Shown one piece after another: positions 1 to 55,724 of a stretch of 55,724 bases of DNA. The position numbers were made by a program, and so were the translations under genes. Below the pieces are notes generated by a model. That model searched no databases and was not told where the DNA came from. It was given only the letters and a program-made list of their open reading frames with translations. Source of the DNA: Bacteroidota bacterium (GTDB lineage Bacteria; Bacteroidota; Ignavibacteria; Palsa-1295). Positions within the stretch are counted from its first letter, which is position 1; the number at the start of each line of letters is the position of its first letter. The DNA lies in NCBI GenBank assembly GCA_030706385.1, contig JAUZOQ010000008.1, positions 1-55,724 on the forward strand. Reading direction: 5' to 3'.

Positions 1-1441
1 AATACGGATAGCTGATGAAATTGCCATTGCCGATCGTACCGTAAGGGCTCATATCTTCAATATCGCCATCCTGCCATGCACTGAAGTAGATGGAGAAGAC
101 ATTCGGATTGTCACCGCGCGCAACAGTCGGATCCATGAGATTCCATGCTCCCTGTGGTTCTGTGCCACCTGCAACATTTTGCCAACCGGCAAGCCACGAT
201 CCGTCAAGAACAGACGTGCCCAAGTCGCTATCGGTCTCCTTTGAAATCAGGAGCGTCGGCAATGCCATGCCGTCTTTCCAAAAGAGCAAGGAACCGGATT
301 GAGGAATATAAAATCCCTTTCCGGCCGCCGAGTCGCGATTATAATAGAATCCGGAGAGTGCGCATTCCGCCGTTTCACCGGCATACCAGAGTTCGAAATT
401 GAACGGAACGAGCATATACGTTTCGCCTGATGTCGGATCGGAATTCGGAGTCGAGATCGAACCTGCAACCGTCTTCGGAGTGGCAAGCCATGTCGCTCCG
501 CCATCGTTCGATTCGGATAAGTAGGTCGAGAGATCCGGAGAGCCATAGTCACGATTGAACCATATCACACCGATCTTTCCACTAGGCGATACACGCACCA
601 TCGTCGACCACGGAAAAGCAAACCCAAGCGGATCGGCAGTTTCGACTGTTCCGGAGTTCGGACCCGCTTTCCAACCACCCCAGTTTGCACTCTTCTTATC
701 TTCGCTAAGGGTGAAAGTGCCGAATTGAATATATTGCGGAGTACTGTGATCGTTGACATCGATACCCGCCGTCATGAAGATCTTTGAGCCATCGGCAGAA
801 AGCGCAATACTTGGGAAATTGATATTCCTCAGTGAATCGCGAAATGTTTTGCGATCGGTCAGAAATTCGGCGAAGTTACCATCACCCGGGTTTCCCTGCT
901 CGATATAAAGCGCGCAGAAATATGGATTAGCCGTATCGGTATTATTTCTGACAGCTGCGATCACCGGGACATAATCATTACCCCGCTTCATCAGGATCAT
1001 TTCCGGATTGGTCGTATGGACATCGGCGATAGGTTTAGGCGTTGACCACGTCGCTCCGTCATTGGTACTAAAAAGATAGTAGACTCGCAATTGCGGAAGA
1101 AAATTCTTTCCAGCTACTGTATCGGCCTCCGTAACATCTAAGGCAAAGGTTACGGCAGCATGAAGGGTCTGAGGATGATCAGGATCGACAATAATATTAT
1201 GCAATCCACGATTAGCAGACTGAGCCTGATACATTCCGTCCAGGCCGATCGGAACAGTGCCGGGAAATTTGATAGGCTCTCCGAGAGGTGAAGCAGGATG
1301 ATGGAGACTTTGCGACGGAATTCCACCTCGAAAAAAACCTTCATTCCACTGAGCTGCATGCGAGACAACTTGAGCGCTCGACTGCAACGAGATGAGCAAT
1401 GAAAATAGCAGGACGAGTAGACCGCTCGAAAATTTTTGCAT
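1..1441 (-). CDS. Secreted Asp-box (BNR/sialidase-like) protein, 3' end cut by window edge
   Basis: The reading frame is open from an ATG at 1439-1441 to the window edge (about 480 codons), so the C-terminus is missing. The start has a clear Shine-Dalgarno (GGAGG, 1446-1450 on the minus strand), stronger than most genes here. Residues 1-24 form a signal peptide (MQKF... hydrophobic run ...SSAQ). Two Asp-box motifs (S-T-N-D-G-A-T-W near residues 125-132 and S-N-D-G-G-A-T-W near 311-318) are the signature turns of six-bladed BNR/sialidase-type propellers. No sialidase Arg triad or catalytic motif can be assigned, so glycosidase activity is not claimed. A T9SS sorting domain would be expected in the missing C-terminus, by analogy with other secreted proteins in the window. 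AAATATACG at 1482-1490 resembles the -7 box seen upstream of other genes here. Confidence 0.75.
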   Translation of the reverse strand, partial: MQKFSSGLLVLLFSLLISLQSSAQVVSHAAQWNEGFFRGGIPSQSLHHPASPLGEPIKFPGTVPIGLDGMYQAQSANRGLHNIIVDPDHPQTLHAAVTFALDVTEADTVAGKNFLPQLRVYYLFSTNDGATWSTPKPIADVHTTNPEMILMKRGNDYVPVIAAVRNNTDTANPYFCALYIEQGNPGDGNFAEFLTDRKTFRDSLRNINFPSIALSADGSKIFMTAGIDVNDHSTPQYIQFGTFTLSEDKKSANWGGWKAGPNSGTVETADPLGFAFPWSTMVRVSPSGKIGVIWFNRDYGSPDLSTYLSESNDGGATWLATPKTVAGSISTPNSDPTSGETYMLVPFNFELWYAGETAECALSGFYYNRDSAAGKGFYIPQSGSLLFWKDGMALPTLLISKETDSDLGTSVLDGSWLAGWQNVAGGTEPQGAWNLMDPTVARGDNPNVFSIYFSAWQDGDIEDMSPYGTIGNGNFISYPY

Positions 1442-1590
1442 AATTCCTCCGTTACTAAAAAATTGCGAGATAAATACTCCGAAATATACGATGATTTTAG
1501 GCCATTTCCACGAATCTTTCAATCCTCCCACAGTTACCGAAGTCCATGAATCTTCAGGGAATCAAATCAACTTCCGTAATTTTGCCGATC

Positions 1591-2190
1591 ATGATATCTC
1601 AGATCCGCGGCAACCTCATATCGAAAGAACCCTTCACGCTCGTTATCGATGCAGGCGGGATCGGATATGAAATATTTTGCACGCAAGCTGCATACGAGCA
1701 TGCACCCGGAATAGGTAATGATTATCAGGTCTTCACACGGTTCATAGTTCGGGAAGACTCCCAAACACTCTATGGCTTTTCAACTCAGGACGAACGAAAA
1801 CTCTTCGATCAAATCGTCAGTGTAAGCGGAATTGGGCCGAAGACAGGATTGGCAATCGTTTCCTCATTAGGCACAAATGCTTTAAAGGAAGCCATTCGCA
1901 CAAAAGATCTTATTGCACTTACAGGGATTCCAGGCGTCGGCAAGAAAACAGCCGAACGACTCGTTGTAGAACTTCGCGATAAATTACTTAAGGAAGAAGT
2001 CTTTACTTCCGAAGCTGGAGCGCCGGACTCGGGCAATGCGAGAATCCGTCAGGAAGCATTGGCAGCATTAGTCGCTCTTGGCTACAACAGGGCAGACGCC
2101 GAAAAAGCAATCCGCACAGTCATTCGCGAACAGCCGGCCGAAGCCGAGAAAGTCGAACGACTGATCAAGGCAGCTTTGAAAACCGTCTGA
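1591..2190 (+). CDS. ruvA: Holliday junction branch migration protein RuvA
   Basis: RuvA binds four-way junctions as a tetramer and positions RuvB motors during recombinational repair. The 199-residue product matches the usual length of about 200. Domain I begins with the typical MI..IRG.L start, and for this reason the ATG at 1591 is preferred over an in-frame ATG at 1546, which would add 15 unusual residues. Domain II shows two helix-hairpin-helix motifs (VSGIGPKTGLAIV and IPGVGKKTAERLV). The C-terminal domain III, which contacts RuvB, is the segment ending AEKVERLIKAAL. No ruvB or ruvC lies adjacent. The gene converges on pgk with only two bases between the stop codons. Confidence 0.97.
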   Translation: MISQIRGNLISKEPFTLVIDAGGIGYEIFCTQAAYEHAPGIGNDYQVFTRFIVREDSQTLYGFSTQDERKLFDQIVSVSGIGPKTGLAIVSSLGTNALKEAIRTKDLIALTGIPGVGKKTAERLVVELRDKLLKEEVFTSEAGAPDSGNARIRQEALAALVALGYNRADAEKAIRTVIREQPAEAEKVERLIKAALKTV

Positions 2191-2192
2191 TA

Positions 2193-3392
2193 TCATGAGG
2201 CGAGTGCTGCAATTCCGGGCAGCACTTTTCCTTCCAGAAATTCCAAACTTGCTCCTCCGCCCGTAGAAACATGGCTCATCTTGTCGGCAAGACCGCTTGC
2301 TTCGACGGCAGCAACACTATCGCCTCCGCCGACAATGGTTGTCGCGCCCCTATCGGTCGCTTTCGCCATCGCCTGAGCGATCGCCAATGTCCCCTCGGCG
2401 AAATTGGGCATTTCGAAGACTCCCATTGGGCCGTTCCAGACAACCGTTTGAGCGTTAACGATCAGATTGGTGAACATGCTCATGGAGTCGGGTCCTATAT
2501 CCATTCCCATCCAATCAGGCGGGATTTCATGAACCGAAACCGTCTTCCGATTTGCTGTATTAGTGAACTCATCAGCAACGACAGTATCTGTCGGCAGAAT
2601 AAGTTTCTTTCCGAATTGCTCAGCTCTCAAAAGCAGATCCTTAGCAAGAGTGACCTTATCGTCTTCGCATAACGATTTTCCGATCTCCAGCCCTTCGGCT
2701 TTATAGAATGTATAGGCCATTCCTCCTCCGATGAGCACGGCATCGGCCTTATCGAGCAAGCTCATCACCACATCGATCTTTCCGCTGATCTTTGCACCGC
2801 CGATAATTGCGACGAACGGTCTTCTCGGAGCAGTCACGGCAGTGCCGAGAAAATCGAGTTCATTCTTCATCAGATACCCTGCTGCCTTGATCGGAAGAAA
2901 ATGCGTGATCCCTTCGATCGAAGCGTGTGCACGATGCGCAGCACCAAAGGCATCATCAATATAGATCTCGGCAAGCGAAGCAAGCTGCTTCGAGAATGCA
3001 GGGTCGTTCTTTTCCTCCTCGGCATGAAAGCGTAAATTCTCAAGCAGAAGTACTCCTCCGTCCTTGAGAGCGATCGCCTTCTCCATCGCTTCGTTTCCAA
3101 TGCAATCGGCGGCAAATGCAACATCAGTCCGCAGAAGTTCGGCTAACCGCTGGCGGACAGGATTCAGCGAGAATTCCGGAGCCGGAGCGCCCTTCGGACG
3201 GCCCAAGTGACTAGCAATTATGAGGCGTGCGCCACGTTCGCGAAGAGTTTGGATCGTTGGAATCGCTGCTCGGATCCGTGTGTCATCGGTAATCGTAAAA
3301 GGAGCTGTCTTGCTCAACGGAACATTGAAGTCCACTCGCAGGAAGACGCGCTTGCCCTTCACATCGATGTCGTCGATCGTTTTGTAAGTCAT
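2193..3392 (-). CDS. pgk: Phosphoglycerate kinase
   Basis: Converts 1,3-bisphosphoglycerate and ADP to 3-phosphoglycerate and ATP in glycolysis, in the cytoplasm. The 399 residues match the family length. The N-terminal substrate-binding domain has RVDFNVP (residues 18-24) and SHLGRPKG. The C-terminal nucleotide domain has [16 protein letters not shown] and the phosphate-binding GGGDSVAA. The ATG at 3390-3392 has no evident Shine-Dalgarno, as is common in this window. It lies 100 bases downstream of gap on the same strand, the classic gap-pgk pairing, with a nested hairpin in the gap (3433-3468). Confidence 0.97.
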
Positions 3393-3432
3393 TAGCCGAA
3401 CGTGAGAAAAGTTTTACTGAAATATCCGCTTG

Positions 3433-3468
3433 CTCCCTGTAACATTGCCATGGGCAAGACACAGGGAG
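3433..3468 (-). promoter_or_regulatory. Nested hairpin between gap and pgk
   Basis: CTCCCTGT (3433-3440) pairs with ACAGGGAG (3461-3468), and the enclosed loop carries a second stem TTGCC/GGCAA (3445-3449 with 3453-3457) closed by a three-base loop. No T-run follows in the minus direction, so it looks more like an RNA-processing or stability element, or a partial attenuator, than a full terminator. Its role is inferred. Confidence 0.4.
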
Positions 3469-3492
3469 TAGTCGGTTTGCGCAGAATCTTAA

Positions 3493-4521
<1,029 letters not shown>

Positions 4522-4714
4522 TTATGAAATATGAGTTGTAATAGTCATTGAAAAGTAGCAGTCTGAGCCGGCAGTCGCCAAGAATGATCGGTGGCCTGCA
4601 TAGGGAAACTTCGCCTGGTGGTGGTGGCAAGACCGCAGCAACACTGCGATCGGTGGCGAATTCTTCCGTACGCTCAGGTTCGTATACCAATCCAAGACTA
4701 CAAATTTACGAAAA

Positions 4715-5497
4715 ATGTCCAAGCGAGTTACCATAGCCGTGATTGGCAAAGGAAAAGTCGGAACATCACTTGCCCGGTCAATAGCGAAGTTGAAGCCGGA
4801 TTTTATGCTCTTCGCCCATATCGGAGCAAGGCAAAAATCATTCGCAGAGCTTGGGCAGCAAGGCGGCCCCGAAGTGATCTTTATCTGTTCGAAAGACGAT
4901 GCAATTGCCCGCGTTGCGAAAAAGGCCGTTCGTGTTTCGGGCAAGAATCTGAAGATGATCGTTCATTGCTCAGGATCGAATGAAAGCACGATTCTCCCAA
5001 GTGTTAACAGTGCAGGCATATCTATTTCCCGGCTTACCCTTCATCCGATCCAAACATTTCCTCATGCCGATGCAAAACTCCTCAAGGGTATCTACTACAT
5101 GGCTTCAACAGGTGATCGTTTCGCAAAAAACTGGGCAGATAAGTTTGTTAAGCGATTGCACGGAAGAGGTGTAATCCATATATCACCAAAGGATCTTCCT
5201 CTCTACCATACTCTTGTTGTCTTCGCATCGAACTTCACTACTCTACTCGGCGGCAGTATTGAAATTCTTTCTCGTTCATTAGGGATCGCACCTGCGAAGA
5301 TGAAGCGCGCAGTCATGCCGTTGATGAAAAGATCTATCGATAATGTACGACATAACAATTCAGCAGACGTGCTGACCGGCCCTCTTGTGCGAAACGACAG
5401 ATCCACTATAATGAAACATCGGAAAGCTCTTGCGGGCCAACCCGCACCATTGCGAGCAATCTATGAAGGATTTGTGAAGCTTGCGAAATTGATCTAA
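4715..5497 (+). CDS. Rossmann-like NADP-binding protein of the DUF2520 family
   Basis: 260 residues. The N-terminus has a dinucleotide-binding turn (VIGKGKVGTSLA, near residues 9-20). The DUF2520 family signature follows: VHCSGS, LHPIQTFP, the AS(N) helix around VFASNFTTLL, and the TGPLVRND..T motif near the C-terminus. The fold resembles ketopantoate and 6-phosphogluconate dehydrogenases, but the substrate is unknown. It diverges from gap across 217 bases and converges with the next gene at a 25-base spacer. No Shine-Dalgarno is visible. The family is often annotated as a putative oxidoreductase; no specific pathway can be supported from this context. Confidence 0.88.
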   Translation: MSKRVTIAVIGKGKVGTSLARSIAKLKPDFMLFAHIGARQKSFAELGQQGGPEVIFICSKDDAIARVAKKAVRVSGKNLKMIVHCSGSNESTILPSVNSAGISISRLTLHPIQTFPHADAKLLKGIYYMASTGDRFAKNWADKFVKRLHGRGVIHISPKDLPLYHTLVVFASNFTTLLGGSIEILSRSLGIAPAKMKRAVMPLMKRSIDNVRHNNSADVLTGPLVRNDRSTIMKHRKALAGQPAPLRAIYEGFVKLAKLI

Positions 5498-5522
5498 GAA
5501 AGCGAAAGGCCATCCGGGATTC

Positions 5523-6356
5523 CTACTTCGAAGTCTGGTAGAATACCGCAGGTGCGCTTCTTCCGTAGTTCTTGCCTATCGTTGTGCCCTCCTGATCGAG
5601 CTGCGTAACGACCCACACGAATCCTTTGGCCTTGGGAATGGAAGTCAACTGTGGCGCATCGGAAGGATACGAAAAGGTCGTCGAAAAAATATCGTCGGAT
5701 GTATAGAAAGCCGATGAACCCGACATGGCCTGGCTCGGTGTTTGGCCTTCGAAGATCGGATAGATCTTAATCTGGTAGTGCACGGTCTGCGAAGTGACTT
5801 TTGCCGGAGTCCAGCTAAAGGAAAGTGTTGGGCCCGCAGCAACGGTGGATTCGTTTGCCGGAGCAAGCAGCACGGGCGCATCGATATCCTTCACGAAAAA
5901 ATTGGTGCAGCCTTGGGAAATATCGGCAATCGTCTGACCTGAGGAATCGACCAAGTAAAAACATATTCCGAAAAACCCGGCAGGAAGCTTTCCGACCGAT
6001 GAAGTATCCCTAATCGATGGATCAACTTCCGTCGCCGACATATTTGCAACATCGCCCATGCCGAAATTCTTCTTCTTGAACGTGCCCGTGATCGCAGGTT
6101 GATCGGCGAATTTATTCCTCGTCGAGACAAGGACGTGCTCCGAACCCTCGCGAGCTTCAAAAACGATATGAGCATGATCGAGCGTGATCCCATCGGGAGC
6201 TGCAAGAACAATCCGAATCAGGCCAGGTGCGTCTTCCCACGTAGAAACATCCGATGGCAGAGTGCCCGAAGGGATCGTCAAATCAAGAAATTGGGCATGT
6301 ACTGACGCTGATGGAGCAACGACAATGAAGAAAACAAGCGTCAATAACAACTTCAT
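5523..6356 (-). CDS. Secreted protein with fibronectin-type-III-like C-terminal half
   Basis: The ATG at 6354-6356 gives a clean signal peptide (MKLLLTLVFF... ending VHAQ); the longer in-frame start at 6392 would bury it and is not preferred. About 277 residues. After the leader there is a region of unknown type, then a segment starting at DAPVLLAPANEST with the P..G...L.FSWTPA pattern common to FN3-like domains of surface proteins. No T9SS sorting domain is present, so export to the periplasm or outer membrane by Sec is the simplest reading. I do not recognise a family beyond this. Confidence 0.75.
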   Translation of the reverse strand: MKLLLTLVFFIVVAPSASVHAQFLDLTIPSGTLPSDVSTWEDAPGLIRIVLAAPDGITLDHAHIVFEAREGSEHVLVSTRNKFADQPAITGTFKKKNFGMGDVANMSATEVDPSIRDTSSVGKLPAGFFGICFYLVDSSGQTIADISQGCTNFFVKDIDAPVLLAPANESTVAAGPTLSFSWTPAKVTSQTVHYQIKIYPIFEGQTPSQAMSGSSAFYTSDDIFSTTFSYPSDAPQLTSIPKAKGFVWVVTQLDQEGTTIGKNYGRSAPAVFYQTSK

Positions 6357-6666
6357 AATAAGTGGGATGTTTTGCCTACGAATATACGTCAAAATAAGTG
6401 ATAATTAGTTTTGTGGTGATTCATGACTAGACCGGCCGGCCGAGTTGCTTCCGTGAAGACATCGTTATACGAGTATTATTTTGAATTTGTTTCAGAAGCG
6501 AGGGTAACAATTTATTTGCAACTAACTCCCATCCGACTAAGGTTTATTAATTTGGAATCTATGATTTCCAGGAAGAAGTGTATAAAATCTGCCATTCCGC
6601 CCTGATTTTCTCACAAAATACACTTTTCCCCATTTTTTGGGAACTCTCGTACGGACGAAATGTTTT

Positions 6667-6711
6667 CCTATCGCCCCTGCCTAGATAGGATACTGCATTT
6701 TTCCGTCACGG
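6667..6711 (+). promoter_or_regulatory. Leader hairpins upstream of the 6731 gene
   Basis: CCTATC (6667-6672) pairs with GATAGG across a loop containing GCCCCTGCC, and CCGTCACGG (6703-6711) is a short palindrome 20 bases before the ATG. Both resemble the GCCAC-type mini-hairpins found in the fibre locus further right. The rest of the divergent spacer 6357-6730 shows no recognisable gene. Confidence 0.35.
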
Positions 6712-6730
6712 GATAAAATAATTACAATTT

Positions 6731-8158
6731 ATGAGATTGCTCCTCAATCTCGTCACTGCTCTCGATGAAAACGAGATAGCTAAACTTGCTGCGCTGAATT
6801 TGCGTGGGAAGCAGCTTGCGGTGATGGAACTTGTGCTGTCAAAACGACCCACCGGCGATGAGCCAACTCCGGAAGAGGTTTCCGCGCTTCAACTATCCGA
6901 TTCTCATCTCTATGAGATCAGCTCCGTCGTACTTAGCAAGTGTCATCATATCCTCGTACCCGAAGGCGGACTTAAGCTGCTTGAATTCCTGACTTATAAG
7001 AATCTTATCCTCCAGTTCAAGCAGGAATTGCGGCGGCAGCGAAAACAGATCGCAACAAAAAAAGGGAAACAGGCTGAAGAGTTCTATCTCACGGGGTTCG
7101 AGCTTCTGAACAGGTTTACCTATAATCTTGTCGATCACGATCTGCTTGAAGAGTATGGCAAACTCTATCTCGCAGCTAAGGCTGATGCCACAGCCGAAGA
7201 TGCCCTTGCGATCAAAGCCCGGAAACTCCAGATCAAACAGGCCGGCATTCTCTCAGACGGGAAAAATTTCACTCTTGAACAGAAAGAACTGTTCGCTGAA
7301 CTGACGGAGATCGAGCGTACGGCCAGACTTTCGAACCACGCCTATCTTTGCTATGCAACATATTCAGCACTGGCCTGGCATTGGCAACATCTTGGCGGAA
7401 GCCCTGAAAAGGGCTTGAGCTATTTGCAGCTCTCTCTTCCCTATGCAGCCAAGTTGCAGGGATTTCCTTTTCGCGATGCCGCTCTGGAAATGAAGCTCAG
7501 GCTTGCAGATGCCCATGCTGCACTTGGCGAAGCCGATCTGGCATGCGAGATCTTCGAGAAGACCTATGCCTCGATACGTCGCGACCATCCGCTCTGGAAA
7601 CGAAATTACTTCCTCTTCCGGTACTTGGCCATTTTGATCTATGTCGACAAATACGCAAAGGCTGAGAAGATCCTGACCGAGCATTTCGAACCGCTCTTCA
7701 AACTTCGGCCGACAACGGCATCGGCTACAGCGGCTTCGCTTTTTGCAATATTATTCCTTTTAACCGGAGATTTTCCAAACGCCAAGAAATATCTCGATCT
7801 CGGACTCCAGCTCAACACCAAGAGCAACTTCACGCTGTATAATGAAGTCCGCAATCGCTACATCGAGGCAGCATATTATTACCTCATCGGCGATTGGGAT
7901 TATACTCTCGAGCTTTCCCATCGCGCTATGCAGTACCTTCGGGGCAAGCATCTAGGACTGAATAAACATATTTTCGGATATAATTTCAAGATCATCGAAG
8001 CTTCGATCAAGTATTACTCCAAGGATATTCCATTCTGGCATAAGTTGGAAGAGAAGTTCAAAGTCCTGACGGCTCCGGCCGAAGGGCTCTTTGGAAAGCT
8101 ATTAGAGTTGATTCGAGATACTCCGAGAAGAAAACCGAAACCGAAACCTCAAGTCTGA
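6731..8158 (+). CDS. Alpha-helical repeat (TPR-like) protein of unknown function
   Basis: 475 residues, no signal peptide, so probably cytoplasmic. The sequence is almost entirely predicted helix. Paired-helix units with small residues at TPR-like positions can be seen from about residue 195 on, for example HLGGSPEKGLSYLQLSLPYA, ALGEADLACEIFEKTY and LTGDFPNAKKYLDLGL. The N-terminal 60 residues have a short leucine-rich start and a proline-rich turn. The C-terminus ends in a basic KPKPKP tail. The short helical-repeat pattern is reminiscent of large regulatory or scaffolding proteins; partner unknown. The ATG follows an AT-rich stretch without a Shine-Dalgarno. It lies just left of the fibre locus. 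Confidence 0.8.
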   Translation: MRLLLNLVTALDENEIAKLAALNLRGKQLAVMELVLSKRPTGDEPTPEEVSALQLSDSHLYEISSVVLSKCHHILVPEGGLKLLEFLTYKNLILQFKQELRRQRKQIATKKGKQAEEFYLTGFELLNRFTYNLVDHDLLEEYGKLYLAAKADATAEDALAIKARKLQIKQAGILSDGKNFTLEQKELFAELTEIERTARLSNHAYLCYATYSALAWHWQHLGGSPEKGLSYLQLSLPYAAKLQGFPFRDAALEMKLRLADAHAALGEADLACEIFEKTYASIRRDHPLWKRNYFLFRYLAILIYVDKYAKAEKILTEHFEPLFKLRPTTASATAASLFAILFLLTGDFPNAKKYLDLGLQLNTKSNFTLYNEVRNRYIEAAYYYLIGDWDYTLELSHRAMQYLRGKHLGLNKHIFGYNFKIIEASIKYYSKDIPFWHKLEEKFKVLTAPAEGLFGKLLELIRDTPRRKPKPKPQV

Positions 8159-8179
8159 TTTTCCGATCGATACAGGCGG

Positions 8180-8204
8180 GCCGAAACGCCGGCTTTCTTT
8201 TTTT
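8180..8204 (+). terminator. Probable terminator of the helical-repeat gene
   Basis: A GC-rich imperfect hairpin (GCCG 8180-8183 with CGGC 8190-8193, extendable by wobble pairs) is followed by TTTCTTTTTTT. It lies 20 bases after the stop codon. Confidence 0.55.
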
Positions 8205-8213
8205 GCTAAAAAC

Positions 8214-8308
8214 AAACTCCCCGCTTTCGAAAAAGCAGGGAGCCATTAGTTTGCCTTATCAACAAGCCGTTACTTAACGTAACGACATCTTGTGAGAACG
8301 GTGAGAAA
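8214..8308 (-). repeat. 95-bp repeat, copy 1, with minus-strand terminator
   Basis: 62 bases (8214-8275) are identical to 9507-9568, and after a 2-base versus 1-base difference another 31 bases (8278-8308) are identical to 9570-9600. The left end holds an 11-bp hairpin (8217-8242) that is fully paired, with one G-U, only when read on the minus strand, has a UUCG loop and is followed by T-rich sequence. It therefore fits a rho-independent terminator for the 8441-9292 gene. The two copies differ only in the loop of an internal CGTTAC/GTAACG stem, a pattern expected for conserved RNA structure. Confidence 0.8.
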
Positions 8309-8440
8309 CTTAATTTGCGAATTCAATACTGAATTCAAAATTTATGTATTACGTCCCCCTTCTGAGGGACATGGCAATCAAATCGAATAATAACCTGTAT
8401 CTGTGGCGCCCGGTGGCGATGCAAACAAAATCTAAAATTC

Positions 8441-9292
8441 TTAGAACTGCGCAAAAACCGTGGCAAGCATATCGTCGTTACCGCCGTTATAACCAACGGT
8501 TGTATAATGTATCTGTATCTGATCTCCTGCGCTGATCGGCGTAAGGCCTGCAGCCTGCGACGTAAAGTCAAATTCTTCCGTACCATTGATGGTAACGGTC
8601 AACCCGGTAGGATTATTATTGACCCAAACCTCAGCCGTCAGCGTGCCGCCACCACATGGAGCGCTCATAACAACGCTAAGTCCGGTGATCGAACCCGCAA
8701 ACGGTGGAATGATCTTCGTCACTGTCGAGCCTGCAACGGGAATGATGATATTCGTCTTGTTGGTACCGACTGATGATATCGTCCAGGTTCCCAACCCTGC
8801 CTTATCGGCAAATGTACTCGTTGCCCAGGATAGGCCGCCAGCACCGTCATTCTTCAAGAATCCACTGGTATGTGCCGTGGGCCACGTATAGTTGATTCCT
8901 CGAATTGTACCGAGATTTCCGTTCGATCCGGTAACTAAAAATTGATTCGTTGCGCCAATACCGACATCTCCTGTCGATGTGATCGTCATGCGCGTATTCG
9001 GTCCGCCTGTTCCGGTTACGAAGATGAGCGATGTCGCATCAAGCGTTCCGATCTTATTGTTCGGCGAGCTTGATGTATTACCGCCAAGAAGCCAAGCGCT
9101 CGATACGGTGGGCTGTCCGAAAAGCTGAGTCAGGAATGTACCGCCGCCTGTCGGAAGTGTGTATGTTCCGCCGGAAGTCGACCACTTAATGATCGAATAA
9201 TTTCCCGTTCCGTCATCGAGTTGAAGCATATGTTGCGCAAGAAGCGGCGAACTATAGCATAAAGCCAATAGAATGACAAATCTAATTTTCAT
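8441..9292 (-). CDS. Exported fibre-like protein 1 (head module plus C-terminal adhesin-like domain)
   Basis: 283 residues with a signal peptide (MKIRFVILL...LLAQ). The mature N-terminus (QLDDGTGNYSIIKW...LPTGGGTFLT) is closely related to that of the fibre-like protein at 18064-19443. A motif VGIGATNQFLVTG and the closing turn FLKNDGAGGLSWAT are typical of phage tail fibres and of Bacteroidota proteins that share those modules. The C-terminal 90 residues are Gly/Thr-rich beta structure, ending in aromatic F. No catalytic motif or T9SS domain is present. It is flanked by the two copies of the 95-bp repeat. The likely place of action is the cell surface or outside; receptor or partner unknown. 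Confidence 0.75.
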   Translation of the reverse strand: MKIRFVILLALCYSSPLLAQHMLQLDDGTGNYSIIKWSTSGGTYTLPTGGGTFLTQLFGQPTVSSAWLLGGNTSSSPNNKIGTLDATSLIFVTGTGGPNTRMTITSTGDVGIGATNQFLVTGSNGNLGTIRGINYTWPTAHTSGFLKNDGAGGLSWATSTFADKAGLGTWTISSVGTNKTNIIIPVAGSTVTKIIPPFAGSITGLSVVMSAPCGGGTLTAEVWVNNNPTGLTVTINGTEEFDFTSQAAGLTPISAGDQIQIHYTTVGYNGGNDDMLATVFAQF

Positions 9293-9354
9293 GTACCCTC
9301 TGAAAGTAAACTAAATATCCGCGTGAAATGCCCGTGTATGATCGTATGGCAACA

Positions 9355-9362
9355 CAAATATA
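9355..9362 (-). promoter_or_regulatory. Candidate -7 box (TATATTTG, minus strand) for fibre-like protein 1
   Basis: TATATTTG fits the Bacteroidota TAnnTTTG element and is preceded by CG, as at 11433 and 19597. No good TTTG is found at the expected upstream distance, so the call rests on the -7 box alone. It would give a leader of about 55 bases. Confidence 0.4.
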
Positions 9363-9506
9363 CGGAAAAATATCCCGCCTAAGGCGAAAAGCGTATTCCC
9401 TGCCCGTCGATTAGCCCTATAATTACAGGTATTATAATAGCTTATGGCAATTCTACCACTCCGAAAAAGATTCTGATCCAGTCGCACCGAGTTAGGATCG
9501 AAATCA

Positions 9507-9600
9507 AAACTCCCCGCTTTCGAAAAAGCAGGGAGCCATTAGTTTGCCTTATCAACAAGCCGTTACTTGCGTAACGACATCTTGTGAGAACGGTGAGAAA
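9507..9600 (-). repeat. 95-bp repeat, copy 2, with minus-strand terminator
   Basis: Second copy of the element at 8214-8308, in the same orientation. The terminator hairpin (9510-9535) again reads in the minus direction, and lies downstream of the lipoprotein gene 9789-11243. The two copies thus follow two successive, non-homologous minus-strand genes. Confidence 0.8.
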
Positions 9601-9628
9601 ACTTGTTCACAATGATAGTATTAATGAA

Positions 9629-9648
9629 GCGCCTGCCGGAGCAGGCGC
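9629..9648 (-). promoter_or_regulatory. Perfect 8-bp hairpin
   Basis: GCGCCTGC (9629-9636) and GCAGGCGC (9641-9648) enclose CGGA. It lies in the 3' region of the lipoprotein gene between two terminators. In the minus direction it is followed by a mixed T-rich stretch only. Confidence 0.4.
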
Positions 9649-9726
9649 CTCTCTTCATAACCGAATGCTGCCCGTGACAGGGTACTTTTTTAGTGATCAA
9701 TACAGCATCCGATCAAAAACAATTGT

Positions 9727-9769
9727 CAAAAAAAACTATCACCTCTAAGCGCTCCGCATTGAAGCGCTT
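9727..9769 (-). terminator. Probable terminator of the lipoprotein gene
   Basis: AAGCGCT (9747-9753) pairs with AGCGCTT (9763-9769). Reading in the minus direction, about 12 bases later there is a run of eight Ts (As at 9728-9735). It lies 20 bases downstream of the stop codon of the minus-strand gene. Confidence 0.5.
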
Positions 9770-9788
9770 GAAGATGATCACTCATGAA

Positions 9789-11243
9789 TTACTGGGCGTT
9801 GAATGTGACTGTCCAGAAAAGATTCGTACAGGCCGCATCGGTAAAGAACTTCAGATAATACGTCTTCACTACACCGATGTGAGGATTATTGATCTTATTT
9901 GTACCGTCGATATTGTAATGGTTTCCTGTGCATGAAATCTGAACTGCACTTGAGATAGGATCACCCGTAGCCGCGTCCACAAAACAATAGTATAACGGAG
10001 CACCGCACTGGTTAGCAACAGTTGTCGAACCGGTACAAGTGTTAGTCGTCGTACCCAAGTAATCGACATGCGAATTCCACTGCTGGCCGCTTGCCTTTAC
10101 TGTTACCTGAGTTGCACTATTCCAAGTGAAGTTTCCATCGACCGAAGTCGGATATTGGCCGTTCGAACCTACGATGCTGTAGGTAACCGGATTATTAATC
10201 GGAAGAGTCGGGTCGCAAGCGGGGCTGCATGGATCCGCAGTCACGCTGAATGTTGACGAAGCGACGACATTGTTGATGTCACACGTGCCGCTCGTGAGTG
10301 CATACTGAACTGTGTATGTACCCGCTGAAGGCAGAGGAACAGAGAGTGTATACTGGCTACCACCCCAGGTAACTGTCGTCCACGTCGTACCATTGTCTGT
10401 CGTTACGCAAAGATTTCCTGTGTAATCGAAAGAGTTGGTTTGCGTGATATCGCCTGTGCAGGTATTCTGTGTTCTGTTATGAGCAGTGATCTTCCATGCG
10501 AGATCGACCATCTGCGTTGTGCAATTTACAGTTGCAGAGAACGGATCTGCAGTTGCATCGTAGCTGTCGGAAATCGAGATCGGTCCGCAAATGGTGTGTG
10601 AGCCAACATTCGAATAAAGGCTATGGTGTGTGCAATCATTGGCCTGTTTACCGCTTTTCGTCTCATTGGATTTCTCTTCGATACGGTATTGGACAACTTG
10701 GCCGACAGTGAAACCTGCTCCTCCGTTATTATCGGTATAGCAAAGTTCTTTTGTTTCGGCAATTTCCGTCCATGTCGCACCGCCATCAAGGCTGCGTTCA
10801 ACATCGTAATGTCCGGAGTAGGAAGGCAAAGTCACGATCGTGAGCTGCGAGCCGCCCCAGAATTCATACGGACTATGAAGCGCCTGACCTGTACCCTTGT
10901 TCAGGGCATCGGTCGGAACTACGCCGTATGGCCTATTAGGCTTATTGCCTTGAGGCTTATAGTATGTGCCTGTATAATAACTATTTGCAGGCGTCTGATA
11001 TGACCAGCATACGGTTACGCTGGTATTCCCGCCAACCGTTGTAATGTCGCCCTGAGTGACGGTGCCCATAATAGGCGTGGGGATATCGAAACAAGCATCC
11101 GAAGTCGAGCCTGTAGTTGCAGAACTCGGATTTGCAGGGTCATTGACCTTGGCTTTGCTTGCATCCGGACTTACCGGATCGTGGTTACAGCCGGCGGAGG
11201 CAATGGCAAAAGCCACCGCGCAGAGGATGAATAGATTCTTCAT
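9789..11243 (-). CDS. Cys-rich lipoprotein with Ig/FN3-like repeats
   Basis: The ATG at 11241-11243 (MKNLFILCAVAF...) gives a signal peptide ending in the lipobox ASAGC; the longer start at 11276 is not preferred. About 484 residues. The mature protein begins with Cys, so lipidation and attachment to the outer membrane is expected. The rest is beta-rich with many further cysteines (DAC, TVCW, ELCY, NCTTQ, SGTC, PACD, YYCF), implying disulfide bonds outside the cytoplasm. Repeated units such as LDGGATWTEI and DNGTTWTTVTW resemble the edge strands of FN3/Ig domains. It has no sequence likeness to the fibre-like genes around it but sits inside their array, so a role as anchor or assembly partner is possible; this is only inferred from position. 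Confidence 0.75.
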   Translation of the reverse strand: MKNLFILCAVAFAIASAGCNHDPVSPDASKAKVNDPANPSSATTGSTSDACFDIPTPIMGTVTQGDITTVGGNTSVTVCWSYQTPANSYYTGTYYKPQGNKPNRPYGVVPTDALNKGTGQALHSPYEFWGGSQLTIVTLPSYSGHYDVERSLDGGATWTEIAETKELCYTDNNGGAGFTVGQVVQYRIEEKSNETKSGKQANDCTHHSLYSNVGSHTICGPISISDSYDATADPFSATVNCTTQMVDLAWKITAHNRTQNTCTGDITQTNSFDYTGNLCVTTDNGTTWTTVTWGGSQYTLSVPLPSAGTYTVQYALTSGTCDINNVVASSTFSVTADPCSPACDPTLPINNPVTYSIVGSNGQYPTSVDGNFTWNSATQVTVKASGQQWNSHVDYLGTTTNTCTGSTTVANQCGAPLYYCFVDAATGDPISSAVQISCTGNHYNIDGTNKINNPHIGVVKTYYLKFFTDAACTNLFWTVTFNAQ

Positions 11244-11301
11244 GGTCGTTTTGTGGTGTAATAATGATGTTGTCAAGAGGAAACTGGAGTCACGATCCTT
11301 T

Positions 11302-11412
11302 TTCCGTGGCTAGAACAATTATGAATGCTATGTTTCCAACCTTCCTGTGGCAAGGATGGGCAGAAAGAATGTACTACTATTGAATGTTGTCAGAATGCAT
11401 CCCGTGGCAGGG
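11302..11412 (-). promoter_or_regulatory. Leader with three GCCAC-loop mini-hairpins
   Basis: Read on the minus strand, three short stems each present a GCCAC loop: CCC-TGCCAC-GGG (11401-11412), TCCT-TGCCAC-AGGA (11343-11356) and TTCT-AGCCAC-GGAA (11302-11315). All lie in the putative 180-base leader of the lipoprotein gene. Stem sequences differ but pair, while the loop is constant, which suggests an RNA- or DNA-binding site. The motif recurs elsewhere in the fibre locus. Confidence 0.45.
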
Positions 11413-11432
11413 GCATAACGACTTATAAAATG

Positions 11433-11440
11433 CAAAGATA
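11433..11440 (-). promoter_or_regulatory. Candidate -7 box (TATCTTTG, minus strand) for the lipoprotein gene
   Basis: TATCTTTG preceded by CG fits TAnnTTTG. A CAA triplet (TTG on the minus strand) lies about 24 bases upstream, slightly longer than the usual spacing. The transcript would carry the three GCCAC hairpins. Confidence 0.4.
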
Positions 11441-11509
11441 CGTCATTTTTTCCGTGACCACTCACAATCCAAGAATTCTGTGAGAATCTATACTTTTCCC
11501 GCTAATCCC

Positions 11510-12427
11510 TTAGGGCTCAACGATCCACCATGCAACATTGGATACATCGGTAGCAGATGTTGAGGTGATCGTAAAACTTGTTGCTGCAGTCCGGGCGCTG
11601 ATATACGGAGTGCCGACTGTTGCGGCGGCGCCATTCTGCGACATTAAGAAGATCCTCGAACTCGCCGTAACTTTTGTCGTGTTGACAACGACTGTTCCTC
11701 CGACGAGTGTGGCAAGCCCCATCGTGCCGTTAGCACCTTCGGTGATCTTCAAACCTTTTTGTCCGCTGATGCGGATATTTCCAACGACTTCCAAGGGCTC
11801 ACCCGGCGTAGCAGTTCCGAATCCTACATTGCCTCCCATAAAAATGCCGGCATGGTTGACTCCGCCGCCCGTGGCATTGATGGTGGCGCCTATCTGCGTA
11901 CAACTGCTCCCTGCGCTCCCGTTCACATTTGCTGAGTTAAGACAGAATCCTCCCATAGTCACTCCAGTAGCAGAAGCTAAGGTGTTGGTCACATTTGTGC
12001 TTAGGCCAACGGCGCTGGAATTTATTCCATCTACTACCGTAGACGCAACGAATGCACCGACGGAGTTAATGTTAGCCGCTGTGTTAAGATTCTGAAGATA
12101 GAAAAGATAGTTTCCCGTTGTAGCAGTTTGTTGCGGAGCACCCGGTACATACTGAACTCCGTTTCCAGTCAGCCCGCCCGGTTTTGCGCTCCAGCTCAGA
12201 TTGCCCGCTCCGTCATTCATTAACCAACGAGTGGAATCTGTACTATTCCTATTCGTATCCAGGGCCAGAGTATAATTGGTCAACCCTGAACTTGGCGGTT
12301 TCAACGTGATCGTGTTGGTTCCGTTCGAGAGCACGAGCGATCCTCCCCGCAGCGAGTTAGTTTGCGCCACCAGTGCAGTAGCACCGAAGGCGAGCAAGAT
12401 GAAGGTAGCGATGACTAATTTATACAT
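11510..12427 (-). CDS. Exported fibre-like protein 2 (SRIFL..SARTAGTSFTI tail)
   Basis: The ATG at 12425-12427 is preferred over a TTG two codons upstream; about 305 residues, signal peptide ending LVAQ. The head module (LVLSNGTNTITLKPP ... YTLAL ... DGAGNLSW) is the one shared by most genes of this locus. The middle is Ala/Asn/Thr-rich beta structure with a VGFGTATPGEPLEV turn, like the neck of bacteriophage and Bacteroidota fibres. The C-terminal ~70 residues (TKVTASSRIFL ... SARTAATSFTI ... WWIVEP) belong to a tail domain I know from phage tail and tail-fibre proteins. Two neighbours share this tail. Surface attachment or binding is the likely role; target unknown. Confidence 0.75.
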   Translation of the reverse strand: MYKLVIATFILLAFGATALVAQTNSLRGGSLVLSNGTNTITLKPPSSGLTNYTLALDTNRNSTDSTRWLMNDGAGNLSWSAKPGGLTGNGVQYVPGAPQQTATTGNYLFYLQNLNTAANINSVGAFVASTVVDGINSSAVGLSTNVTNTLASATGVTMGGFCLNSANVNGSAGSSCTQIGATINATGGGVNHAGIFMGGNVGFGTATPGEPLEVVGNIRISGQKGLKITEGANGTMGLATLVGGTVVVNTTKVTASSRIFLMSQNGAAATVGTPYISARTAATSFTITSTSATDVSNVAWWIVEP

Positions 12428-12531
12428 GTTCAAACTCTTTTTCTTTTATCACCGGAGCAAATCGATAAACTGCCGAAGCCCCTGTAACTTCTTATAATTC
12501 ATAAATAAAGCTATACACATTCGCTCTTCCC

Positions 12532-13473
12532 TCAGGGCTCTACGATGACCCATGCCACCGTAGAAGCATCCGTTCCGCTTGTCGAAGAGATCGTAAAACT
12601 TGTTCCCGCTGTCCTGGCACTTACATAAAGTTTTCCCGGATTCGTGGCACTCTGTGTCGTCAGAAAGATTCGCGAATTTGCCGTCACCGATGTAGTCTGC
12701 ACAACTTTCGTACCCGCTGCCAGAACTGCCGTTCCCATCGTACCCGGAGTTGCAGCAGTACCACTCCATTCCGAGATCTTCAAGCCGTTCACGCCGGAGA
12801 TCCTGATGTTTCCGTTAACATCGAGATTTTCCGCAGGAGTCGTAGTTCCGATTCCGCAGAGATTACCGCTTGTTCCGGTTAGGATCAAGGCATAATTAAT
12901 TCCATTTCCCGTTGCATTGGCGCAAAGCCCGGTCTGCGTTCCCGTACCGGCATTCGTGACGTTGATGACGACTCCATTGATCGTGACTCCGGTCGCTCCG
13001 GCATTCGTATTTCTTGCAACTACGTGTAATCCGGCAGCACTTGGATTCGGATTATCGATCTGTGATACGATGACAGCACCGGGTAACGGTCCTACACTTC
13101 CAGGAGCATATTCGACATCAAAAAGGTACTGGTTGTTATGAGTTGTTAATTGTTGAGCAGTCGGTCCAATGAGTAAGGCACCGGAACCTGAAGCATCGGG
13201 AACAGGTGTGCCCCAGGTCATAACTCCATTATTAACTCCCAGAAAAAGTCCTGCACCACTTTGAGCGGTTGGAAGCGTCAACGAATAGCTCTCTAAGAGT
13301 CCGGCGGGAGCAGCTAACGACACGGTATTCGTGGCGTTACTAAATGCAGCTGCATTTCCACGCAGCACACCGGTCTGGCTGTAAAGCTGTCCTGCCAACA
13401 TCAGGGGCAGCACGGCTGCGAATGCCTTCGCACCTAGTGTTGGTCTCAATATCTTTTTGTGAACTGGATTCAT
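12532..13473 (-). CDS. Exported fibre-like protein 3 (SRIFL..SARTAGTSFTI tail)
   Basis: 313 residues, with an ATG at 13471-13473 preceded by GAGGA. The signal peptide has a long n-region (MNPVHKKILRP...) and ends LYSQ. Head module NATNTVSLAAP ... YSLTLPTAQ ... NGVMTWGTP; neck turn CGIGTTTPAENLDVNG; tail VTANSRIFLTTQ ... SARTAGTSFTI ... VAWVIVEP. It is paralogous to its two neighbours (11510 and 13501) but the middle is diverged. The stop of the upstream gene lies 27 bases before its start, so the two are probably cotranscribed. Confidence 0.75.
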   Translation of the reverse strand: MNPVHKKILRPTLGAKAFAAVLPLMLAGQLYSQTGVLRGNAAAFSNATNTVSLAAPAGLLESYSLTLPTAQSGAGLFLGVNNGVMTWGTPVPDASGSGALLIGPTAQQLTTHNNQYLFDVEYAPGSVGPLPGAVIVSQIDNPNPSAAGLHVVARNTNAGATGVTINGVVINVTNAGTGTQTGLCANATGNGINYALILTGTSGNLCGIGTTTPAENLDVNGNIRISGVNGLKISEWSGTAATPGTMGTAVLAAGTKVVQTTSVTANSRIFLTTQSATNPGKLYVSARTAGTSFTISSTSGTDASTVAWVIVEP

Positions 13474-13500
13474 ATAATTCTTTTTCCTCAGAGCCTCGTG

Positions 13501-14409
13501 TTATGGCTGAATGATGATCCATGCAATATCGGAAGTATCCGTATTGCTCGTGGAAGTGATCGTGAAGCTCGTGCCTGCAGTTCGCGCACTGACGTACGGC
13601 ATTCCCACAACGCCTCCGGGTTTTTGCGCTGTAAGAAGTATTCGCGACGTTGCAGTAACCTTTGTTGTATTCACAACAACTGTACCGGCTGCAAGCGTGG
13701 CAAGCCCCATTGTTCCGTTCGCTCCCTCGGTTACTTTTAGTCCGTTTACTCCGCTGATCCTGACATTCCCGCTAACTTCTAATTGTTCTACCGGCGCTCC
13801 GGTACCGATACCGACGTTTCCGCCCGTCGTTACAACTGCATAATTTGTTCCGCCACCTGAGACGGTGACCTGCAATCCGGTCTGTGTGCCTGTTCCAGAA
13901 TTACCGACCGTATCGACAAGGGCCACAACAATTCCAGCATTTACATTGGCATTCTTAATATTTCGAGCCGTATCGGTAAGTCCCTCAAAAGATGTATTCG
14001 AACCTCCATTGCCGACAACATTGATCAAGGCGCCCACGGCCGGTCCGGAATCGGTTGTCTGGTAACCGATATTAAAAAGAGGAACTCCCAAGTCGTTAAG
14101 TACTTGAGGCCCGCTGACGTTGTAGAGTACCGTTCCTGTGCTCGTAGCCGAGACGGGTACGCCCCAGTGCAGATTACCGGTTCCATCGTCAAAAATATAT
14201 TGCAGTCCGTTTGCCGTATCGACCGGAAGTGTTAGTGTCCAGGTCTTCGGAGAACCGGGAAGTGTAAGCGTGATAGCATTCGTGCCGTTACTGAGCACTG
14301 CCCTTCCACCGCGCAGCGTTCCGATCTGTGCAAAACTTGTCGATGTGCACAGAAGAACCAGCGCAGAAAGAGCTGCTGCGAATCTCCCGAACTTGACTAT
14401 GGCCGTCAT
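13501..14409 (-). CDS. Exported fibre-like protein 4 (SRILL..SARTAGTSFTI tail)
   Basis: An ATG at 14407-14409 gives about 302 residues; a TTG three codons upstream is an alternative. Signal peptide MTAIVKFGRF... ending SFAQ. Head module LRGGRAVLSNGTNAITLTLP ... DDGTGNLHWG; neck turn VGIGTGAPVEQLEVSG followed by RISGVNGLKVTEGANG, nearly identical to genes 2 and 3; tail TKVTATSRILL ... SARTAGTSFTI ... IAWIIIQP. Spacing of 48 bases to the upstream gene suggests cotranscription. Differences among the three paralogues are concentrated in the middle third. Confidence 0.75.
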   Translation of the reverse strand: MTAIVKFGRFAAALSALVLLCTSTSFAQIGTLRGGRAVLSNGTNAITLTLPGSPKTWTLTLPVDTANGLQYIFDDGTGNLHWGVPVSATSTGTVLYNVSGPQVLNDLGVPLFNIGYQTTDSGPAVGALINVVGNGGSNTSFEGLTDTARNIKNANVNAGIVVALVDTVGNSGTGTQTGLQVTVSGGGTNYAVVTTGGNVGIGTGAPVEQLEVSGNVRISGVNGLKVTEGANGTMGLATLAAGTVVVNTTKVTATSRILLTAQKPGGVVGMPYVSARTAGTSFTITSTSNTDTSDIAWIIIQP

Positions 14410-14457
14410 GTTTTTCAAAGTCTCTTTCAGATCAAAAGTGATACTGCAAAAGTAATG

Positions 14458-16149
14458 TTACTGAACGCGTGTTGCCTTCAGGTGCGAATTCGTCAGGATC
14501 GTTGTTGTGGCTGCCTGACTGGTTGCCTGAGCTTCCTGCAGCTGCAGATTCCCTGCTGTGCCTCCGACAACGACGATGCCGGAAACAAAGATGCTCTGAT
14601 CGTTAGTCGATGTTGTTGCATCGACATGAAAAGTCGAAGCCGCCGTTCCGGAAGAGGTGATCGAAGAAGGCGTGATCGCCGTTCCTGCCTGATCGAAGCT
14701 CCAGCGAATCGAAGCACCGGCAGGAATGGTGAATGCAATTTTCAGATCGCTTGAAGTCGTCGATCCGTCATAGGCGATAACACCGGAAAATTCATATGTT
14801 GCATTTGCAACCATAGGAATGAAGAGATCTGCATCGCTCTGTAGCGTTGTGTTCGAAGCGGTGAGCACAACATCCGTGGTCTTGCGAGCGAAGGTCACGG
14901 CTCCAGCCGATGACCAGCCCAGCGTGATCGCACTGCCAGCAACAGATGTTGCCGTCAAAACCTGGTTCGTCGTCGGCAGCGTTGTCGGCAGAGTGTAATT
15001 CAGATTCGTCGCACCCTGCGCACCCGTGGTGAAGGACGAAACACCGGCACCATTTCCGGTAAGTGTCAGGATGTTGTTCACGCCCGAGAGAGTAAGATTT
15101 TCATTTGTCGAGACAGTACCGGAAGCATCGGTGATCGAGGAATTACCGAGAGCAGATGAGCTTGTCCAGACTGGGATGCTATTGATGCTGCCCGATCCCG
15201 TGATCGTACCGCTACCCGAGGCACTTAATGTCGTACCCGTCAGAGTCAGTCCGGATCCGATCGTAATTTCTTCAACAGAACCGGCGCCAGCCGATGCACG
15301 TCCTAACAAACGAGATGTTGCCGATACGTTCTGCATGTTGGCATACGTAATGAGCGCTTGATTGATCTGCTGTCCGGTAAGAGTAAGATATGTTCCGGGG
15401 CCGGCAACAGTAACATCGCCGGAATTTGTACCCGTAAGATTTAAGAGAGTCTTGATCGCTGCGGGACTCTGCTCACTTGGCGGAGCAGCAATACCGGATG
15501 TATTTCCGAGCAACGTGTTATTTGTCTCGTTCTGGATCCCTCCATATGGAAGCTGTCCCGAAACATTGCCGCCGGAAAGATTGACCGGACTGGCAGTAAT
15601 GACTTGTCCTGCAATGCTGAGGTAATTCTGGCCTGCAAGAGTTACGTCGCCGGAATTGGTACCTGTAAGATTCAAAAATGTTTTTACATCGCTTGCCGTC
15701 AGTTCCGTAACGCTTGCCGGCGATGCAGTATTATTACCGAGGATCTTGTTTGCGCCTACATTCTGGATATTTCCGTAGGTGATCAAAGCCTGATTGATCT
15801 GCTGACCGGTCAGTGAAAGATAGGAACCCGGACCTGCAAGAGTCACATCTCCGGTATTCGAACCCGATGAACCTGTGAGCCCGAGGAAGGAGAGCATCGC
15901 AGATTGCGTAGCCCACGACAATGTGCCGGCCTTATTAAAGAGCGGTCCGTTCGTGCTTGTGCCCGGAAAGGTCAGCGTGTATCCGCCACTTCCGAGAATG
16001 GGAGTTTGCAACGTAAGCGTATTGGCGATATCATTGCCGCTGCCCGAGAGGACGAGCTTCTGCCCGTACTTCGGTGCATACGTTTGTGCAGATGCAGCAG
16101 AAGTAAGCACTGCAGCAGCTATCGTCATTGCGATAAGGATGTTTTTCAT
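14458..16149 (-). CDS. Exported fibre-like protein 5 with three internal shaft repeats
   Basis: The ATG at 16147-16149 (MKNILIAMTI..., signal ending ASAQ) is preferred over an upstream in-frame start that would cross a strong hairpin. 563 residues. Head module KLVLSGSGNDIANTLTLQTP ... YTLTFPG ... AGTLSWA (30-80). Then three shaft repeats of about 70-75 residues (from ~98, ~165 and ~241), each starting N.GDVT.AG and containing a TGQ.I turn, very like the shaft repeats of tailed-phage fibres. The C-terminal domain from FARKTTDVVLTASNTTLQSD to LKATRVQ is a phage-type tail related to that of the gene at 22802. No catalytic residues can be assigned. Confidence 0.75.
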   Translation of the reverse strand: MKNILIAMTIAAAVLTSAASAQTYAPKYGQKLVLSGSGNDIANTLTLQTPILGSGGYTLTFPGTSTNGPLFNKAGTLSWATQSAMLSFLGLTGSSGSNTGDVTLAGPGSYLSLTGQQINQALITYGNIQNVGANKILGNNTASPASVTELTASDVKTFLNLTGTNSGDVTLAGQNYLSIAGQVITASPVNLSGGNVSGQLPYGGIQNETNNTLLGNTSGIAAPPSEQSPAAIKTLLNLTGTNSGDVTVAGPGTYLTLTGQQINQALITYANMQNVSATSRLLGRASAGAGSVEEITIGSGLTLTGTTLSASGSGTITGSGSINSIPVWTSSSALGNSSITDASGTVSTNENLTLSGVNNILTLTGNGAGVSSFTTGAQGATNLNYTLPTTLPTTNQVLTATSVAGSAITLGWSSAGAVTFARKTTDVVLTASNTTLQSDADLFIPMVANATYEFSGVIAYDGSTTSSDLKIAFTIPAGASIRWSFDQAGTAITPSSITSSGTAASTFHVDATTSTNDQSIFVSGIVVVGGTAGNLQLQEAQATSQAATTTILTNSHLKATRVQ

Positions 16150-16208
16150 TGTCGTCCGTCGTCTCATAAATGTAAAACTCTTGTATTGTTCTAGTTTTCC
16201 GTTGCTCC

Positions 16209-16238
16209 GGGATGGCCTGCCTTTATGCAGGCCATCCC
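16209..16238 (-). promoter_or_regulatory. Perfect 12-bp hairpin upstream of fibre gene 5
   Basis: GGGATGGCCTGC (16209-16220) pairs without mismatch to GCAGGCCATCCC (16227-16238) across a six-base loop. It lies 60 bases before the start of the 14458 gene in the minus direction and lacks a T-run, so a leader structure or a stop point for the upstream transcript are both possible. Confidence 0.55.
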
Positions 16239-16265
16239 AGGAACGACGCACCTAACTTAACACGT

Positions 16266-16324
16266 ATAGGACAATACTCCGAATAGCTCGGGGATAACCC
16301 CCGTAAGAGTATCGTGTCTCCTAT
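16266..16324 (-). promoter_or_regulatory. Three-tier hairpin at the 3' end of fibre gene 6
   Basis: Nested stems ATAGGA/TCCTAT (outer), ATACTC/GAGTAT (middle) and CGGGG/CCCCG (apex, 16289-16293 with 16299-16303). The outer arm touches the stop codon of the 16324 gene. No T-run follows in either direction. Confidence 0.5.
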
Positions 16325-17985
16325 TAATAACCAGCGATCACACGCCAGGCACCGGTCGCACCAACGGAATTTGTTGCGTTGGCATCATAGACCAGAGTAA
16401 CGGTACCATCGACACCGAGAACGATGTCAGATCCGCCTTGCAAATGGAATTGGTTTGTCGAAGTGCTGCTGGCGTTCTTATCCTTGAGGACGATCACGTC
16501 TGCAGTCAATGCGCTATTGTTCACCAGAACGATCATTCTTCCGGCAGTACCACCGGCAATACCGGTAAGGTCAGAAGAAGCTCCTGTTGAATTCTGAAGA
16601 TAGATGATTCCCTGATTTGCTACGATCGGTCCGAAGTTATTCGTCGTCGCAGTCGAGATATTATTGGTCGTGCTCGGTCCGAGTGTGATCGAAGCGCCGG
16701 CATCGGCCCAGCTCGGAGCGCCTGCGCCTGTCGAGGTCAGCACCTGTCCTGCATTTCCTGCACCCGTGAAAGCATATGCCGATCCCGTTCCGTAAGCAAC
16801 GCCACCATTGGTCGGAGTTGCACTGGAATTGGTACCACCATGTGCGATATTGATGAGCGTCGTACCGCCACCATTGATCGAGTTAACAAAAGCATCGCTC
16901 TGAGCGGCATTGGTCTGGAAAGTTTGTGTTGCCCCCCACGCATTCGAGTGCGTGAGATTCAGATCGTAGTTCGCCGTACCGCCGAGCGAGATCGCACCGG
17001 GGGCAGTGAGGGTCAAACCCGTACTTGTGAAGGTGATCTGCGAAGAAGCAAGCTTTGCGTTGGTGACGATTCCGTTCGGAATATCGCCGGTTACCATTGC
17101 GCGGAAGGTAGGCGTTCCGGCGGATGCGTCCGGAGCGGCGAAGATCGTGTTAGCAGCTTCCGATGCCAGTGAAACTGCGTATGAGCCGCCAACTGCATTC
17201 CCGCTTCCAACTGTTGAGAAGATCGAAGGAACGGTGATGGCGCCGGTGACAACATTAAGAGCGGTTCCGATTCCGTTGCCGCTGAGATTTGTTGAATTGA
17301 TGTTCAAACCTGTCCAACCTACGGTGCTTGAGCCGTTCGTGGTTAGGAATGTGTTCGTTGCACCAGGAGCGATACCGGCTGTTGTCAAAGTACCGAATCC
17401 GAGAGTCGTGCCGCTTACGCGCAAGATCTGCCCGTCGGTGCCGGTGATATCGGCAACATTGCCCGTAGAATTGGTACTGTTACCGACGACTGAGAGGCCT
17501 GCGCTCTGACGGAATTGAGCGTTCGTGACCTTGTTCGTTCCGATCGCCGTAACACCGGTATTGAGGATGGTTACATCGCCTGTTACAGCAGTGGATACCC
17601 ATGACGAACCTTGTCCGATCAGAAGATTTCCTGAAGTACCTGCGGTAGAACCGAGGGTGACTCCATTGATCTTCGCAACCGTGTTCGTTCCTGCATTGCC
17701 CGTTACGTCACCTGCTAAGACAACTCCCGTGGCAGGGTTTGTCCAGCTCATGACACCTGCTCCATCTGTGGTCAGAATGTATCCGCTAGATCCGGTAGCT
17801 CCTGGCAAAGTGAGGGTGAAGCTGGATCCTGCCGGAGCAAGAAGAGTGGTAGTATTGACAAGACTCGATCCGCCGCCGGCTAGTACTAGCTTCGTTGCGT
17901 AATCGGGTTTGTACGTCTGTGAGTATAGTGAGGGGGCGCAGACCGCTACCGTGACAATAGCGAGCATAGCAATGAATGTTTTCAT
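16324..17985 (-). CDS. Exported fibre-like protein 6
   Basis: 553 residues from an ATG at 17983-17985; signal peptide MKTFIAMLAIV... ending LYSQ. Head module KLVLAGGGSSLVNTTTLLAP ... FTLTLPG ... LTTDGAGVMSW. The shaft is rich in Gly/Thr/Asn and carries phrases found in phage fibres (LAGDVTGNAGTNTVAKING, TNTFLTTNGSSTVGW, IAHGGTNSSATPTNGGVAYG). The C-terminal ~85 residues (YLQNSTGASSDLTGIAGGTAGRMIVL ... LVYDA...) are the GRxI...LVYD domain seen also in 18064 and inside 22802. Upstream spacing of 78 bases contains two GCCACG motifs. Confidence 0.75.
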   Translation of the reverse strand: MKTFIAMLAIVTVAVCAPSLYSQTYKPDYATKLVLAGGGSSLVNTTTLLAPAGSSFTLTLPGATGSSGYILTTDGAGVMSWTNPATGVVLAGDVTGNAGTNTVAKINGVTLGSTAGTSGNLLIGQGSSWVSTAVTGDVTILNTGVTAIGTNKVTNAQFRQSAGLSVVGNSTNSTGNVADITGTDGQILRVSGTTLGFGTLTTAGIAPGATNTFLTTNGSSTVGWTGLNINSTNLSGNGIGTALNVVTGAITVPSIFSTVGSGNAVGGSYAVSLASEAANTIFAAPDASAGTPTFRAMVTGDIPNGIVTNAKLASSQITFTSTGLTLTAPGAISLGGTANYDLNLTHSNAWGATQTFQTNAAQSDAFVNSINGGGTTLINIAHGGTNSSATPTNGGVAYGTGSAYAFTGAGNAGQVLTSTGAGAPSWADAGASITLGPSTTNNISTATTNNFGPIVANQGIIYLQNSTGASSDLTGIAGGTAGRMIVLVNNSALTADVIVLKDKNASSTSTNQFHLQGGSDIVLGVDGTVTLVYDANATNSVGATGAWRVIAGY

Positions 17986-18013
17986 AGAATTAAGAATAAA
18001 TATATAATGTATA

Positions 18014-18037
18014 CCGTGGCTAAAAAAAAATCGTGGC
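18014..18037 (-). promoter_or_regulatory. Paired TTAGCCACG motifs before fibre gene 6
   Basis: On the minus strand, TTAGCCACG occurs twice (centred on 18035 and 18017) around a run of Ts, in the 78-base spacer between two minus-strand fibre genes. These are members of the GCCAC motif family; no strong stem forms here. Confidence 0.35.
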
Positions 18038-18063
18038 TAAAATTCAGAACGAACTTAACAAAA

Positions 18064-19443
18064 TTAATTCGTCGATACGATTTCCCAAAATCCTAATGTA
18101 CCGTCGTAAATAAGAGAGACCGTGGCTTTCGGCCCCATGATAATATCTGCGCCTGCCGGAAGATCGAATTGATTCGCGGCTGCGGATCCCTGTTGGCTCT
18201 TTAATGTAATCGTGTTGGCACCGACGTTCGAGATCGTGATCATCCTTCCGGCAATCCCTCCGGTAATTCCCGTGAGGTTTATTGCGCCTGTGCTTGAAAT
18301 GCGGAAGTATGAGTTCGAGGCGCTGAGCGCATAATCGTTGGTATTGGCAACAAGCGATGCCGGAGTGACCGGAGTAAGCGCTTCACCACCTAAGGTTTGT
18401 GTTCCTGTCCAGGTATTCGGGTTGGCAACATTAAGAACGAGATTGCTTGCCGTTGTCCCCGCACCTGATAAACTTGCGTTATGCTGAATGTTTGCATCGA
18501 CCGGAGTAGAGATGCCGTTTCCGGTGAGCCCTGTTCCGACGCTGAGCCCCGTCCAACCAACGGTAGATGATCCGTTTGTCGTCAAAAATGTATTCGTTCC
18601 GCCCGGAGTAATGCTTGAAGTTCCGACGGTTGACCATGTCGGTGTTGCACCTGTACCGGCGCTGGTCAAGACTTGGCCCGAATTACCGACCGCACCATTC
18701 ATGCTCAGCGGCGAAGTGGTGCCGACAAGTTGCATAGTTCCGGTCACATTTGTCGAACTTGCTGCGCGACCGATCGAGACATCTCCGGCAGAAGAAGTCA
18801 TCGAGACATCGCCGTTTGCCCTGACGTTAAAGAGCGGTACACCGGCTACGCCTGCAGCAGTCTGCTGAGATACATCGAGTGCCATAGATTGAATTCCGTT
18901 GCTTGCAACCTTGATCTCAACACCATTGCGGCTATTGGTCGTAGCATCTGAATTCCAAAAAGCGGCTACATATCCGTTCGTATTGATCATCCAGGAAAGA
19001 CTGTTGCCCGTTTCGCCATCGCCGTTCGCGCCGACGATATTGGTGCCTGAGGGAACGTTGGCAAGTAATGTGCTGGGATTCGATTGACCGATTCCGATAA
19101 ATCCGGTTGCCGTCATTCTCATGCGCTCGTTACCGGCAGTCTTGAAGATGACATCGTAGTTGTTGGTCGAGCCGAAAAATTGCGCAGGAGTTGCAGGAGT
19201 GCCTCCGGAGAGGATATTCCCCACGGCCATCCATGCAGGAGCCGGGCCGCCGCCGCCATCGGTGAGCAATGTGCCACCGCCGACGGGGAACATGAAAATA
19301 TCGAGAGCATCGACAGTCTGCCCTTTCAGGAGCGAGTAATGCCCGCTTCCGTCATCAACTTGAACTTGATGCTGTGCGCGAACCTCATTGTTTGTGAAAA
19401 GCGCAAATAGTGCGATAATTGCAAATAGCCGAAAATGTTTCAT
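18064..19443 (-). CDS. Exported fibre-like protein 7
   Basis: The ATG at 19441-19443 (MKHFRLFAIIAL..., signal ending VRAQ) is preferred over an in-frame start 14 codons upstream. 459 residues. The mature N-terminus (HQVQVDDGSGHYSLLK ... GGGTLLTDGG) matches that of protein 1 at the far left end of the array. The shaft has a GFIGIGQSNPSTLL neck turn and the phrase TNTFLTTNGSSTVGWTGL shared with its neighbour. The C-terminus (YFRISSTGAINLTGITGGIAGRMITI ... VSLIYDG...WEIVSTN) is the same tail domain as in protein 6. It is the first gene of the leftward arm, reading away from the central hub. Confidence 0.75.
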   Translation of the reverse strand: MKHFRLFAIIALFALFTNNEVRAQHQVQVDDGSGHYSLLKGQTVDALDIFMFPVGGGTLLTDGGGGPAPAWMAVGNILSGGTPATPAQFFGSTNNYDVIFKTAGNERMRMTATGFIGIGQSNPSTLLANVPSGTNIVGANGDGETGNSLSWMINTNGYVAAFWNSDATTNSRNGVEIKVASNGIQSMALDVSQQTAAGVAGVPLFNVRANGDVSMTSSAGDVSIGRAASSTNVTGTMQLVGTTSPLSMNGAVGNSGQVLTSAGTGATPTWSTVGTSSITPGGTNTFLTTNGSSTVGWTGLSVGTGLTGNGISTPVDANIQHNASLSGAGTTASNLVLNVANPNTWTGTQTLGGEALTPVTPASLVANTNDYALSASNSYFRISSTGAINLTGITGGIAGRMITISNVGANTITLKSQQGSAAANQFDLPAGADIIMGPKATVSLIYDGTLGFWEIVSTN

Positions 19444-19596
19444 TTGTATTCCGTGGTAAACGAATGCTTGAAAATCAGATTTCACTGTCGATTGGAAATT
19501 GTGGCAATTCCCAAACTGCTATTCTAATGTATTTTTTCCCGTGTTCTCTGCACAGAACTTTTGTAAAAATTCAGTGCCTTACTCATCCGTGGCGTG

Positions 19597-19604
19597 CAAA
19601 TATA
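19597..19604 (-). promoter_or_regulatory. Candidate -7 box (TATATTTG, minus strand) of the leftward fibre arm
   Basis: CAAATATACG on the plus strand, the same string as at 9355. TTTTTG lies 23 bases upstream on the minus strand. Expected leader about 145 bases, containing GCCACGG (19587-19593) and ACCACGG (19451-19457) motifs. Confidence 0.45.
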
Positions 19605-19971
19605 CGGTGAGAATTTCCAAGCCCACACAAAAACGGAAAAATTTTCCCTAAGTGCTTTATTTTCAATATGTATATTTTCCGTATTTCGAGGATTCTTCGA
19701 AATAAGTTTGCTTTGAAATGACGTATGAATCCACGACTGGATACATTGGAATTCTGACGAATGCTTAGATCGAATTCCTCTCTCATCATTGTCTCAAATT
19801 TACTACGAAGGTGGAGGGACTGATGTCGTTGAAAATAATAAAATCCGTGCCAAACAGTGCCCCATAATTGCACAATTTGCTCCATAAATCAACATTCTCA
19901 TTTTTTTTCCTGCGATTCCGTACTCCAAAAGGCATAAATCTTACTTTTACTAAGTTTTCTCCGATTTCCGA

Positions 19972-20032
19972 TTTGCATTCAGTTTTTCAATGATGTATTT
20001 TTGCATCACTTGTGAGCGCACAAGTATTTTTT
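19972..20032 (+). promoter_or_regulatory. Candidate plus-strand promoter overlapping a hairpin/T-run
   Basis: TTTG (19972-19975), 20 bases, TATTTTTG (19996-20003). Immediately downstream ACTTGTG (20008-20014) and CACAAGT (20019-20025) form a perfect stem with an AGCG loop followed by TTTTTT. Either the hairpin is a 5' cap of a long leader toward 20545, or it terminates a transcript from further left and the promoter match is chance. Confidence 0.4.
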
Positions 20033-20401
20033 ACGACGAAATTTTCTGCGATCGCGCAAGGAGCGTTTCACAGAGAAAGAGTCATCGAAAAAGAAATTGA
20101 TAAGAGTTAGTTTGCATCTGCAGGGTTTGCCGCCCCGCATTAGTTACTGCCTTATTTCCAATCATTCCTTGAGATTTCGATAGGAGATCTCGGAATATCG
20201 CCCCCTGCCATGGGAGATCTGGAAATAAACTTTAAGATTTTAGGATCGGGATGCTTCCGCCCAAAAGACGGCTGGAAGTTTTTTGATCAACTTTCGGTCA
20301 CGTGACCGATTCGATTGTTTGTTTTCGGCTCCGTTCGTTTTTTTTGCTTGGAGGAGCAACGCGAACGATGCCCCGTAGTATGTTATCACGAGCATTGGAG
20401 T

Positions 20402-20469
20402 CTTCCGCGCCACGGAAGGTACAATGTCACTAAAAAAAAATCATTAGACCATCCGCGCCACGGAAGGTA
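20402..20469 (+). repeat. Two direct copies of a CGCCACGGAAGGTA hairpin box
   Basis: CTTCCG-CGCCA-CGGAAG (20402-20418) is a 6-bp hairpin; a second copy (CCGCGCCACGGAAGGTA, 20453-20469) lies 48 bases later. They precede the first gene of the rightward fibre arm by 76-125 bases. The core CGCCACGGA is found once in the opposite orientation at 19586-19594, before the leftward arm. Confidence 0.5.
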
Positions 20470-20544
20470 AAGTGAATATCAACAAGATGAACAATATCTG
20501 CTTGCCATTGCGCTAAGCGAGAGACTATTTTTATTATCGAATTT

Positions 20545-21309
20545 ATGAGAACAAGACAACTAATCATTGCCTGCATGATGCTTTGTGCCTTTAGCAAGAT
20601 CGATGCTCAAACATTCGGCCGCATTATCGGTGCCGGAAGTTTCGAAGTTGATGACGGCACACGCTCGGGTAAGACACTGCGTTGGGATGTTGCTTCGCCT
20701 TTAAGCGCTTCCTACATGCTGCATTTCCCAAGCAATCCGCCGACAGGTGGTCAAAACTTCCTGACTGCTGACGGTAATGGCAACATGAACTGGGCTACCA
20801 ATATCCTGCCACCTCTTCCGCCCGGAAACATGTGGTGCGGAAATGAGGCAAGCATTGCAACGCCAATGGCACCGGGTACGATCGGAAGTATCTTAGGAGT
20901 AGACGTGAACGGAATGCCGGAATGGCTGACGACTCTTCCGAACGCAGTGAGCGTATCGGCTAGCCAAATAACGAGCGGCACACTTCAGCCAGGTACAGCA
21001 ATAACCGTAGGCAACGGATCATCGATTTCGCCCTCAGGTACGGGACTCATTGTCGCCAATCGTCTCGGCGGCTCAGGTGTGAACAAGTACTCAGGTACAT
21101 TAGCGATTCCGCTCAATGCCCTTTCGATGAATATTAATTATTCCGGAGTTACCGCGTCATCGACCATTCTCGTATCGATCATCGATCCGAGCGGCCAGAC
21201 AGCACAGGTATCGGTAGCGAATATTACAGCTGGAATAGGATTTGCCGTCATCTTTTCCGGATACTATCCGACGACCACAGGAAGTTTGAATTACATCGTC
21301 ATTAATTAG
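20545..21309 (+). CDS. Exported fibre-like protein 8
   Basis: 254 residues; signal peptide MRTRQLIIACMML... ending IDAQ. Head module GSFEVDDGTRSGKTLRWD ... YMLHFPSNPPTGGQNFLTADGNGNMNWAT, so the head is shared even though this gene is on the other strand. A short Gly/Ser/Thr-rich shaft follows, with the phrase ITSGTLQPGTAITVGNGSS. The C-terminal ~80 residues (VNKYSGTLAIPLNALSMNI ... GYYPTTTGSLNYIVIN) resemble the tail of the next gene. It is the first gene of the rightward arm. Confidence 0.75.
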   Translation: MRTRQLIIACMMLCAFSKIDAQTFGRIIGAGSFEVDDGTRSGKTLRWDVASPLSASYMLHFPSNPPTGGQNFLTADGNGNMNWATNILPPLPPGNMWCGNEASIATPMAPGTIGSILGVDVNGMPEWLTTLPNAVSVSASQITSGTLQPGTAITVGNGSSISPSGTGLIVANRLGGSGVNKYSGTLAIPLNALSMNINYSGVTASSTILVSIIDPSGQTAQVSVANITAGIGFAVIFSGYYPTTTGSLNYIVIN

Positions 21310-21336
21310 AACATTTATTTACTTAACAACAACCAG

Positions 21337-21368
21337 ATAATAATTTCCACGCCATGGGCAATTATTAT
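21337..21368 (+). promoter_or_regulatory. 9-bp hairpin with GCCAT apex between fibre genes 8 and 9
   Basis: ATAATAATT (21337-21345) pairs perfectly with AATTATTAT (21360-21368); inside it CC/GG closes a loop containing ACGCCAT. It lies in the 96-base spacer and presents the same kind of GCCA(C/T) loop as the other mini-hairpins of the locus. Confidence 0.5.
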
Positions 21369-21405
21369 TGATACTTAACATAACCACGTAGTCACTAAAA
21401 AAACA

Positions 21406-22506
21406 ATGAAAACATCAATCAAAATCACCCTCGCGCTTGCAATCGTAAGCTTTTTTACGGTCGCAGCACAGGCACAATTAACAGCACCTTTCGCTGGTGG
21501 CGTAAAGCTTCAGCAGGGCGGCGTAACCAATCCCCAATTCGGAATTGGAATGAAGGCGAAGCAGACCTATACCAGCGATTTTACGCTGAACTGGGCTCAG
21601 CCGACATCCAACGGAGTACTGAAGCTTTCGGGCTACGGTGTTGGAGGCGGTGACGTTGTCGTGAGTGCACTCGATCTTTCCACAGATGTCGGTTCGAGCA
21701 TCCTCGGTATTGCCAATGGCGGTACAGGTTCTTCGACTGCGAACGGAGCATTGAACAATTTGCTCCCGACACAGACCGGTAACAATGGAAAATTCCTCGT
21801 CACCAATGGTTCGAACACGTCATGGACGACGGCTGTCACTTCAGTCGGCCTCTCGTTGCCGAGCGAACTTACAGTCTCGAACTCGCCGGTAACAACAACA
21901 GGAACATTGACCGCGGCTTGGGCAAGCCAGAGCGCGAACAAGATCTTCGCTTCACCCGATGGATCTGCTGGTGCACCGTCTTTCCGTTCGATGACGTCAA
22001 ATGACGTTCCGAATCTCGATGCTTCGAAGATCGCAACCGGAACACTTCCGGTCAACCGCGGCGGAACGGGCGTTACTTCACTTGCTGCAAATGGAGTTGT
22101 TACGGTTAATGCAACCGGTGATGGACTCGTTTCGACACATTTGAATGACGGCCAGATCATGATCGGTAACACCAGCGGCGGAGCATCGGCTGCAACGCTT
22201 ACTGCAGGCAGCGGCATCAGCATCACGAATGCCGGTGGTGCCATCACGATTTCATCGAATGCCAATGGATTGAATAAATCTCGAATCGCTCTGAGCGCAT
22301 CACAGTATAGCTATACTGCAAATGCAGCTCCGGCTGGATTCACGTTGACAGCGACTTCGGTCATCACGATCACCGTTTTCGAAGCAGGCGGATATCCTAT
22401 CACTGCGACCGTAACTAACATCAATACATCGAATAATACATTCGATTTTGTGATCTCGGGTTACCCGACGGCGGGCAGCTCAGCGCTTATCGCTTTCCAG
22501 AACTAA
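21406..22506 (+). CDS. Exported fibre-like protein 9
   Basis: 366 residues; signal peptide MKTSIKITLALA... ending AQAQ. The head is a variant (VKLQQGGVTNPQFGIG ... DFTLNWAQPTSNGVLKLSG). The shaft has hallmark phage-fibre phrases: LGIANGGTGSSTANGALNNLLP, GKFLVTNGSNTSWTT, VNRGGTGVTSLAANG. The C-terminal ~80 residues (NKSRIALSASQYSYTANAAP ... YPTAGSSALIAFQN) are related to protein 8. No enzyme motif or sorting domain. Upstream ATG context has AAAAAAACA and no Shine-Dalgarno. Confidence 0.75.
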   Translation: MKTSIKITLALAIVSFFTVAAQAQLTAPFAGGVKLQQGGVTNPQFGIGMKAKQTYTSDFTLNWAQPTSNGVLKLSGYGVGGGDVVVSALDLSTDVGSSILGIANGGTGSSTANGALNNLLPTQTGNNGKFLVTNGSNTSWTTAVTSVGLSLPSELTVSNSPVTTTGTLTAAWASQSANKIFASPDGSAGAPSFRSMTSNDVPNLDASKIATGTLPVNRGGTGVTSLAANGVVTVNATGDGLVSTHLNDGQIMIGNTSGGASAATLTAGSGISITNAGGAITISSNANGLNKSRIALSASQYSYTANAAPAGFTLTATSVITITVFEAGGYPITATVTNINTSNNTFDFVISGYPTAGSSALIAFQN

Positions 22507-22640
22507 GCAATAAAGTATAGTTCGCAGTTGGCGGCCGAAGGCAGGATACCCACAAAATATCTTAACTGAAAGCCGCTGACTGCAAACTGTTTTGAACTCG
22601 TGAGAGAGAAAGACCATTGCCTGCTTAGCAGGTTTGCCAG

Positions 22641-22739
22641 ACAAATACCCCTCTTTGTATAGTGAGTTTTATCGTCAGACAATGAAGAATACAAGTTTAG
22701 AAATTGAAAAGTGTTCTATGCAAAGTGAGGGGTATTTGT
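22641..22739 (+). promoter_or_regulatory. Long leader hairpin before fibre gene 10
   Basis: ACAAATACCCCT (22641-22652) pairs perfectly with AGGGGTATTTGT (22728-22739), and pairing resumes inside with TTTG/CAAA and TATAG/CTATG, giving a stem of about 20 bp around a 50-base loop. A GCCAC motif (CCCGTGGCAGG, 22741-22751, GCCAC on the minus strand) abuts the right arm. A weaker imperfect inverted repeat (GCAGTTGGCGGC near 22518 with GCCGCTGACTGC near 22572) lies upstream. Confidence 0.5.
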
Positions 22740-22801
22740 TCCCGTGGCAGGTTCTCCGCAAGTACCCCCATTTCTTTTCAGGTAGCATGAAGAATAGGAT
22801 T

Positions 22802-24544
22802 ATGAAAAAGAATTTTATGAAACAATATCTTACGTCACTGTTCGCAATTGGAATACTTGCGATCACAGGCCAGTCATTCGCGCAGCAATCGTTATTCGGA
22901 ATCCGATTGCAGGATGCGAACAGTCATGTCCTTTCCATCAATGCACCGACGACAGGATTTACGGCAAGCTATAATTTTCGTTTTCCGGCAGGAATGCCTG
23001 CAGCAGGTGCTCTTCTTTATGCAAGCGATGGGGCAGGACAATCTGCCTGGCTTCCCGCCGGAACTGCGGGGCAAGTGCTATCATTCGCAGCGGGGTTACC
23101 AGTCTGGACGGATATCAATACCTTGATCTCAGCCACAACTGGATGGGCAGTTACGGGTAATGCCACTCTATCTGCGTATAATGGAATAACCGGAAGTTAC
23201 CTTGGCACAAGCACTGCGCAACCTCTCGTCGTTGCGACGACAAATATTCTCAGTCCGCAGCCGATCGAATTCTATACGAATAACTCTGAGAAAATGCGCC
23301 TGAGTTCAGGAGGCGAACTTGGAATCGGGCTTTCACCGACAGCAGGTAAACTCTTGCATGTGGCCGGGACTGCCGGAACGTCGAATATTCGGTTGGCTTC
23401 TCTCGCTTCCGCGACCGGAACAACAGGACGCATTATGTTCGCTACTGATGGAACAGGGGACCTTCAAACCCTCGCCTTCCCATCTTCTTCAGGAATGGTG
23501 CTATCATCAACGACATCCGGCACATTGAGCTGGGTAAGCGAAGCATCAGGATCGGGTTGGACAACGACAGGAAATTCCGGAACTTCACCTTCAACAAATT
23601 TCATCGGCACTACCGATGCGCAGGATCTTGTCGTTAAGACCGGCGGCAGCGCATCGACGAACGAACGTCTCAGAGTAACGAGTGCAGGGAAGATCGGTAT
23701 CGGTAATATTATACCGAGTGCAACTCTCGACCTCAAGGGAGATTATGCAACTCGTTACGCAGGAAGCACACTATCGAACGGAGTAAACAATGATGTCGAT
23801 CCGAGTTCATCTAGCTATCTTCGCATTTCCGGACCAACGGCTGCATACTCGATCACCGGCTTTGCCGGCGGATCGGACGGTAAGCGATTGACGATCTTCA
23901 ATGCGACAGGACAAGTCTTGACGTTATCTTATGATAATTCTTCGGCGACATCCGGAAACAGGTTATTCATTCCGACCAGATCCGATCTGACGGTTTATGA
24001 TTCCGGTACTGTAAGTCTCGTTTACGATGCCGTGAACGCCCATTGGAGTGTCACCAACTTTACGAATGCTCTCCTTCCGCAGGTTGGCGCACAAATACTT
24101 GCACGCAAGCCGAGCAATGAAAATCGCACAACCAATACGACGATGACGAATGATGCGGATCTGCAATGGTCTGTCGGAGCGAATCAGGTTTGGGAAGTCA
24201 GGGGAATGCTCATCGTTTCCTCGGGCTCTTCCACACCGGATTTCAAATTTCAGTTCGTCGGCCCCGGTGGAACGGGCGATGGACTCACGCTCGATCATAA
24301 AGCCTACAGCATTAGCTCAACAGGAGGTGGTTTCAGCGAAATCAACTTGATGACAGCGTACTCCAGCAGTTCAGGAGATATCACAGTGAAGAATAACGCA
24401 AAGACCGTCGTTGAAGTAGCTGGGGTATTTACGATCGGATCTGCCGGAGGATCGGTAAAGCTGCAATGGGCCCAGCAAAATTCAAACGCAACTGCCACCA
24501 CATTGGAAAAGGATACTTACTTATTCATCACAAGGATCCAGTAA
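22802..24544 (+). CDS. Exported fibre-like protein 10, two tail domains in series
   Basis: The ATG at 22802 (after AGGA) gives a typical signal peptide (MKKNFMKQYLTSLF... ending SFAQ), 580 residues; ATGs at 22787 and 22817 are alternatives, and the far upstream start at 22634 would run through the leader hairpin. Head module LFGIRLQDANSHVLSINAP ... YNFRFPAGMPAAGALLYASDGAGQSAW. Neck turn LGIGLSPTAGKLLHVAG. It contains the SSYLRISGPTAAYSITGFAGG..GKRLTI ... VSLVYDA domain found at the end of proteins 6 and 7, followed by the LARKPSNENRTTNTT ... KLQWAQQNSNATATTL ... ITRIQ tail related to protein 5. Such a tandem shows recombination of tail modules. Followed by a strong terminator. Confidence 0.78.
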   Translation: MKKNFMKQYLTSLFAIGILAITGQSFAQQSLFGIRLQDANSHVLSINAPTTGFTASYNFRFPAGMPAAGALLYASDGAGQSAWLPAGTAGQVLSFAAGLPVWTDINTLISATTGWAVTGNATLSAYNGITGSYLGTSTAQPLVVATTNILSPQPIEFYTNNSEKMRLSSGGELGIGLSPTAGKLLHVAGTAGTSNIRLASLASATGTTGRIMFATDGTGDLQTLAFPSSSGMVLSSTTSGTLSWVSEASGSGWTTTGNSGTSPSTNFIGTTDAQDLVVKTGGSASTNERLRVTSAGKIGIGNIIPSATLDLKGDYATRYAGSTLSNGVNNDVDPSSSSYLRISGPTAAYSITGFAGGSDGKRLTIFNATGQVLTLSYDNSSATSGNRLFIPTRSDLTVYDSGTVSLVYDAVNAHWSVTNFTNALLPQVGAQILARKPSNENRTTNTTMTNDADLQWSVGANQVWEVRGMLIVSSGSSTPDFKFQFVGPGGTGDGLTLDHKAYSISSTGGGFSEINLMTAYSSSSGDITVKNNAKTVVEVAGVFTIGSAGGSVKLQWAQQNSNATATTLEKDTYLFITRIQ

Positions 24545-24566
24545 AGAAGGATTGTTTTAGATACAC

Positions 24567-24636
24567 TAGCAAACACCATAGCCTCCCGAATTCTATCAGG
24601 CGCCGATACCATTCCTAATGGTATCGGCGTTTTTTT
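24567..24636 (+). terminator. Strong rho-independent terminator with conserved 5' box
   Basis: CGCCGATACCATT (24601-24613) pairs perfectly over 13 bp with AATGGTATCGGCG (24617-24629), loop CCT, then seven Ts. The 20 bases before it (TAGCAAACACCATAGCCTCC, 24567-24586) recur almost unchanged at 25032-25050 ahead of another hairpin. Ends the rightward fibre arm. Confidence 0.9.
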
Positions 24637-24765
24637 GCCCCCTGATTCTGCAAAAACACCGCAAAAACGCCATATTTTCCTCGAAATACGCTAAATTGAA
24701 GTTGACTAAGGTTTTTAAGAAAATAAATTTGTTTATTTGTGGGGATTTGTGTATTTTTGTGGAGT

Positions 24766-24868
24766 TGATAAAGGGCTAAACTAATTTCTTGTTTGTTTCA
24801 TACGGTCCGATGCACACATCAACGGGTACCTGTTTTCTTGTGGCAAGAAGCAGGTACATCTTTTTTTA
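24766..24868 (+). ncRNA. Candidate small RNA A
   Basis: A promoter TTTG (24728-24731)-N20-TATTTTTG (24752-24759) predicts a start near 24766. About 60 bases later GTACCTG (24826-24832) and CAGGTAC (24851-24857), with an inner TTCTT/AAGAA stem around GTGGC, form a long hairpin followed by TTTTTTT (24861-24867). No open reading frame fits between them. A promoter-to-terminator unit of about 100 bases is what an independent small RNA looks like. The loop GTGGC is the complement of the GCCAC loops in the fibre locus, a possible base-pairing target (inference). Confidence 0.5.
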
Positions 24869-24989
24869 AATAATTTCCAATCGTATTTCCGAGCGCTTCG
24901 GTAGCTGTAAGTGCCTGTTTTTTTAGGTGCTTCAAAGCTATTGCTAATGAGTCAAGGTATGCAGGGACTAAGGTTACCGCAATTTTAGA

Positions 24990-25021
24990 TTTGGAAACCC
25001 CGATTTATTTATTTATCTTTG
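24990..25021 (+). promoter_or_regulatory. Candidate promoter of small RNA B
   Basis: TTTG (24990-24993), 20 bases, TATCTTTG (25014-25021); the spacing is identical to that of the promoter of RNA A at 24728-24759. Predicted start near 25028. Confidence 0.55.
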
Positions 25022-25027
25022 TATTAG

Positions 25028-25176
25028 GAAATAGCTAACACATACCCTCCCTTGATTTTTGGATGCCGGTTTCATGCAAATGGTACCGGCATTCAAATAT
25101 TTTAAGGGCAAGTTTTCTTCGAAGGTTTAGCAATTTCTTTTCCGCGTAACTGCCGCAATCCCCAAGCGGCTTTTTT
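25028..25176 (+). ncRNA. Candidate small RNA B
   Basis: Starting near 25028, the transcript would carry a box TAGCTAACACATACCCTCCC (25032-25051) and then a hairpin ATGCCGGT/ACCGGCAT (25063-25070 with 25085-25092) capped by CAT-GCAA-ATG, a GNRA-type loop. The 3' end could be just after this hairpin (about 25105, weak T-rich tract) or at GCCGC/GCGGC followed by TTTTTT (25152-25176). Box plus hairpin repeat the arrangement at 24567-24629, so this looks like a duplicated RNA module. No convincing ORF. Confidence 0.45.
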
Positions 25177-25187
25177 ATTTTCGGCAA

Positions 25188-25213
25188 TAAAAAAGGACGG
25201 CTTGGAGCCGCCC
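25188..25213 (-). terminator. Terminator of the 25241-27184 gene
   Basis: On the minus strand GGGCGGCT pairs with AGCCGTCC (25206-25213 with 25195-25202) and is followed by a run of Ts (As at 25188-25194). It lies 28 bases after the stop codon and converges with the plus-strand hairpin at 25152-25176. Confidence 0.75.
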
Positions 25214-25240
25214 TTTCTGAATAATGCAAAAAGGATTCCT

Positions 25241-27184
25241 CTACTTCACGTAGATAACCTTACGTGTCACTTCGTCACCACCGGATTGAATAAGGAGAAG
25301 GTATTCACCGGGTGAAAGCCTGAGCGAATGTGCATCGAGACTGAAGCTATACTTCTCGCCCATTCCAAGTGAAATCCTCTTCGAGGAAAAGATCTCTTTG
25401 CCGAGCAGATCCCGGACTTCGAGCGAAGCCGGGCCTGCCTGCTTTGCAGTCAGCGTTATCATAGTCGATGAGGAAAAAGGATTTGGAACAACTGAAAGAT
25501 CGAATAGCGGTGAATTGCTCTTGACTCCTCCGCTCGGTTTATCTTTACCGACACCATTCAAGGTGACTTTCAGCACGCTATCGCTCTCGGCTTTCTTCGC
25601 ACTATCCTGATAGTGAATCTCAAGCACTGCCGTGAACGAACGCGGAGCATTTGGAGAAAACTTGACAGGAAAGGCCAGAGAAGAATGTCCCAATACTGTT
25701 GCCGGAGCAGGATTTGGCGAGAGAGAGAAGTTGGCCATATCGGCACCGGTGATCGTCGCGGAAATGACATTGACCAGTGATGATGTCGTATCCCTGAGCG
25801 TCGCAGGAATCGTCACATCATCGGAGCCATCGTCAAAATGTGTTCCAAAATCGAGTATGGGAACATCCATATATGCAGTACCATCCTTATAGGGAGGTGG
25901 TACATATTTATGGATAGCTCCGGCAGTAAGGATCGGCTGGCGCTCCATCTTAAGGGGATCGTTCTGAATAAGAGTGACACCATCGGTCCGAAGATCATAT
26001 ATATAGACGCCCGATTCCGCAGCCGTTGCATAATCATCACCGCGGCAAGTGACAAAAACCACTGAGTCACCTCCCGGAGAGAACATCATGTCTCCCCCGT
26101 TACCATTCGGAGCACCTTCGAAGGGAGTGATCACTTCTTTATCATCATCCGGAGTTAAGGGACTACCCGTTATACCAGTAAAAAAATGAAGTCCATTTGG
26201 CAATCGGCTGCGAAGAATCTTCCGAGCCGGGTTTGCCGTCAGAGCTATTGAACTCCCCGCATTCCACCGGAAACTATACATGGTAAGATCACCCGTTGTA
26301 TTCGGAGCCAATGCTATCTCTGCTGTTGGATTTGGCTGATTCGGAATAACTCTGAACAAGAATCCAAAACACGTATCAATATTGCCGCCCGTGCGGAAAT
26401 TCGGAACGGTCTGGATCTTATCGGCAAGAAATCCGAACGTTCCGACACCGGTAGTCGGAGTCCAGCGGAAAAGCTGGGCACGAGGCTTATCGCTGGTCAT
26501 GCACTGGTCGAAGACAAATGCAAGCATCGTTTTTCCGTCATCGCTGGTTGCGAGATTGGACATGTGATATCCTGCAATTGCCGCAGCATCGGGATTTGCA
26601 TCATGTACATAAACAGAATCCACTACTCCCGACCCGTCAAATTTTCCATGAAAGAACCATTGCTGCCCGCTTCCGGGAGCTGACTTCACCGGCGTCGCAT
26701 ACCATTCGGTTTCATCCGGAGTAAGTACTCCGAGCGGAAGGAATTTCAGAAACGGATCGATCGATTGCGTGCTGGTAATTACCTTAAGAATTTTTGCACC
26801 GCCGAGTGTATACGGAGGTGTGAACGATATAATGCCTCCGGTATTGGTGAAAGGCGAATCGATGCGAGCGATTGCCCAGGCGCTATCGACAGAACCGATA
26901 GGGGTCTTGAATATTGCTTTACCGCCTATCATGAGTGATTTTCCGTCACGAGTCGATGCAAGAACGGAGAGATTCTTCACCGTAACCGTCCGTCCGGCTT
27001 TATCGGTAGCTGTTTGAAATAGCGTATCCGGCCTCTTAGCACCTAAAGTCTTGGCAAGGATAGCCGTCCGCTCGCTATTGGTATATACTACACGGGCGAC
27101 AACCGTATCCTTTTGCGCAAAAGCCTCTTCAGAGGAGAAGAACGCACATAGGATCAGAAGGGAAAAAAATGGAAGTGATTTCAT
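25241..27184 (-). CDS. Secreted propeller-like protein with T9SS sorting domain
   Basis: 647 residues; signal peptide MKSLPFFSLLIL... ending AFAQ. The central 400 residues read as a series of PD40/WD40-type beta blades (DGKSLMIGG, DDGKTMLAF, DDDKEVITPF, GGDSVVFVTC...). Then a choice-of-anchor/ASH-like Ig domain (ATITGADMANFSLSPNPAP ... SSLAFPVKFSP). The last ~85 residues are a Por/T9SS C-terminal sorting domain (VVPNPFSSSTMITL ... DLLGKEIFS ... GEYLLLIQ ... VTRKVIYVK), so it should pass the outer membrane by T9SS and be attached or released at the surface. A -7-like TATTTTTG (27221-27228, minus) with TTTG 23 bases upstream lies before it. Confidence 0.85.
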   Translation of the reverse strand: MKSLPFFSLLILCAFFSSEEAFAQKDTVVARVVYTNSERTAILAKTLGAKRPDTLFQTATDKAGRTVTVKNLSVLASTRDGKSLMIGGKAIFKTPIGSVDSAWAIARIDSPFTNTGGIISFTPPYTLGGAKILKVITSTQSIDPFLKFLPLGVLTPDETEWYATPVKSAPGSGQQWFFHGKFDGSGVVDSVYVHDANPDAAAIAGYHMSNLATSDDGKTMLAFVFDQCMTSDKPRAQLFRWTPTTGVGTFGFLADKIQTVPNFRTGGNIDTCFGFLFRVIPNQPNPTAEIALAPNTTGDLTMYSFRWNAGSSIALTANPARKILRSRLPNGLHFFTGITGSPLTPDDDKEVITPFEGAPNGNGGDMMFSPGGDSVVFVTCRGDDYATAAESGVYIYDLRTDGVTLIQNDPLKMERQPILTAGAIHKYVPPPYKDGTAYMDVPILDFGTHFDDGSDDVTIPATLRDTTSSLVNVISATITGADMANFSLSPNPAPATVLGHSSLAFPVKFSPNAPRSFTAVLEIHYQDSAKKAESDSVLKVTLNGVGKDKPSGGVKSNSPLFDLSVVPNPFSSSTMITLTAKQAGPASLEVRDLLGKEIFSSKRISLGMGEKYSFSLDAHSLRLSPGEYLLLIQSGGDEVTRKVIYVK

Positions 27185-27220
27185 GGTATGCGATTAAAAT
27201 TAAAAAAGACACTTAGCTCA

Positions 27221-27255
27221 CAAAAATAACACATAATGCTTCCCGAAGTTACAAA
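27221..27255 (-). promoter_or_regulatory. Candidate promoter of the 25241-27184 gene
   Basis: On the minus strand TTTG (27252-27255), 23 bases, TATTTTTG (27221-27228). Expected leader about 30 bases. The spacing is longer than the N20 of the two small-RNA promoters. Confidence 0.35.
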
Positions 27256-27324
27256 TGCATGATCGCTGAAGCCTCGGTATCGGATTCTCATGAACCCTGC
27301 TTCTGCTTTTGAGGTTCTCAAACT

Positions 27325-28794
27325 ATGAAACGCGTTATCCTTCTGCTGTGGGTTCTCATGGTACACATCTGTGTTGCGCGTCAGGTCTCTGTATCGTCCT
27401 ACCCTGAAATTCGCGATGCTTGCCAGAATGCGCTTCCCGGAGATACGATCATTATTGCTAAAGGCATCTACACCATTGATGGCAACAATAGGATCATGGT
27501 AACGAATCGGCCCGGGCCGGTACTGGTAATCGGCGAATCCGGAGATCCGAGAGATGTGACGATCAAAGGGTTGGGCATGGATACCGATGCAGTTGAAATG
27601 ATCTTCAATCTCGATAATTCTCCTCGCTGGAAATTCGAGGCCATCACTGCCCGCGACGCCTATTACCACGCTTTTAAGTTTGACGATTCTTCAACGGATT
27701 GCGTCCTGCACAATGTGATCATGCTCGATAATGGCGAATCAGGTGTTAAAGGCACGAGTAACAACATTACGCACCTGTTCCCGGACCGGCTCTTAGTTGA
27801 GCACTGCGTCATTGGCTATTCAAAGCAGATAGGGAGCCTTCATCCCGAAGTTGAAGGCATCGATGGAGTCGGTGTGAATGATTGGATCATTCGGAACAAT
27901 CTTTTTAGGAATATCCAGAAGGGAGCTTTCGATCATGCTGCGTATGCAGTCTTCACCAAAGGCAATTCTGATCGTACCATCATTGACAGGAATCGATTTG
28001 AAGATTGTTTTATCGGCGCATCGTTCGGCGGCGGAGGTACAGATCCACAATTTTTCCGTGGCGGTGATCAGACTTACGAGCATCGTAATGGGATCATAAA
28101 AAATAATGTCATTATCCGTTGCAGTGATGCAGGCATCTATATTAATAAGGGATCGAATTGTAAAATCTTTAACAATACGCTTATCCAGTGCGAATTGACG
28201 ATCCAGCTTCGATACCCGGAATCAACTGGTGAAGTGAAAAATAATCTCGTGCTTTTAGCAGCGGATAATCCTAACGAGCCTATTATCAGACTTCGAGATG
28301 GAGCAGGGCTTCTCGCCGATCTTGCCAACCGTCAGGCTGGTGCGCAGGAATTTGTCGATATTATCGGGAGCTCGGATATGGTCGATGCCGATCTTCGCGA
28401 ACTCTCCCCTTCCATCGATGCCGGAGTCACTGTTCCGGAAGTGCCCGACGATTTTAAAGGGACATTGCGACCGCAAGGCAACGGCTATGATATCGGAGCG
28501 TACGAATACGCGTCGACCGGAGTTGCAGCAAATAAGATCTCTAATGCTGCCTTGTCTGTTGCCTACGAGAACAACCTGGTAGATCCATATCTCGTCGTTG
28601 GAAGTTCGTCGCACATCACAATAACTCTGTTCGATATGCTTGGCAGAGAAAAAGGTACTCTTGCAAACGGAATATTTGAGGAAGGCCGTTATCGGCTTGA
28701 ACTTCCATCGTGGATTAGCCCTGGGGCCTACTTTGCAATACTTGATAGTGACGGGAGACGATCACTCAGCAAGATTGCTTTCACCGGCCGCTAA
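27325..28794 (+). CDS. Secreted right-handed parallel beta-helix protein (polysaccharide-lyase-like) with T9SS domain
   Basis: 489 residues; signal peptide MKRVILLLWVL... ending CVAR, somewhat atypical. The body is a series of beta-helix coils (PGDTIIIAKGIYTI, WIIRNNLFRNI, RTIIDRNRFEDC, GIIKNNVIIRCSDAGIYIN, CKIFNNTLIQC), as in PL6/pectate-lyase-type proteins that act on acidic polysaccharides. The tail DIGAYEY is a common closing motif of such helices. The last ~85 residues form a T9SS-type sorting domain (SHITITLFDMLGREKGTL ... GAYFAIL). No Lys/Arg catalytic pair can be assigned, so substrate is unknown. It converges with the CHAD gene. Confidence 0.8.
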   Translation: MKRVILLLWVLMVHICVARQVSVSSYPEIRDACQNALPGDTIIIAKGIYTIDGNNRIMVTNRPGPVLVIGESGDPRDVTIKGLGMDTDAVEMIFNLDNSPRWKFEAITARDAYYHAFKFDDSSTDCVLHNVIMLDNGESGVKGTSNNITHLFPDRLLVEHCVIGYSKQIGSLHPEVEGIDGVGVNDWIIRNNLFRNIQKGAFDHAAYAVFTKGNSDRTIIDRNRFEDCFIGASFGGGGTDPQFFRGGDQTYEHRNGIIKNNVIIRCSDAGIYINKGSNCKIFNNTLIQCELTIQLRYPESTGEVKNNLVLLAADNPNEPIIRLRDGAGLLADLANRQAGAQEFVDIIGSSDMVDADLRELSPSIDAGVTVPEVPDDFKGTLRPQGNGYDIGAYEYASTGVAANKISNAALSVAYENNLVDPYLVVGSSSHITITLFDMLGREKGTLANGIFEEGRYRLELPSWISPGAYFAILDSDGRRSLSKIAFTGR

Positions 28795-28814
28795 GAATGG
28801 AACAAAATGACAAA

Positions 28815-29561
28815 CTAGAGCTTCTTAATAATTGACCTGCGCATCTTTTTTTCTAATTTTTCCAGACCTTCCCAAATCTCGTGTTGGGCTTCTCCTGCAG
28901 GCTTGATAATTTCTATGACTGAAGTGGCGATTAGATAATCATGCCAGCGTCCGATCCGTTTTTGCAACTCATCAACCTGCGATAGGGTATCTCCGAGGGG
29001 CACAGTTATGCTTCCGCTCGCCTTTGAAATATAGAGATACTCTTTGTAGAGCTTTCGGATCGTATGCAATCGAGTCTTGGAGAGATGCTTGCGGCGTATA
29101 TTCCGAATCTTCGATACTCTTTCCTTAAGAAATTGTTCAGCACTTCTGCTTTTGATTCCAATACTTAATATCTTCTCTATTTCAAGATGGGATTTATTCA
29201 TATCCCGAATACTCTCGCGAACGATCTTCCGAGCGAAAGAGAGATGTGAATTCCGATACCGATCAAGGACTGTGGTGATGTGTTCGCTTTTCCCCTGCCG
29301 CAGCTCTTGACTTTCTTTCAGGCAATCAAGTGTGATATCAATGTCACGAATTCTTCCCGCAGCTTTAAAAACTGATTTTATTGGATCAAAATGCAGATCA
29401 AAATCGAAGTGTTGTTCCACCTCTGAAATGAGTTCGTATAACGCTCGAAGTTTCTTGATGACAACGCGAAGTTCATGAACCGTTTCGGGATCGGACATTC
29501 GGAGAAGGCGCCTGAGAATGCGGCGATACTCCCGATAGATCGTACGATAATATGTAAGCAC
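28815..29561 (-). CDS. CHAD domain protein
   Basis: 248 residues with the CHAD signature VHELRVVIKKLRAL near residues 28-41, two repeated helical bundles and many basic residues (KSR, RKHLSKTRLHTIRKLYK). CHAD domains bind polyphosphate and often sit next to polyphosphate metabolism genes; none is adjacent here. Cytoplasmic, no signal peptide. The start is a GTG (29559-29561); a later ATG (residue 22) would cut the first helix, so the GTG is kept. Converges with the preceding gene, 20 bases between stops, and diverges from the protoporphyrinogen oxidase gene. Confidence 0.85.
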   Translation of the reverse strand: MLTYYRTIYREYRRILRRLLRMSDPETVHELRVVIKKLRALYELISEVEQHFDFDLHFDPIKSVFKAAGRIRDIDITLDCLKESQELRQGKSEHITTVLDRYRNSHLSFARKIVRESIRDMNKSHLEIEKILSIGIKSRSAEQFLKERVSKIRNIRRKHLSKTRLHTIRKLYKEYLYISKASGSITVPLGDTLSQVDELQKRIGRWHDYLIATSVIEIIKPAGEAQHEIWEGLEKLEKKMRRSIIKKL

Positions 29562-29652
29562 TGCGTGTTATCTCTACTCGTTATGCAAGTCCAAAAACAT
29601 TGAATGAATTCCCTGTTTGACTTTTCCAGGCTTCTGCGTGTTCACAACGGCT

Positions 29653-31023
29653 ATGAATTCGATCGGCATAGTCGGAGGTGGGATCACCGGGTTGGTAACG
29701 GCGTATCGTCTTAAACGGGATGAAAAACAAGTTACGCTGTATGAAGCCTCTTCGCGTCCCGGCGGCCCTGTGCAGAGTATTCGCCTTGATGGATATTTGG
29801 CAGAGTTCGGTCCTAACACGCTGCTCGAAACTTCGACTGCAGTTTCCTCGCTCGTACATGATCTCGGACTCGAATCAAGACGACTCTATGCAAGTGATCT
29901 GGCGAAGAACCGATTTATCGTCCGTGGTGGCAAACCGGTTGCACTTCCTTCTTCCCCCCCATCTTTCATAAGATCTCCACTTTTCTCTTTCGGTGCAAAA
30001 TTACGTCTCCTCGGCGAGCCATTTATTGCCAAATTTGCAGAGAGTCGCGAAGAAAGTGTTGCGGATTTTGTCCGCCGCAGATTAGGTAGTCAGTTTCTAG
30101 ACTATGCGATCGATCCGTTCGTTGCCGGAGTGTACGCAGGCGATCCCGAGAAACTATCGGTTTCGCATGCATTCCCCAAACTTCATGCGCTCGAACAGAA
30201 GTATGGATCCTTGATCAAGGGACAAATAAAGGGAAAGAAGGAAAGGCGGAAGCGCGGAGATGTCGCGAAGGATCGTGCCAGGATGTTCAGTTTTGATGAA
30301 GGCCTGCAGGTTCTTATTGATGCATTACAGACTGACATCGGTACTGCGATAAAACTCAATACTTCAGTTACGAAGATCGAGCACTTATCCGAGGGATGGA
30401 AAGTCACCTACATCGATAATGGTATTGAATATATCAATACACACTCTGCCCTCGTTCTGACGATTCCGGCATATCGGCTTGCGGAAATTTTGCAGAAGGT
30501 GGGAGGCATCGATCTCTCCTCTATGAAGGATATCTATTATCCTCCAGTTACCAGTCTGGCACTGGGCTTTAAGCGTGGGCATGTTACTCATCCTCTTGAC
30601 GGATTCGGAATGCTTGTTCCAAGAAAAGAACCCTTTCATATTCTCGGCACGCTTTTTTCCTCTACCCTTTTCCCCGGCAGAGCGCCAAGCGGACATGTGC
30701 TGCTAACCAATTATATTGGTGGATCTCGTTCACCCGGACTCGGAGCTGCTAGCGAAAGTGAGCAGATCGAAGTTGTTCTAAAGGACCTTCATAGCTTGCT
30801 TGGCGTCCATGGCGAACCGGATTACGTCCATCGAGCCTATTTTCCTAAAGCGATCCCGCAGTATGCGCTTGGATATGGAAAATATAAGACCCTTCTTGAT
30901 TCAGTTGAAGCCAAAGCCGTGGGAATATTCTTTGCCGGAAATTATCGCAATGGTATCTCTCTTTCCGATTGTATTACTTCGGCGGAAAATGTTGCTGCAA
31001 AGGTCGCACAACTCCATGCCTAG
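29653..31023 (+). CDS. hemG: Protoporphyrinogen oxidase, HemY type (FAD-dependent)
   Basis: Oxidises (copro)protoporphyrinogen IX in haem synthesis using FAD. 456 residues from the ATG at 29653 (an upstream TTG in frame is not supported); this length fits the oxygen-dependent HemY/PPOX type. The FAD-binding start IGIVGGGITGLVTAYRL is at residues 4-20, followed by the E..SRPGG turn, the LAEFGPNTLLE motif and the C-terminal FAGNYRNGISLSDCITSA that closes the flavin site. Either protoporphyrinogen or coproporphyrinogen could be the substrate; the sequence alone does not decide. No other haem gene is adjacent. Confidence 0.9.
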   Translation: MNSIGIVGGGITGLVTAYRLKRDEKQVTLYEASSRPGGPVQSIRLDGYLAEFGPNTLLETSTAVSSLVHDLGLESRRLYASDLAKNRFIVRGGKPVALPSSPPSFIRSPLFSFGAKLRLLGEPFIAKFAESREESVADFVRRRLGSQFLDYAIDPFVAGVYAGDPEKLSVSHAFPKLHALEQKYGSLIKGQIKGKKERRKRGDVAKDRARMFSFDEGLQVLIDALQTDIGTAIKLNTSVTKIEHLSEGWKVTYIDNGIEYINTHSALVLTIPAYRLAEILQKVGGIDLSSMKDIYYPPVTSLALGFKRGHVTHPLDGFGMLVPRKEPFHILGTLFSSTLFPGRAPSGHVLLTNYIGGSRSPGLGAASESEQIEVVLKDLHSLLGVHGEPDYVHRAYFPKAIPQYALGYGKYKTLLDSVEAKAVGIFFAGNYRNGISLSDCITSAENVAAKVAQLHA

Positions 31024-31050
31024 GCAACTTCTATTGCTTTCCCTCTGATC

Positions 31051-33315
31051 TTAACCTTGCAGAAGATACTGAATCTTCGCAAAGAATTGCCGTTCGCTCG
31101 GCATTAATCGTGAAGGATTGTCTATCGATTGGTAGTTATGCGATGAACCGACGAAGAGGCTTGTGAACGGATTAAGTTGATAAGTAAATAGAGGGTCGAT
31201 CTCGAGTGCGCTTGTGAATTCGTCATACTGAACAATCAGGCGAGCGCTGATCTCTCGTGAAAACTGGTACGAAACCTTCGTTCGATAGATCGCACCGCTA
31301 AAATACGGTGGCCCATCTTTATCGATCGAATCTAATTTCGAAAAACTATATTCCGGCGCAACCGTAAGCGAACCTAAGATCCGAAATGAAGCCGAGACAT
31401 AGACATCCAACTCCCGTGCGATCACCGGTATATCGAGGGCTCGAGCAATGTTATTGCCGTAGGTCACGGAACAACTCAGGTCGGCCCATGAAAGCGGATG
31501 CGATCCGGCCCAACAGTTCACAAGGTTGATGTTGGCGAAGTCAAGGCCATGGAAACGCTCCTTTGAATGCCGATACAGAATATGAAAATTCGTTTGTGCC
31601 GGAAGAGAAAAATCGAGCTCAGGGCGTATGGATATGAATTTTTGTGCGCCTTCGAAATTTCGGCGGAGATCCCCGCCCACACTCATGTCGAATTCCTTCA
31701 GCCACGAGGCCTCTTCAAATGGAAATTTGTAACCTGTCCATGCAGAAAATGCGCGACTGTCATTTTGGAATATAAAACCATTGGCAGCCCTGAATGCAGG
31801 GGATAGTTCATCATAGGCAAGTTCAATGTCCAAGCCGTTAGTGTGTCGTCCAACATAGATATGATCGGCATATCCGGAAAACCGTTCGCCATCAAATTCA
31901 ACAGTGTGCCGTCCTCCGTTAAACAAACCCGAATCGCCATTCTTCATAATGCCTGCTTCCTGCGTGTAACTCATCAAAGCGAGTGCAGCCATTTCTACAT
32001 TCTCGAAAAGATGGAGGCGGCCGTCGAGGCCTGCAACGGTGTTCGAGCCATCGCCTGAAAATGTCCGGTTCGTTACAAGACCTCCGATCTTCGAATTATT
32101 TCCAAACGAATAGGTTGCCCGAGCCATATTTGAGATGCTTCGGCCAACATCGGAAAGGACAATGCTTCGCTCTTCGAGCGGAATAATAACAGGCGAATGC
32201 TCATCCACTGCGCCTAAGTAGGCGACGCTCAGTGCCGCATCCCGGTGTATCGCTTTCGCAGCAATAATCGGAGAGTTGATCGACCGCGTATAGACAGCAC
32301 TGAGATCCATGTTCAATAAATCTGCTCCATCTTGAAAGAACGGACGGTGTTCGGGATAAAAGAGTGCAAACGTCGTATTCGCGCTGATCTGCGCTGCATC
32401 GGATTCGACCTGGCTGAAATCCGGATTCAGGGCAATCTCGACTCCCGTCGCCGTGCCGAGTACATAGCGGGCTCCAAGCGACGGACTAACCTTTACACTA
32501 CTATTAATAAGATGCCCGCCATTGCCGTCCGACTCTGCATTTTGCGAGGCAACAATGGCCGGCAGTAATTCAAAAGAGCCTGCCGGATGAATATTTTCTA
32601 TTCCACTTAAACTTCCGAACTGGCAGAAGGGACATGGTACAAAGAAATTCACCTCTGCCCAGGAATATTTATATAATCGGTCACGCGGAAAACTTCTCCA
32701 GAATGAACAATGGAAATTCTGCACAGCGATATCGGGAAAGCGAAGGCTACGGAACGGTATCTTCATCTCAAGCTGCCAGCCGCTATCAGTGATCTTGCCT
32801 TCGCTTTCGTAGACAAGATCATACGATTCATCTTCAGTCGTCGGAGTCCAAAATAGATCGCCTTGCACTCCGCATGGATTGGCATAGATCTCGAATGCTC
32901 GCGAACCGTCACCGTATGTATCGAGAATTATGCCCATAAAATCATCGCTCCAAATGTGATCGCGAGCCGAATATGAACTTCGTATTTCCTTTGGAGAATG
33001 ATCTTCTGCGATCATCGCAATATAGAGGTAGTCGTTATCGTAGGTGATCTTTGCATAGGTGCATTCCTTTGGCTTCATCCCAGGGACAGGAAAGGAACTG
33101 CAGAAACCGCCTGCGATCTCAGCATTTTGCCAGCCCGCATCGTCGAGATTACCGTCGATTTTGATATCACCGGCACGCCGTTTCACATTCAGTGTGGGTT
33201 TGATATTCGGATGATAGGTGGTATCTGCCGATACGGAAGCTACCTGTGATAGTACGACGCTCCCTTCCAACGATAAGAAAACTAACGCGAGCAAAACCGG
33301 TACCAAACGGTTCAT
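31051..33315 (-). CDS. Outer-membrane protein with CBM9-like domain and DUF5916 barrel
   Basis: The ATG at 33313-33315 is preferred over a GTG nine codons upstream; 754 residues with a signal peptide (MNRLVPVLLALVF...). An N-terminal CBM9/DOMON-like sandwich (IKIDGNLDDAGWQNAEIA ... YLYIAMIAEDHSP ... GWQLEMKIPFRSLRF) leads into the DUF5916 region with alternating beta-hairpin strands (EIALNPDFSQVESDAAQISANTTFALFYPEHRPFFQDGADLL). The last strand ends with hydrophobic residues (RQFFAKIQYLLQG), as expected for a membrane beta-barrel. The family is associated with outer-membrane sugar or hydrolase-like proteins, but the function is not settled. Converges with hemG. Confidence 0.85.
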   Translation of the reverse strand: MNRLVPVLLALVFLSLEGSVVLSQVASVSADTTYHPNIKPTLNVKRRAGDIKIDGNLDDAGWQNAEIAGGFCSSFPVPGMKPKECTYAKITYDNDYLYIAMIAEDHSPKEIRSSYSARDHIWSDDFMGIILDTYGDGSRAFEIYANPCGVQGDLFWTPTTEDESYDLVYESEGKITDSGWQLEMKIPFRSLRFPDIAVQNFHCSFWRSFPRDRLYKYSWAEVNFFVPCPFCQFGSLSGIENIHPAGSFELLPAIVASQNAESDGNGGHLINSSVKVSPSLGARYVLGTATGVEIALNPDFSQVESDAAQISANTTFALFYPEHRPFFQDGADLLNMDLSAVYTRSINSPIIAAKAIHRDAALSVAYLGAVDEHSPVIIPLEERSIVLSDVGRSISNMARATYSFGNNSKIGGLVTNRTFSGDGSNTVAGLDGRLHLFENVEMAALALMSYTQEAGIMKNGDSGLFNGGRHTVEFDGERFSGYADHIYVGRHTNGLDIELAYDELSPAFRAANGFIFQNDSRAFSAWTGYKFPFEEASWLKEFDMSVGGDLRRNFEGAQKFISIRPELDFSLPAQTNFHILYRHSKERFHGLDFANINLVNCWAGSHPLSWADLSCSVTYGNNIARALDIPVIARELDVYVSASFRILGSLTVAPEYSFSKLDSIDKDGPPYFSGAIYRTKVSYQFSREISARLIVQYDEFTSALEIDPLFTYQLNPFTSLFVGSSHNYQSIDNPSRLMPSERQFFAKIQYLLQG

Positions 33316-33453
33316 AATGATGATGATGGGTGAAAACACCCTGAGCTACGGAGTTCGATGCTTAGAAGTTACAGAGAAGGTACCGTTATTCTATTTATCC
33401 CTTGAAAATATATTGACGCAACCGTTTACGTATGCTCGATACCAGATATCAGA

Positions 33454-35094
33454 CTACTCCTTAACGAAGTTCGATCGGTAGACAACCGCTGGGGTGGCGG
33501 TATCCCGAATCTCAATGATGTACGATCCTGAAGGAAAATGAGACACATCGCAACGAAGATCTTCCTCTCCACCGGAAAGAAATATGGATTCTTTCTGGAT
33601 AATCTTACCGAGGACATCAATCCAGCAGAGATCGTATCTTCCGGCATTGAGCGTACCTTCAGAATGGACTGAAATCATTCCGCTTCCACTGGCAGGATTT
33701 GGAAATATGGCAAGACCTGCTGAGGTAGGAGGCGGCATATCACTAACATCGGAGCTTGCGCATAGACTCGTAATTGAATTGGTTAGATCGGTTGCGGTAA
33801 AATTCTCCATATTATCTGTACTTGGAAGTTCTTTCGTGCCGGCAGCACTGATCAATTTCATCTTGTCCTCTGCATCGGCAACGAGGGATGTTTTCCCGCT
33901 ACATGTGCCCATACTTCCGCTGCACTTCACAAGTAGTACGCCGGATCTGCGCGTGCATCCCGGTAGGGTAACAAGACCGGCCATAACAAATCCGTCATCC
34001 GATGTTCGTGCTATCGACTGAGGTTCCGATCTGAATGCAGGAATGTTCAGGATGTTTCCATCCAACGCACTACCATTCTTATCGATGCGCACAATAAACA
34101 TCGTGTCAAAATTCGGAGGAAGATCGGTTATCGAGAAGGACGAACTAAACCGGTATCCCGTCACAATGAGATCACCATTAGTTGCTTCTGTAATAGCACT
34201 CCCTCTGGCATTTTCGAACACTTCGACGGCCTTCCGCCAAAGCAATTTGCCATCTGCATCGAGCTTCGTTACAAACATACCTTCGAAGTTCGACGTATTA
34301 CCCCCTTCGGTAATATCACAAATGGCTGAACCCCCATCCGATGTTGCTGTCATGCAATGATCGGTTATCATGACGGGAAATTGCCCGTAACGAAATGACC
34401 AAAGCACTTGTCCTGTAGGAGCTACTTTCATGACTGCTGCATTCGGAGCCATTCGAATGCTATCGACACTGGTCCGAACAAGAAGAAAATTTCCATCTTG
34501 ACCTTCTATCGCTGTTGAAGATCCATTCTCCCAGTTCAGAATATCTTTTCCGTAAGCGAGATTTTCTGTCGTACTGGATTCTACAACTTTCGCAAAGAAA
34601 ATGTTATTCGTTCTTTCGTCGTTGCCACTAATAAGGAATCCCGCATCCTTTGTTGATACGATCGAAGCCCCTGCTCCATAGTTCACGCCGCCAAGGCTCC
34701 TGGCCCACATCATTTCTCCGAGCGCGTCAAACTTCATTATATAGACTAACTTGGAAATAGTAGCTGATCCCGTTGCTACATATCCGTGATCGGGAGTCTC
34801 TGCGACGGAGGTAAAGTAACCGGTTACTGTGTCTGTCGGATGAGTAGCAAAAAGTAGTGCTTTCGTCCACGTTATTGCGCCGGAAGCATTCAGCTTCATC
34901 AGAAAGGGATGAGAGACTAATCCTGTCGTATCATCATAGAATGCGCCGGCCACGACAAAGCCGCCATCACTTGTTGAAATGATGGCATGAGCCTCGGCTG
35001 AGACTCCAATATCGATCCGTTGTACGAAGGTTTCTTGGGCATGCAGGAGCATATTTGGCAACGCCACGAAGATCGCAAGAAGAATTGATTTCAT
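33454..35094 (-). CDS. Secreted beta-propeller-like protein with T9SS domain
   Basis: The ATG at 35092-35094 gives signal peptide MKSILLAIFVAL... ending LHAQ; about 546 residues. The body has at least six repeats of about 55-60 residues with the pattern TSDGGFVVAG ... LMKLNASGAITWTK (T.D.GY...G ... KFD..G...W), typical of the quinoprotein-like propellers in T9SS cargo proteins. The C-terminal ~85 residues (LAIFPNPASGSGMISV ... IDVLGKIIQKE ... GSYIIEIRD ... YRSNFVKE) are a sorting domain. It lies 138 bases upstream of the DUF5916 gene on the same strand. Confidence 0.82.
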   Translation of the reverse strand: MKSILLAIFVALPNMLLHAQETFVQRIDIGVSAEAHAIISTSDGGFVVAGAFYDDTTGLVSHPFLMKLNASGAITWTKALLFATHPTDTVTGYFTSVAETPDHGYVATGSATISKLVYIMKFDALGEMMWARSLGGVNYGAGASIVSTKDAGFLISGNDERTNNIFFAKVVESSTTENLAYGKDILNWENGSSTAIEGQDGNFLLVRTSVDSIRMAPNAAVMKVAPTGQVLWSFRYGQFPVMITDHCMTATSDGGSAICDITEGGNTSNFEGMFVTKLDADGKLLWRKAVEVFENARGSAITEATNGDLIVTGYRFSSSFSITDLPPNFDTMFIVRIDKNGSALDGNILNIPAFRSEPQSIARTSDDGFVMAGLVTLPGCTRRSGVLLVKCSGSMGTCSGKTSLVADAEDKMKLISAAGTKELPSTDNMENFTATDLTNSITSLCASSDVSDMPPPTSAGLAIFPNPASGSGMISVHSEGTLNAGRYDLCWIDVLGKIIQKESIFLSGGEEDLRCDVSHFPSGSYIIEIRDTATPAVVYRSNFVKE

Positions 35095-35291
35095 GAGATG
35101 GCTAATATATGAGCAATGAATATAGAACACGCACCAACCTTTGCAGTTACAGATGATCTAATTTTTGACCATTCTTAGCCCCCAATCGCACCGGATGCAT
35201 TTCGAGGTTCGATAAAATGATGGCACGCATGCGGGGCCCATCCCGACTATCGCATATATTTGTACCCTACATATTCGATCCAAAACATATT

Positions 35292-35849
35292 ATGCCATCA
35301 ATACTTAAGAGCACTGCCGATATTTCGATCCGTTTTTTCCGCAAAAGTTTTGAGCAGCTCGGAATCCTCGAGCAGAACGTCATCAAGACGATCCTCGAAG
35401 GAGTCAAGATCACGAAGAATACGAATAAAGTATTCAGCGATCAGATGACGTTCGGCCAACGAGTTGCCGATAAGGTCGCTGCCTTCGGAGGCTCATGGAC
35501 CTTCATCCTCATCTTCGGCTCCATACTCCTTATCTGGGTTCTGGCAAATTCGTTCTTTCTTGCTCAGCCTCAGGTCTTCGATCCATATCCCTATATTCTG
35601 CTGAATCTCTTTCTCTCAATGATCGCAGCTCTTCAAGCGCCGGTGATCATGATGTCGCAGAACCGGCAGGCAGCACGAGATCGCCTTGAAGCGAACAACG
35701 ACTATCAGGTTAACCTGAAATCCGAACTTGAGATCCTCGAACTGCACCGCAAAGTCGATACGCTTCGGGAAGAGCAATGGGCAGCGCTTGTTGAGATGCA
35801 GAATCGCCAGATCGAACTATTGCAGAAATTATTAGAATCGAAATCCTGA
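35292..35849 (+). CDS. DUF1003 membrane protein
   Basis: 185 residues from the ATG at 35292. An upstream in-frame ATG at 35217 has GAGG nine bases before it, but TATATTTG (35255-35262), a -7-like box, lies between the two, so the shorter form is preferred; certainty is moderate. Two membrane segments (FILIFGSILLIWVLANSFFL and YILLNLFLSMIAALQAPVIM) are followed by the DUF1003 core SQNRQAARDRLEANNDYQVNLKSELEI and a C-terminal coiled coil (EILELHRKVDTLREE...). Function unknown; cytoplasmic-membrane location expected. Confidence 0.85.
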   Translation: MPSILKSTADISIRFFRKSFEQLGILEQNVIKTILEGVKITKNTNKVFSDQMTFGQRVADKVAAFGGSWTFILIFGSILLIWVLANSFFLAQPQVFDPYPYILLNLFLSMIAALQAPVIMMSQNRQAARDRLEANNDYQVNLKSELEILELHRKVDTLREEQWAALVEMQNRQIELLQKLLESKS

Positions 35850-35950
35850 TATGTTGATCTTCTCGCTACGGAGGGACTTATCGTGAGCCTCGAAGCCTCA
35901 ACAAAGTCCTCCTAAACTTTGTTATGCTAGCCTAATGTGCGAGGCATACT

Positions 35951-37426
35951 ATGAGCGAACTCGAAAAATACTTCTCACCGTTTCGGAAAAATACCATCGG
36001 CTCCGATCGGACTATCACCACCCCTTACGGCACGAAACCGCTGATCTACCTTGACTGGACTGCCAGCGGCCGACTCTATCGACCCATCGAACAAGCCCTT
36101 AGCGATCGCTTCGGCGAACTTGTTGCCAATACCCATTCGGCATCAACGACGACCGGAATGACGATGACGTACGCCTATCACGAAGCGCATCGCATCATCA
36201 AAGAGCATGTCGGCGCAGGGCCCGGAGATCTTATCATAACGCACGGCTCCGGCATGACGGGCGCCGTAAACAAACTGCAGCGTATCCTCGGCCTTCGGAT
36301 TCACGAGCGATTTGCGAAAAGGGTTCGCCTCGACTTTGAGGAGAAGCCCGTCGTCTTCATCACTCATATGGAGCATCACTCGAACCAGACTTCATGGCTT
36401 GAGACGATTGCCGATGTCGAGATCATTGGCGCCGATGAAGCCGGCCTTGTCGATACGGCCGATCTCGAACTTCAGCTCAGCCGCTATGCCGATCGTAAGT
36501 TCAAGTATGGAGCCTTTACAGCCGCTTCGAATGTGACCGGTATCGGAACTCCTTATCATGAACTTGCTCGCATCATGCATGCTCATGGCGGATATGCATT
36601 CATCGATTTCGCTGCTGCAGCGCCTTATGCCGATATCAATATGCATCCGGCCGATCCGCATGAGAAGCTCGATGCGGTGATGTTTTCGCCGCATAAATTC
36701 CTCGGCGGTCCGGGAAGTTCAGGCGTCCTTGTTTTCGATCGGGCGCTTTATGCCGGCGGCGTACCCGATACAGTCGGAGGCGGCATTGTCGATTGGACTA
36801 ATCCCTGGGGCGAGCATAAATTCATCGACGATATCGAAACCCGCGAAGATGCCGGAACACCGCCAATCCTCCAGACGATCAAAGCAGCATTAGCGATCCG
36901 CCTGAAAGAAGAGATGGGAACAGAGCGCATCCGTACAAGAGAAAAGGAAATTAAAGAAATGGTTCTTGCTCGGCTTCCGAAGATACCCAATGTTCGAATG
37001 ATGGCCGGACATATTACTGAGCGTCTGCCGATCTTCTCCTTCTATATTATCGGGCTGCATTATAACCTTGTCGTGAAACTGCTCAACGATCGCTACGGCA
37101 TTCAGACTCGTGGCGGCTGTTCTTGTGCCGGAACGTATGGCCACTTCCTGTTGCATATCGATCAGGCCCATTCGCATGAGATCACCGATAAGATATCGCA
37201 TGGCGATCTATCCGAAAAACCGGGCTGGGTTCGCATCTCCTATCATCCGACTACAACCGATGCGGAGATACAACTTTCGATGGAAGCAATTACCGATATA
37301 GCTACCAATGGCCAGAAGTATGCTGCCGACTACCGCTACGACAAACATTCGAACGAATTTCTCCATACTTCCGCCAATATCGATAAAGACATGGAAGAAG
37401 TCCGAGCCCTCTTCGCAATAACATGA
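35951..37426 (+). CDS. Aminotransferase class V (cysteine-desulfurase-like)
   Basis: PLP enzyme of 491 residues, longer than SufS/IscS (about 400). Lys249 in FSPHKFLGGPGSSG would form the Schiff base, with His142/143 (MEHHSNQ) and Asp219 (FIDFAAAAPY) as cofactor contacts. The RGGCSCAGTYGH motif puts Cys390/392 in the position of a desulfurase loop, which might mean sulfur transfer, though many class V enzymes of this subgroup have not been tested. C-terminal segment (KYAADYRYD...) is additional. Followed on the same strand by a small secreted protein; no sufBCD genes near. Confidence 0.88.
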   Translation: MSELEKYFSPFRKNTIGSDRTITTPYGTKPLIYLDWTASGRLYRPIEQALSDRFGELVANTHSASTTTGMTMTYAYHEAHRIIKEHVGAGPGDLIITHGSGMTGAVNKLQRILGLRIHERFAKRVRLDFEEKPVVFITHMEHHSNQTSWLETIADVEIIGADEAGLVDTADLELQLSRYADRKFKYGAFTAASNVTGIGTPYHELARIMHAHGGYAFIDFAAAAPYADINMHPADPHEKLDAVMFSPHKFLGGPGSSGVLVFDRALYAGGVPDTVGGGIVDWTNPWGEHKFIDDIETREDAGTPPILQTIKAALAIRLKEEMGTERIRTREKEIKEMVLARLPKIPNVRMMAGHITERLPIFSFYIIGLHYNLVVKLLNDRYGIQTRGGCSCAGTYGHFLLHIDQAHSHEITDKISHGDLSEKPGWVRISYHPTTTDAEIQLSMEAITDIATNGQKYAADYRYDKHSNEFLHTSANIDKDMEEVRALFAIT

Positions 37427-37442
37427 CTAACGACTAGACTCC

Positions 37443-37630
37443 GTCATCGCGAGGAGTCCGCGATAGCGGACGACGCGGCGATCCTTAAGAGGACTGCGTC
37501 CCCTCTGCTAAATAATACGCAAGGTCATTGCGAGGAGCCGCGAAGCGGCGACGAAGCAATCCTTAACAATGTCGATTCCGCCTCGCCCTGAATGATTGCT
37601 TCGACCGGCATTCGCCGGTCTCGCAATGAC
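37443..37630. repeat. REP-like palindromic repeats
   Basis: Three related units: two forward (37443-37487 and 37524-37566, beginning GTCAT(C/T)GCGAGGAG and ending GAT/GCAATCCTTAA) and one reversed (about 37592-37630). Each has a central hairpin (GTCCGC-GATA-GCGGAC, GCCGC-GAA-GCGGC, GACCGGC-ATTC-GCCGGTC). GGACTGCGTCCCCTCT also occurs twice (37491-37506 and 37639-37654). They fill the 300-base gap after the class V aminotransferase. Confidence 0.8.
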
Positions 37631-37659
37631 GAAGTTGTGGACTGCGTCCCCTCTTCTCC

Positions 37660-37706
37660 CAGCTACCAGCTACCGACTACCAGCTACCAACTACCAGCTA
37701 CCAGCT
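37660..37706 (+). repeat. Tandem 7-base repeat (AGCTACC)
   Basis: About six head-to-tail copies of (A/G)(G/A)CTACC (AGCTACC, GACTACC, AACTACC variants). It lies 24 bases before the start of the next gene and may be polymorphic in length. Low-complexity sequence related to the CCCAACTACCAAACTACC stretches at 39200-39420 and 40780-41000. Confidence 0.7.
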
Positions 37707-37729
37707 TTTCCCTTCCGTATTTTCGCAGC

Positions 37730-38215
37730 ATGAAACTCGTCGCAATTCTTGTCCTTGCACTTCTCGCCACTGCCGGCAAATCCTTCGGCCAGGAAGAATT
37801 CTTGGATAAGCCGAAGGAAGAGGTTATTCAATATTTTTCAGCCAATCATTTTACGTATTCCATAAAGCAATTCCGCGATACGGTGTATCCGGCAATGAAG
37901 GAAAAAATAATTATTAGTAATTTCAAACGCTGGAACACCTTCGGAACGCTTGAGATATATGTCGCTCAAGATGGATTTGTACGATCATTCGAAATTACTT
38001 TTCCGCCGAAAGGATCGAAAACGATATTAGATGCGAAGAATATCGAGCTTGCTACAACCGAACTATCGAAAAAATATGGCGAAGTATTCTTTACTCATTT
38101 AGACGGCGGCGTCTCAAGCTACGCATGGGATACGGCTGGCGGAGAATTCAATTTCCTCGTCTACACCAAAAAGCACATCTGGACTTTCGGCTTCTATCCT
38201 GATACGGGCGACTAA
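37730..38215 (+). CDS. Small secreted protein, unknown family
   Basis: 161 residues from the ATG at 37730 (MKLVAILVLALLA..., signal ending SFGQ); a longer in-frame start would translate the repeats and is rejected. The mature part has mixed alpha/beta character (VIQYFSANHFTYSI ... KAKDIVYP-like turns ... GSKTILDAKNIELATTELSKKYGEVFFTHLDGGVSSYAWDT) and ends with a Trp-rich strand. No T9SS domain, lipobox or known motif. Function not recognised. Confidence 0.7.
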   Translation: MKLVAILVLALLATAGKSFGQEEFLDKPKEEVIQYFSANHFTYSIKQFRDTVYPAMKEKIIISNFKRWNTFGTLEIYVAQDGFVRSFEITFPPKGSKTILDAKNIELATTELSKKYGEVFFTHLDGGVSSYAWDTAGGEFNFLVYTKKHIWTFGFYPDTGD

Positions 38216-38250
38216 TAGGACTCCATCTCGATTTCATCGAGAGCCCCTCC

Positions 38251-39018
38251 TCAGTTCGGAATTCTGCCGTAGGTTACATTAACATCGAACTGTCCGTTTG
38301 TTATCATTACCGTATCGGCTCGAGGCATAGAACGCTTTGCATTGAAGTGGAATGTGCCGGTTACGTGAGTGAGACTGAATGCTGTGATCTTCAATTCGCC
38401 GGAATACCAATAATTGCTGCCGAAGGAAGTATGATCGTTGTAACCGCCCGCCGGAAATATTCCGGGAGGATTTTCGTATGTGCCCGGAGCACGTTCAGTG
38501 GAATCGATAAAGATCCACATTGAGGTACTATCCGGAGCGATAGCGTTGATCCAGATCTCTCCAGCAACCGTATCGTTTATTCCGGTAGCCCGTGTCTTTG
38601 CCCAATTCTTTCCATTGAGATCGGCGCTGAAATTCGGCGGCAATAGCGGCAGACCATTTACCACAGTATCCGATCCGCAAGAAGTTGTACTTGTAATAAA
38701 TCCCCAGAGAGCAAGAGCAAAGGCAATAGCTTTCGCACGGGTCTTAAGATACTGGCGACGAATAGCGCGCAGACCGACAGGGCAATCTGACGTCAGCACC
38801 GTTCCATCAAACCGACGATAGAGCGTGATGCAAAGCTTCCCTTCTTTCTTTCGGATAAGCTCATTCGCCTCGTCCAAAGTCATCAGCGATAAGTTGTAGA
38901 CGTTCTTATCGCACTTCATACAAAGACGTGAATAATCGTCGCCGCCTTTCATCTCCGACCATTCAGGTGAGTCGCAAGGCGAAGCAACTCGCAGTTCATC
39001 TAAGGTTATATACGACAT
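38251..39018 (-). CDS. Protein with N-terminal Cys-rich domain, membrane/lipobox segment and DUF6252-like C-terminus
   Basis: The ATG at 39016-39018 is preferred over TTG nine codons upstream; 255 residues. Residues ~10-85 form a Cys-rich domain (SPCDSPEWSEM, RLCMKCDKNVYNLS, GKLCITLYRR, LTSDCP) that I know from other bacterial proteins and that looks like a metal-binding or disulfide-free cytoplasmic module. A hydrophobic stretch (AIAFALALWGFITSTTSCG) follows, then a DUF6252-like beta domain (FSADLNGKNWAKTRATG ... WIFIDSTERAPGTYENPPG). The order suggests a cytoplasmic sensor part, one membrane span and an outside part; a lipoprotein reading is less likely because the hydrophobic part is internal. 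Confidence 0.75.
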   Translation of the reverse strand: MSYITLDELRVASPCDSPEWSEMKGGDDYSRLCMKCDKNVYNLSLMTLDEANELIRKKEGKLCITLYRRFDGTVLTSDCPVGLRAIRRQYLKTRAKAIAFALALWGFITSTTSCGSDTVVNGLPLLPPNFSADLNGKNWAKTRATGINDTVAGEIWINAIAPDSTSMWIFIDSTERAPGTYENPPGIFPAGGYNDHTSFGSNYWYSGELKITAFSLTHVTGTFHFNAKRSMPRADTVMITNGQFDVNVTYGRIPN

Positions 39019-39060
39019 CTTTTTTAGAACACGACTACATTTCAAAAGTTACACAACCCT

Positions 39061-39110
39061 CGTGCCATGCCACTCTATGTATAGGTTTTCAGCTCAAAAT
39101 CTGGCACGGT
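39061..39110 (+). repeat. Repeat D, copy 1 (~50 bp, palindromic ends)
   Basis: Begins CGTGCCATGCCACTCTATG and ends TCTGGCACG, so the ends are inverted (CGTGCCA/TGGCACG). Other copies: 41044-41093, 46305-46351, 46367-46415 (reverse) and 46821-46867. Confidence 0.75.
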
Positions 39111-39135
39111 ATACATTCCCTCGACTTCCATACAT

Positions 39136-39420
39136 TGTCATTTCGACCAGAGGCGAAGCCGAAGAGAGAAATCATATATAAGATAGATCCTTATTGACCT
39201 TCTCCCAAACCCCCAACTCCAAAACTACCAGCTTCCCCATCGTTAAAGATTGCTTCGACCGACATTCGCCGGCCTCGCAATGACGACCCTTAGGCATCCA
39301 CTTTCTTCCCCGACTTCGGACATCGGACTTCAGACTCCGGACTTCCTCCTCTTCCCCTTCCCGACCATCGACCATCGACTTCTCCCAAACTCCCAACTCC
39401 TAAACTCCCAAACTTCCCCT
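39136..39420 (+). repeat. Composite intergenic repeat, copy 1
   Basis: Unit A (39136-39199, TGTCATTTCGACCAGAGG ...) is followed by low-complexity CCCAACTCCAAAACTACC-type sequence and a unit C (ATTGCTTCGACC ... CTCGCAATGACGA, about 39247-39286). The same order occurs at 40714-40865 and 40886-41000. It is non-coding and fills the gap between two minus-strand genes. Confidence 0.75.
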
Positions 39421-40534
39421 AATGCGCTGCGTAGTGAATGTTCGTCCAGGGGTACCAGTTCGGGCCTGACGTCTCTATTCCTTCCCATGATCCATTCATA
39501 CCTGTCGACGCCCCGTCTCCATTCGTATCTCCTTTGCGGCTGTCATCTTCGTACGACGTGAACTCCACACCCGTTCCGTTATAGTTCACTAGCTGCGAAA
39601 CGCCGGACGGTATGTAGAGCGAGAATCCCGTCGTCGATGGGCCTTTATGAAATTTCAGAACAACATTATCGCCAAGAGTTCGCGTCACATTTGTCGGCAT
39701 ATACCAACTATTGCCGCTCCAGCCGCCGAGGACGTATGCTACTTCCGTGGCGCTCCATGTTGCTGTTACAGCTGTTGCATCGACGCAATCCACGAAAATT
39801 CCGTTGCACACATTTTTCTGCGATACATTATCGGGATTATGGAAGATGTTGCTGTTATCGAAATCCGATGCAACTCCGATAATGACGGGATGGCCGTTGT
39901 CGAAAAACGTATTGCCTGTTGCAACGCAGCTATGCTGACAGCGCGCCATATCCAATGCTGCGGATACTTGCATCGTGCCTCCGGCCGTATGAGCTATGAC
40001 GGAATTCGTAATGGAGTTATTGGCGCCATCACCCATTTCGACTGCTCGCTCCAGATCGGTGCTGCCGCTGCCCGCATAAAGGATCTTGCAATAATTAAGA
40101 CTGTTGCCCGAAGAATTTCCGAACGATATCCAATGCCAGTCGGCTTTTTGCGGAGTGGTTGCACTTCCATCGCCATTGTTATCGCCGCCATAACTATCGT
40201 CCTTCCATGAAGTAAAAACGACGGGCTTTGCAGCAGTGCCGTTTGCCGTGATCGTTCCGCCAGCGGCGAGCATGCCGGCTCCTTTATCGAATTTGATCGT
40301 TGCGCCGGCCTCGATCGTTAGAGGCGCAGTGACATTCACCTCCATATTCGATATATGATAGATGTGGCAGGCATCCCACGTCGTCGCCACAGTAATCGGC
40401 GCAGTGACTTCGACGACAGTCGGAACACAATCCGGAGTTACCGTATCCGCTTTCTTCGAGCAGGAGCTACCGAGGAGCACGAGTGCAGTAAGCATCATGC
40501 TCGAAGCAATCGCAGGGAACAATGTAGTTTTCAT
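39419..40534 (-). CDS. Parallel beta-helix lipoprotein with two DNDG-type loops
   Basis: 371 residues; signal peptide with lipobox LLGSSC (Cys25), so a lipid-anchored outer protein. The body shows beta-helix-like repeats (APLTIEAGATIKFDKGAGMLAAGGTITANGT, LNYCKILYAGSG, ITNSVIAHTAGG). Two matching loops (SWKDDSYGGDNNGDGSAT and SYEDDSRKGDTNGDGAST) at opposite ends have the D.(N/T)GDG spacing of calcium-binding sites. They occur inside otherwise similar units, so the protein may have duplicated a domain. No enzyme motif. Confidence 0.78.
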   Translation of the reverse strand: MKTTLFPAIASSMMLTALVLLGSSCSKKADTVTPDCVPTVVEVTAPITVATTWDACHIYHISNMEVNVTAPLTIEAGATIKFDKGAGMLAAGGTITANGTAAKPVVFTSWKDDSYGGDNNGDGSATTPQKADWHWISFGNSSGNSLNYCKILYAGSGSTDLERAVEMGDGANNSITNSVIAHTAGGTMQVSAALDMARCQHSCVATGNTFFDNGHPVIIGVASDFDNSNIFHNPDNVSQKNVCNGIFVDCVDATAVTATWSATEVAYVLGGWSGNSWYMPTNVTRTLGDNVVLKFHKGPSTTGFSLYIPSGVSQLVNYNGTGVEFTSYEDDSRKGDTNGDGASTGMNGSWEGIETSGPNWYPWTNIHYAAH

Positions 40535-40713
40535 TTTTTGATCGGGATTAAGATGGAAAATAATCTCTCCGAAGATGATCTCCGCAAGAAATTCCGGCTC
40601 ATGCCACTACTATGAAACTGTGTATTTCATAGCATGGGAACAAACCTCTCCCTGCAATGTTCCGGGATAAATGGACGGAGCCGAACACCCCACGGACAGT
40701 GTCCTCTCTGCAA

Positions 40714-41000
40714 TGTCATTTCGAACGAGGCGCAGCCGAAGAGAGAAATCATATAATAAGATACATCCTTATTAACCCCTCTCCCAAACTCCCAACTACC
40801 AAACTACCAACTTCCCATCGTTAATGATTGCTTCGACCGGCATTCGCCGGCCTTGCAATGACGACGGGTACGCGTCCCTCCACTATGTCATTTCGACCAG
40901 AGGCAAAGCCGAAGAGAGAAATCATATATAAGATGGATCCTTATTGACCTTCTCCCAAACTCCCAACTACCAAACTACCAACTTCCCCATCCCCCCCGGA
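40714..41000 (+). repeat. Composite intergenic repeat, copies 2 and 3
   Basis: Unit A at 40714-40776 and again at 40886-40949, each followed by CCCAACTACCAAACTACC sequence; unit C lies between them (about 40824-40865). The first A unit is more diverged (GAACGAGGCGCAGCC). No gene can be seen in 40535-41168. Confidence 0.75.
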
Positions 41001-41043
41001 CTCCCCCTTTTACATTTTACATTATTAATTTTATATTCCTCCC

Positions 41044-41093
41044 CGTTCCATGCCAGCCTATGTATGGGTTTTTGGCTCGGAATTTGGCACGGT
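41044..41093 (+). repeat. Repeat D, copy 2 (left flank of the defence cassette)
   Basis: CGTTCCATGCCAGCCTATG ... TTTGGCACGG, one mismatch in the left terminal repeat compared with copy 1. It ends 76 bases before the stop of the AIPR gene. Confidence 0.75.
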
Positions 41094-41168
41094 GATGCGC
41101 TTTTGTGGACCTCTTTCGCAATGTCATTGCGGACTATTGCTATACTGTGCGAGAAAGGATAGAACATA

Positions 41169-42923
41169 TCATAGTTCAGCGGCGCCGAGCCTGGCGAAGA
41201 ATTCTTTCGTTAGCTTCTCAAATTGTTTCCTTTTTCCCGCAGGGAGTTTATTCCAAAACTTTTCGAATTCAATGTGTAACTTTTTATGCCTGAAAAAACT
41301 TGATTCGTCATTAACTTTGCCATCAATTATCTTATTCTTTCGATAAAAAGCCATAGATGCGGTAAACGCCAATTCCGCCATTTTATCTAGCGGTTGTATA
41401 ATTCTAAGCGATTTCTTTAAACGTTCGCAGACTTTCCTAAACTTCTCCCGATTATCTATCAACCGAAGTTGCTTTCCTATCTTTGACCACAGAAAATTAA
41501 GAACGAGATAGCGGGCGTAACCCCGCCTTGAATCAACGATGGCATGATGACGCATTAATCTATTAAGCCAGAAGAACGTCAGATATTCAGATGCTGGCCT
41601 ATCTTCATTGAAAATGTCCCCGTAAACGTCGTCCATAAAAAGTCGATCTTTCCCTAACCTCACCTCATAAGGATCAAGTACGCATGCACCGACAGCCTTT
41701 GCCAGATCTTCTTTGGTAATAATCCATTCATAATACCATGAATTGTTTTTCTTGACCTCTGCTTTATTTGCCCGTTTTCGCAGATATAAGTAATTATGCT
41801 TTCTTAATTCTCTTTCCAACCTGACTTGTTGTCCATCATTCGCTTTCAAATCCGGTTGGGATATTGCGTTTTGCCAATTTGTTGCCGAAACAATTTCACT
41901 TACGATATGATTGTATCTGTTATGACCATCTGAAGATGATCGCGGAATTTCTACAAGCTTGACTAATACTTCAGCTTTGGTTTTAGTGTGAATTGCCAAA
42001 CTCCTGGTAGTTTGCTGACCGTTTATTATTTGTGCATTCGATACCTTCAGATTGTCTCCAGCACCTTTACTAACTAATTTAGCTTCGTCACAGACAATTG
42101 TTATTCCGTTATTGAAATACCAGAATAACTCCGGCTCTTCCGTCAATGTGGTCTGCATTCCCTTATTGATGCTTGTATTCCCAAGGAATCCTCGAATGTT
42201 CCTAGCAAAAAGCCTCACCCCTATATCGGAAAAGATGTCACCTACTTCTTTCGCGGCCATTGTAAAAATCCACGAGGTTATTCCTGTCGTACTGTCATAA
42301 CGTTTAAAAACCTCTTTACCTCTGACTGGCAGCTGAATATTGGGTACTGGCGGCGCGGCACCCTCTATGTAATCCTGCATCAGACGCAGTAGCTCGATTC
42401 TTGAAAAGCACTGATAGGTAATGTTTGAGAGGCGATCCACGATGGATTCAGCCTCCTCTCTATGAACGGGACTAACCTTCCCAGTCGTCACAAACTTTAG
42501 ATTTAACCGATAGCCCTTCTTTCTTATGTTTACTCTGGCTTCCTCCAGCTCATGCCTTATCTTCTCATCAGCCTTATTAAGAAGTGCCTTGAAGGCAGCA
42601 TTATCATCGTCGACTATTGTGCAACCCAACTGGGCAAGGGCAATAACGTCGGACCGTTGTTCTGAGGGCACAGACGCACTTAGCCGATACTTGCCTTGAA
42701 TAACGAATACAACTCGTGCCTTGTCATCAATAAAGATTGCATCAATTCCTTTATCGCGTGAAACACCTTTGATCGCCTTGACTATGTCTTTGTCATCGTC
42801 AAGAATAAAAGCTTGTAAAAACCAAAGAATAAATGCATTGTCCGGACTTAGAGTAGGGTATTTCCCCATCAATTCACCGACAAATTTCTTAATGCTTGAA
42901 AAGAGGTCATTATTATTATTCAT
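41169..42923 (-). CDS. AIPR-family protein with nuclease-like N-terminus
   Basis: About 584 residues from the ATG at 42921-42923; a GTG four codons upstream (42935) is an alternative. The AIPR (abortive phage infection) core is plain: ARNIRGFLG, then EPELFWYFNNGITI, then AQIINGQQTTRSL (near residues 240-310). An N-terminal domain has DKGIDAIFID ... VVFVIQGKYR, the spacing of a PD-(D/E)xK nuclease site with Asp61 and Gln76-x-Lys78, which suggests DNA or RNA cleavage. AIPR proteins are phage-defence effectors, often of abortive-infection type. It starts 33 bases after the methyltransferase, so the two are likely one operon. No signal peptide. Composition looks more AT-rich than neighbours (impression, not computed). 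Confidence 0.88.
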   Translation of the reverse strand: MNNNNDLFSSIKKFVGELMGKYPTLSPDNAFILWFLQAFILDDDKDIVKAIKGVSRDKGIDAIFIDDKARVVFVIQGKYRLSASVPSEQRSDVIALAQLGCTIVDDDNAAFKALLNKADEKIRHELEEARVNIRKKGYRLNLKFVTTGKVSPVHREEAESIVDRLSNITYQCFSRIELLRLMQDYIEGAAPPVPNIQLPVRGKEVFKRYDSTTGITSWIFTMAAKEVGDIFSDIGVRLFARNIRGFLGNTSINKGMQTTLTEEPELFWYFNNGITIVCDEAKLVSKGAGDNLKVSNAQIINGQQTTRSLAIHTKTKAEVLVKLVEIPRSSSDGHNRYNHIVSEIVSATNWQNAISQPDLKANDGQQVRLERELRKHNYLYLRKRANKAEVKKNNSWYYEWIITKEDLAKAVGACVLDPYEVRLGKDRLFMDDVYGDIFNEDRPASEYLTFFWLNRLMRHHAIVDSRRGYARYLVLNFLWSKIGKQLRLIDNREKFRKVCERLKKSLRIIQPLDKMAELAFTASMAFYRKNKIIDGKVNDESSFFRHKKLHIEFEKFWNKLPAGKRKQFEKLTKEFFARLGAAEL

Positions 42924-42956
42924 ATTTCGGTTCACAAAATGGTATCCAACGGCACT

Positions 42957-45900
42957 TTATGCGATAATCTTCTTCACTATCAAATCAATCCTACCTATCT
43001 CCTCAGCAAGCACTTTCTTTATGTCCAGGCGTAATCTTCCCAAACGGTTGGCAGAAAGCACTTGATTCGGCGGAGTCTGCGCAAGAAATGCTTTGGCTTT
43101 TCTACTAGCGATTCTGGAAAGTGATGCTAATAATAAATGTTTCTCATCCGTTGAGTCAAACTTTGGGAAATAAATGTCAAGGATTTTCTTATGTACGTCC
43201 CTTGCACCATATAATCCGCGAGATTGGAACTCCTTCATCATAACGTTAGTAATACTCGAATTAAGAATCGCAGTAAGATAAAGTGCTTCGCGAACATCAT
43301 CTACATAGAAAGCATATGCTTTCGTATCAACAAAAAATGTCATTCCTCCAATGCTCCTAGGAAGAATGGCGGCATTGGCATCTTTAGCTGAGGAATTATA
43401 TATAACTATATACTTCGAATTGAGATTTTGACTCAATAATTTGTTATTCCAATTCAAATAATCAATTGCAGTTATGTTCTTGTTTTTAGCTGTTTTAAAT
43501 TCATCCCAGATGCGTTCAGCTTGTTGAAACCATTGTGCAGTATGAAGGTACCCTTCGCGCCTCAAGTCACTCGCGGATAAAAGTCGGCTAATCTTTCTTG
43601 CCTTTTCGCCTTCTGAGATCATAATCGGAAGCACAATTAAGTCTGGCTTGTAAAGGGCAAATGGCAGAATACTCTTCGCCAACGCGGTTCTAAAAATGAA
43701 TCTGCTTTCAATTCGGCCTTCCAGATAGTGACCCTTCCAAGGTTTTTTAGATTCTGGCCTAATAGACTCAGAGGTTCTCACGTTGATAATTCTATCAACT
43801 AGATCCGGAGGACGTTCTTGAGTTAGTTCTATAAAATAGAAATTGCGGGGAGTCATTTCCGCACCTCTTTTAAACCCTTTTTTATATGGATTAACTTTCG
43901 TGCTGCTCTTTCTTTTCTGAGTTGAAAACGCTGAAGATGCACCCTGCTCAAGGTAATACCACTGCACATCTCCTTCTGTTAAGTGCGCCTGTGCCAATTT
44001 CCAGTTGCAATTGTGCTCCGGTATTCTTCCCTTGAATACTTTACCTGGAAGACCCTTGGTCGGGATTTTTCTACCAACAATTGCTCTCTCCGCAAATAAC
44101 ACTGCACTTGGTACCCGAAATAACGGCGCAACTTGGTCAAGATCCCAGATGCTCGTTAAACGAAAGCCCTTCGCTCTGCCACTTCTAGTGTTGTCGTGAT
44201 GATCGGCACTGAAAAAACTGCGTGGTAGAACGAAGGCAAGCTTTCCCCCATCCCTCAGAAAATAACTTGAGCAGTATGAAAGAAATATTGCAGCAATTTC
44301 AAGATTAGGATAATTGGCAACCTTCGCTGGCTTCACATTGTATTTTTCAGCCAAAGAGTTTAAAAGCTTCTGATACTCCTCATTCTTTATGCTACCGTAG
44401 GTAAACCAAGGTGGGTTACCTATAACATAATCAAACCTCCGGTTTAGAAAGTACGGCTTATACAAATTTTGGACGATGAACTTCCAGATACTATCTCTTC
44501 CATCTTCTTTGACTTTTTTTAAGCCCGTGTAAATCTTATAAAAACTCTCCGCAAGTATATCACTTAGTCCGCCAGCTTGGTTTTGCTTGCGTAAAATGCT
44601 TTCAAATACCGGTAGCGATTCAACTTCTTGACCTTTCGTACTTTCAGCTAACGTTTCGCATACGTCCAGGGCTTCATCAAATAAGCGCACGTCTTCAAAA
44701 ATTTTTGTATTAAGAAAATATCTATCTTTATCAATATTCATCTGGAATTCGCCCCCGAATAAGTTACTTACCCCTTCGGGCGCCAATAGTGTGTTGGCCA
44801 ATATCACATTAATGTGAATGGGTCTATTTGCATTTATGATATCCTTCCCAAGACTAACCAATACAGTAGTTTTTGCAATTTGCACACTTAGGGGATGAAT
44901 ATCAATTCCTGTAATGCAATCATTTATTTCATCAACCGTGATTTCTGGAGAGAGTAGCCTTAAGCGATGTATTGCAGCACGAAGGAAAGAGCCACTGCCG
45001 CAACTTGGATCTAATATTCTCTCATCCTTAGTAAAATTATATTCTTCTACTACTCGCTCGCAGAGCCAATCAGGGGTATAATACTCTCCGAGTGCGTGGC
45101 GAGTATCTAAATCAATTAAGTCCTGGTATACTCCTTTCAATACGTCTTCATCTACTTGGTCAAAGTCAAAAGTAGACATTTCTTGAGCGATTAGTCGAAA
45201 AGTCTTTTTTAATTTCTGAAAGTGATTATCTGAATGTACCCAATGAAAGAAATCATTATCGACAAAATTGCGAATATTATATTTATAAAAAATACTGCCA
45301 TCCAAGATTGCTTTCATTTCAGAATCTTCGACATAATCGTCATTGCTCAATACTTCGTATGCTAATACCTTAGCTAGCACGCTCAGATACGTATGGATGA
45401 CAAAGGCGCTATCTGAATCGTCAAATGAGCCATATGCTACACTCAGGAATTTCCTCCACTGCTCATAACTAACCTGCACCTCTCCCGCTTCTCTGACCTC
45501 TTTGAATATTGTTGATATATGTCGAATGCTTTCAAGGAAAGTCCTACTATTACTGCCGAAGGCCCCTTCGATCCTTTTTAATGTTGCTTTTTGCTTTTCT
45601 TCACGAAAAAGAAAACGGTCTATCCAATAATAAAAATCTTCCGAATTATCTTCAGTAAGAGTAAATGACGCATCAGCCACATCATTCAATATTAATTCGT
45701 CCTCCGTCAGAGTTTTAAGTTTATCTATCTGACTTACGTCCGGAGCCACAACTTTCCAATTAATAAAGTCGGAAGCTATTAAAGTATAATTGTACCCTTC
45801 TCCGACACTGAATTGGCCTAACAAATATCCCGCTAGCTGCTCCTTGGCATGTCGATAATTGAGCTTTAGGTTGTTCTCGAACTCGATAATTATTTGATTG

Positions 45901-46127
45901 TACAAAGTATCAGCGCTACCCTTATGCTTCTTGTCTTTCCTAGGTATGTTGATAATGGCATATTCTGCCCCCGCACTTATTGCATCAATAGTCTTATCAA
46001 TTTCCTTTACTCCCGAGTATAATCGATGCAATAAATCTTTGAACAACTCTTTTTTGGTATATTCCTTATTCGCTTTCCTAACAGCGTGATAATATTTCTG
46101 AATAAGATCTAGGTTTTCTGATTTCAT
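42957..46127 (-). CDS. Eco57I/PglX-like N6-adenine DNA methyltransferase, possibly fused to a nuclease domain
   Basis: 1056 residues. Class I methyltransferase core: GEYYTPDWLCERVV (347-360), motif I ILDPSCGSGSFL (371-382) for AdoMet, GIDIHPLSVQIA (407-418) and motif IV IGNPPWF (569-575), the NPPW of N6-adenine enzymes. N-terminal residues ~70-90 (GSADTLYNQIIIEFENNLK) look like a PD-ExK site with E82 and E84 but with Asn in the usual Lys position, as known in some restriction-methyltransferase fusions. The C-terminal ~400 residues are probably target-recognition domain. With the downstream AIPR gene it forms a two-gene putative phage-defence unit. No helicase, PglZ, DrmD or specificity gene is adjacent, so BREX and DISARM are not complete here. 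Start ATG at 46125-46127. Confidence 0.88.
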   Translation of the reverse strand: MKSENLDLIQKYYHAVRKANKEYTKKELFKDLLHRLYSGVKEIDKTIDAISAGAEYAIINIPRKDKKHKGSADTLYNQIIIEFENNLKLNYRHAKEQLAGYLLGQFSVGEGYNYTLIASDFINWKVVAPDVSQIDKLKTLTEDELILNDVADASFTLTEDNSEDFYYWIDRFLFREEKQKATLKRIEGAFGSNSRTFLESIRHISTIFKEVREAGEVQVSYEQWRKFLSVAYGSFDDSDSAFVIHTYLSVLAKVLAYEVLSNDDYVEDSEMKAILDGSIFYKYNIRNFVDNDFFHWVHSDNHFQKLKKTFRLIAQEMSTFDFDQVDEDVLKGVYQDLIDLDTRHALGEYYTPDWLCERVVEEYNFTKDERILDPSCGSGSFLRAAIHRLRLLSPEITVDEINDCITGIDIHPLSVQIAKTTVLVSLGKDIINANRPIHINVILANTLLAPEGVSNLFGGEFQMNIDKDRYFLNTKIFEDVRLFDEALDVCETLAESTKGQEVESLPVFESILRKQNQAGGLSDILAESFYKIYTGLKKVKEDGRDSIWKFIVQNLYKPYFLNRRFDYVIGNPPWFTYGSIKNEEYQKLLNSLAEKYNVKPAKVANYPNLEIAAIFLSYCSSYFLRDGGKLAFVLPRSFFSADHHDNTRSGRAKGFRLTSIWDLDQVAPLFRVPSAVLFAERAIVGRKIPTKGLPGKVFKGRIPEHNCNWKLAQAHLTEGDVQWYYLEQGASSAFSTQKRKSSTKVNPYKKGFKRGAEMTPRNFYFIELTQERPPDLVDRIINVRTSESIRPESKKPWKGHYLEGRIESRFIFRTALAKSILPFALYKPDLIVLPIMISEGEKARKISRLLSASDLRREGYLHTAQWFQQAERIWDEFKTAKNKNITAIDYLNWNNKLLSQNLNSKYIVIYNSSAKDANAAILPRSIGGMTFFVDTKAYAFYVDDVREALYLTAILNSSITNVMMKEFQSRGLYGARDVHKKILDIYFPKFDSTDEKHLLLASLSRIASRKAKAFLAQTPPNQVLSANRLGRLRLDIKKVLAEEIGRIDLIVKKIIA

Positions 46128-46304
46128 CTTTCTGCGTCTATAGGTCTATAGTATAACAATGCGAAGATACGAGTAAAAGATGGACTGCATCCCCACTCCA
46201 GCGTGGAGCGGACTTCTCAGTTTAGTAAACAGGGATTCATATTTATTCATGAATTCGCTTTCCGGCTTCCCCGCCCAAAAAAAATGGCTATTCGGAGGTT
46301 TGAG

Positions 46305-46351
46305 TGCCGTGCCATGCCACTTATCCCTAGGGTTTTGGCACGTTGGCACGG
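46305..46351 (+). repeat. Repeat D, copy 3 (right flank of the defence cassette)
   Basis: GTGCCGTGCCATGCCACTTATC ... TTGGCACGG, inverted ends. Only 178 bases separate it from the methyltransferase start. Confidence 0.7.
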
Positions 46352-46366
46352 TCGGAAAGATAGGCA

Positions 46367-46415
46367 GTGTGCCAGAATATAGATCGAATACCCATACATA
46401 GAGTGGCATGGCACG
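46367..46415 (-). repeat. Repeat D, copy 4 (inverted)
   Basis: Read on the minus strand it starts CCGTGCCATGCCACTCTATG, identical to copy 1 for 19 bases, and ends TTCTGGCACAC. It faces copy 3 across 15 bases, so the pair forms an interrupted inverted repeat. Confidence 0.75.
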
Positions 46416-46420
46416 GCTTC

Positions 46421-46660
46421 GAAAAGGAATTATCTCTATTCATAACCTCACCCCGGCCCTCTCCTCGCCACGGCGAGTCAAGGACTTGAAAAGGAGAGGG
46501 AGTTTAAAAGTCTCCTTCCTTTTCAAGGAAGGAGATTTAGTGGATGGTTATTCATAAAGATAAATCCTTTTGGAAGCGGAGCTGCATTGTTCCGAGAAGG
46601 AATTATTTTATGAATAACCTCACCCCGGCCCTCTCCTTGAAAAGGAGAGGGGGTTTAAAC
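46421..46660 (+). repeat. Repeat E, two copies with long hairpins
   Basis: GAA(A/G)AAGGAATTAT ... CATAACCTCACCCCGGCCC occurs at 46421-46460 and 46595-46632. Inside, CTCCTTCCTT/AAGGAAGGAG (46512-46534) and CCCTCTCCTT/AAGGAGAGGG (46629-46651) are perfect 10-bp hairpins. A related stretch (GTGGATGGTTAT ... GGAAGCGGAGC ... GTTCCGA) appears at 46540-46606 and 46869-46925. Confidence 0.75.
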
Positions 46661-46820
46661 AGAAGAAGATGATATATCGAAAGTAACTAATAAGTAAGAA
46701 TACTACTATAATAATACTAATAGATATACTATCATCTATCATAGCACTAATCTGTCCGTATAAGAAATTAGTAGTGTAATATTATTTCAGTAGTAGATCA
46801 CTAGAATCCGTCTTAGCAAG
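46660..46820. other. AT-rich stretch without recognisable gene
   Basis: Very AT-rich sequence with many TA(C/A)TA-like tracts between repeats E and D copy 5. I see no gene or promoter of confidence in it. Confidence 0.5.
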
Positions 46821-46867
46821 TCCATGCCATATTACTTATCCCTAAGGATTTTCGTGGCATGTCATGT
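46821..46867 (+). repeat. Repeat D, copy 5
   Basis: TCCATGCCATATTACTTATCCC ... GTGGCATG; the inner CTTATCCCTA(A/G)GG matches copy 3, so copies 3 and 5 form a subgroup. Confidence 0.6.
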
Positions 46868-47121
46868 TTAGTGGATGGTTATTTATTAGTAGGAAGCGGA
46901 GCATTGTTCCGAAAAGGAATGATTTAATATATAACCTGTTAATGTCGGCGATAAGTCTAACGATTTCGGAGATTCATTATCATTGACTAACCGGATGTAC
47001 TCTTTAATCCGAGCCATGTCGAAATTGTCCTATTCGTAGCCCTTTTCCGTATGTGAGAGTTGAAAAAGAACAAAAAGTATAAGTCACATTCCGACCAATT
47101 CTATAGTCTGTGAGGCCGAGA

Positions 47122-50100
47122 CTATTTTATGAGTTGAATGTTCTTGGTTACGACTTCGTCTCCACTCTGAATCCTCACATAATACGAACCAGCCGAAAGC
47201 ATTGCTGCCTCAAACCTGATTTCAATAGGCGATGAAGGGAAACTCTGATTATAGAGATCGGCAATTCGTTTGCCCAGCAGATCGAAAACCTCAACATGAG
47301 TTGGCACGCCTTCCGCCGACTTGATCTTTAGAGTTGTCGACTGATTGAACGGATTCGGAACAACATCGACGAAAAGGTATGGAGGCTTAACTTCTGCTAA
47401 TGGCGGTGGAGAGGCTATATTCTTGAAAGATTGCATCGGAATTGCCGTATCTATGTTCGTCTCCATCGCCGACCAATCCAGACTATCATTCAGATTTCCG
47501 CGTCTAACCTCTACCAGCACAAATACCGAGTCAGTAGGTGACCCGGAAGGATACTTGTATCGAGCAAAGCTCGCATCCAAACCGTTGCCTGGGTAGATAG
47601 CAACCGATTTAGTAATCACCGAACTGTCGATCGTCCCAACATAAGAAGTATCGATGATCTTTCGAAGCGTCGTACGGATCATGATATAATCGCTTGAATC
47701 GGCCAAGGCAGTTCGAATACTTGTCAGATTCAATGAGTCGGTTTTACGTGCAAGAATTATTGAGTCTCCTGCAACGAGCGTCATAGAATCTGAATAGAAC
47801 GCCACCCTGTTGAGCGTGTCTGCCGGAAGGGTATCAACTGGAAGTCCTATCATCGTTATAGGCGCGATAGGTTCAGGACTATACGAAAGCCAATCAACCG
47901 TCTTATAGACTCCACCTCCCCTGACGATGATTATTCCACCGTAATTGTCTTTGGCCTTCGGAGCCCCGCAATCGAATAGCGCCACGGTCTGTGGAAGATG
48001 CAACTGGATAGAATGATATAGATGATCATTCAATGGAGTAGCAATCAGAGGAAGCCACCCGTTAGTAACGCGCACCTGTTGCTTACCACTATCGGTCTGA
48101 AGTCCTGCAAATCCTACCGAAGAAGGAACATTTGTCGAGTCAGTCATGAGCAGGATCGAATACGTCGATTGCGGAAGTGAAGGATGAGTACCGCCTTCAC
48201 TCAGGTACGTCCGTTTCCAGTTATATACCCAACTCGCGAAATCGAGGATACCCGTTGATTTATCCTGCCAAGCAACGCGAATATCATCGTAATAGACGGG
48301 TTTGTTCTTCAACTTCGTTTTATTGTTTTCATTTGTATCCGATCTCGAAGCTGCGTTCACAATCGGATAGTGGTAATAGGCAGAATCGATGTATGGCTTA
48401 AAGACCCGAAACGGCGACCACATTCCTTGCTTAAACACTTCGAGATATTCGATGCGCTGCCTCAGTATCGGCCAATAGTTGTTATTCGTTATCCATTGCC
48501 CGTTATTGAATAATTTGGCCTCCCAAGCAATCTCATCGTATTCTTTGTACGTGCCTGCTTGCGCTCCTGTGGACTGTATGCTCGGTGTTTTGCCCTGAGG
48601 CGGAGGGGTACAGCAGCAACCGCAGCCGATTCCGGTGCCTATGCCGATATTTGCGTCGGGATACCGCAACGAATGCATTGCAATACTCGGATGGCGGTTA
48701 TAGCAAAGACTAGGCAGGCCGTTGGAGACGATATAGGGGTATGCCGGATTGCCTGTGATTACTCCGGAGACATCCTTGAAGGTATTATATAAGATCTTTC
48801 CATAATTCTGCCATGCAAGGCGAACCGGATATTTCGTGTTCGGAAGAGGCCGACTGGTGATGGTCGGGAATGCAGAGGCATCACGGCTTGCGTTAGAAGT
48901 CAAGTTCTTGTAAAAATATTGCATCGGATTATCTGCGATGAAGCTGATGCTATCAGCAAAAATCCGTAAGCGGAGTGCAGCAATACCTTGCGGATTGAAG
49001 GCATTTCCAGTTATTCCCTGATACCCTGCTGCAACCCACCAAATTGAGTCGCTGCCGTTACTGTAATCTCCGTAACCTGTTCCTTCTGCGTATGGTGTAA
49101 TGACGGGAGTAACTTCGGAATGATCGGAGCCTGTTGTATCCTGAAAAGGATGTCCCATATATCGAGTAAACATCCATCCGCTATCCGGATGTTTTTGATA
49201 CGCTACTTTGATCCTTCCGCTATCCGCTGAATTCCAATACACGATTGCAACGGATTGATCATTCATTCCCGCGCTTATCGATGGACGGCTGTTCGTACCC
49301 GTACTATCGAGAAGAACTTCATGACCGGTTGCGATATTATCTCCGGCAGAATGCTCATTGTATCCTTCAATCGTCGTTCCTTTGCGCGGGTAGCTAACGT
49401 AGAGTTTTCCATCTCTGACGTATGTTCCGATCGTGCGAGTGCCGTTCTTGATCTCGGCAACTCTTCTACCGTTATTGAAGGCATATTCCGCTTCTTCGGT
49501 TGCGGCACCCTTTGCCATTCGGATGGCAATTCCCTTTTCGAAGTAAAGGAATTTTGCATCACCTGGCTTTAGATAAATTGCGAATGCAGAGTCGTTCTTT
49601 ACAAGCCATGTCGAATCTCGATGCCAGAGGTCGCGGACAACATAGTATGTGGTACGTGAAGAAGGATCCATCATAGACGTGTCAATGGTGAACCAAACTT
49701 TGCGTACATCAATATCGCCAAAAAGTGAATGGGGCTGGTCTTGTGAGGCAAGACCTTTGCAATAATATTCACTATCATCTCCGGTTTTGTGATCCGGGTA
49801 TAGCCGTGTATTTACCACTAGCGCAGCATAATTCTTAGTAGATGAATTAATAGAATCTTTGAATAATCCAACTTCAGCATACGTTCGTCGTGCCGAATCA
49901 GGGACAAGTTGATCAGATAGAATAGAATCAAGAAATTCTCCGTGTGCCCCTTTCTCCCATAATTTTACCTTGGTGCTACAGAAGCATTTAAGAAAGGCAC
50001 CACGATATGTTGCTGCATTGGAGGTATCAATCTTATGATCGGAAGTCTGAACAGTATTACTCGCAGTTTGTATTGCTTTATGGGTACTATAAGCATCAAG

Positions 50101-52584
50101 CCACGTAAAACGTTTTAGTGGGTACGTATTTCCACGGAGCGTGTCGTAGATTTGGTTCATCCTTGACTCGGCCCTATAAGTAGCCCGAAATTGATTGGAG
50201 AAACCGAGATAGTATGGAGGAAGAGTCGTATCAACAACATTATGGCTCGATGAGAACCAGGTGCCTGATGCACTTGCCCAACCTGAACGACGATGTCCAA
50301 AATTGTACGAGTAATCCATCAGACTTGGGTCACTAGCTTGAGCTCTCAATGAAACGCCAAATAGAGTAACTGTCCCACCACTAGGAGAATTATCGCCATC
50401 AATACATTGTGCAATATTAAACGACGCTATACCATTTGCAAGCGATGTATAGTAAAGAGCAGTATTCTCCTCGGGGGTAGTTGGACGGAATCTATACATG
50501 GAAGCTGCAAAGGTTGATACTCGAAGGATAGTATCCACTCCTAGGCTTGTAGTCCCATGAAGCGTATCATGCGGGAACACCCATGAGTATGCCGTGTTCG
50601 ATGGAGCCTCGTAGGCTTGGGTGCTAATCCCAGCCCAAGTGTCAGGACTGGACTCGACAGCTTGTTTCTTCTTCTGCGGATGACGTAGGCCTGTATAGGC
50701 GCTCCCACGAAGGATTGAGCATACCGTCTGTATCTCCTCCGTTTCAGAATAAGTACGATATCCTTTATAGAAATCGGTGGAATCACCAGGTCGTGCAATC
50801 AATAAGCCCTGCATCGTATCAAGAGAATTTGTTAGCCAGGAGGAACCTGAGCCCAAAGAGCTGTTCGGAATGTAATCGCCGGGAAATACGTCGTCAATCT
50901 TTACATTGTCAAAGAAACCATGACGATTTTTTTGAGAATAAAAATTTGAATATTGATTCTCACATACGGATGGGGGAATCCCGTCATAACTGAGTCTTTC
51001 CCGACGCATAGCCTCCGACATGCCCCCCATTTCCTGTGGACGCATATGGGTATGTAGTTTGCTTCTCGATAGCATAAAATCGACATACCCTATCCCAGAC
51101 ATTTGAGTAGCCATGAGTCCAGGAGCGACATCATTTACCAACAACTCTCTAATTTTGCTACCTGATGTTGCGATGACACCAGCGTAGCTTTCAATTCGCT
51201 TCTTAACGGAATCATCAAAGCCCCCATATGAATCATTATACGGATTGAGACTATGAGTACTATCGCCAAACCTGGCTCGATATAAAAACTTGTCCTCGAT
51301 AGTATCCTGCCATGAGAGTGATCTAATTCGCACTTTCGTTCGATATGTTGAAAACAAGCGAATTTCAACTAGGGGTACCTTAGTCGGATTTTCAGAAGGA
51401 TCTGAAAAATTGGTTATATATCTTGAGCTTGCGGAATCGATTGCAACAAGAGAATCCGGGTGACATAAAGACCGTAACGTATCGGGAGATTGAGTCCCAA
51501 AACCATATTCGGGTGTATTCTGAAAGTCAGTGACAGTATCAATTTGTACATACGAGGGCAAATTCTCGAGCTTGAGGTTCAGTTGTTTAAAAAACCAATC
51601 AATGTGTGAAGCAGTATTGTTTTCTAAAGTGTCGCGAACTCTCCAACTCTCCCGCAAGGTATGGTATATTGCAGGGGTTATCATCGTATCAACTAATCTT
51701 AGCCACCCTGCTTGTGTGCCGTTGGAAGAATCCTTGAAGGGAGTAAATGGAAAGACACTCCAACCGCTATCGGTCCCACCCCGTTTAAATAATATCTGTA
51801 TTCTTAGTAGGGGCAAATCTTCATTTGATCCCGACCAATGCGAACTATCGATATGCCCTGCAATTGTATCAAGACTGAACTCTAATCGAGCACTGAAAGC
51901 TTTTGCCGTTTGTAGAGGCATAAAAGGTGCCATCTCATTCCACTTTCCCCCTCCGATGGTTGTGAACATTTGATCAGCACGTCTATTATCGTTATATCCT
52001 AGAATCAATCTGCCATCTGTTCCGACTTGCAATGTATCAGGTGTAGAATGCTTCATTCTTGATAAATATGTCTGGGTAACAAAGTTTGGATCCTTATCGA
52101 ATTCTGCGTAAGGAGATACGTCATTTGAATCGTAGGTATTATTATGCCACGTGTAGTCGGCAGTATCAATAAAACGCCATCTATAACCAGCATCAAATCC
52201 ACCATTCCAAATCCCTATCCCCTGAGGGGAGGGGTAATAGATTCGTTGCACCAAACTTCTTGCAAGACCTGGAAGGTCAAGGTCTATTCCATTATAAAAC
52301 GAAATATATCCCTTGCATCGTCCCCCGAAGGGGATTTTTGTCCCGTCAAAACCAGTAAAATCTGATATGATATTAAATCCAAGGGAATCCTGTATTCTCA
52401 TTACCCTTGCATCGTCTTCACCATAGTACGGCCCACCGGAAGCCCAAATGGCATTTCGAGCAGCGATTCTGATCGAATCTTGATCTTCCCATCCCCTAGG
52501 GACTACCATTTGAGCGAAGATTAGGGAAGGCAAGGCAATTAATACCGCAACAAAAAAAGACCATTTAAAGATATTCATACTCAT
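47122..52584 (-). CDS. Giant secreted protein (1820 aa) with T9SS sorting domain
   Basis: Signal peptide MSMNIFKWSFFVAVL... ending IFAQ. The 1700-residue body belongs to no family I recognise. It is rich in Asp/Tyr/Trp, has beta-strand-like segments and a striking CGCCC cluster (GIGCGCCCTPPPQG) around residue 1315, plus repeated W/S-rich phrases such as IRVAWQDKSTGILDFASWVYN. The C-terminal ~85 residues (FVDVVPNPFNQSTTLKIKS ... DLLGKRIADLY ... GSYYVRIQSGDEVVTKNIQLIK) are a T9SS domain. The upstream gene (52604-53887) ends only 19 bases before its start, so they are one operon. Likely surface-displayed; function unknown. Confidence 0.8.
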   Translation of the reverse strand: MSMNIFKWSFFVAVLIALPSLIFAQMVVPRGWEDQDSIRIAARNAIWASGGPYYGEDDARVMRIQDSLGFNIISDFTGFDGTKIPFGGRCKGYISFYNGIDLDLPGLARSLVQRIYYPSPQGIGIWNGGFDAGYRWRFIDTADYTWHNNTYDSNDVSPYAEFDKDPNFVTQTYLSRMKHSTPDTLQVGTDGRLILGYNDNRRADQMFTTIGGGKWNEMAPFMPLQTAKAFSARLEFSLDTIAGHIDSSHWSGSNEDLPLLRIQILFKRGGTDSGWSVFPFTPFKDSSNGTQAGWLRLVDTMITPAIYHTLRESWRVRDTLENNTASHIDWFFKQLNLKLENLPSYVQIDTVTDFQNTPEYGFGTQSPDTLRSLCHPDSLVAIDSASSRYITNFSDPSENPTKVPLVEIRLFSTYRTKVRIRSLSWQDTIEDKFLYRARFGDSTHSLNPYNDSYGGFDDSVKKRIESYAGVIATSGSKIRELLVNDVAPGLMATQMSGIGYVDFMLSRSKLHTHMRPQEMGGMSEAMRRERLSYDGIPPSVCENQYSNFYSQKNRHGFFDNVKIDDVFPGDYIPNSSLGSGSSWLTNSLDTMQGLLIARPGDSTDFYKGYRTYSETEEIQTVCSILRGSAYTGLRHPQKKKQAVESSPDTWAGISTQAYEAPSNTAYSWVFPHDTLHGTTSLGVDTILRVSTFAASMYRFRPTTPEENTALYYTSLANGIASFNIAQCIDGDNSPSGGTVTLFGVSLRAQASDPSLMDYSYNFGHRRSGWASASGTWFSSSHNVVDTTLPPYYLGFSNQFRATYRAESRMNQIYDTLRGNTYPLKRFTWLDAYSTHKAIQTASNTVQTSDHKIDTSNAATYRGAFLKCFCSTKVKLWEKGAHGEFLDSILSDQLVPDSARRTYAEVGLFKDSINSSTKNYAALVVNTRLYPDHKTGDDSEYYCKGLASQDQPHSLFGDIDVRKVWFTIDTSMMDPSSRTTYYVVRDLWHRDSTWLVKNDSAFAIYLKPGDAKFLYFEKGIAIRMAKGAATEEAEYAFNNGRRVAEIKNGTRTIGTYVRDGKLYVSYPRKGTTIEGYNEHSAGDNIATGHEVLLDSTGTNSRPSISAGMNDQSVAIVYWNSADSGRIKVAYQKHPDSGWMFTRYMGHPFQDTTGSDHSEVTPVITPYAEGTGYGDYSNGSDSIWWVAAGYQGITGNAFNPQGIAALRLRIFADSISFIADNPMQYFYKNLTSNASRDASAFPTITSRPLPNTKYPVRLAWQNYGKILYNTFKDVSGVITGNPAYPYIVSNGLPSLCYNRHPSIAMHSLRYPDANIGIGTGIGCGCCCTPPPQGKTPSIQSTGAQAGTYKEYDEIAWEAKLFNNGQWITNNNYWPILRQRIEYLEVFKQGMWSPFRVFKPYIDSAYYHYPIVNAASRSDTNENNKTKLKNKPVYYDDIRVAWQDKSTGILDFASWVYNWKRTYLSEGGTHPSLPQSTYSILLMTDSTNVPSSVGFAGLQTDSGKQQVRVTNGWLPLIATPLNDHLYHSIQLHLPQTVALFDCGAPKAKDNYGGIIIVRGGGVYKTVDWLSYSPEPIAPITMIGLPVDTLPADTLNRVAFYSDSMTLVAGDSIILARKTDSLNLTSIRTALADSSDYIMIRTTLRKIIDTSYVGTIDSSVITKSVAIYPGNGLDASFARYKYPSGSPTDSVFVLVEVRRGNLNDSLDWSAMETNIDTAIPMQSFKNIASPPPLAEVKPPYLFVDVVPNPFNQSTTLKIKSAEGVPTHVEVFDLLGKRIADLYNQSFPSSPIEIRFEAAMLSAGSYYVRIQSGDEVVTKNIQLIK

Positions 52585-52603
52585 TGGTGCAGAATATTAT
52601 GAG

Positions 52604-53887
52604 TTAGCGGACAACTGTGAATTTTATTACTGATTGGTATCGTTCGGTTTGAATTTTTAGTATATATCCTGCCGAAGCCAACGAATGAATATCCAGTGGA
52701 ATAAAATGAAAACCCGCTGACTCCATAACATTTGTAAGAGGTTGCATTAATATACTACCAGAAATGTCAAGAATTGAAAGGGAAATATGCTGAGCAACAG
52801 GAAGCATCATTCCCAAGGTTAAGTTTTCTCTCGCTGGATCTGGAAAAATTTGCGTTTCTAGGGAATCACTCTTAATCCGATTAACACTGGCAAATCCTCC
52901 ATTAGTGGTATGCAATATTATCCCCCCATCACCAACTGCCCAGCCCGTTATACTGTCTATGAACATCACGCCATAGAGTGTATTTTGAGTACCGCTATTC
53001 TGTTCTTGCCAATTAATCCCGCCATCGTAGGAACGAAATATTTTTCCGTGCTCTCCGACAACTGTTACATTTCTCGCGTTTGATGCACTTATGCCTTCTA
53101 GCGAATGACGCTCAGTTACCCCAGCGAAATTTATTGGCACAAGAGAATACCCCATGTTTCCGCTAAAATATGAAAAAATGGTACTAGCGATGAAGACAGC
53201 TCGCAGGGAGTCCAGAACAGCAACGCCGTCAAAACCCCCGTTTTGGATATGTTCACGAGGAGCAAATTTCCAAGTTAGCCCGCCGTCGGTAGTAAGAAAA
53301 ATACTTTCAATATATGAATGAGGAGGATTTGGATCTACGTATTTCGTACCGACTGCAAAAATGCGCATGGAATCAATCGCGGCGAAAGCAGAAATTTTCC
53401 CAACATTAGTTGTGTCCAATGTCCATGTTTTGCCTCCATCAATGGACCGGCCAATGAAATTTGCGGCTGAGCAGAATCCTCTACTACTACTTGAGAAATA
53501 ATAATTATCGCTAGCATCAATGCCTGTGTTGTAATTTTTCCAATTCTTCCCGTTATCAACAGTTATTCCAATCCATCCTAAGCCTTTTATACTATAACCA
53601 TATCCAAAGTCACCCTTGAATTCTGCTACTCCAATCGAGTCATTATAAACTTGCCAGCTATCTCCGCCATTGGTAGAATAAAGAGTATATGTTGTGCCCA
53701 CCTTTACATATCCTGTATCGCGGTTCTTAAAGAAGACATGAGTGAATCTTCCATTATTACCACTATTTTGCTGAAACCATCCTAGTATTGGTTCCTGAGG
53801 CTGAATTGGTGGGCTTGTGTACTGATCTTGGGCAAGAGCTGTGCTTGAGAAGAACGCCGTGAACAAGATTACAATGTGTGTTTTCAT
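52604..53887 (-). CDS. Secreted YCF48-like/Asp-box propeller protein with T9SS domain
   Basis: 427 residues; signal peptide MKTHIVILFTAF... ending ALAQ. At least five Asp-box-like blades can be counted (STNGGDSWQVYND, VDNGKNWKNYNT, SIDGGKTWTLDT, TTDGGLTWKFAP, SYDGGINWQEQN) and another related blade HTTNGG. This is the YCF48/photosystem-assembly-factor-like propeller that is common in secreted proteins of this group. C-terminus: FPDPARENLTLGMML ... ILDISGSILMQPL ... AGYILKIQTERYQSVIKFTVVR, a diverged T9SS domain. It is 19 bases upstream of the giant-protein gene in the same direction. Confidence 0.85.
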   Translation of the reverse strand: MKTHIVILFTAFFSSTALAQDQYTSPPIQPQEPILGWFQQNSGNNGRFTHVFFKNRDTGYVKVGTTYTLYSTNGGDSWQVYNDSIGVAEFKGDFGYGYSIKGLGWIGITVDNGKNWKNYNTGIDASDNYYFSSSSRGFCSAANFIGRSIDGGKTWTLDTTNVGKISAFAAIDSMRIFAVGTKYVDPNPPHSYIESIFLTTDGGLTWKFAPREHIQNGGFDGVAVLDSLRAVFIASTIFSYFSGNMGYSLVPINFAGVTERHSLEGISASNARNVTVVGEHGKIFRSYDGGINWQEQNSGTQNTLYGVMFIDSITGWAVGDGGIILHTTNGGFASVNRIKSDSLETQIFPDPARENLTLGMMLPVAQHISLSILDISGSILMQPLTNVMESAGFHFIPLDIHSLASAGYILKIQTERYQSVIKFTVVR

Positions 53888-54234
53888 AATATGATGATGA
53901 TAAAACCTGATTGTAAGAATACTGATACTTGAAAGCGTTGTCTAAAGATCTATCTTCACGCAAAACTAAGCCACCTTCGGGTCGATCCATTACTCTAAGA
54001 GTACTCTATTTTGAAAGAATACTTGGTGTAAATCCACCTTTTCAGGCCGTATTCTGCAATTCGTTAATTTTGGAATTTCGAACTGCTAATCGTAGATCGG
54101 GAATCCCTAACCCTACCTAGATATTTGTGCCGCGAACCCGCTCTTTATACGAACGGGTTCATGGACTTCAATAAGCATGCTACTTTATTTCACGAGTTCA
54201 ATCTTCCTTGTTACGACTTACCACTAACTCTCAG
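53888..54234. other. Spacer with hairpin and relic of a T9SS tail
   Basis: GAACCCG (54134-54140) pairs with CGGGTTC (54154-54160). On the minus strand at 54185-54217 a frame of ten codons reads VVTRKIELVK followed by TAA, matching the ends of T9SS domains here (VVTKNIQLIK at 47122). It is preceded by a TAA and is out of frame with the gene above it. The remainder shows nothing recognisable. Confidence 0.45.
54185..54217 (-). pseudogene. Relic of a T9SS C-terminal sorting domain
   Basis: Ten codons VVTRKIELVK plus stop, 18 bases after the stop of the preceding minus-strand gene and in another frame. The match to VVTKNIQLIK is clear to the eye but short, so chance cannot be excluded. Confidence 0.4.
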
Positions 54235-55724
54235 CTATTTCTTAATCGCTTTGATGGTCTGAACTTCGCCTCCCATTGTAGAGACTCGAACAAAATAAGT
54301 ACCTGAAGCCCAGGATCGAGTATCAAATGAGAACTCGTAATCGTCTTCATGCTTGTATCCTTCTCCTTCACCTCTCATTTGCTTACCCAAGACATCGTAC
54401 ACATCAATTCGCACCATCGCTCCGCGATTCAACCGGTACCTCAGTATGGCTTCGGTGCGGAACGGATTCTCGACTAAAGCTAAGTTGCCAATTGTTTCAC
54501 TGACAGGACCACTTGAAGCACCGACTCTACTTGGCCCGCGAAGAATGCCGAGGCCAAGTTCATCAATTGATGGCAAGGTGGTGTCCAATGGGGTTTTGAT
54601 AGAATCTTTGACCGAGTCGCGCCAAAGTGAGATAACCTGATTTATCGTATTCGAATATATAGTATCATAGTGTTTCAGATCATACCAACTTAAGCATTTA
54701 TGGTTATCATTCAGATACTTCAATACAGCCAACGATCCAAGATAATCGTTGCCGCGGCCTTCAAAAAAATTAAAAGTGCGCAGCAAACCTATTACATCTG
54801 CACAATAATAGTTGGAATCAGGGTTATAATAGAGCACTTTTTTGAACCAGTCACGACCGCTCACAAATCGACTAGAATCACCACCCATAAGATACAGATC
54901 ACCGGATATTGTATTGAATTCAAAATACGCGAACTGCTGCATTGCACATAGTTCAATATAGAGTCGGAGAGTATCATATGCTTCTGCATATTTCATTTCC
55001 TTATCCAGCCCTTCTCCTTTATCGTAGAGTGAGTTGCACCGGTCAGTATCATACTCTTGTATCGATAGACTCTGCGGATTTTTCGCTATTATCGAAGTCG
55101 TATTAAACTCCTCGCCACATTCCTCGGTATTTGGATCAATAAAAGGAGCCGTTCCATATTCCGGATCGTTTGGGGAAAAGCTAATATTAGGAGTGAGTCT
55201 TCCATTGCTATTCCCCGCTAACATCACGGTTGTTAAACTACTCCAGGCTCCATATCCCCAAAAGTTATTATTAATTCCTTCAGATGATATTCCCCCAATT
55301 AGGATACTACCTGAGGAAGAATTGAACATAAGATGATCAGAGCTATTATTTCCGATAATGCTATTCCTACCAAAGGTGGTTGTATTCAAGTTTATGGAGC
55401 CAAGTTTTATGCGAGGGCCATTCCATTCTATTTGACCGGAAGCTGCCGATCCTACAATATTATTATGATCTATAGTATCATAGGCAGCCAAGTTAACACT
55501 GCCGGAGTGTTTGCCTGAGAGATCTAAGACACTCGAAGGATCATCCGATTTAAGGCCGGGACCTGTGTTTTCGTAGTAGCGGCTAAAGAGCAGTGAACCA
55601 TTATCATTTGCTTGGCTCAAATGTCCAACATCTGAGGCGCTAACTTCGTTTAGCTTTGCAAAGCCATTCCAATTTTGTGTTTGGATACCTGCCCCAAAAC
55701 AGTTTGTGGCGGTGTTACTGCATA
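54235..55724 (-). CDS. Beta-helix-like secreted protein with T9SS domain, 5' end cut by window edge
   Basis: The frame stays open to the right edge (about 496 codons), so the N-terminus with the presumed signal peptide is missing; a TTG at 55618-55620 marks only an internal codon. Beyond it the frame reads on as ...CFGAGIQTQNWNGFAKLNE. The N-terminal part reads as beta-helix-like coils (IRLGSINLNTTTFGRNSIIGNNSSDHLMFNSSSG-like phrases, about 18-residue spacing). A helical middle with TPR-like spacing (YAEAYDTLRLYIELCAMQQ ... RDWFKKVLYYNPDSNYYCADVIGLL) follows, then a T9SS domain (LALVENPFRTEAILRYRL ... DVYDVLGKQMRGE ... GTYFVRVSTMGGEVQTIKAIKK). The mixture of helix and helical repeats in one secreted protein is unusual. 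Confidence 0.75.
   Translation of the reverse strand, partial: CSNTATNCFGAGIQTQNWNGFAKLNEVSASDVGHLSQANDNGSLLFSRYYENTGPGLKSDDPSSVLDLSGKHSGSVNLAAYDTIDHNNIVGSAASGQIEWNGPRIKLGSINLNTTTFGRNSIIGNNSSDHLMFNSSSGSILIGGISSEGINNNFWGYGAWSSLTTVMLAGNSNGRLTPNISFSPNDPEYGTAPFIDPNTEECGEEFNTTSIIAKNPQSLSIQEYDTDRCNSLYDKGEGLDKEMKYAEAYDTLRLYIELCAMQQFAYFEFNTISGDLYLMGGDSSRFVSGRDWFKKVLYYNPDSNYYCADVIGLLRTFNFFEGRGNDYLGSLAVLKYLNDNHKCLSWYDLKHYDTIYSNTINQVISLWRDSVKDSIKTPLDTTLPSIDELGLGILRGPSRVGASSGPVSETIGNLALVENPFRTEAILRYRLNRGAMVRIDVYDVLGKQMRGEGEGYKHEDDYEFSFDTRSWASGTYFVRVSTMGGEVQTIKAIKK

What the first reader, a model, noticed from the sequence alone, without database searches (positions are those of the whole stretch)
8441..24544. 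Divergent array of ten Sec-exported proteins built like phage tail fibres
Ten genes, seven leftward and three rightward from a shared hub, each begin with a signal peptide and a similar head module (LVLSNGTN.ITL.P...YTLTLP...DGAG.LSW) and end in tails that I recognise from phage tail fibres. No phage structural, packaging or integration gene lies anywhere near. No T9SS sorting domain is present although T9SS is used by the neighbouring secreted proteins. This looks like a host-run repertoire of secreted fibres, perhaps adhesins, decoys or competition factors. To my knowledge such a locus is not described as a system; the claim of novelty is an inference.
Basis: partly seen in the sequence, partly recalled or inferred. 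Interest (0 to 1): 0.75.

Follow-up and report, generated by a model that had tools for sequence, protein, structure and literature searches.

The report
Secreted phage-tail-fibre-like adhesin gene array
A bacterium related to Ignavibacteriota carries a 16.5-kb block of ten genes for exported fibre proteins tipped with phage tail-fibre domains, most like the prey-recognising surface fibres of the predator Bdellovibrio, and arranged in three-gene units whose order is conserved in relatives; they are probably sugar-binding surface adhesins.

Summary
Ten genes (8441-24544; seven leftward, three rightward; the ORF at 9789-11276 is an unrelated lipoprotein) encode Sec-exported, Q-starting, fibre-like proteins. 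g2-g4 end in a phage tailspike tip domain (PF24146); the g4 tip is 55-64% identical to Streptomyces-phage tail fibres. The g5/g10 tip is a predicted TNF-like lectin fold. The g7 tip matches phage tail fibres. No phage gene was recognised among the flanking genes scanned, and no Baseplate_J was found in the genome.

The idea is not wholly new. The g2-g4 profile matches crystal structures of Bdellovibrio 'mosaic adhesive trimer' (MAT) fibres, a described repertoire of secreted, phage-like surface adhesins with TNF-like tips among others. MAT membership is unproven: the N-terminal domains could not be compared.

New here: the array consists of three-gene modules. One (g7-g6-g5) occurs 11 times in 9 of 13 family genomes, same order and strand; g8-g9-g10 and g4-g3-g2 also recur. 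A congener lacks exactly the 16.5-kb block between the same flanking genes. The genome encodes more such proteins.

Most likely function: surface-displayed trimeric glycan-binding adhesins (about 0.6). Outer-membrane route, trimer state and ligand are untested. New variant of a known kind; interest 0.5.

The parts
8441..9292 (-). g1: exported fibre-like protein, 283 aa, QLDDGTGNYS head; tail without recognised relatives
9789..11276 (-). lipoprotein (..SAGC lipobox), no family; inside the block but not a fibre
11510..12433 (-). g2: exported fibre, C-terminal K1-lyase_C tip; third gene of module C (g4-g3-g2)
   Evidence: PF24146 E 5e-24; 60% to G001:C54 protein
12532..13473 (-). g3: exported fibre, K1-lyase_C tip; second gene of module C
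   Evidence: PF24146 E 3e-24; 69% to G001:C54 protein
13501..14418 (-). g4: exported fibre, K1-lyase_C tip; first gene of module C
   Evidence: PF24146 E 2e-27; tail 55-64% to Streptomyces phage tail fibres; A1 profile hits MAT 8ol4, tailspike 7eea, depolymerase 9k4a
14458..16251 (-). g5: exported fibre (likely start near 16149), DUF5907 repeat, TNF-like tip; third gene (Z) of module A
16324..17985 (-). g6: exported fibre, QTYKPD head, STN-type tip; second gene (Y) of module A
18064..19485 (-). g7: exported fibre (start at MKHFRL), STN-type tip; first gene (X) of module A
19486..20544 (.). divergent hub between the two transcription units; two 23-nt direct repeats (20404-20426, 20452-20474)
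20545..21309 (+). g8: exported fibre, K1-lyase_C-like tip; first gene of module B (g8-g9-g10)
21406..22506 (+). g9: exported fibre; second gene of module B, 68% to G002 orthologue
22634..24544 (+). g10: exported fibre (start at MKKNFM), internal STN domain and TNF-like tip; third gene of module B
24601..24629 (+). perfect 13-bp hairpin followed by T-run just after g10: likely terminator of the rightward unit
8159..24698 (.). block absent from congener G001, where the flanking genes (6731-8158 and 25241-27184) lie next to each other

Best explanation
The ten genes encode a repertoire of Sec-exported, homotrimeric fibre adhesins. Each has a short conserved N-terminal head that sits near the cell, a beta-rich or beta-helical shaft, and an exchangeable C-terminal tip. 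The tip domains are shared with phage tail fibres and tailspikes: a tailspike tip (K1-lyase_C), a TNF-like lectin and the STN-type domain. The fibres would be displayed outside the cell and bind glycans on surfaces or other cells, working like Bdellovibrio MAT fibres. They are made from probably co-transcribed three-gene modules (g7-g6-g5, g8-g9-g10, g4-g3-g2). Shown: export signals, domain make-up, phage-type tips, conserved module order, absence of a phage context, presence/absence of the block in the genus. Inferred: trimerisation, crossing of the outer membrane by an unidentified route, surface display and glycan binding.
For: Signal-peptide-like start ending before Q in 10 of 10, as in high-Q-value bacteria (Ignavibacterium album Q-value 77%, PMC5837995). 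The g2-g4 profile matches MAT structures 8ol4 (E 2e-4) and 8ond/Bd2133 (3e-3) at the GNVGIGT..P...L.V.G shaft motif, and phage tailspike or depolymerase tips 7eea and 9k4a. Tip domains occur in phage tail fibres. AlphaFold of the g5 tip has pLDDT 90 and matches TNF-family trimers and lectins 2wq4 (TM up to 0.70) and 9ib7; 2wq4 is also the best match of the Bd2734 MAT tip (PMC10769870). The g8 tail matches 9k4a, 7eea and Helix pomatia agglutinin, weakly. Paralogues in the genome or family carry YadA_head and collagen repeats, both of trimeric proteins. The same tips occur on different heads.
Against: No localisation, oligomer or binding data. No outer-membrane anchor, barrel, T9SS domain or lipobox explains surface display. 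The full-length g8 model is poor (pLDDT 65, pTM 0.33), so the head fold is unknown. The MAT sequence matches are modest (E 1e-4 to 1e-3) and confined to low-complexity beta motifs.
Confidence: 0.6

Rival explanations
1. Each three-gene module makes one composite, multi-segment fibre or surface layer from three different subunits (as phage T4 long tail fibres are joined from several gene products), with the third, usually longest protein as the distal, most variable part; the main role is structural (matrix or fibre) rather than ten separate adhesins.
For: The X-Y-Z order is fixed in 11 of 11 occurrences, each position keeps its own type, and the first two proteins share one tip type. g8-g9-g10 are kept together in G000, G002 and G006.
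Against: No connector domain pairing the C-terminus of one protein with the N-terminus of the next was found. Conserved order is also explained by co-transcription alone. Each protein has its own signal peptide and terminal tip.
Confidence: 0.17
2. The fibres are released to block phage receptors, trap phages or bind competing cells (decoys or competition factors).
For: Tips are of the receptor-binding kind found in phages; no surface anchor was recognised.
Against: No toxin or lytic domain was found. Phages sharing the tips infect distant hosts (Streptomyces, Bradyrhizobium). The AbiU and Type IIG genes of the window lie about 17 kb away with no sign of linkage.
Confidence: 0.12
3. The genes are remnants of a prophage or parts of a tailocin or contractile injection system.
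For: Tip domains are shared with phages.
Against: No PHROG match in ten flanking genes; no Baseplate_J in the genome although it is found in control genomes; relatives have them among housekeeping genes; Sec signals with Q at +1.
Confidence: 0.03
4. They are T9SS cargo with an unrecognised sorting signal, i.e. ordinary T9SS surface proteins.
For: The genome has SprA and several T9SS-domain neighbours.
Against: No Por_Secre_tail match at E up to 1 in any of the ten; their C-termini are occupied by phage tip domains.
Confidence: 0.08

Closest known systems
Mosaic adhesive trimer (MAT) superfamily of Bdellovibrio bacteriovorus (Caulton et al. 2024, PMC10769870)
   Same: Sec signal, one conserved N-terminal domain, beta-rich shaft with shared GNVGIGT-type motif (sequence match to 8ol4 and 8ond), diverse exchangeable tips including TNF-like ones, many paralogues per genome, phage-fibre resemblance.
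   Different: Another phylum; head about 65-85 aa instead of about 130 aa and not shown to be related; ordered three-gene modules in a dense array; K1-lyase_C and STN tips; no S74 domain in this genome; no evidence of predation.
Phage tailspikes and depolymerases with K1-lyase_C tip (K1 lyase, Klebsiella depolymerase 9k4a, cyanophage Pam1 tailspike 7eea)
   Same: C-terminal tip domain of g2-g4 (PF24146), weakly g8.
   Different: No lyase or depolymerase body, no virion-attachment part, but a signal peptide.
Trimeric autotransporter adhesins (YadA) and bacterial collagen-like proteins
   Same: Trimeric exported fibres; some paralogues in this genome or family carry YadA_head or collagen repeats.
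   Different: None of the ten has a YadA anchor barrel or collagen repeats.

Membership tests
MAT superfamily | N-terminal signal peptide | tested here: met
   10 of 10 by hydrophobicity and cleavage-site heuristic
MAT superfamily | conserved beta-rich domain of about 130 aa right after the signal peptide, common to all members | not testable with these tools
The ten have a conserved head, but it is shorter (about 65-85 aa).
MAT superfamily | trimeric beta-prism or beta-helix shaft | tested here: inconclusive
   Shaft motif of g2-g4 matches MAT crystal structures (E 2e-4, 3e-3); trimer state not predicted
MAT superfamily | diverse C-terminal adhesive tips (TNF-like, C-type lectin, beta-sandwich or S74) | tested here: met
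   TNF-like tip, tailspike tip, STN tip. S74 absent from this genome, present in relatives.
MAT superfamily | surface display and glycan binding | not testable with these tools
   needs experiment
Prophage, tailocin or eCIS locus | linked phage structural or baseplate genes | tested here: not met
   flanks
T9SS cargo | C-terminal sorting domain (PF18962 or similar) | tested here: not met
   (none in ten at E up to 1) versus neighbours
Trimeric autotransporter (type Vc) | C-terminal YadA anchor barrel | tested here: not met
   no YadA-anchor hit in Pfam

The most novel reading that the evidence does not exclude
A family-wide system of Sec-exported fibres assembled from ordered three-gene modules, in which position-specific subunits (X, Y, variable Z) co-assemble into composite surface fibres with phage-type tips, delivered through an unknown outer-membrane route and swapped between genomes as modules.
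Probability: 0.2. Interest if true: 0.75.

Novelty: new variant of a known kind. Interest (0 to 1): 0.5.

Why it matters
It suggests that using phage-fibre parts as a bacterium's own surface-recognition repertoire is not special to the predator Bdellovibrio. It recurs in the Ignavibacteriota/Bacteroidota branch, in dense arrays that come and go within a genus. The fixed three-gene order gives a testable clue to how such fibres are built, and export without a T9SS signal raises the question of how they reach the surface, which is also open for MAT fibres.

Tried and rejected
Literature searches for tail-fibre-like secreted proteins in Ignavibacteria or Bacteroidetes found nothing relevant. The lipoprotein at 9789 has no relatives in the fetched loci. 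The 475-aa neighbour (6731-8158) looked tied to module B, but its family has 4-6 copies per genome in several members, so the link is at best partial. The motif RCCACGGWA is enriched in the window (8 against 1.1 expected) and lies upstream of g6, g7, g8 and the lipoprotein, but is absent upstream of fibre genes in relatives, so no regulatory claim is made. The full-length g8 model was too weak to interpret the head. Direct sequence search of the TNF-like and STN tips in the PDB found nothing significant. A viral scan with g2-g4 and with g9 gave only one weak locus each. No terminal repeats were found at the ends of the 16.5-kb block and no integrase or transposase was recognised in it.

Full report
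What is there. The window is a whole contig (G000:C140) of a 3.52-Mb draft genome, 96% complete. A congener in the same genus has a contig of the same length and content as a record named 'Ignavibacteriae bacterium GL140_6', so the organism belongs to or near Ignavibacteriota in the FCB group. All ten start with a signal-peptide-like segment ending in A/S just before Q. Among fetched fibre genes, 67 of 73 show the same Q site, against 69 of 176 other signal-bearing ORFs, by a rough regular-expression test. This fits the Q-rule, which is strong in Ignavibacterium album (PMC5837995).

Domains. Pfam finds K1-lyase_C (PF24146), the tip of phage capsule depolymerases, at the C-terminus of g2, g3 and g4 (E 1e-24 to 1e-27) and a DUF5907 repeat in g5. 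PHROGs links g5 and g10 to one phage family and g2-g4 to tail and other phage proteins. The last 80-98 residues of g4 are 55-64% identical to Streptomyces phage tail fibres or tailspikes. The g7 tail is about 40% identical to a Bradyrhizobium phage tail fibre. Iterated profiles over the fetched loci resolve three tip types: K1-type (32 proteins, nearly all at the C-terminus), STN-type (31, at the C-terminus or internal) and TNF-type (19, mostly C-terminal). AlphaFold gives the g5 tip pLDDT 90. Foldseek places it with TNF-family trimers and the TNF-like lectins BC2L-C (2wq4, TM up to 0.70) and PLTL (9ib7), and with phage tail fibres at E down to 4e-12. The g8 tail resembles depolymerase 9k4a, tailspike 7eea and Helix agglutinin, at weak E-values; the rest of the g8 model is unreliable.

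Closest known system. A profile of g2-g4 against the PDB hits the Bdellovibrio MAT fibre 8ol4 (E 2e-4) and Bd2133 (8ond, E 3e-3), besides the two phage tips; that 8ol4 is a MAT entry rests on its molecule name and on my knowledge of that paper's depositions. MAT proteins are secreted, surface-shown, trimeric, mosaic fibres with phage-like, TNF-like or lectin tips; all have a conserved domain of about 130 aa after the signal peptide (PMC10769870). The TNF-like tip of Bd2734 had 2wq4 as best match, the same lectin found here. The likeness in build is therefore close. Membership is not established, because the N-terminal domains could not be compared and trimers were not shown.

Not a phage locus. 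Flanking genes are ordinary (PGK, GAPDH, RuvA, amine oxidase, T9SS cargo). Ten flanking proteins have no PHROG match. Baseplate_J is missing from the genome. In relatives the fibre genes also lie among housekeeping genes.

Modules. Comparison of 13 genomes of the family shows three-gene units. Module A: a first protein with STN tip (X), a second with QTYKPD head and STN tip (Y), then a third, usually the longest (Z). A whole-genome search of 245 genomes of the class with the Y head gives 11 matches at E below 1e-26, all in this family (9 genomes). All 11 have X just upstream and a co-directional gene downstream; in G007 the contig ends in that gene. Adjacent STN-tip pairs: 11 observed, against a mean of 1.2 and a maximum of 6 in 2000 random placements among 162 exported low-complexity ORFs. 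Regions were fetched because of head matches, so the shuffle test is not independent of the search, but the Y-head scan is whole-genome. Module B: g8-g9-g10 have orthologues in the same order in G002 and G006 (g9 68% and about 50-54% identical), and similar trios exist on C118 of this genome and elsewhere in G002. Module C: g4-g3-g2 recur in G001 at 60-69% identity, at another place beside secD/secF-like genes. Tip types sit on different head types, which is mosaicism as in MAT.

Empty site. In G001 the orthologues of the two genes bounding the array (6731-8158, 67% identical; 25241-27184, 68%) are neighbours, and DNA homology resumes at window positions 8055 and 24699. The whole block of ten fibres and the lipoprotein is thus missing there, as one indel of about 16.5 kb. 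In G006 a relative of the same left-hand gene is directly followed by module B, so this neighbourhood recurs. No terminal repeat marks the block.

Scale. This genome has further fibre genes on C118, C123, C39, C77 and C90. Some paralogues in it or the family carry YadA_head or collagen repeats. Peptidase_S74 is absent from this genome but present in six of the 13 family genomes. The head profile is found in 12 of 13 family genomes and in only 6 of 48 other class genomes tested.

Mechanism. Shown: export signals, phage-type tips, modular order, host context. Inferred: three chains fold into a trimer through shaft and tip, the head stays near the cell, and tips bind glycans. How the proteins cross the outer membrane is unknown: no sorting domain, anchor barrel or lipobox was found, although the genome has the T9SS translocon gene SprA. 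Each leftward gene from g6 to g2 follows the last by 27-98 bp, and a hairpin terminator follows g10, consistent with two main transcripts.

Verdict. Real, well outside chance, not a prophage. The general idea is known from Bdellovibrio; the lineage, the dense array and the conserved three-gene modules are new to my knowledge. A new variant of a known kind.

Noticed in passing
window 8214-8308 and 9507-9600: 95-bp direct repeat (98% identical) containing a terminator-like hairpin flanks g1; a third copy (86%) lies on contig C35 of the genome. Suggests recent duplication or insertion of the g1 cassette.
   Followed up: partly
window 41169-46127: Defence-like pair: AbiU/AIPR protein and a Type IIG restriction enzyme-methyltransferase, in a lower-GC stretch.
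   Followed up: no
window 11302, 18012, 19449, 20409, 20457 (also 607, 28054, 39743): Motif RCCACGGWA occurs 8 times against 1.1 expected, five of them upstream of genes of the array; not seen upstream of fibre genes in relatives.
   Followed up: partly
window 6731-8158: About 475-aa protein of an unnamed family, 4-6 copies per genome in several family members, some next to module B in three genomes; function unknown.
   Followed up: partly
L051 5493-7673, L052 3875-5467, L090 8631-10811: A second head type ('SYQG..') on related exported fibres of this family; possibly the counterpart of the MAT N-terminal domain, untested.
   Followed up: no
L052 1-5467 and L102 2844-13112: A further conserved unit (SYQG-head protein, PSLVTQQ-head protein, short protein, long QRGVRISN-head protein) in the same order in two genera.
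   Followed up: no
L040, L043, L038: GIGT-type fibre relatives of g2-g4 in Chryseobacterium, Planctomycetota and Omnitrophota genomes.
   Followed up: no

Follow-up and report, generated by a model that had tools for sequence, protein, structure and literature searches.

The locus and its setting

The window analysed here, meaning the whole stretch of 55,724 nt, is contig C140 of a 3.5-Mb genome assembled in 161 contigs (G000). A second species of the same genus (G001) is the sole same-genus genome that was found among the relatives. The interval 24545-25240 is the gap between a fibre-like gene on the plus strand (22634-24544) and, on the minus strand, a convergent gene whose protein is T9SS-sorted (25241-27184). 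The TTG start listed for the fibre-like gene at 22634 precedes a long inverted repeat, CAAATACCCCTC..GAGGGGTATTTG at 22645-22740, which lies in the leader of this gene, and is probably wrong; the real start of the gene is probably the ATG at 22803. A fibre-like cluster extends over ~8200-24600, and several of its genes carry a K1-lyase C-terminal domain.

The original prediction placed two small-RNA genes between a terminator at 24601-24636 and a convergent one at 25188-25213, and both terminators are present in the sequence. We refer to the two units as RNA1 and RNA2. The gene downstream of the pair is convergent in both species and there is no same-strand neighbour gene downstream, thus neither unit is a leader. 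No tRNA was found in the window, and no Rfam family reached the gathering score for the window, RNA1 or RNA2, with weak chance-like matches as the only ones below it.

A promoter module with a fixed upstream site

Two promoters of the pattern TTTG-N20-TAnnTTTG had been proposed at 24728-24759 and 24990-25021, and both were confirmed at these coordinates with spacers of exactly 20 nt, each followed downstream by the hairpin that had been described. Sigma-A promoters of Bacteroidota consist of a -33 TTTG and a -7 TAnnTTTG (PMC6847099); with ~19-21 nt between the two elements as the criterion for such a promoter, the N20 spacing was found at both units and again in G001, and both core elements of the published promoter are therefore present 20 nt apart at each unit. 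The bare pattern (spacer 17-22) was counted four times in the window where 1.1 would be expected; it is not significant alone, since 5 of 100 shuffles also held at least four. The promoters become significant through the hexamer ACTAAG at a fixed distance upstream together with conservation in G001: at both units and in both species, ACTAAG stands exactly 17 nt upstream of TTTG.

Promoter module 1 (24705-24759, plus strand) comprises ACTAAG at 24705-24710, N17, TTTG at 24728-24731, N20 and TATTTTTG at 24752-24759, and it matches the three-part module with 0 mismatches. It is 87% identical in G001, against 49% for the stretch upstream of it. Promoter module 2 (24967-25021, plus strand) comprises ACTAAG at 24967-24972, N17, TTTG at 24990-24993, N20 and TATCTTTG at 25014-25021; it shows only 60% identity to G001, yet all the named elements and their spacing are kept.

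Searching for ACTAAG-N17-TTTG-N(18-22)-TAnnTTTG returned ten sites in G000 and two in G001, which are exactly the two units, while 11 other genomes and the reversed control gave none. When the upstream spacing was freed to 5-35, all sites of G000 and G001 still had 17, and the single extra match, in G005, had a different spacing. Allowing up to two mismatches added look-alike sites in G000 (C19), G001 (C4, C216 and C217) and a genome of the sister genus, G006 (C182), and in the other genomes such matches scattered as in the control. At the G006 site (L116, ~1448-1700), a module with one mismatch starts an orphan stretch of ~190 nt with a clean intrinsic terminator at its end. The ACTAAG element, 17 nt upstream of -33, is absent from the consensus quoted in PMC6847099; in this analysis it occurs in a single genus, apart from one imperfect site in the sister genus. 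Its extended form is ACTAAG(G/A)TT, and its position at about -59 to -54 would be compatible with an activator site.

Three of the ten G000 copies lie in the window, beginning at 19949, 24705 and 24967. The additional one (19949-20003, plus strand) precedes the leader of fibre gene 20545+, and BLAST gave no match to this leader in G001. Two hairpins follow, one with a T-run at 20008-20031 and another that resembles a terminator at ~20247-20287. The stretch behind this module is possibly a third sRNA, or else a leader subject to attenuation.

RNA1

The starts of RNA1 and RNA2 were predicted by the G at -5 convention of PMC6847099, that is, 5 nt past the last G of the -7 element. On this basis, RNA1 would be ~105 nt long (24764-24868, plus strand), with a variable 5' part, a conserved core at 24794-24870 that contains the invariant ATGCACACATCAACG, and a terminator. 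The T-run terminator proposed for the end of the first unit held up, and RNA1 has an intrinsic terminator in both species: at 24825-24868 on the plus strand, GTACCTG..TTCTTGTGGCAAGAA..CAGGTAC is followed by ATCTTTTTTT, as supported by the fold. The loop GTGGC originally read here exists when the last G-C pair is left open, but in the minimum-energy fold this pair is closed, which leaves a TGG loop of 3 nt. Identity to G001 reached 88% in the core, 50% in the 5' part and 32% in the following spacer, and the pairing of the stem is kept in G001 through G-U and A-U exchanges.

Neither unit had been thought to encode a plausible protein, and we found no convincing ORF. The sole frame of note begins with an ATG at ~24810 in RNA1 and has 19 codons (ATG CAC ACA TCA ACG ...). 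That the units are cis-acting leaders or attenuators whose gene has been lost, or genes for short peptides, draws some support from this frame being open in both species; however, the four codons that differ from G001, as read from the alignment, are all non-synonymous, the stop is not kept, and the convergent neighbour in both species argues against a leader. We regard this explanation as highly improbable and rejected coding potential for the short frames. A conserved body free of coding constraint, as expected for an sRNA gene, is what was observed.

RNA2

RNA2 would comprise ~77 nt (25026-25102, plus strand), beginning with an invariant 5' block at 25026-25060 that includes CCCTCCC, followed by a hairpin ATGCCGG...CCGGCAT at 25057-25098 on the plus strand. 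This hairpin is strong, lies ~30-70 nt past the predicted start and shows one compensatory exchange of G-C to A-T relative to G001. A conserved T-run terminator is lacking. If the end were a T-run element further downstream, a longer alternative of ~153 nt (25026 to ~25178, plus strand) would result; its possible terminator, GCCGC-N9-GCGGC-TTTTTT at ~25152-25178 on the plus strand, is not conserved in G001. The whole of RNA2 is 84% identical to G001, its first 35 positions, counted from the predicted +1, are all identical (35 of 35), and the downstream sequence is 32% identical.

The identical block of RNA2 begins at the very position expected for transcription start, 5 nt past the last G of -7, and this bears on whether the conserved blocks are instead DNA sites, serving protein binding or the insulation of convergent and tandem genes, with no stable RNA of importance. 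Inverted repeats and a conserved ACTAAG that resembles a protein site are indeed present. Nevertheless, the elements are arranged in one direction, from the promoter through the predicted +1 and the conserved body to, in RNA1, a terminator; this arrangement, the start of the RNA2 block at its predicted +1, and stem changes that include G-U pairs and so fit an RNA make this alternative very unlikely. RNA1 and RNA2 are very probably real sRNA genes of new families, as judged from their comparison in two species.

A role of CCCUCCC as a general anti-Shine-Dalgarno sequence was also considered and rejected. Of 33 start regions in the window, 6 had a Shine-Dalgarno sequence where 14% would be expected at random, hence no enrichment; the same lack is general among Bacteroidota (PMC6847099), and CCCUCCC would therefore not be a general blocker of such sequences.

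Conservation and distribution

BLAST of 24640-25240 gave a 68% match in G001, where both units are adjacent, 274 bases apart versus 262 here, and adjoin the orthologue of the T9SS gene (68-69%). Conservation of the structures had been set beforehand as a point on which the original prediction could fail, and promoters, bodies and stems are all kept in G001. The support from covariation is thin, as there are only two species.

Beyond the genus, no homologue was detected by BLAST, and covariance models of RNA1 (R2) and RNA2 (R1) matched only in G000 and G001 among 391 genomes of the class. RNA1 and RNA2 thus look genus-specific, although the models were built from two pairs, and stricter filters were applied in scoring the large sample, which could have hidden weak relatives. 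In other genomes of the family, the downstream flank of T9SS homologues is without such units. Phage records contained no match to RNA1 or RNA2; among exact core strings searched in IMG/VR, one 15-mer had 51 matches, about the chance level by our estimate, and a further such search gave none.

RNA3, a sibling family behind the module

Seven of the ten exact G000 sites of the module lie outside the window, and six of these seven, as well as the mismatched C19 site, precede members of another RNA family, RNA3, which suggests that the module mostly fronts non-coding RNA. RNA3 folds as a three-way junction with an outer stem and loops GAUGGCAAA and GCCGGUAA, with compensated changes in 8 of 21 pairs, and the family is not in Rfam. 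Nine copies were found in G000 (contigs C16, C19, C49, C104, C107, C110, C125, C137 and C150) and one in G001 (C216), at loci L033, L035-L038, L040, L126, L140, L154 and L155. Most stand behind the ACTAAG module; L154 and L155 match the RNA3 model and lack an exact promoter module.

Possible pairing with fibre leaders

The original prediction further noted that the GTGGC loop complements GCCAC loops in the leaders of the fibre genes. Such loops do exist in several fibre-cluster leaders, including two in the leader of fibre gene 20545+ (20402-20472, plus strand) that were named as possible pairing partners, and the leaders of cluster genes 9789-, 16324-, 18064- and 20545+ all show GCCACGG in hairpin loops. 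GCCAC was seen nine times in fibre-cluster leaders against 1.55 expected, it is together with the overlapping CCACG and CACGG the most enriched non-homopolymer 5-mer there, and in the hairpin loops of the leaders it outnumbers permutations of its own letters.

Pairing was scored by accessibility-corrected contiguous helices at 11 fibre-cluster starts versus 22 other starts of the window; these helices took the place of plain duplex energies computed along entire leaders, which carried no meaning and were dropped. The mean helix energy of RNA1 was -4.0 kcal/mol at fibre-cluster starts and -1.9 kcal/mol at the others, a preference matched by 2 of 600 dinucleotide shuffles (label-permutation p 0.001), with the limits that fibre-cluster starts and the others may not be alike in composition and that the pairing idea was formed after the match had been seen. 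Masking the RNA1 loop halved the preference. The predicted pairings are mostly short, and the best site, CTTGCCACAGGA at 11343-11354 on the minus strand in the leader of 9789-11276, would form 12 bp with TCTTGTGGCAAG at -9.1 kcal/mol, an energy equalled somewhere by 6 of 60 shuffled RNA1 sequences. RNA2 showed no preference for fibre leaders. We take the preference of RNA1 for fibre-cluster leaders as a hint.

The comparison with G001 points in the other direction. The fibre cluster is absent from this locus in G001, yet RNA1 with its GTGGC loop is retained there, and the orthologue of ORF 6731-8158 of the window lies immediately upstream of RNA1, which indicates that the cluster of ~8.2-24.6 kb was inserted here or lost there. 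As far as the fibre loci fetched from G001 show, RNA1 and fibre genes bearing GCCAC leader loops do not co-occur there. None of the fibre loci fetched from G001 or from elsewhere in G000 had GCCAC leader hairpins, and the two hairpins flagged, L134:2097 and L135:3602, fall inside ORFs rather than leaders. The search for the elements beside fibre loci, proposed as a check, went against the idea, as RNA1 adjoined fibre genes in none of the relatives tested. Furthermore, no target common to both species emerged among the genes tested (the T9SS gene, the orthologues of 6731 and 29617, and other G001 genes). This phylogeny speaks against fibre regulation as the conserved role of RNA1.

RNA1 might still be a dedicated regulator of the fibre cluster whose GUGGC terminator loop kisses the GCCAC leader loops. 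The enriched leader 5-mers and hairpins, the preference for cluster starts with its dependence on the loop, and the promoter module common to RNA1 and the leader of 20545+ would fit such a role; we nonetheless find it doubtful in view of RNA1 without the cluster in G001, the missing leader loops at other sampled fibre loci, the ordinary best energy and a hypothesis chosen after the fact. A wider version, in which the ACTAAG module defines for this genus a dedicated regulon composed largely of structured non-coding RNAs (RNA1, RNA2 and multicopy RNA3), joined by a fibre operon, and RNA1 coordinates this species' fibre cluster via GCCAC kissing loops, seems quite unlikely to us; if true, an old sRNA would have been adopted by an incoming surface-protein cluster. 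The signal between RNA1 and the fibre leaders makes one specific pairing hypothesis testable.

Proposed mechanism and comparison with known sRNAs

The reading that we favour, and consider probable, is that of two genus-specific sRNA genes with their own promoters and a common upstream site, likely acting by base-pairing in trans. Computation shows both units and their hairpins, how they are conserved, and the promoter architecture that they have in common. First, we infer that RNA1 (~24764-24868) and RNA2 (~25026-25102, perhaps as far as 25178) are transcribed, each under a Bacteroidota-type sigma-A promoter of its own. Second, in the simplest reading, ACTAAG(G/A)TT would be bound by a putative regulator, or by a specialised contact of RNA polymerase, and this common regulator or polymerase form would switch on RNA1, RNA2 and the sibling RNAs, mostly non-coding, together. 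Third, both RNAs would act in trans on targets that are likewise putative: RNA2 may pair via its invariant and largely single-stranded 5' block with CCCUCCC, in the manner of GibS (PMC7366714), and RNA1 via the invariant AUGCACACAUCAACG linker and/or the GUGGC loop.

Known sRNAs offer parallels to parts of this picture. GibS is an intergenic trans-acting sRNA of Bacteroides thetaiotaomicron (PMC7366714), and RNA2 shares with it conservation at genus level, an intergenic location, a single-stranded conserved 5' block and a structured 3' part; RNA2 differs in having no clear conserved terminator, and the likeness is one of architecture, with no sequence relation claimed. LhrC of Listeria (PMC4132741), a CU-rich sRNA that exists in multiple copies and is controlled by LisRK, is likewise a case of several non-coding RNAs governed by a single upstream control site, and the exposed stretch of RNA2 is also CU-rich, but RNA1 and RNA2 have one copy each and do not resemble one another, and only their sibling RNA3 is multicopy. 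Rfp18 of Flavobacterium psychrophilum (PMC9723704) is a conserved structured sRNA of the same phylum that is predicted to pair with mRNAs of secreted proteins via a stem-loop, whereas it belongs to another class of bacteria, and no homology is claimed.

Among the open-access papers searched in full text, none names both Ignavibacteria and sRNA, and RNA1 and RNA2 may therefore be among the first comparatively supported sRNA genes of Ignavibacteria. The most interesting part is the fixed-spacing promoter module common to a set of non-coding units, and its fixed upstream site offers a way to trace an sRNA regulon, together with the regulator behind it, in bacteria that have not been cultured.

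Elsewhere in the window, a repeated intergenic string resembling CGTGCCATGCCACTCTATGTATRGGTT occurs at ~39069, 40603, 46316 and 46407.
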